NCBI GenBank assembly: GCA_016193065.1
Contig: JACPSX010000280.1
Coordinates: 1-21,709 of the forward strand
DNA: 21,709 nt
Source of the DNA: Candidatus Tectimicrobiota bacterium
GTDB taxonomy: Bacteria; JACPSX01
Direction: 5' to 3'
Shown: positions 1 to 21,709 of the stretch, piece after piece
Position numbering within the stretch: position 1 is the first letter of the stretch
Layout: every line of letters begins with the position of its first letter
Translations under genes and position numbers: made by a program
Notes under the pieces: generated by a model
Database searches by the model: none
What the model was told of the DNA's origin: nothing
What the model saw: the letters and a program-made list of their open reading frames with translations, nothing else

Positions 1-586
1 GTCGTATCTGCCTTCCAGGAGGAAGCTTGGGTTTTGGCGAGGTTGCACGTGGAGCGTGGGCATGCTCGGCGGGAGCATTTCGTTGCCACTCACGAGAGAG
101 GACACTGCGATCCATACTCGGCCCTCTTGCAGTCAGGCCCGGTATCGAAAAGGAATCTGCTGCTTGTCGGTGGGGCAATTCTAGCCCCGCATCATCCGGG
201 AGCACAAGGGTTTTTTACTCTGGAGAACGGCTTCTATGCCAGCAGGTGGGGAGCCACGGGGGCACACCTCTCGCAGGCCGAGGTAACCGGTTCCCGTGGA
301 CCGGACGTCCCGCCTGGCCGCCGACATGGGGAAGGAGGCAGAGTCGGGCTAGCAAATCCGGGGGAACTGTTCGCCGCTCAGCATGTCCACCACACGGGTA
401 CCTCCTCGCCTTGCTCCGTCAATGTGCTTTAGAACCTACGCCCCCAATTTCGCGTGGTGGGCCTGTCGAACCACGAAAAGGACTTTTTTCAGCGCCCTGC
501 CAGCTCGAAGGTTCTACAGGCCCGGAGGAGGACCTCCGTCCCCGGGCCCGCAGCCGCTCAAGCCCGGGCAGAGAACGCCGCATCAT
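1..586. other. 586 bp without a supportable gene
   Basis: Open frames exist on both strands, but their translations are rich in Pro, Arg, Gly and Ser, show no recognisable motif, signal or membrane segment, and lack convincing ribosome binding sites. I see no tRNA or rRNA signature. Two hairpins stand out: CGTGGT/ACCACG arms at 453-475, and a GGCCCGG/CCGGGCC stem with an inner GGAGG/CCTCC stem at 519-548. Neither is followed by a T-run on either strand, so neither is a classical terminator. The stretch lies downstream of the minus-strand operon end and could be a decayed gene or mobile-element remnant, but I cannot identify it. Confidence 0.5.
519..548 (-). other. GC-rich hairpin downstream of minus-strand operon
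   Basis: GGCCCGG pairs with CCGGGCC, and inside it GGAGG pairs with CCTCC around a one-base centre. It lies about 40 bp past the stop codon of the last minus-strand gene. No U-tract follows on that strand, so it could be a weak or Rho-assisted end signal or simply structured DNA. Confidence 0.3.
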
Positions 587-691
587 CTAATGGCGCGCCA
601 GGAGCAGGCAGCCGCCGTGCAGGCTTTCGGTCCAGTACAGGACAGCGTACAGCATCAGAGCAACCGGAACCATGGCCAGAGCGATAATCAT
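587..691 (-). CDS. 34-residue single-span membrane peptide, last gene of the Hyb-like operon
   Basis: The frame starts with ATG at 691 and ends with TAG at 587-589. It encodes a 34-residue peptide beginning MIIALAMVPVALMLYAVLYW, which is one hydrophobic helix, followed by a short polar tail with one Cys and a final Arg-His. A strong ribosome binding site, AAGGAGG, lies 6 bases before the ATG, in the 18-bp gap after the cytochrome gene, so translation is well supported despite the size. The position at the end of a membrane electron-transfer operon suggests a small accessory subunit, as CydX is for cytochrome bd; that role is inference. I recognise no family. Confidence 0.6.
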   Translation of the reverse strand: MIIALAMVPVALMLYAVLYWTESLHGGCLLLARH

Positions 692-709
692 CGGAGTCCT
701 CCTTCCCCC

Positions 710-1075
710 CTACTCGGCCCGGTGGCAGGCCGGGCAGTTCTGAAGGTCGAATGCCGACTTGCCGCTGTGGCAGGCGCCGCACTGGCGGCCGGCCTGCATG
801 CGCTCGTGGGAAATCTTGCCTCCCTCGGCCGGCATCCCCGCCTCCAGGATCCGGAAGAGCTGTGAATGGCAGGCAGTGCAATTGGGCTGCTTCATGTCGA
901 TATGGCTTCCGTGGCGAAAGGTGACCTTTCCGGGACTTCCCTCGCTTTGAGAAAAGGTAAAGTCGCTGGGTAGCCGCAAGGAAGCCTGGCCAAAGGCAAG
1001 CCCTGTCACTAGGAAGCTCAGAGTCAGCAAGCTCGCAATGAGGATCCAAGATGCGTGGGTGGCTCTTATCTTCAT
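710..1075 (-). CDS. Secreted triheme c7-type cytochrome
   Basis: The product has 121 residues. Residues 1-30 form a Sec signal peptide or N-terminal anchor (MKIR followed by a long hydrophobic stretch ending near AFG). Three CXXCH heme c sites are visible: CTACH at 66-70, CGACH at 99-103 and CPACH at 114-118. Extra histidines (FRHGSH at 53-58, SH at 89-90) are candidate distal ligands. Three hemes in about 90 residues fit the triheme cytochrome c7 family, which carries low-potential electrons in the periplasm. I chose the ATG at 1075 because GAGGAGG lies just upstream and the signal peptide then begins correctly; the longer frame would add unrelated residues. It follows the HybB/NrfD gene by 13 bp, so it is probably the periplasmic electron partner of that membrane protein. 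Confidence 0.88.
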   Translation of the reverse strand: MKIRATHASWILIASLLTLSFLVTGLAFGQASLRLPSDFTFSQSEGSPGKVTFRHGSHIDMKQPNCTACHSQLFRILEAGMPAEGGKISHERMQAGRQCGACHSGKSAFDLQNCPACHRAE

Positions 1076-1088
1076 GGTCCGCTCCTCC

Positions 1089-2267
1089 TCAGGCCGCCAG
1101 ACGCGGCTGGATCGGGGATCCAACAACCGCTTTAGAGGCCGGCAGCCGCACCACCTCGGACGGAAACACGTTCAGATACCGGACCGCCAGGGCAAAAAGG
1201 GTAAAGCCGGTGGTGACGATGGCAATCGACACCCCCACCTCGATCCAGGAGGGGAAGTAGTCGGCGCCGGCACTCGCCGCCATCCCCGTAATGCTCACGT
1301 TGAGCCGGTTGAGGACCACGCCCAGGATCACGCACAGAGCGCAGGTATACAGGCCGCGGGGGCTGCGGCGCACCTGCTCGCTGGCCAGCAGGGCCATGGG
1401 AACGATCACCCCGAGAATCATTTCCAGGTAGAAGAGGGCCGTTTCCGTCCGGGGCTGGATGAGCAGAGAGAGAACGCCCCGCTCCACCAGATCTTCCGCT
1501 TTGAAGACGAAGTAGACGGCCAAAACGACAGCCAAAACACGGCCCAGGTCAGAGAGCAGATCCATCTCGATGTGGCGCCTGAAGGCCCGGGCGCTCAAGA
1601 AGGACTCGAAGATCGTCATCGCCAGGCCTACAGCCACGGCCGAGATGAAGAAGAACAGGGGGAGCATGGAGCTGTACCAGAGGCCGTAGAGCTTGTGGGG
1701 GACGATCAGGTACAGGGAACCCAGGGAAGACTGGTGGAGCGTGGACAGCAGCACTCCGACAATGACCAGGGGGATAAGGAGCCCGTGAACGACCCGCAGG
1801 GGCGTCTTCCAACGGAGCTTTTCCAGCACCATGGGGCTGAACTCGAGTGCCAGGACCGTGGTGTAAAGCATGACGCACCAGGCCACCTCGAACATGACGG
1901 AGCGGGGGTTCCACATGATCACCGCGTGCCAGACCCGGTCGGGGCGCCCCAGGTCATACACCAACCCCAGCATGACCATCAGGTATCCCAAGAACGCCGT
2001 CAAGATCGTGGGGCGCAGGATCGGCCGGAACCTCTCGATCCGGAAGATGTAGACCGCGGCGGCGATGGTGAATCCGCCGGCGGCCAGGGCGACTCCCGTG
2101 AGGACGTCGAATCCGATCCAGAGCCCCCAGGGGAAAGAATCGCTGAGGTGTGTCGCCGCGCCCAGTCCACGGGAAAAGCGGAAGACAGCCAGGCCGATGC
2201 CGAGGGCCAGGCTCGCCACCATAAACCCTTTCCAGAAGGTGAGCTTGCCGAACTCCAACTTTTGCAT
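1089..2267 (-). CDS. HybB/NrfD-family integral membrane subunit
   Basis: The product has 392 residues and about ten hydrophobic spans from near residue 15 to near 370, with a short basic C-terminal tail. Length and features such as FPWGLWIGFDVLTGVALAAGG, LVYDLGRPDR and HKLYGLWYSS fit the HybB-type branch of the NrfD (polysulphide reductase membrane subunit) superfamily, which exchanges electrons with quinones and may move protons. The ATG at 2267 has GAGGAGC seven bases upstream; a GTG at 2291 in the same frame lacks a site at proper distance. It follows the Fe-S gene by 32 bp and precedes the triheme cytochrome gene. The HybA-HybB pairing is typical, but no hydrogenase large or small subunit is in this operon, so the complex serves another electron donor or acceptor. 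Confidence 0.85.
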   Translation of the reverse strand: MQKLEFGKLTFWKGFMVASLALGIGLAVFRFSRGLGAATHLSDSFPWGLWIGFDVLTGVALAAGGFTIAAAVYIFRIERFRPILRPTILTAFLGYLMVMLGLVYDLGRPDRVWHAVIMWNPRSVMFEVAWCVMLYTTVLALEFSPMVLEKLRWKTPLRVVHGLLIPLVIVGVLLSTLHQSSLGSLYLIVPHKLYGLWYSSMLPLFFFISAVAVGLAMTIFESFLSARAFRRHIEMDLLSDLGRVLAVVLAVYFVFKAEDLVERGVLSLLIQPRTETALFYLEMILGVIVPMALLASEQVRRSPRGLYTCALCVILGVVLNRLNVSITGMAASAGADYFPSWIEVGVSIAIVTTGFTLFALAVRYLNVFPSEVVRLPASKAVVGSPIQPRLAA

Positions 2268-2299
2268 GGCGCTTGCTCCTCTGCTCCTCACCCGCCCCG

Positions 2300-3058
2300 C
2301 TAACGAGACTTCCCCTCCATCTCCTTACTTTCCGGACCACCCCCGGCCAGGCGGTTGCGCCGGTTCACGATCCAGACCAGCCCGTAGAGAAAGACCCCTC
2401 CCGCCAGGACCACCTTCGGAATCTTCGAGAGGGCCTTCCAGGTGTAGGAAGGCAGGGGTTCGCTGCCAATCGCCGTGGCGTAACCCACATGGTCGAAGGG
2501 GACGCTGCTGAGCAAAAGCATCGACGTACCTCCGACTTCCTTCTCACCATATACGGTTCGCACATAGCGCTCTGGATTCTTCCGGATTCGCGCCTTGGCC
2601 TCGGCCAGAAGTTCCTCCCGATCTCCGAAGATCCGGGCCGAGACGGGGCAGACTTCGACGCAAGCGGGAAGTTTTCCCGCCGCCTGGCGCTCCGCGCAAA
2701 AGTCGCACTTCATGACCTTGGGCAGCGGCTTGTCCCACTCGTACGCGGGAACCCGGAAGGGGCAAGCCAGCAAGCAATAGCGACAGCCGATGCAGCGTGC
2801 TTTGTCATAAACCACGGGTCCGTTCGCTCGCTTCTGCAGGGCGCCCACCGGACACGCCGAGGCGCAGGCAGGTTCCCGGCAGTTCATGCACAGCCTGGAG
2901 ACGTAGAGGCCGTTGCGGCGGTTCACTACGGTGAGAGTCCGGGAGGTCAGGTCCGCGTCTTCCTCGGGAGGCAGGTTGTTTCTCTCCTTGCAGGCCGCCA
3001 CGCAAGCCTTGCAGCCGATGCAGCGGGTGAAGTCGATTAACATCCCTTTCGTGCTCAC
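2300..3058 (-). CDS. Four-cluster [4Fe-4S] electron-transfer subunit with C-terminal anchor (HybA/PsrB type)
   Basis: The product has 252 residues and sixteen cysteines in four ferredoxin-like groups: C13/16/19/23, C57/60/65/69, C89/92/95/99 and C118/121/133/137. This is the pattern of HybA, DmsB and PsrB subunits. A hydrophobic helix at about 215-231 is followed by RRNR, giving the C-terminal membrane anchor typical of HybA. The start is GTG at 3058, overlapping the previous gene's TGA by four bases (GTGA), with GGAGGG seven bases upstream. There is no Tat or Sec signal at the N-terminus, so the clusters either face the cytoplasm or are exported together with another protein. Its product should pass electrons to or from the adjacent HybB-like protein. 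Confidence 0.88.
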   Translation of the reverse strand: MSTKGMLIDFTRCIGCKACVAACKERNNLPPEEDADLTSRTLTVVNRRNGLYVSRLCMNCREPACASACPVGALQKRANGPVVYDKARCIGCRYCLLACPFRVPAYEWDKPLPKVMKCDFCAERQAAGKLPACVEVCPVSARIFGDREELLAEAKARIRKNPERYVRTVYGEKEVGGTSMLLLSSVPFDHVGYATAIGSEPLPSYTWKALSKIPKVVLAGGVFLYGLVWIVNRRNRLAGGGPESKEMEGKSR

Positions 3059-3813
3059 TGGCTCGCCCTCCCTGCTTCCGCTCCCGGACCTTCTCCCCTG
3101 CGGGCGGAGAGAAACTCTTCTTCAAACCTCCGCCAGGCTCCAGGTCCCATGTTCTCCAGGGAGCGATCCACCAGAAAACCACCGTCGGCCAGGGTGCGGC
3201 CCAGGATCTCGTCAGGAGTCGTCTGAGCCATCAGGAAATCCCGGAACCGGGTCAATTCGCTTCGCAGCCAACTGCGGGCCTCTTCTCCCACTCGAGACGC
3301 GCGAACTGGAACCGAAGGATCGGCGGGCTTCAGTGCCAGGATCCATCCCGCACCGTAGGGATCGCGTTTAACGGTTCTTGGATCTCTCAACACGAAGGGA
3401 TTGACAGCCGCCACGGTGCCGGCAGCCGGTGAGGCGTAAGCCACCGATTTGGTCCCCTGATGGATGCGGAAGAGTTCTTCCCCCGCGGCTACCTCGGTTC
3501 CAACCGGCGGGGTCTCGACCTGGTCGATCCGGCCCAGGATCCGCCGGGAAAAATCATCGACCCCTACCTTGAGCTTGCCCGAAGGGAGCAGGTTCAACCA
3601 GGCATGCTGCGAAGAGAGAAAGAGCCCCGGGGGGAGATAAAATCCCTCGAATCCCTCTGCAGATCCGCCGGCAAGCGGGACCGGAAGCGGTTGTTCCTTC
3701 CCCCCGGCAATCCAGAGGGCCGCCCGCTCCAGACCTCCTTCCTTGAGGCGCAGCACCAGGGAATCCATGAGCAGGAAGAAAAGGATCAGCAGTACGACGA
3801 AGATCGCGACCAT
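3055..3813 (-). CDS. Membrane-anchored GcvH-like (lipoyl-domain fold) protein 2
   Basis: The product has 252 residues. Residues 2-20 are a hydrophobic N-terminal anchor. Residues about 65-165 resemble glycine cleavage H protein: SSQHAW (67-72), VGVDDFSRRILG, the turn ASPAAGTVAAVN (127-138) and KRDPYGAGW (149-157), which matches the family's N-x-DPY-x-x-GW. In true GcvH the lipoylated lysine is eight residues before this Pro (K-A-A-S-D-I-Y-x-P). Here that position is Thr121, with Lys122 next to it, so lipoylation is doubtful. The C-terminus (about 185-240) is helical and charged. I start at ATG 3813, after GAGGAGG, rather than at the longer upstream frame. It is the second such protein in the operon and overlaps the Fe-S gene by four bases. 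A role in electron transfer or complex assembly is inferred from context only. Confidence 0.75.
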   Translation of the reverse strand: MVAIFVVLLILFFLLMDSLVLRLKEGGLERAALWIAGGKEQPLPVPLAGGSAEGFEGFYLPPGLFLSSQHAWLNLLPSGKLKVGVDDFSRRILGRIDQVETPPVGTEVAAGEELFRIHQGTKSVAYASPAAGTVAAVNPFVLRDPRTVKRDPYGAGWILALKPADPSVPVRASRVGEEARSWLRSELTRFRDFLMAQTTPDEILGRTLADGGFLVDRSLENMGPGAWRRFEEEFLSARRGEGPGAEAGRASQ

Positions 3814-3848
3814 GCTCGCAAAACCTCCTCTCTTCCCCTCCGGGATCC

Positions 3849-4172
3849 TCAGTGGGAACGCCCCCTGCCGGAGGTCCCCACCAGAAGCGACACGGTCCCC
3901 CTGCGGGCCAGCCGGAACAGACCGGCTGCGGCCATGCAAATCACCATCCCCACGATGATGAACGGCATCGCGAGGAAATAAATCCCGCCCAGGATGGGTC
4001 CCAGGATAGAAACCAGACAGCGAGGGATCGGAATCTGAACGTAATCCGGTTCCCCAATGGGTCCCAGGATCCTGCCGTTGCGGGGGACGATCCGGATCTG
4101 CCCGGTCTGGGACTGAATGTAGACCCCCTTTGGAACGGGGATGCCAGAGACCGCTCTCTTCAGAATCTTCAC
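3849..4172 (-). CDS. Small membrane protein of unknown function (107 residues)
   Basis: The frame starts with GTG at 4172, seven bases after GGAGG, and encodes 107 residues beginning VKILKRAVSGIPVPKGVYIQ. The first half is basic and beta-like (SQTGQIRIVPRNGRILGPIG). The second half has a long hydrophobic region (about residues 47-82), enough for one or two membrane spans, ending with LFRLARRG. A longer frame from 4247 exists, but its first residues overlap the preceding gene's end and do not look protein-like. It sits between the two GcvH-like genes with 35-bp gaps on both sides, so it is probably part of the same membrane complex. I recognise no family. Confidence 0.65.
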   Translation of the reverse strand: MKILKRAVSGIPVPKGVYIQSQTGQIRIVPRNGRILGPIGEPDYVQIPIPRCLVSILGPILGGIYFLAMPFIIVGMVICMAAAGLFRLARRGTVSLLVGTSGRGRSH

Positions 4173-4207
4173 TGCAATTCCTCCAGAATCAGGGGAATCC
4201 CCCCGAC

Positions 4208-4861
4208 TCAGGCCGTGTGGAAAAAGGCCCGCGTCAGGGCTCTCCACTCCCTGTCATGAAGCTTCGCGGCAGGCCGGCTCACGAACTCACCGCCGTCCGC
4301 GGCTGCGGCTCCCAGCTCCGTGTAGAAGAACTGGTAGAGCCTCTCGATCTCCCTCTCCAGCCACTCCCGGGCCGCATCCCCGGAGAGCAGGCTGCGGAAT
4401 TTCTCGGAGGCCGGTTTCACGAGGAATGTCCAGCCGCGTCCGAAAGGATCACGGTTCAACGGAGACCCGTCACTGTGCAAGCTTTCGTTGACCTCCACCA
4501 CAATCCCGTCCACAGGCGAGGCGATCGTCGCTTTCCGCAGACCGCAATCCACTTCCATGGCAGGCTCGCCGGCCCAGACCCAGGCGCCCTCAGGGGGCAG
4601 GGTCACCTTCCTGGCGCCATCCATCAGTCTCTGGGCAAAATCATCAATCCCCACGCGAATGCCTCCGTCCTCTTCCTGCTTTGCCCAGGCATGTCCGGCG
4701 TGATAGAAAAGTTCCGGGTGCCACAAGAAGCCATCGACCTTCTGCAACCCTCTGATCCGGTGGAGAAGGGTGCCTTTTGCTTCGATGGCTCCCCAGATGA
4801 TCAGACCAATGGTGCCAATCGCCAGGAACCCGATAATGGTCAGAACAAGCGCCAGAATCAT
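4208..4861 (-). CDS. Membrane-anchored GcvH-like (lipoyl-domain fold) protein 1
   Basis: The product has 217 residues. Residues 1-25 form an N-terminal membrane helix. Residues about 50-150 match the H-protein fold: FYHAGHAWAK (52-61), VGIDDFAQRLMDG (70-82), VTLPPEGAWVWAGEP (86-100), IASPVDGIVVEVNESL (113-128) and NRDPFGRGW (136-144). The place of the lipoyl lysine, eight residues before the Pro of IASP, is Leu108; the nearest lysine is Lys110. The protein keeps the fold but probably not the cofactor. The C-terminal 70 residues are helical. ATG 4861 is preferred over GTG 4870 because GAGGAGG lies eight bases upstream of it. That site overlaps the stop codon of the cysteine-rich gene, so the two are probably translationally coupled. 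No other glycine cleavage genes are nearby. Confidence 0.78.
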   Translation of the reverse strand: MILALVLTIIGFLAIGTIGLIIWGAIEAKGTLLHRIRGLQKVDGFLWHPELFYHAGHAWAKQEEDGGIRVGIDDFAQRLMDGARKVTLPPEGAWVWAGEPAMEVDCGLRKATIASPVDGIVVEVNESLHSDGSPLNRDPFGRGWTFLVKPASEKFRSLLSGDAAREWLEREIERLYQFFYTELGAAAADGGEFVSRPAAKLHDREWRALTRAFFHTA

Positions 4862-4874
4862 TGCCAACACCTCC

Positions 4875-5099
4875 TCAGGCGCCCCCCGCCTTTAGGGCTT
4901 TCCCCCCCTCTTCCAACTCCGCCTTTTCCTCATGGATCTCCTTGAGCCGGCGGCTGATTTCCTGGAAGAGGGGGCAGGCCACATATTTTTCGTGGTTGCA
5001 AGGGCTCGCAGTCTGCACCCGGGCCTTGGGCACAAACTTGCGGATCGGGTACGCCCTGCAGAACACCACGGTCATCTCGGTGAGAAACGGACACTTCAT
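4875..5099 (-). CDS. Small four-cysteine protein, first gene of the Hyb-like operon
   Basis: The product has 74 residues. Cysteines at 3, 14, 34 and 42 lie in the contexts MKCPFL, VFCRAYP, SPCNH and VACPLF, a spacing that could bind a metal ion or an Fe-S cluster. The last third is a charged, probably helical segment (EISRRLKEIHEEKAELEEG). No signal peptide is visible, so it is probably cytoplasmic. It is the promoter-proximal gene, about 30 bp after the expected start of the sigma-54 transcript. AGGGGG and a GGAGG further upstream provide a ribosome binding site. I recognise no named family and assign no function. Confidence 0.65.
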   Translation of the reverse strand: MKCPFLTEMTVVFCRAYPIRKFVPKARVQTASPCNHEKYVACPLFQEISRRLKEIHEEKAELEEGGKALKAGGA

Positions 5100-5140
5100 T
5101 TGTTTTAACCCCCTTTCCTTGCCTCCCGCTTCCTAAAGAT

Positions 5141-5156
5141 TGCAGGGGATGTGCCA
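5141..5156 (-). promoter_or_regulatory. Sigma-54 (-24/-12) promoter of the minus-strand operon
   Basis: Read on the minus strand the site is TGGCACATCCCCTGCA, with GG and GC separated by exactly ten bases and TGGCAC identical to the -24 consensus. Only the first T of the -12 TTGCA is replaced by C. Transcription should start near 5130, about 30 bases before the cysteine-rich gene. An NtrC-family activator gene lies less than 3 kb away. Confidence 0.75.
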
Positions 5157-5567
5157 AATCCGGTTCACAGGATTGTGATGGAAGTGCGCATTTACAAGGA
5201 GTTAGAAGTCGATCTTCGGAGAAATCGAGAGGTCGGGAAGGGGAGATGATGAGAAATGAAACAGAGTACCGTGTGACGGACGCTGAGGACTGATTTTCAA
5301 TGCATTCAGGATGTGGAAGAACGCTACAGACTTGGTGAGCTTTTCAACAATACCTTTTCGCGAAGCACGACGGAAAAATCTTAATTGCGAATCCGCACGG
5401 TTTCTTTCCCCGCATAGAGGGAAAGATGCGCGTGACCGAAAATTTTCTCGCTTGATCGGACCTATGGTGTGGTTCCTCTATTTTCTTCAGTGGCGGATAA
5501 ACCCATATTGTAAGGTATGTTGGAGCGGGGCGGACCTGTAAGGAGCTTCCGGCTACTGAGATAGCGG

Positions 5568-5580
5568 GTGGACGGTCCAC
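5568..5580. promoter_or_regulatory. Perfect inverted repeat just before the SRPBCC gene
   Basis: GTGGAC-G-GTCCAC is a perfect 6-bp inverted repeat ending 17 bp before the ATG, directly upstream of the ribosome binding site GGAGGG. It could be an operator or an mRNA hairpin affecting translation. The element is short and may be chance. Confidence 0.3.
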
Positions 5581-5597
5581 GTGGAGGGCTGCAAGAT

Positions 5598-6203
5598 ATG
5601 GAGCCGGTGATCATCCGGATCGCGGAGTCGGTGGAAATTGCTGCTCCACCTTCTGCGGTCTTTGCCCTGGTGAGCGATCCTCTGGCCAAGGCCCGCCTCA
5701 ATCCCTTCGTCCAGGTCATTCGGATCGAGCGGGAGGATCCCGGACCGCTATGCGAGGGGAGAATAACCTTCTTGCGTCTTCAGAAAGGCACGAGAATCTT
5801 CGAATACCGCACGCGCTGCCGCGCGCTGGAACCTGACCGCCTGCTGGAGAACCAGGCCGAACTCCCCACACTGTTCCGCGTCCGAGTCGAACTGGAGCCG
5901 ATCCCGGGGGGAACCCGCCTTACGCAGCGCGAGGAGTGCGAGGTCAGGGTTGAGATGCTGGAGGGATTACCGGTGCCCCGCCGGGCGGAGCGTGCCTGGC
6001 AAACCATCAAGATCCTCGGCCTGGTCCTTCCGGTTCTGGCGCGGGAAACCTATGCCTTGATTCTGAAAGAACGAACCGACACTCTCCGGGAGACCATGGG
6101 GCGGGAACTCCAGGTCTGGCTTCAGGCGATCAAGCAACACCTGGAATCTCCGGGAAGGGGAGTTTCAACACCGCAACCGGAAGCAGCAGGAGAACAAACG
6201 TGA
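5598..6203 (+). CDS. SRPBCC (START/Bet v1-like) family protein
   Basis: The product has 201 residues. The N-terminal half carries the typical pattern of this helix-grip fold: SVEIAAPPSAVFALVSDP near residues 10-27, then alternating beta strands (IRIEREDPGPLCEGRITFLR and later LEPIPGGTRLTQREECEV). The end is a long amphipathic helix. The fold binds hydrophobic ligands, and neither ligand nor reaction can be told from sequence. ATG 5598 follows GGAGGG by nine bases; a GTG at 5568 would add ten residues without a ribosome binding site. No signal peptide is seen. It stands between the divergent operon and the sensor kinase, and a link to either is only positional. Confidence 0.7.
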   Translation: MEPVIIRIAESVEIAAPPSAVFALVSDPLAKARLNPFVQVIRIEREDPGPLCEGRITFLRLQKGTRIFEYRTRCRALEPDRLLENQAELPTLFRVRVELEPIPGGTRLTQREECEVRVEMLEGLPVPRRAERAWQTIKILGLVLPVLARETYALILKERTDTLRETMGRELQVWLQAIKQHLESPGRGVSTPQPEAAGEQT

Positions 6204-6242
6204 CCGGTACAGAGAAAATGCCCTGTTCACCCCCTCCCTGCT

Positions 6243-6263
6243 CCTCCCCCGTCGTGGGGGAGG
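6243..6263. other. Strong hairpin after the SRPBCC gene
   Basis: CCTCCCCC and GGGGGAGG form a perfect 8-bp stem around the loop GTCGT, 40 bp after the SRPBCC stop codon. No T-run follows, so it is not a classical intrinsic terminator, but it may stop or stabilise the upstream transcript. Confidence 0.4.
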
Positions 6264-6335
6264 TAGGAAGGGGGGAGTTGCCGTGCGTTCCATTTCAACT
6301 TATCGCAATATCGAAGCATTTTTATTTTCCTTGGG

Positions 6336-6383
6336 AAATCCCCCCTCCTCCCCCCTTTTTAAAGGGGGGAGGAGGGGGGATTT
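6336..6383. repeat. Near-perfect 48-bp palindrome of C-run and G-run arms
   Basis: The left arm reads AAAT-C6-TCCT-C6-TTT and the right arm is its exact complement, giving 23-bp arms separated by only two bases (TT). Such AAATCCCCCC-type palindromes are, from general knowledge, common dispersed elements in Desulfobacterota and related genomes. The right end carries a TTTT, so the RNA could act as a terminator between the SRPBCC gene and the kinase. Confidence 0.75.
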
Positions 6384-6414
6384 TCTTGAGTGGGGGGGGA
6401 TTTGCATGATGCAC

Positions 6415-6445
6415 GGGTGGACACCCGCTCTGCGGGTACCCGGGT
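6415..6445 (+). repeat. REP-like hairpin element, copy A
   Basis: GGGTGG(A)CACCCGCTCTGCGGGTACCCGGG contains the hairpin ACCCGC-TCT-GCGGGT at 6423-6437. The same element, on the opposite strand and with a compensating base-pair change, occurs at 10069-10098. It lies in the spacer before the sensor kinase gene. Confidence 0.6.
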
Positions 6446-6487
6446 CCATGATAACTGAGAGGTTCTGACCAGTAACGGGGGATCTGC

Positions 6488-7975
6488 ATGTCGATTCGGT
6501 TCAAAATGATTCTGGGGATCGGTTCGATCCTGCTCCTGGTGATCTTCGTCTATGCGATCCTGGCCTTTAAGACCCAGGCAGGCCATCTGATGAACATGTC
6601 CAGACGTGAGGCGGAATTGATGGCTGCGCTGGTGGAACGGGCGATTTCCCGGGCCATGGTAGGAGGAAAGGTCAAGGAGGTTCAGGCCACGCTCGAACGG
6701 ATCGGTGAGGATCCGGAGTTGGCCGGGATCCGGATCGTGGACCCCCGGGGAATCATCGCCCGCTCCAGCAGAGCCGAGGAGGTAGGAGGACCCCTGGCAC
6801 AGGGAAAACGACTCGTGGAGGGAATGGGTCCCGTCTTTGATTATCGAGAGCAGACGGTGGGGATCTTCCGTCCTATACTGAACGGCCCTGAATGTTACAA
6901 ATGCCACTCGATCAACCAGAGGATTCTCGGATTCCTGAACGTCAGTGTCACCTTTCCGAGCATTGATTCGGAGCTGGCCAGGCAGTGGACGCTCATGATT
7001 CTCTCGACCGTCGCCGCTCTTGTGGTGGCTGGCGCGCTGATCGCCTTGTATTTCACGTTAGTACTGGGCCGGCGGATTGATGCCATTTCTCAGACCATGA
7101 GCCGGGTGGAGACGGGAGACCTTACGGCCAGGGTCATGGAGAACGAGCGGGATGAGCTGGGGCGCCTCGGCAAGAGCTTCAATGCCATGGTGGCCCGGCT
7201 GGCCGATGTCCGGCGGCAACTGGAGAGTCGCCACGAAGCGGAGATCCGGCGAGCTGAAGACCTGGCCTCTCTCGGCAAGATGGCGGCCGGGATCGCCCAC
7301 GAAATCAACAACCCACTGGCCGGCATGCAAAACTGCGTCAGGACCCTCCTGAAGGGCACCAGGGACAAGGAGCAGAGGATCCAGTACCTCACAATGCTCA
7401 AAGAGGGCTTGGACCGCATCGGCCGGACGGTGGGGCAACTCCTGGGTTTCGCCCGTGAATCCAAACCCCAGCTCACCCGGATCGATCTTTCCCCTCTCCT
7501 CCGACGCTCCCTGGCTCTTTTGGAGCACGAGCTGGCGGCCCGCAAGATTTCCTGCTCTCTTTCCACGGATTCCGGCCTTCCGGCTCTCCTCGCCGACCCC
7601 CACCAGATCGAGGAGGTTCTCCTGAACATCCTGATGAACGCCGTAGAGGCAATGCCGGATGGTGGAGCCCTCGCGGTCAGCACCGGCCTGCGGGAATGGG
7701 CGACGGGTCCCTTCATCGAGATCCGGGTCACGGACACGGGAGTCGGAATCTCTCCCGAGCAACTGCCGCGCATCTTCGACCCCTTTTTCACGACCAAGGA
7801 AGTCGGAAAGGGGACCGGCCTGGGGCTCTCGGTGAGCTACGGGATCATAAGGGCTCACGGGGGTTCCATTGATGTCAAAAGCGAGTTAGGGAAAGGGACC
7901 ACGTTTACGGTGGCCCTCCCCGTGGGAGGGGAAGGAGACAACCATGCGCCACCGCATCCTCCTGGTGGAAGATGA
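6488..7975 (+). CDS. Membrane sensor histidine kinase with periplasmic heme c site
   Basis: The product has 495 residues. Transmembrane helices at about 8-28 and 168-192 enclose a periplasmic domain of about 140 residues, which contains one heme c motif, CYKCH at 136-140, in the context FRPILNGPECYKCHSINQ. A HAMP linker follows (about 190-244), then the HisKA helix with the phospho-accepting His271 (GIAHEINNP), the N box NILMNAVEA (380-388), DTGVG (416-420), PFF (432-434) and GKGTGLGL (441-448). It is an NtrB-like kinase that probably senses redox state or a heme ligand through the c-type heme. Its last 32 bases overlap the response-regulator gene, indicating a coupled two-component pair. The ATG at 6488 is preceded only by a weak purine-rich site. 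Confidence 0.9.
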   Translation: MSIRFKMILGIGSILLLVIFVYAILAFKTQAGHLMNMSRREAELMAALVERAISRAMVGGKVKEVQATLERIGEDPELAGIRIVDPRGIIARSSRAEEVGGPLAQGKRLVEGMGPVFDYREQTVGIFRPILNGPECYKCHSINQRILGFLNVSVTFPSIDSELARQWTLMILSTVAALVVAGALIALYFTLVLGRRIDAISQTMSRVETGDLTARVMENERDELGRLGKSFNAMVARLADVRRQLESRHEAEIRRAEDLASLGKMAAGIAHEINNPLAGMQNCVRTLLKGTRDKEQRIQYLTMLKEGLDRIGRTVGQLLGFARESKPQLTRIDLSPLLRRSLALLEHELAARKISCSLSTDSGLPALLADPHQIEEVLLNILMNAVEAMPDGGALAVSTGLREWATGPFIEIRVTDTGVGISPEQLPRIFDPFFTTKEVGKGTGLGLSVSYGIIRAHGGSIDVKSELGKGTTFTVALPVGGEGDNHAPPHPPGGR

Positions 7976-9287
7976 GCCCATCCTCCGGGTGACTTTGTCC
8001 AATGACCTTTCCGAGGAAGGGTACGAGGTCACACCCGCCTCAGACGGCGCAGAGGGGCTTGCCCGGATCCGGGAGCGGTCTTTTGATGCGGCTCTCCTGG
8101 ACTTAAAGCTACCGAAGGCAGATGGGCTCAGCTTGCTCCAGAGCTTTAAGGCCGCAAATCCCCAGGGGCTCGCGATCATGATGACCGCCTACGGCACCAT
8201 CCAGTCGGCCATCGCGGCCATGAAAGCAGGGGCCACGGACTACCTCCTGAAGCCTTTCCCCACGGACGAGCTCCTCGTGCTTCTGCGTGGCCTGCTGGCC
8301 CAGCACGCCGTTCTGTCGGGAGAGAGAACTAAGCTGCCCGGACTCCGGCAGTTCGGAGATCTCATTTACGCCAGCGAAAAGATGGCCCGGGTCTGCGACC
8401 TCATTGCTACCGTGGCGCGCAGCGATGCCACCGTTCTGATCCAGGGAGAAACAGGCACGGGTAAGGAGCTGGTCGCTCGTGCCATCCATCAACAGAGCGG
8501 ACGGCGAGCCCAACCGCTGATCCCCGTGGCTTGCGCTGCCATCCCCGAGACCCTTCTGGAAACGGAGCTGTTCGGCCATGAGAAGGGCGCCTTCACGGGA
8601 GCCATTCGGGAGCGCAAGGGGCGCTTCGAACTGGCCCATCGGGGGAGCCTCTTTCTGGACGAAGTCGCCGATTTAGGACCTGCAGTTCAAGCCAAGCTTC
8701 TGCGGGTGCTCCAGGAAAAAGAGTTCGAGCGGGTCGGAGGGACGCAGACCATCAAGGCCGATGTCCGGCTCATCTCCGCCACCCGCAAGCGGCTGGAAGA
8801 TGAAGTCGTGGCGGGCCGGCTGCGCGAAGACCTTTTCTATCGCCTCAAGGTGATCACCGTCCTGCTTCCCCTACTGCGGGAGCGCAAGGAGGACATCCTC
8901 CCGCTGGCTGCGCATTTCCTGGAGAAGTACAGTAGACCACTGGGGAAAGACGTCCGTGGGTTCAGCTCGGAGGCTTGCCGCCAGCTTCTTGCCTACCACT
9001 GGCCCGGCAATATCCGGGAGCTGGAGGCCACCGTCCAGCGGGCAGTCACTTTGACGAAAAACACGATTCTCACCGCGGAGGACCTTTCCTTTGAGGTCGG
9101 TTTGACTCCCACCGACAAGACAAACGTCCCGGCTCACCCCCTCACCGACACGGTCCGGGAGGCCGAGCGGCGATACCTCCAAGAGGTCCTGCAAAGTGTC
9201 GGAGGCCAGCGGAAGCGGGCCGCGGAGATCCTGGGGATCAGCCGGAAGACCCTCTGGAAGAAAATGAAGCTGCTCGGCATGGAATAA
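7944..9287 (+). CDS. NtrC-family sigma-54-dependent response regulator
   Basis: The product has 447 residues. The receiver domain (about 4-118) carries the acidic pocket EDE, the phosphorylation site Asp53 and Lys103. The AAA+ domain shows Walker A GETGTGKE (168-175), the sigma-54 contact loop GAFTGA (215-220), Walker B SLFLDE (235-240) and the REDLFYRL sensor region. A Fis-type helix-turn-helix ends the protein (GGQRKRAAEILGISRKTLWKKMK, the last 26 residues). The ATG at 7944 has AAGGAG upstream. It is the partner of the heme kinase, and all parts needed for activating sigma-54 promoters are intact. Likely targets are the promoter at 9451-9466, whose upstream sites begin 39 bp after this gene, and perhaps the one at 5141-5156. 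Confidence 0.95.
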   Translation: MRHRILLVEDEPILRVTLSNDLSEEGYEVTPASDGAEGLARIRERSFDAALLDLKLPKADGLSLLQSFKAANPQGLAIMMTAYGTIQSAIAAMKAGATDYLLKPFPTDELLVLLRGLLAQHAVLSGERTKLPGLRQFGDLIYASEKMARVCDLIATVARSDATVLIQGETGTGKELVARAIHQQSGRRAQPLIPVACAAIPETLLETELFGHEKGAFTGAIRERKGRFELAHRGSLFLDEVADLGPAVQAKLLRVLQEKEFERVGGTQTIKADVRLISATRKRLEDEVVAGRLREDLFYRLKVITVLLPLLRERKEDILPLAAHFLEKYSRPLGKDVRGFSSEACRQLLAYHWPGNIRELEATVQRAVTLTKNTILTAEDLSFEVGLTPTDKTNVPAHPLTDTVREAERRYLQEVLQSVGGQRKRAAEILGISRKTLWKKMKLLGME

Positions 9288-9325
9288 CCCCAGTCGATCT
9301 CTCTCATTTCCCCTCTCGGGAGCGC

Positions 9326-9341
9326 GTTACCGTACGGTAAC
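9326..9341. promoter_or_regulatory. 16-bp perfect palindrome, probable enhancer site 1
   Basis: GTTACCGTACGGTAAC is a perfect palindrome. Its right half continues into CGGTAACACTTGTCCCC (9335-9351), which recurs downstream at 9366-9382. It lies about 110-125 bp upstream of the -24 box, the usual place for NtrC-type dimers. Confidence 0.65.
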
Positions 9342-9382
9342 ACTTGTCCCCTCCATGTTCCCGATCGGTAACTGTTGTACCC
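9335..9382 (+). promoter_or_regulatory. Tandem activator-like sites, 31 bp apart
   Basis: CGGTAACACTTGTCCCC at 9335-9351 and CGGTAACTGTTGTACCC at 9366-9382 match at 14 of 17 bases. Their 31-bp spacing is about three helical turns, so two activator dimers would lie on the same face of the DNA. Binding by the activator encoded just upstream is inferred. Confidence 0.6.
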
Positions 9383-9450
9383 GATCCCTCCCGACCGCCC
9401 CTTGGCTGTAAGAGCCCTCTTTCTCCACCCTTTTCCCCGGTTCATCCAAC

Positions 9451-9466
9451 TGGTACGGCCCTTGCT
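9451..9466 (+). promoter_or_regulatory. Sigma-54 (-24/-12) promoter of the plus-strand gene series
   Basis: TGGTACGGCCCTTGCT has GG and GC exactly ten bases apart and a consensus -12 TTGCT; only one base of the -24 TGGCACG differs. The start site should be near 9478. Paired upstream sites and the adjacent activator gene support it. Confidence 0.8.
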
Positions 9467-9602
9467 GTGGGGAAAAAGGGCGGGACAAAGGCAGGAATGT
9501 CCCGAAGGGATAGGAGTGATGATTTTCGCAGCATCCGCCTTGATGAAACGGGGCACGGGCGATGCTGCTGCCGGTTTCCAGTAACCCGATGGAGAGAATT
9601 CC

Positions 9603-9890
9603 ATGAAACAAAAGATGGTTTCCATCTGCCTGGCGGGAATTTTTGTGTCCGGGCTGATTTTCATCCCGTGTCTGGCGCAGGCCGCGAAGACCCAAGAGAC
9701 CTCCTTCATGAATCTCCTGGGCCAGGCGCAGAAGGAAGAGAAAAAGCCGGAGAAAGCACCGAAGAAAAAAGCAGGGGAGGTAGAAAAGAAGAAGGAAACC
9801 CTGGAAAAGGAAAAGAAAAAAGACAAGGAAGAAAAGGAGAAGGAAAAGGAAGAAGAGGAAGAGCCCAGCTTGAGGCCATCGAAGTGCTGA
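9603..9890 (+). CDS. Secreted Lys/Glu-rich low-complexity protein
   Basis: The product has 95 residues. Residues 1-28 form a Sec signal peptide, with likely cleavage at AQA-AK. A short linker (TQETSFMNLLGQAQ) is followed by about 45 residues made almost entirely of Lys and Glu with a few Asp, Ala and Pro. Such sequence tends to form an extended charged single helix or remain disordered. The protein ends in a lone Cys, and no lipobox is visible. The ATG follows GGAGAG by six bases. It is the first gene after the sigma-54 promoter, so it should be strongly co-regulated with the downstream enzymes. I recognise no family; a periplasmic scaffold or ion-binding role would be guesswork. Confidence 0.75.
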   Translation: MKQKMVSICLAGIFVSGLIFIPCLAQAAKTQETSFMNLLGQAQKEEKKPEKAPKKKAGEVEKKKETLEKEKKKDKEEKEKEKEEEEEPSLRPSKC

Positions 9891-9920
9891 TGATTTCTTT
9901 ACCGTAAACCCCGGGCTCAA

Positions 9921-10071
9921 CCTTAATCCGAAAAAAAACCAACCTGGTTGATCCGTGCCGTTGGCCCGCAGGTCCTGACACCCGCCAGGCGGGTACCGGG
10001 TCGCCTCCTCGAACCGCGCTCCGTCACCCTGACGAGGGTCCCACTTTCGCGCGGCTCTACGGAGGCATCCC
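9921..10071 (+). repeat. Long direct repeat, copy 1 (about 150 bp)
   Basis: It shares long near-identical blocks with 16304-16437: TAATCCGAAAAAAAA, CAACCTGGTTGATCCG, GCCGTTGGCCCGCAGG, GGGTCGCCTCCTCGA and CGTCACCCTGACGAGGGT followed by CCCACTTTCGCGCGGCTCT and CGGAGGCATCCC. This copy has about 18 extra bases near 9977-9997 containing a small ACCCGCC/GGCGGGT hairpin. It begins 31 bp after the stop codon of the Lys/Glu-rich gene. Confidence 0.85.
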
Positions 10072-10098
10072 GGGTACCCACAAAGTGGGTGCCCACCC
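10069..10098 (-). repeat. REP-like hairpin element, copy B
   Basis: On the minus strand it reads GGGTGGGCACCCACTTTGTGGGTACCCGGG, matching 6415-6444 except at a few bases. The stem changes from ACCCGC/GCGGGT to ACCCAC/GTGGGT, so pairing is kept. It abuts the end of long repeat copy 1. Confidence 0.6.
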
Positions 10099-10129
10099 GC
10101 AGGCGAACAACGAAAAGGAGTTGAATCAG

Positions 10130-12196
10130 ATGAGCAAAGGCAACCGAGTCTCCCGACGAAGCATGCTGAAATGGTCCATGGGCTCTTTGGCCGCCCTTCC
10201 CTTTGCCGGCAGCCTTTTAAGAGCGGGACAGGCTGCCGCTCAGTCGGGCGCGCAAAGCGTCCCCCCAGGCAAAAAAACCAAGGTTCTCGTGCTTGGTTTG
10301 GACTCCTGCGACATGGAGCGCCTATTGGAGTGGGTGAAGGAAGGAGAACTCCCCACTTTTCAGAAACTGATTCAATCAGGTGCCTACGGGACTTTCGAAA
10401 ACATTTTCCGCGGGATGTCCGTGGATGCCTGGGCCGCATATTTGACCGGAGTCGGGCCCGGCCAGAACAATTTCTTCGGGGCTCACCCCTGGAAGGTTTA
10501 CGACAAGTGGGCCAGCCAGACTTCGGGGATCAATCGCTTTTATCGAATGCACGTGGCCACGATCCCCTTCATGCTGGCGGAGGCCGGGGTTAAGGTGGGA
10601 ATGTGCGGGTGCGCCATGACCTGGCCACCGGAACGCTTGCAGGGCGGCTTCATGATGTCGGGTAAGGGATCTCCCGGGCTGGGCGACGATCCGGACTGCA
10701 AAGGGCACATTTACTACACCCAGGAGAAACACGCAGCAGCCAAGCCGCTCAAGACCCAAATTGAATTTGTGGATGGCAATGTAAATACCTCCATCCGTTA
10801 TCACGGCATGGAAGTTCTCCTCCACCTCACCCTGAACTCACTCACCAACACGGTGACCATTGCCTACGAAGATCAGAAGGTGACCTTGAGGGAAGGCGAG
10901 TGGTCCGGCTACATGCCCATCAAGTTTCCGAACGGCCGCCGCGGTGTGATCCGCTGGAAACCCGAGCGCCTGGATGCCGCCGGCGGAGAGCTTCAGCTTT
11001 ACCGCTACAAGCTTCTGCAGGACCCCAGCGCGGAGCTGGACCACGACCCGATCAATTCCTTCTTCGACGGAGCCTGCGTGCCTACGGACCAGTGGACCTA
11101 TCCTGCCGCCCTGCAGAGAGAAGTCTTCGACGCCGTGGGATATTACCGGACACCCAATCTCCCCTTCGAGTATGACTATTCCTCATTTGTCGGGTTTGTC
11201 CAGGAAGAAGAGACCCTTCTCGAAGACGCCTATGACGCAACGCGAGAGCAGAACAGGATCGTGAAGTGGCTCCTGCAGAACAAGGAATGGGACTTCTTCT
11301 GGTTCTCCAACATGCCCTACGACCGTCTTAACCACAACATGGTTCGGATCAAGGGTAATCCGGACTGGTCCCCGGAGTACGAGAGAAAGTACGGCAACGG
11401 GAAGGTGATGAAGGACTTCACCAGGTTCATCGACAGCGAGCTGGCCGACCTCATGAAGATCCTTCCCAGGGACACCTACGTGGTGATCATCTCCGACCAC
11501 GGCTGGGGTCCGGTGGAGGCCGAGTTCCAGCCCAACTCCTGGCTCAAGGAGTTGGGGCTCCTGCACGTGAAGCCGGAGGTGGAGGGCAAGACCCGGCGCT
11601 ACTACTACCCGGAGGATATCGACTGGAGCCGGACGAAGGCCTTTTCCGCGGACAATCCGGGGATCTTTATCAACCTGAAGGGGCGCGAAGAGAACGGAAT
11701 TGTCCGGTACGCCGAGTACGAAGGGCTCAGAGACACCATTATCGAAGAACTCAAAAAGGTCAAACATCCCGATGGCAGCCCGTTCATCTACAAGGCCGAC
11801 CGGGTGGAGAACATTTACCCCAAGGGGAGCTACGGATGGTATGCGGGGGACATCCAGTTCTGCGGCACCCGGGACTCCTCCGGCTACAAGCTGCCGGGGC
11901 CCAATGACGGCCTCTACCAGATCAACTGGACGGGGTTCGGGTACCGGGACAGGATATGGGATCATCCCCGCAGGCACTTCACGGCCTGGCACGGCAACGC
12001 GCTCACCACGTTCGTCATGACGGGCCCGGGCGTGAAGAAGAACGCCGATGTCTCCGAGAACGGCCACATGTTGAACGTCTTCCCGACCATCATGCACATC
12101 TACGGCCTGGTGCCGCCGCCGAATTTCGAAGGGCGCATCATGTATGAGGTATTCGACCCGAGCTCCCCGCTGGCCAAGAAAAAGGAAGCAGTATGA
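10130..12196 (+). CDS. Tat-exported alkaline-phosphatase-superfamily enzyme (phosphodiesterase/pyrophosphatase type)
   Basis: The product has 688 residues. It begins with a Tat signal (VSRRSMLKW, then a hydrophobic stretch to about residue 36). The metal and nucleophile set of the superfamily is visible: Asp58 (LVLGLDS), Ser97 in GMSVDAWAAYLTG as probable nucleophile, Asp398 and His402 (YDRLNH), Asp456-His457 (ISDHGWG) and His621 (TAWHGN). Ser97 aligns with the formylglycine site of sulfatases, but the CxPxR motif is absent, so a phosphate ester is more likely than a sulfate ester. About 280 residues separate the nucleophile region from Asp398 and include a beta-rich insertion. ATG 10130 follows AAAAGGAG; a longer frame from 10085 would run through the repeat. 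It overlaps the oxidoreductase gene by four bases, hinting at a shared periplasmic task. Confidence 0.85.
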   Translation: MSKGNRVSRRSMLKWSMGSLAALPFAGSLLRAGQAAAQSGAQSVPPGKKTKVLVLGLDSCDMERLLEWVKEGELPTFQKLIQSGAYGTFENIFRGMSVDAWAAYLTGVGPGQNNFFGAHPWKVYDKWASQTSGINRFYRMHVATIPFMLAEAGVKVGMCGCAMTWPPERLQGGFMMSGKGSPGLGDDPDCKGHIYYTQEKHAAAKPLKTQIEFVDGNVNTSIRYHGMEVLLHLTLNSLTNTVTIAYEDQKVTLREGEWSGYMPIKFPNGRRGVIRWKPERLDAAGGELQLYRYKLLQDPSAELDHDPINSFFDGACVPTDQWTYPAALQREVFDAVGYYRTPNLPFEYDYSSFVGFVQEEETLLEDAYDATREQNRIVKWLLQNKEWDFFWFSNMPYDRLNHNMVRIKGNPDWSPEYERKYGNGKVMKDFTRFIDSELADLMKILPRDTYVVIISDHGWGPVEAEFQPNSWLKELGLLHVKPEVEGKTRRYYYPEDIDWSRTKAFSADNPGIFINLKGREENGIVRYAEYEGLRDTIIEELKKVKHPDGSPFIYKADRVENIYPKGSYGWYAGDIQFCGTRDSSGYKLPGPNDGLYQINWTGFGYRDRIWDHPRRHFTAWHGNALTTFVMTGPGVKKNADVSENGHMLNVFPTIMHIYGLVPPPNFEGRIMYEVFDPSSPLAKKKEAV

Positions 12197-14385
12197 GGGA
12201 AAGATCCGGTGATGGCGGCATGAAGCCCTCTCGGCGCGAATTTCTGAAGCTCGGAGGCCTGGCAGTCGGCAGCCTGTCCCTGGCAACGGGACCCGAGGGG
12301 GTATTCGAAATCCCGATTAAGGAGAAGTTGGAGCCTCCCCACTTTGACCGGGAGGTGAACGGGATCTGCCCTTACTGTCAGACGCGCTGCACGACCAAGG
12401 TGCAGTTGAAGGGCGACCGAGTGGTGAACGTGTACGGGAATCAGGACAATTTCTGGACGGGTGGCTCCGTGTGTCCCAAGGGACAAGCCATGGTGGAGCT
12501 CACGTACAGCCCTCACCGGCTTCTCCATCCGCTGATTCGCGACGGCCAAAGCTGGAAGAGAATCTCCTATTCCCAGGCTCTGGACGCCGTGGCCGCGAAG
12601 ATAACCAGGATCAAGCAGGAACATCCGGAAGACTATTCCCATCGCCTGGCGTTGTTTGCCCCGCTCTGGGATTGCCATGAGGCGGAGCTGGCGGCTCAGA
12701 TGACACTGCACATGGCGGGATTCCCCGACATCTGCTCCCCCGGAGACGCCTGCATCGGCAACCTCTCCACGGCTCTCAACATGTGCCTGGGGGAGCCCAC
12801 GGCCCCCACGACCATTAACGAGCTGGAAAATGCGGAACTCGTGGTGCTGGTGGGCGCCAATGTGGCCGTCACCTATCCAATCTATGTGCAATGGCTGCGG
12901 CGGGCTCGCGAGAAAGGGGCCCGGATTCTCTATTTTGATTTCCGCGCCACCCCCACGACGAACCAGGTCGACGAACAGGTCATTCTCCGGCCCGGCACCG
13001 ATGGCGCCCTTTTCCTTGGCATGATCCGCGTGCTGATCCAGGAGAATTTGTACGACCGAAAATTTGTCAAGGACCATGTCAACGGGTTCGACGAACTGGC
13101 CCGATCGTGCCGGGAGTACACCCCGGAAAAAGTCGGGGAAATCACCTGGGTCCCTCCGGAAACGATCGTGGGCATGGCCCGCATGCTGGCCAAAAGCAAA
13201 GGAACCATCATCTGGATCGGGGGGGCAATTTCCCGTTACACGAACGCCATGCAAACTGTGCGAGCCATCGTAGGCCTGCAAGCCATCACGGGTCAACTGG
13301 CCGGTCCGGGGAAAGGGATCATCCCGTTTCAAGGAGGAAAGCCCCCGATCAGCAAAGAGTTCGAAGAGAAGCTCAGAGCACCGGACCTGCCCGAGAGACT
13401 TCACGTCCGCAAGGTCGTCTATAACATGAATCAGGGTGATGTGGACCTGCTCCTGCTCAGCTCCAGCTTTCGCCGATATCCCGACTCGAACCGAGTCAAG
13501 AAAGCCATTCAAAAGGTGAGGTTCGTGGTCTATCGGGGCTTTTTCATGGATGAGGAGGCCGATCTGTCCCATCTCATCATCCCATCCACCATGGGATTCG
13601 AGTCCGCGGGTTCCATGTACGGACTGCAGCGCCAGATCGTGTGGAGGGAGCAGGCCGTAGAGAGTTGCGGTGAGACGGTGCCGGATTGGCGTTTCTACAC
13701 CGATTTGGGCAAAAGGCTCCTGGGTGAATCCTATCCGAAAATCGCGCAGGTGGACGACATTTACGAGCTCCACAGGAGCTACACCCCCACCTGGAAGGGT
13801 TTAACCATAGAAAGGCTGAAGAAAAATCCGACCGGAATTTCCTGGCCATGCCCGTCCGAGGATCACCCTGGAACTCTGGGAACCTTGTACCGGGACAATC
13901 GGTTTCACACTCCCCACGGCAAGGTGGAGCTTCTTTCCAAAGTGCTCGGCCCCATCCGCTGGACCGAACCGAAAGGAAGCCCGCTGGAAAATCCGAACGA
14001 AGAGCAGAAACAGAGGAATAACTTCCCCCTGATCTTCACCCAGGGAAAGGTGGCCCATCACTGGCAGCACATGACCAACTGGTCGGATTACATGGCCCAG
14101 TTTTCCGAGGGCAACGTCGTGCAGTTGAACCCCGCGACCGCTCGCGAATATGGCATCCAGAACGGAGATTGGGTTCACATAGAAACCCAGGTGGGAAAAA
14201 TCAAGGCCAGGGTTCGGCTTACGGAGGGCATCCTTCCTGGGGTTGTCTGGACCCCTTCTCATCTTGGCTCAAAGAGTCCCTTTGCCGGAAACCGGGGGGA
14301 AAACACCAACGAGATCACGCCTAACTACTGGGATAAGGTGGCTGCCCAGTTTAACGGCTTTGGTTGCCGTCTTAGGAAGGCCTGA
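12193..14385 (+). CDS. Tat-exported molybdopterin oxidoreductase catalytic subunit (PsrA/PhsA-like)
   Basis: The product has 730 residues. The Tat motif SRREFLKLGG lies at 13-22. One [4Fe-4S] cluster site follows, C59-x2-C62-x3-C66-x27-C94 (CPYCQTRC and VCPKG). The probable molybdenum ligand is Cys187 in SPGDACIGN. The C-terminal domain (about 610-725) carries the usual cofactor-binding region (THGKVELLSK, LIFTQGKVAHHW, NPATAREYGI). Length, cysteine ligand and Tat export fit the polysulfide/thiosulfate/tetrathionate/arsenate reductase group, and the exact substrate cannot be read. ATG 12193 overlaps the phosphatase stop (ATGA) and has AAGGAAG upstream; ATG 12220 is an alternative. The next two genes supply the Fe-S and quinone-site subunits. 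Confidence 0.92.
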   Translation: MRERSGDGGMKPSRREFLKLGGLAVGSLSLATGPEGVFEIPIKEKLEPPHFDREVNGICPYCQTRCTTKVQLKGDRVVNVYGNQDNFWTGGSVCPKGQAMVELTYSPHRLLHPLIRDGQSWKRISYSQALDAVAAKITRIKQEHPEDYSHRLALFAPLWDCHEAELAAQMTLHMAGFPDICSPGDACIGNLSTALNMCLGEPTAPTTINELENAELVVLVGANVAVTYPIYVQWLRRAREKGARILYFDFRATPTTNQVDEQVILRPGTDGALFLGMIRVLIQENLYDRKFVKDHVNGFDELARSCREYTPEKVGEITWVPPETIVGMARMLAKSKGTIIWIGGAISRYTNAMQTVRAIVGLQAITGQLAGPGKGIIPFQGGKPPISKEFEEKLRAPDLPERLHVRKVVYNMNQGDVDLLLLSSSFRRYPDSNRVKKAIQKVRFVVYRGFFMDEEADLSHLIIPSTMGFESAGSMYGLQRQIVWREQAVESCGETVPDWRFYTDLGKRLLGESYPKIAQVDDIYELHRSYTPTWKGLTIERLKKNPTGISWPCPSEDHPGTLGTLYRDNRFHTPHGKVELLSKVLGPIRWTEPKGSPLENPNEEQKQRNNFPLIFTQGKVAHHWQHMTNWSDYMAQFSEGNVVQLNPATAREYGIQNGDWVHIETQVGKIKARVRLTEGILPGVVWTPSHLGSKSPFAGNRGENTNEITPNYWDKVAAQFNGFGCRLRKA

Positions 14386-15065
14386 TGGCCCGTGAAATGG
14401 AACGACTGATTGTTTTCCACGCCGATCGGTGCATCAGTTGCCACTCCTGCGAGATTGCCTGCCAGATGGAGAACGATGCTCCTCCCGGCCTACGCCTGCG
14501 ATGGGTGCAGGACTTTGAAGAGGGGTATTTCCCCGGGGCGAGGATCTATTTCATCTCAGCGGCCTGTTTCCACTGTGACGACCCCTCTTGTGTCGCCGGA
14601 TGTCCGGCCGGAGCGCTGATCCGGCGCAACGACGGCACGGTGGTCCATCTTCGGGACAAATGCATTGGCTGCGGATACTGCATCCAGACTTGCCCTTTCC
14701 ATGTGCCGAAATTCAGCCCATCCCAGCATACCGCGCGCAAATGCAGCTTTTGCACCCAGCGTATCGATCGGGGGCTGGAACCGGCATGCGTGGCCAAGTG
14801 CGCCACGAAAGCTCTCGTTTACTACCCGGATGGGAAGCCTCCCGTTCCTCTCCAGGCCTATGGAACGCCGGAAAAACTCCACATGGTCTACAAGCTGGAT
14901 CGGAACCCGGAAAATTACCAGCTACCGCATCCCGTGCCAGGCAATGAGGTGGCCGCAACTCAGTTGTGGAAGTGGCTGATCGGCTTGATCCCCGGTTTTG
15001 GGGTGGCCCTCTGGTTATTTAAAAATGCCGCAGATTCGAATCAGGACGAGGTTCGCCATGACTGA
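14385..15065 (+). CDS. Four-cluster [4Fe-4S] subunit of the molybdopterin oxidoreductase (PsrB/DmsB type)
   Basis: The product has 226 residues with sixteen cysteines in four groups: C16/19/22/26, C61/64/69/73, C93/96/99/103 and C120/123/135/139, a complete four-cluster set. A hydrophobic helix at about 193-211 (LWKWLIGLIPGFGVALWLF) adds a C-terminal anchor not found in PsrB or DmsB of model organisms but known in HybA. No signal peptide is present, so it would be exported with the Tat-borne catalytic subunit. The ATG overlaps the catalytic gene's TGA by one base (TGATG), and the 3' end overlaps the NrfD gene by eight bases, so the trio is translationally coupled. It passes electrons between the membrane subunit and the molybdenum centre. 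Confidence 0.92.
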   Translation: MAREMERLIVFHADRCISCHSCEIACQMENDAPPGLRLRWVQDFEEGYFPGARIYFISAACFHCDDPSCVAGCPAGALIRRNDGTVVHLRDKCIGCGYCIQTCPFHVPKFSPSQHTARKCSFCTQRIDRGLEPACVAKCATKALVYYPDGKPPVPLQAYGTPEKLHMVYKLDRNPENYQLPHPVPGNEVAATQLWKWLIGLIPGFGVALWLFKNAADSNQDEVRHD

Positions 15066-15948
15066 AGCAACCTGGGGATCGGCAATCGCCTTTGACCTGT
15101 TTCTGGCCGGCCTGAGTGGGGGGTCATTTCTCTTGGCAGCTTTGGCTTCCGACCAGGACGAGATAGGCTGGGAGGCCTGCGGCAGGACATCCTCTCTTCT
15201 AGCCCCGGCAGCCCTGGCCGCCGGTATGGCCATGCTACTCCTGGACCTGGGCCAGAAACACCGGTTCTGGCAGCTCCTGGTGCGCTTCAACCCGGTTTCC
15301 CCCATGTCCATCGGAACCTGGCTTCTTGCGGCTTTCGCCGTTATTTGTGTGGTGTTCGCCCTTTTCTGGCTGCCGGAGGATTGGAGGCGGCGCATTCCTG
15401 TCGTGGGGAAATGGCCTTTCTGGAGCGACCGGACGTGGCGCGGAAGGTTCGGAATCATCGGCGTGCCGTTTGCCGTGGCCGTCACGATTTATACGGCTGT
15501 CCTGTTGTCCGTAACTTCCATACCCCTGTGGCGGAATTATCTGCTGCCGCCCGTTTTCTTCTTTTCCGCCCTGGCCACGGGTTTTTCCGGCGGGGTTCTT
15601 CTGAGCGTTCCCTGGCCAGCGAAAATCCGGACAAAAGATCTTTCCCGCCCGCTGGAATTCATCCGGAAAGTCTTCCGGATCATTCTCCCATCTCTATTGC
15701 TGACCTTGGTGTTCTTCATGGCTCTCGTCCCCGGCAAGGTGGAGGAGAAAAACGTTTTCGGAGCGTTGGTAGGAGGGTGGACGGGAGCGCTGTGGGGGGG
15801 AGGAATCGGTTTAGGGATCGTTTTGCCCTTGATTCTCTGCCTCTCCAGGAAGCGCTGGTCGATTCTCCGTGCCGTCACCATTTTCGCCACAGTCCTGATC
15901 GGAGGACTGATTTTGCGCTGGGTTCTCGTGGTGGCCGGTCAGATGTAA
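15058..15948 (+). CDS. NrfD/PsrC-family membrane subunit
   Basis: The product has 296 residues and about eight hydrophobic spans, beginning with TWGSAIAFDLFLAGLSGGSF, which is typical of NrfD-family N-termini. The length matches PsrC- and PhsC-type subunits that take electrons from or give them to membrane quinones. ATG 15058 lies inside the end of the Fe-S gene and removes an unlikely basic N-terminal extension. It completes a PsrABC-like set with the two genes before it. Confidence 0.88.
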   Translation: MTEATWGSAIAFDLFLAGLSGGSFLLAALASDQDEIGWEACGRTSSLLAPAALAAGMAMLLLDLGQKHRFWQLLVRFNPVSPMSIGTWLLAAFAVICVVFALFWLPEDWRRRIPVVGKWPFWSDRTWRGRFGIIGVPFAVAVTIYTAVLLSVTSIPLWRNYLLPPVFFFSALATGFSGGVLLSVPWPAKIRTKDLSRPLEFIRKVFRIILPSLLLTLVFFMALVPGKVEEKNVFGALVGGWTGALWGGGIGLGIVLPLILCLSRKRWSILRAVTIFATVLIGGLILRWVLVVAGQM

Positions 15949-15981
15949 GCCACGAAGTTCCCGTATGAGGAGGTCAGGTCA

Positions 15982-16302
15982 ATGAAACGGAGTGGAAACC
16001 TCAAAGTAGCAGCGATTGGAATCCTGGCTGTGTTTCTCGCGTTCAGCCTGTTCTCTTCCGCCGCGGCGGAAGAGCGCAAGATCAAGACGCTGGATTTGAA
16101 CAAGGCTACGGTGGAAGAGCTGGCAAAAATCCCGGGCCTCAACAAACAACTGGCTCAGGCCATCGTGAATTACCGCGACGAGACGGGGGACATCCATGCG
16201 CTCACCGAGCTTCTCAAGATCAAAGGCATCAACCGGGATCTTTTGAGAAAAATTCAACCTTACGTGAATCTGGAGTCCGTGGGAGGCGATTGCACATGCT
16301 AG
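15982..16302 (+). CDS. Secreted helix-hairpin-helix protein (ComEA-like)
   Basis: The product has 106 residues. Residues 1-29 are a signal peptide. Residues 38-96 hold two helix-hairpin-helix motifs, NKATVEELAKIPGLNKQLAQ and LLKIKGINRDLLRK, separated by YRDETGDIHAL, exactly as in ComEA and related DNA-binding domains. It ends DCTC, with two cysteines. GAGGAGG precedes the ATG. ComEA binds incoming DNA during transformation, but no comEC or other competence gene is here; such stand-alone proteins are common near respiratory genes and their role is unclear. Long repeat copy 2 begins right after its stop codon. Confidence 0.85.
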   Translation: MKRSGNLKVAAIGILAVFLAFSLFSSAAAEERKIKTLDLNKATVEELAKIPGLNKQLAQAIVNYRDETGDIHALTELLKIKGINRDLLRKIQPYVNLESVGGDCTC

Positions 16303-16303
16303 C

Positions 16304-16437
16304 CCTAATCCGAAAAAAAACAACCTGGTTGATCCGCGCCGTTGGCCCGCAGGACCTGTCGCCGGGTCGCCTCCTCGATCCGCGCTACGTCACCCTGACG
16401 AGGGTCCCACTTTCGCGCGGCTCTGCGGAGGCATCCC
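16304..16437 (+). repeat. Long direct repeat, copy 2 (about 134 bp)
   Basis: Same orientation and nearly the same sequence as 9921-10071, lacking about 18 bases in the middle. It starts one base after the TAG of the helix-hairpin-helix gene and ends 26 bp before the ATG of the next gene. An open frame crosses it, but the repeat is non-coding in copy 1, so translation here is unlikely. Confidence 0.85.
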
Positions 16438-16463
16438 CGACGCCACCCGCGGGCCTCAGCCGG

Positions 16464-19361
16464 ATGACCCCGACAGAGAATTTCGGATTGAGGTTAGTCC
16501 TCTCCCCTTCGCGATGGGTCCTGCGCTTTGCAGTGAATGCGTTTCTGGCAGGCTCTCTGATTTTTCTTGTGTGCCCGGCCACGGCGTCTGCGGCGGCGGA
16601 GACCGTCAGGGGCCTTTCCCCGTCCGAGGATGCAACCTACATTCCCGACCTGGGCGGGCTGCAAAACAAAAAAATGCATAACCATTTCGGGCAGGAGCGG
16701 GATCTGCAGGAATGCGTGGTGCTGCGGGGGTCCAGCGTGAAAGAGGGGAAGGTCTCCATCCCTCCGGGAGGTTTGTTCTATGCTTCCAGCTCGCCGGCAA
16801 CCGCCCGGCCGCTGGTCCGGGACCCTTTTCTCGTCCTTGGTGAGGAGGCCTACCTCGTAAAGCTCACCGTTGATAGAGCAGTCAAGACCGATTTCAAGGT
16901 CGACGTGCGTCAAAAGGCCCTCCTGGATCCCTCCGGGTATCGCCTCTGGTATGAATACGCCACCGATCATTACGGGAAACCCTACGGGGAATTCGCCCTC
17001 ATCTCCCCATCCGGCGGCTGGCCCGTGGAAATGCCGATCTCCACGTCCTTTCCGGGGCCCATGAAGGCTCTGGAAACGAAAAGACCCGCCGGCATCACCC
17101 CGCAGTCCAGAGATTTCTATCTCTCGGATACCTATCTGTACGGCGCCACAACGCTGACCGCCAAGAAAGTCGACGAGAAGCAGGCTCTCTTCTCCCGGAT
17201 CGAATATCCGGTGATCAAAGAAGCGGTCTTCTCCCTGGACCGCCCCTCGATCCTCAAAGTCCGCCAGGGGACCTTTCGCTGGTATTGGGGCAAAAGGATC
17301 TACGCGTTCCGAGAAGCGGAAGGAATCCGGGTCGAGGTGCGCAACTGGACCGGGAAAAAAATCCTGGCCCAAAAAATGATCCCACCCGCCACTTCCCAGC
17401 AATACAAGGTCCTTCAGCAAGACGATCTGAGCCTCACCCTGGACGATCTGCACATCGAAATCGTGGTGGATCCTTCCTGGTACAAGGGGTCGGACTATGC
17501 TCCATGGGTGACCGGTGTCCCCTATGACTGGAAGCAGGGAACCGTATCCTTCCGGATCTACGATGACCTGGTTCGCCTGGAGGACGGCCAACCCTGGCCC
17601 AACGATCCCCGCTACCTCGTCCGCCTGGAAGCCGACCTGATGAGCGGGTTTCTCAAGAGAATCACCCTGGAGAATCAGGAAGCGATCATCCTGGATAAGG
17701 ATCACCCGACCTACGCCGGCCCGGTGAAATACTCCGAGATCTGGGACCGGAGATTCTTCAACCTGGTCCTTGGCAAGATTGACAAGGATGTGGTGAAGAA
17801 CTACTACCTTCGCGACTCCATGCTTCGCCGCACCGATAATTTGATTCTCTGGCCCGAAGGCCGCACAAACGTGGACTTTTTCATCGGGAAGAGCGAGCTG
17901 GTCGTCTCCGTGATGGAGGATACCTTCCTGATGCGGCTCGCGGATCCAACCTACGGGGTCCCCGTCGTCCCCTCGAAGTTCGCCTCTTATCCCCCTGTCA
18001 TTCCGACGGCCCGTTGGTTCGCGCCGGACCCCACCTGCGCCTTTGTCCCCAAGATGAAAGGTCTGGTGCGCAAGTTCGTAAGGAACCGGAAGGGGGAGAG
18101 GCTGACGGCCGCCGAGGCCATCGTGATCCGCGGCAGCTACGTCGATTATCGGAAAGGGAAGATCATCATCCCTCCCGCCGGGCTGTACTACTCCTCGCGA
18201 AACAACCGCAACGTCCGCCCCCTGGCCGGAGAGTCCTTTTACCTCCTGGGGAAGCAAATCTATCTGCTGAACAACAAGAGCTATCTCGTGGTCAGAAAGG
18301 ATTTCAGGATCGACAAGTGGGATCAGTTTCCCATGGGGGACGGAAACCTCCTCTTCTGGCAGGACCTTCCCCTGGGAGACGGCACCAAGGCTTTGCGATA
18401 CACGGACTCGGGATTCCTCTGGGATCGCCCGTTGGCTCTGTTGCGCGTCACCAAGTACTCGGGGAATACCTGGGGGGCCAATCTGTTGATGGCGCCGGGT
18501 CTGAAGAGCTATCCGGACCACTCCAGCGACCGCTCCGAGCCGAAGAACTCGGCCGAGCCCTTCCATTACTCCATGCCCCCGTTTGCCGCCGAGGGTGCGA
18601 CCTATCTGATTCCGCGCTGGGTCACACCGAACATGGTGGAAGTGGCGGACATGGGGACGCCGGGGATGGATTGGATTCTCGTATCCTACCAGGAAGCCGA
18701 GAAAAAAACGGTATCCGTGGGGGGCAGTTTCGCCTTTGCAGACTTCCAGCTCCATCTACGCAAGATGGATCCGGGAGGCAAGACCATCCATTTTGCCGTC
18801 CTGGACACATCCGGTGTTCTTTTGGACACGAAAGTTCTGGGCCCCATCACAGGCGAGGTCTACGCCACCCTGCCCCAGTACGGCCCTTCCCGGGAGAAGG
18901 TCATGTTCCAGTTCCAGAACATCCACCTGGAGATCGAGGTCCCGGTGAATTTCCAGGCCGGCAAAGCGACCGTGTATGTGACCGGGGGCGTGATGAAGCT
19001 CGAGCGCGATAAGCCCTGGCCCGGGGACAAACGATTCGTCATGCGGCCGGATGTCTGCGGCCACTGCTACATGCTCAACGAATTCATCCTCGATAATCCG
19101 GAGCCCATCGTTCTCGACGCCGAAAATCCCGTCTACGAGGGGCCCGAAGGATATTTCAAGATCGTGGTCGATGATTTCGACGGGGAAGCGATCAATGCCT
19201 GGCACATCGAGGACAGCGAGGGGAGGAAAACTCCCAATCTGGCCGAGTACCCCCGCAACAACCTGGATGTCATGGTGGGAGTCAATGGGACGACGGAGAG
19301 CTTTCTCCGGAAAACCCTGCTGGAGCGCCTGTCTTACAGGGAGAAGTGGCGCTTGAAGTAA
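16464..19361 (+). CDS. Large secreted protein built of two related halves, function unknown
   Basis: The product has 965 residues. The N-terminal hydrophobic stretch (about 18-45, ending TASAAAET) is a signal peptide. Residues about 84-475 and 552-941 are similar. Paired segments include VSIPPGGLFYASS/IIIPPAGLYYSSR, ARPLVRDPFLVLGEEAYLV/VRPLAGESFYLLGKQIYLL, LHIEIVVD/IHLEIEVP, LEDGQPWPNDPRYLV/LERDKPWPGDKRFVM and AIILDKDHPTYAGP/PIVLDAENPVYEGP. The pattern is beta-rich. The second half alone carries CGHC (865-868). I recognise no family; it may be a periplasmic or surface binding protein. The ATG at 16464 is chosen because the upstream frame lies in a repeat; its ribosome binding site is weak, and TTG or GTG starts a little further in are possible. 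Confidence 0.75.
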   Translation: MTPTENFGLRLVLSPSRWVLRFAVNAFLAGSLIFLVCPATASAAAETVRGLSPSEDATYIPDLGGLQNKKMHNHFGQERDLQECVVLRGSSVKEGKVSIPPGGLFYASSSPATARPLVRDPFLVLGEEAYLVKLTVDRAVKTDFKVDVRQKALLDPSGYRLWYEYATDHYGKPYGEFALISPSGGWPVEMPISTSFPGPMKALETKRPAGITPQSRDFYLSDTYLYGATTLTAKKVDEKQALFSRIEYPVIKEAVFSLDRPSILKVRQGTFRWYWGKRIYAFREAEGIRVEVRNWTGKKILAQKMIPPATSQQYKVLQQDDLSLTLDDLHIEIVVDPSWYKGSDYAPWVTGVPYDWKQGTVSFRIYDDLVRLEDGQPWPNDPRYLVRLEADLMSGFLKRITLENQEAIILDKDHPTYAGPVKYSEIWDRRFFNLVLGKIDKDVVKNYYLRDSMLRRTDNLILWPEGRTNVDFFIGKSELVVSVMEDTFLMRLADPTYGVPVVPSKFASYPPVIPTARWFAPDPTCAFVPKMKGLVRKFVRNRKGERLTAAEAIVIRGSYVDYRKGKIIIPPAGLYYSSRNNRNVRPLAGESFYLLGKQIYLLNNKSYLVVRKDFRIDKWDQFPMGDGNLLFWQDLPLGDGTKALRYTDSGFLWDRPLALLRVTKYSGNTWGANLLMAPGLKSYPDHSSDRSEPKNSAEPFHYSMPPFAAEGATYLIPRWVTPNMVEVADMGTPGMDWILVSYQEAEKKTVSVGGSFAFADFQLHLRKMDPGGKTIHFAVLDTSGVLLDTKVLGPITGEVYATLPQYGPSREKVMFQFQNIHLEIEVPVNFQAGKATVYVTGGVMKLERDKPWPGDKRFVMRPDVCGHCYMLNEFILDNPEPIVLDAENPVYEGPEGYFKIVVDDFDGEAINAWHIEDSEGRKTPNLAEYPRNNLDVMVGVNGTTESFLRKTLLERLSYREKWRLK

Positions 19362-19387
19362 CCCATTGCCGAAGGGGAATTCGCCTT

Positions 19388-20557
19388 ATGGAACTGGCCG
19401 TGGAAAAAGAACCCATTCCGGAACAGGCCGCGCCCCGGGGAAGATCCATCTGGAGGGCGCTCCCCAGCTTTCGGGAAGCGCGCCCGGGCCTTCTGGCCAT
19501 GCTCGTCATCGCCCTCTTCTGCGAGCTGCCGGGAATTCCCTGGCCCTTCACCATCCACGCTCTGTTGAAATACATCGATGAGGTCCTGCCTCCGATTTAC
19601 GGGAAAGGGCTTTTCGTAGACCTTCTCCACTTCAACTATGTGCTGATTGCTTTGGTCGCGGGGATCGTGATTCGAAACGTCATCGGGGTTCCCAGGAGCT
19701 GGGAGCCCGGCTTGAGCTACAGCTCCGTGTTCATGAACACCGCCATCGTGATGCTGGGCTCCCAGTATCTGCTCCGGGATCTGGTGCGCATCGGAACCGT
19801 GGCGGTGGCGCTCATGGTCGTCTTTGTTTTCGGGGCCGCGGCTCTGGTGATTTTCCTGGGCCGCCTCTTCAGGGTAAACGACGCCCTCACGGGGGTCCTG
19901 GCGGCCGGATTTTCCTCCTGCGGAGTCTCCGCCTCCGTAGCCGCCGCGCCCATCGTGGGCGCCAGGAGCGAAGAGGTGACCTACTCCATCGCCACCATTC
20001 TCTCTTTCGGTCTCCTGTGCCTGTTCACCCTTCCCTACATCGGCAGAGCCCTGGGGATGGAGGATTTCGCCTACGGCATCTGGTCCGCCGTGGGGATTTT
20101 AAACTCCGCCCAGGTCATCGCTTCAGGCTTCATGTACAGCTTTGACGCGGGCAAAGTGGCGGGTTTCGTCAACATCGCCCGGGTCGTCCTGATCCCCGCC
20201 GCCGTCCTGTTCATCGGCATCCTGATCCTCTCCCGGCAGGTTACCCAGGCGAAGATCAACAAGATGCAGGTAATCCGGGAGAAGTTTCCGGTGTTCGTCT
20301 TCGGATTTTTTGCTCTCTGGCTGGCCCGCTGCCTGGGCATGTTCCCCCGCCCCGCCGTGGAAGCGATGAGCAGCGTCATGACCTGGTTCTTCACCCTCTC
20401 CTTCGTCGGGCTGGGGCTCCAGACCAAGCTCGGGGATCTGCGGAAAGCAGGCCTTCACGGAGTCATGATCGGCTACTTGGCCGGAGTGGTCAAAATCCTG
20501 CTTTCCCTGGCCGCCATCATGCTCCTGCTGAAGCTCGGGATGCTGCGAAGAGGTTGA
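19388..20557 (+). CDS. yeiH: YeiH-family transporter (putative sulfate exporter)
   Basis: The product has 389 residues and about ten membrane spans after a polar N-terminus of about 35 residues. Family hallmarks are visible: DALTGVLAAGFSSCGVSAS, SEEVTYSIATILSFG and FVGLGLQTKLGDLRKAG. YeiH proteins (UPF0324) are annotated as putative sulfate exporters; the true substrate is poorly established. ATG 19388 follows AGGGG; the longer frame overlaps the previous gene's end. It is followed by a small membrane peptide and a UspA-like gene with almost no gaps. Its position beside a Psr-like reductase and an arylsulfotransferase suggests export of a sulfur oxyanion, which is inference. Confidence 0.85.
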   Translation: MELAVEKEPIPEQAAPRGRSIWRALPSFREARPGLLAMLVIALFCELPGIPWPFTIHALLKYIDEVLPPIYGKGLFVDLLHFNYVLIALVAGIVIRNVIGVPRSWEPGLSYSSVFMNTAIVMLGSQYLLRDLVRIGTVAVALMVVFVFGAAALVIFLGRLFRVNDALTGVLAAGFSSCGVSASVAAAPIVGARSEEVTYSIATILSFGLLCLFTLPYIGRALGMEDFAYGIWSAVGILNSAQVIASGFMYSFDAGKVAGFVNIARVVLIPAAVLFIGILILSRQVTQAKINKMQVIREKFPVFVFGFFALWLARCLGMFPRPAVEAMSSVMTWFFTLSFVGLGLQTKLGDLRKAGLHGVMIGYLAGVVKILLSLAAIMLLLKLGMLRRG

Positions 20558-20560
20558 GAG

Positions 20561-20731
20561 ATGGCTGAAACGAACGAACAAGAAACGGGTACGGTCCAGG
20601 ACCTGAAAGCCGTCGAAGCCGACGCCATCGCCAAGTTCCAGCGGCACCGCGTGGACGACTACGTGGCCATCCTCTTAGGAGTGGGATCAGCTCTGATTCT
20701 GTGGCTGTTCCAGCTCATGGGTTTTTACTGA
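20561..20731 (+). CDS. 56-residue single-span membrane protein next to YeiH
   Basis: ATG at 20561 lies three bases after the YeiH stop codon. The 56-residue product has a polar, acidic N-terminal half (AETNEQETGTVQDLKAVEAD), then FQRHRVDDYVAILLGVGSAL and one hydrophobic helix ending LFQLMGFY. The tight spacing between YeiH and the UspA-like gene (one base between its TGA and the next ATG) supports it as a real gene. It is probably a small partner of the transporter; I recognise no family name. Confidence 0.65.
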   Translation: MAETNEQETGTVQDLKAVEADAIAKFQRHRVDDYVAILLGVGSALILWLFQLMGFY

Positions 20732-20732
20732 A

Positions 20733-21275
20733 ATGAACTCTCGCATCCTCGTCGTGGTGAACTTGAACTTGGAAGATTCCTTTCTGGAGGCCGTTCTGGA
20801 TTGGGCCCGGAAATCCGCCGGCAGCGTCATGGTGCTGCAGATCTTGACTTCCGACCTTTACCACTACGGGCATAACGACCTCCTGGCCGGCGGTCGCGCC
20901 AAGGCCGACTTCTTGCTCCACATCCGCCGGGAGGTCCTGGAAAAGGGGGAATCCCAGGCGGCCAGACTCCTGGCGGGAGCGAGAACCCGGGGGATTCAGA
21001 TCCGTCTCATCCCCGTCGAGACCGAGAACCCGGCCGCGGCGGTCATCGCCGAGGCCAAGAGAGGCTATGACCTCGTTGTCGTTCCGAAAGAACCCAGGAG
21101 GCTATTGCCCCTCTTCCAGAAGTCATTGTTCCACGAGATTCGCGGGAAGGTGGACTGTGAGGTCACGGAAATGGACAATCCGCCCTCCCTAAAAGAGCGC
21201 AGATCTCCACAGAATCTTATCATCAGCGAAAGGAGGGAAAGGAGGGATGTGTATGGTGACCTGAAGAAAAAATGA
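20733..21275 (+). CDS. UspA-like universal stress domain protein
   Basis: The product has 180 residues. It shows the alternating strand-helix pattern of the HUP fold: ILVVVNLNLEDSFLEAVLDWA at the start, VMVLQILTSD, then ARLLAGARTRGIQIRLIPVE and VIAEAKRGYDLVVVPKE. The glycine-rich ATP-binding loop of ATP-binding Usp proteins (GxxGxxG) is not apparent, so it is probably of the non-ATP-binding kind. The last 35 residues are a basic, charged tail. It is cytoplasmic and coupled to the small membrane protein and YeiH, so a role in regulating the transporter is plausible but unproven. Confidence 0.65.
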   Translation: MNSRILVVVNLNLEDSFLEAVLDWARKSAGSVMVLQILTSDLYHYGHNDLLAGGRAKADFLLHIRREVLEKGESQAARLLAGARTRGIQIRLIPVETENPAAAVIAEAKRGYDLVVVPKEPRRLLPLFQKSLFHEIRGKVDCEVTEMDNPPSLKERRSPQNLIISERRERRDVYGDLKKK

Positions 21276-21314
21276 AAGCTGGGGTTGGGGGGCATTAGAC
21301 ACGGAGGTAAGGAG

Positions 21315-21709
21315 ATGAAAAGATCAAATCGATTTCTGCTTATAGTCCTTGTGGCTATGGCAATTCCATTGATCTTCTCCGCTGCGGCTTTTGGGTGGCC
21401 CTCGGTCTACCCGACGGGGACCACCATCCACAATCCGGAGAAGGCGTTCAACGGCTACACGTTGATCGCTCCCCTGGACGCGGGCAAGCCCACGGATGAG
21501 TTCTACGCCAACCCCGGAACCGCGTATCTGCTCGACATGAACGGAAACGTGGTCCATCAGTGGAAGCTCCCCTTCCCGCCGGGGCTGCACGCCAGGCTGC
21601 TGCCGAACGGGAACCTCTTGTTCGCCGGCAGGAGCGGCAAGGTGGATCCTCCCGATCGGCCCGGCGTGGGTAAGTACCCCATGGGCGGCGCCGCCGGGTG
21701 GCTCATCGA
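21315..21709 (+). CDS. Secreted arylsulfotransferase (ASST) family protein, 3' end outside the window
   Basis: Only the first 131 residues are in the window. Residues 1-28 form a signal peptide (KRSNRFLLIVLVAMAIPLIF ending AAAFG). Then come segments typical of the ASST family: GTTIHNPEKAFNGYTLIAP, GTAYLLDMNGNVVHQWKLPF and HARLLPNGNLLFAG, the first blades of the beta-propeller. ASST enzymes move a sulfuryl group from aryl sulfates to phenols in the periplasm through a catalytic histidine, which would lie beyond this window. GGAGGTAAGGAG precedes the ATG. Many ASST-like proteins in environmental bacteria have no proven substrate. Confidence 0.75.
   Translation, partial: MKRSNRFLLIVLVAMAIPLIFSAAAFGWPSVYPTGTTIHNPEKAFNGYTLIAPLDAGKPTDEFYANPGTAYLLDMNGNVVHQWKLPFPPGLHARLLPNGNLLFAGRSGKVDPPDRPGVGKYPMGGAAGWLI

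Follow-up and report, generated by a model that had tools for sequence, protein, structure and literature searches.

A conserved molybdopterin oxidoreductase cluster and a candidate tandem-enhancer sigma-54 sulfur regulon beside a heme-c kinase pair in a Candidatus Tectimicrobiota genome

Introduction

Polysulfide and thiosulfate reductases of the PsrABC/PhsABC type, members of the CISM family, combine a TAT-exported bis-MGD subunit carrying an FeS cluster and a Cys ligand with a four-cluster FeS subunit and an NrfD anchor. We analyzed a stretch of 21,709 nucleotides (the window; contig C274) from a 2.9-Mb, 86% complete MAG of Candidatus Tectimicrobiota and found a three-subunit oxidoreductase, MoABC, of the same build; unlike PsrABC/PhsABC, it is accompanied by genes for a phosphodiesterase, an arylsulfotransferase (ASST), YeiH, a helix-hairpin-helix protein (HHH) and a large protein that we call Big. 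Bacterial PAPS-independent ASSTs belong, like the one encoded here, to the PF05935 family, yet the predicted ASSTs of this system occur in several copies inside a Mo-oxidoreductase cluster. A second operon, on the left side of the window, shares with the Hmc- and HybAB-type quinol:cytochrome c modules a c7 cytochrome, an FeS protein and a HybB/HmcC-like NrfD protein, but differs from them in its two GcvH-like proteins without the lipoyl Lys, its small four-Cys leader gene and the lack of a hydrogenase. The Cbc4/CbcSTU-type quinol:cytochrome c modules are comparable in the same respects.

Between the two operons lies a regulatory gene pair. As in the window, NtrC-type activators preside over electron-transfer operons in the sigma-54 regulome of Desulfovibrio vulgaris (PMC4641369), but the text of that study mentions neither dsr nor sulfite and describes no tandem dsr enhancer with a heme-c kinase pair. 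YeiH, for its part, confers sulfite resistance on Salmonella (PMC12880088). We propose, with a probability of roughly 0.55, that the right half of the window holds the first operon of a sigma-54-dependent dissimilatory-sulfur regulon, that the putatively heme-sensing pair of the window activates it through palindromic enhancers, and that the left operon is separate. Little has been described of how dsr is regulated, and the analysis supplies a specific enhancer, a candidate activator and a putative heme sensor that lend themselves to direct tests; the right module offers a concrete conserved gene set for a candidate periplasmic sulfur reaction.

Results and Discussion

The Right-Hand Genes Form a Conserved Cluster

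The right module runs on the plus strand and begins with KE, a secreted Lys/Glu-rich small protein ending in ..PSLRPSKC (9603..9890), whose relatives have an HHH domain and the same C-terminal tail. The next gene codes for a phosphodiesterase of the alkaline-phosphatase superfamily with a TAT-type export signal (10085..12196); its PF01663 match (60.8 bits, cut-off 23) and the residues read from the sequence (Ser112 and the metal ligands D73, D413, H417, D471, H472 and H636) place it in type I of the superfamily, and a PDB search with it gave no match. MoA, a molybdopterin oxidoreductase catalytic subunit with a TAT-type leader (12193..14385), is followed by a four-cluster ferredoxin-like FeS subunit with 16 Cys (14385..15065) and an NrfD-type membrane quinone subunit (15058..15948; PF03916). 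The remaining genes encode HHH, a secreted ComEA-like protein ending in ..GGDCTC (15982..16302), the secreted 963-aa Big (16464..19361), a YeiH-family membrane protein (19346..20557; PF03601), Usp, a weak universal-stress-type protein conserved in the cluster (20733..21275), and the ASST (21285..21709), which is cut at the contig end. The ASST reading frame is completed on contig C65, where the continuation matches PF05935 at 87 bits against a cut-off of 24.2; the fragment in the window alone gave no match. A dispersed intergenic repeat lies at about 9940-10090 and 16290-16470 of the window, the second copy shows up in translation as a spurious N-terminal extension of Big, and matches to translated copies lie on contigs C252, C182, C215 and C201.

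All right-hand genes named in the initial annotation (a Lys/Glu-rich protein, a phosphatase, a Psr-like reductase, YeiH and an arylsulfotransferase) are thus present, although that list omitted Big and took in an incomplete ASST, and the label of the reductase needs qualification. The subunits have the PsrABC/PhsABC-type architecture, with Molybdopterin, Molydop_binding and Fe4S4 domains in the TAT-exported A subunit, four FeS motifs in B and NrfD as C; MoA has FeS cysteines at 59/62/66/94 and a putative Mo ligand at Cys187. However, MoABC scored below every curated equivalog cut-off, including those of PhsA (243 of 694 bits) and TtrA, and "Psr-like" therefore holds in a generic sense only. 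With annotated plasmid relatives, among them PhsA, MoA shares 27-29% identity. It was also considered as a formate dehydrogenase and rejected, as it reads GDACIGN at Cys187 rather than C/UHxP and does not reach the Fdh-alpha cut-off.

Scanning 84,980 species genomes with MoA returned one locus (L053), in the deltaproteobacterial MAG Meg19_1012_Bin_441 (G145). The comparison set contained 0 other members of the phylum of the source MAG. The order of the genes at this locus is that of the window, KE-AP-MoA-FeS-NrfD-HHH-Big-YeiH-Usp-ASST, and identities range from 46 to 83% where whole genes can be compared, KE (46%, L053 5043-5336) and the phosphodiesterase (83%) marking the two ends. Rearranged right-type clusters are found in G437 and G191, each with at least two ASSTs plus YeiH and HHH/acidic-tail proteins, and fragments in G177. 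In G437, MoA is 60% identical and a PhoD-like phosphatase replaces the phosphodiesterase. The same cluster encodes a fusion of a HybB-like membrane protein with an octaheme cytochrome of the tetrathionate-reductase family (L077 5631-8948, minus strand). The right-hand genes do form a conserved cluster, and a literature search for the gene combination found nothing relevant. The sigma-54 kinases beside the clusters of L053, G437 and G191 are alike along their length and differ from the window kinase in the sensor domain, so the window sensor is not the usual one for a right-type cluster. The L053 kinase carries SBP_bac_3 and PAS domains, and we found no convincing orthologue of it in the source genome.

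Paired Palindromes Suggest a Link Between the Cluster and a dsr Operon

As initially annotated, a heme c kinase and an NtrC-type activator stand between two sigma-54-type promoters. The left one, TGGCACATCCCCTGCA (5156->5141, minus strand), and the right one, TGGTACGGCCCTTGCT (9451-9466, plus strand), each deviate by one mismatch from TGGCAC-N5-TTGCW, and none of 200 shuffles of their own intergenic regions reached either score; in other genomes, too, both modules have comparable sites upstream. Between the regulator gene and the right promoter we identified two palindromes 31 bp apart, GTTACCGTACGGTAAC at 9326..9341 (-125 from the -24 element) and GTTCCCGATCGGTAAC at 9357..9372 (-94), with the consensus GTTACC-N4-GGTAAC. 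We searched the source genome for this palindrome, allowing up to one mismatch and using the reversed motif as the control. Apart from a single match on C188 that lacked a promoter, all matches lay on C65, C9 and the contig of the window; the reversed motif gave few.

Paired palindromes with a -24/-12 element occur at eight promoters of the source genome, at about -121 and -90 from the -24 element and with a spacing that is 31-32 bp in most cases and 22 bp in one, the fixed arrangement at several promoters that characterizes a tandem-enhancer sigma-54 regulon. Scored against random slots, whose 99th percentile is 9.7, their sigma-54 sites reach or exceed that value, except for one at 9.6. Besides the right module, the promoters on C65 precede a second ASST with a radical SAM gene (1398), tatA (4290), a cytochrome c gene (14514), the Mo-oxidoreductase operon MoA2-NrfD-MoA3-FeS-TorD (15178) and a CN-hydrolase/Tct transporter operon (23528); those on C9 precede a second yeiH (10511) and the dsr operon dsrL-dsrA-dsrB..dsrN-dsrC..dsrM-dsrK (8454). 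On C9, DsrA (589 bits, curated cut-off 393) and DsrM (507 bits, curated cut-off 300) exceed their thresholds, DsrC, DsrN, a DsrL-like protein and the YeiH paralogue are also encoded, and DsrB was read directly. The gap between dsrB and dsrN holds an 83-aa winged-helix-like ORF with no DsrD match.

The regulon contigs appear to be contiguous with the window. The first 141 nt of C65 match the window end exactly (21569-21709), and the end of C65 is 98% identical to the start of reversed C9 over 336 nt. With overlaps at both ends of C65, the window, C65 and C9 are probably one island of ~50 kb, although in an 86% complete MAG such joins are drawn from overlaps.

The presence of the same enhancer pair before a second yeiH and before the dsr operon strengthens the initial guess of a sulfur-oxyanion or sulfate-ester pathway. 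The right modules of G145 and G437 are not linked to dsr on the same contigs; with no dsr beside the module in these two genomes, the sulfur link rests on the regulon of the source genome together with YeiH and ASST.

The Window Response Regulator Is the Best Candidate Activator

The sensor histidine kinase (6488..7975, plus strand; HAMP-HisKA-HATPase in Pfam) has a short N-terminal periplasmic sensor with a single CxxCH (CYKCH), a putative heme c motif, and relatives with CxxCH sensors were found in other genomes. The response regulator (7944..9287, plus strand) is of the NtrC type, with receiver, sigma-54 AAA+ and Fis HTH domains in Pfam and the HTH helix ISRKTLWKKMKLLG. The enhancer pair begins 39 nt past its stop codon.

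Evidence on the activator comes from a stand-alone Fis-type HTH ORF of 92 codons that abuts the dsr enhancer on C9 (L126 8539-8817, minus strand). Among 16 sigma-54 activators of the genome, the closest HTH to this ORF is that of the window regulator (63%, 53 bits), the runners-up reaching 58% or less and 45 bits, and the helix ISRKTLWKK is common to the two. Of the activators compared, the window regulator is therefore the best candidate for driving the sulfur regulon, an assignment drawn from HTH similarity and position. In a tree of response regulators, the window protein had no firm placement.

The regulon could instead be real but governed by another protein, either the GAF-GAF-sigma-54 activator encoded at 9703-11991 of C65 or a lost module-specific regulator, with the heme pair unrelated to it. 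The GAF activator does lie inside the island, and elsewhere the regulator of the right module is paired with the SBP_bac_3-PAS kinase that lacks a convincing orthologue here. Yet the GAF activator's helix, LTRSQLYTRLKRFDL, is unlike that of the HTH ORF beside the dsr enhancer, which the window regulator's helix resembles, and the enhancer pair directly follows the window regulator gene; we consider control by another activator rather unlikely.

The Left Operon Is Probably a Separate Module

The left promoter was initially said to drive a Hyb-like complex without hydrogenase, and the genes downstream, all on the minus strand, agree with this. The first encodes a small four-Cys protein (MKCPFL.., 4875..5099) conserved in other left modules, where the gene is single or doubled. 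It is followed by a GcvH-like protein without Lys at the lipoyl position (4208..4870), a small hypothetical protein conserved in left modules (3849..4247), a further GcvH-like protein, likewise without the Lys (3055..3939), a HybA/HmcB-like FeS protein (2300..3058), a HybB/HmcC-like NrfD membrane protein (1089..2291) and a c7-type triheme cytochrome (710..1126). The operon thus extends to position 710, beyond the 4875-21709 interval initially described. We considered and rejected a Hyb-type hydrogenase, as the ORFs of the window include no NiFe large or small subunit, and glycine cleavage H proteins, as the GcvH-like proteins score 65-79 bits against a cut-off of 117 and by eye lack the lipoyl Lys.

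The GcvH-like protein of the window was matched in 140 of 247 genomes, and GcvH, HybA-like FeS and HybB-like NrfD proteins occur together in most of 13 loci. At six of these (L095, L098, L099, L100, L105 and L106), a nearby kinase matches the window kinase over most or all of its length, and CxxCH is present in all of those kinases but that of L100. In many genomes the left module has its own heme kinase and regulator and is not accompanied by the right module.

The initial annotation placed both modules around one heme-sensing pair, which would run them as a single redox system. The position of the pair between divergent sigma-54 promoters, the related heme kinases and NtrC regulators that come with left modules elsewhere, and a HybA/HybB-like pair (fused to an octaheme cytochrome) within the right-type cluster of G437 are all consistent with this. 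But the left promoter has no GTTACC-N4-GGTAAC palindrome upstream, and a search of the window for a left-type enhancer gave a single weak GTTGAA half-site, read by eye. Left-type regulators in other genomes carry the helix IDRVTLYNKIKKY rather than ISRKTLWKK, and a 74% orthologue of them is encoded behind another kinase on contig C215 of the source genome. In G145, moreover, the two modules lie on separate contigs, each by sigma-54 activators. Since the left promoter lacks the palindromes and many genomes carry the left module with a kinase and regulator of its own, a two-module unit is not supported, and joint control by one pair seems to us quite improbable. The co-occurrence that the initial annotation proposed to check holds for the right set (L053, G437 and G191). 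The HTH comparison and the C215 orthologue make the window pair the leading candidate to control the sulfur regulon but an unconvincing one for the left operon, which is probably a neighboring, separately regulated module.

A Candidate Route for Periplasmic Sulfur

In the sulfur-regulon model that we favor, the heme-c kinase would respond to the periplasmic redox state or to a heme ligand and phosphorylate the window regulator, which would then bind the palindromes and activate sigma-54 polymerase. Electron transfer by TAT-exported MoABC would link the quinone pool to a sulfur oxyanion or sulfo-ester in the periplasm; such a compound is our best guess for its substrate given the co-regulation with dsr, itself an inferred step. 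ASST and the phosphodiesterase may process an ester substrate or product, and Big could serve as a thiol/disulfide partner through its CxxC. YeiH would either transport or detoxify sulfite, and Dsr would handle sulfite in the cytoplasm.

The right module might also serve in scavenging or detoxifying periplasmic phosphoesters and sulfoesters, being co-regulated with dsr without taking part in sulfur respiration. A phosphoesterase of some kind recurs in the clusters (a phosphodiesterase here, PhoD-like in G437), as do several ASSTs, and this would fit such a role; a complete quinone-linked MoABC, the TAT signals and a TatA gene in the same regulon suggest respiration instead, and we regard scavenging as unlikely. 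In a more far-reaching version of the respiratory model, dissimilatory sulfur respiration in this lineage, dsr included, would have the heme-c sigma-54 pair as its master switch, and the right module would be an undescribed respiratory route taking sulfur from sulfated or phosphorylated organics via MoABC, ASST, the phosphoesterase and a thiol/selenol carrier of a new family. We offer this as speculation, with the odds leaning clearly against it.

Big Belongs to a Family with Predicted Selenoproteins

The largest protein of the right module, Big, is a tandem duplication of an all-beta unit of ~450 aa with a C-terminal CGHC motif, and some members of its so far unnamed family are predicted selenoproteins. 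It has no family match in Pfam or NCBIfam, and the AlphaFold model of its repeat unit, all-beta with a mean pLDDT of 48.5, was too poor for a fold search. A search of 395 genomes of the L053 phylum found matches in 9: full-length in G145, G437 and G191, fragments in G177 and single-unit relatives in five; 144 other bacterial genomes gave 0 matches.

In six genomes (G340, G197, G316, G426, G227 and G581), single-unit relatives carry an in-frame TGA precisely where the CxxC has its first Cys (L069 9339-10673, L070 9620-11011, L071 10042-11373, L072 9980-11311, L073 9115-10479 and L161 1097-2440). A strong tRNA-Sec was found in all five TGA genomes examined (G340, G197, G316, G426 and G227). SECIS folding after the TGA gave a good hairpin with a GGUCU loop in L073 and weak folds in the others, and constraint at synonymous sites after the TGA was not above background. 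We found no entry corresponding to the Big family in a 2026 selenoprotein catalogue (PMC13188914). The single-unit relatives, as distinct from the window protein, are a probable new selenoprotein family with a UxxC motif.

Small secreted proteins beside Big-family genes share a conserved C-terminal Cys motif (PSKC, CTC or PDEGC), as at 9603-9890 and 15982-16302 of the window and at L067 7254-7640, L068 10326-10733, L069 8770-9129 and L071 9482-9790. A distant homologue of the Big unit is encoded on pFER4 of Paracoccus ferrooxidans, in an island (L109 2600-17440) that also has selA, selB, trxB and genes for a cysteine desulfurase, TusA and DsrE.
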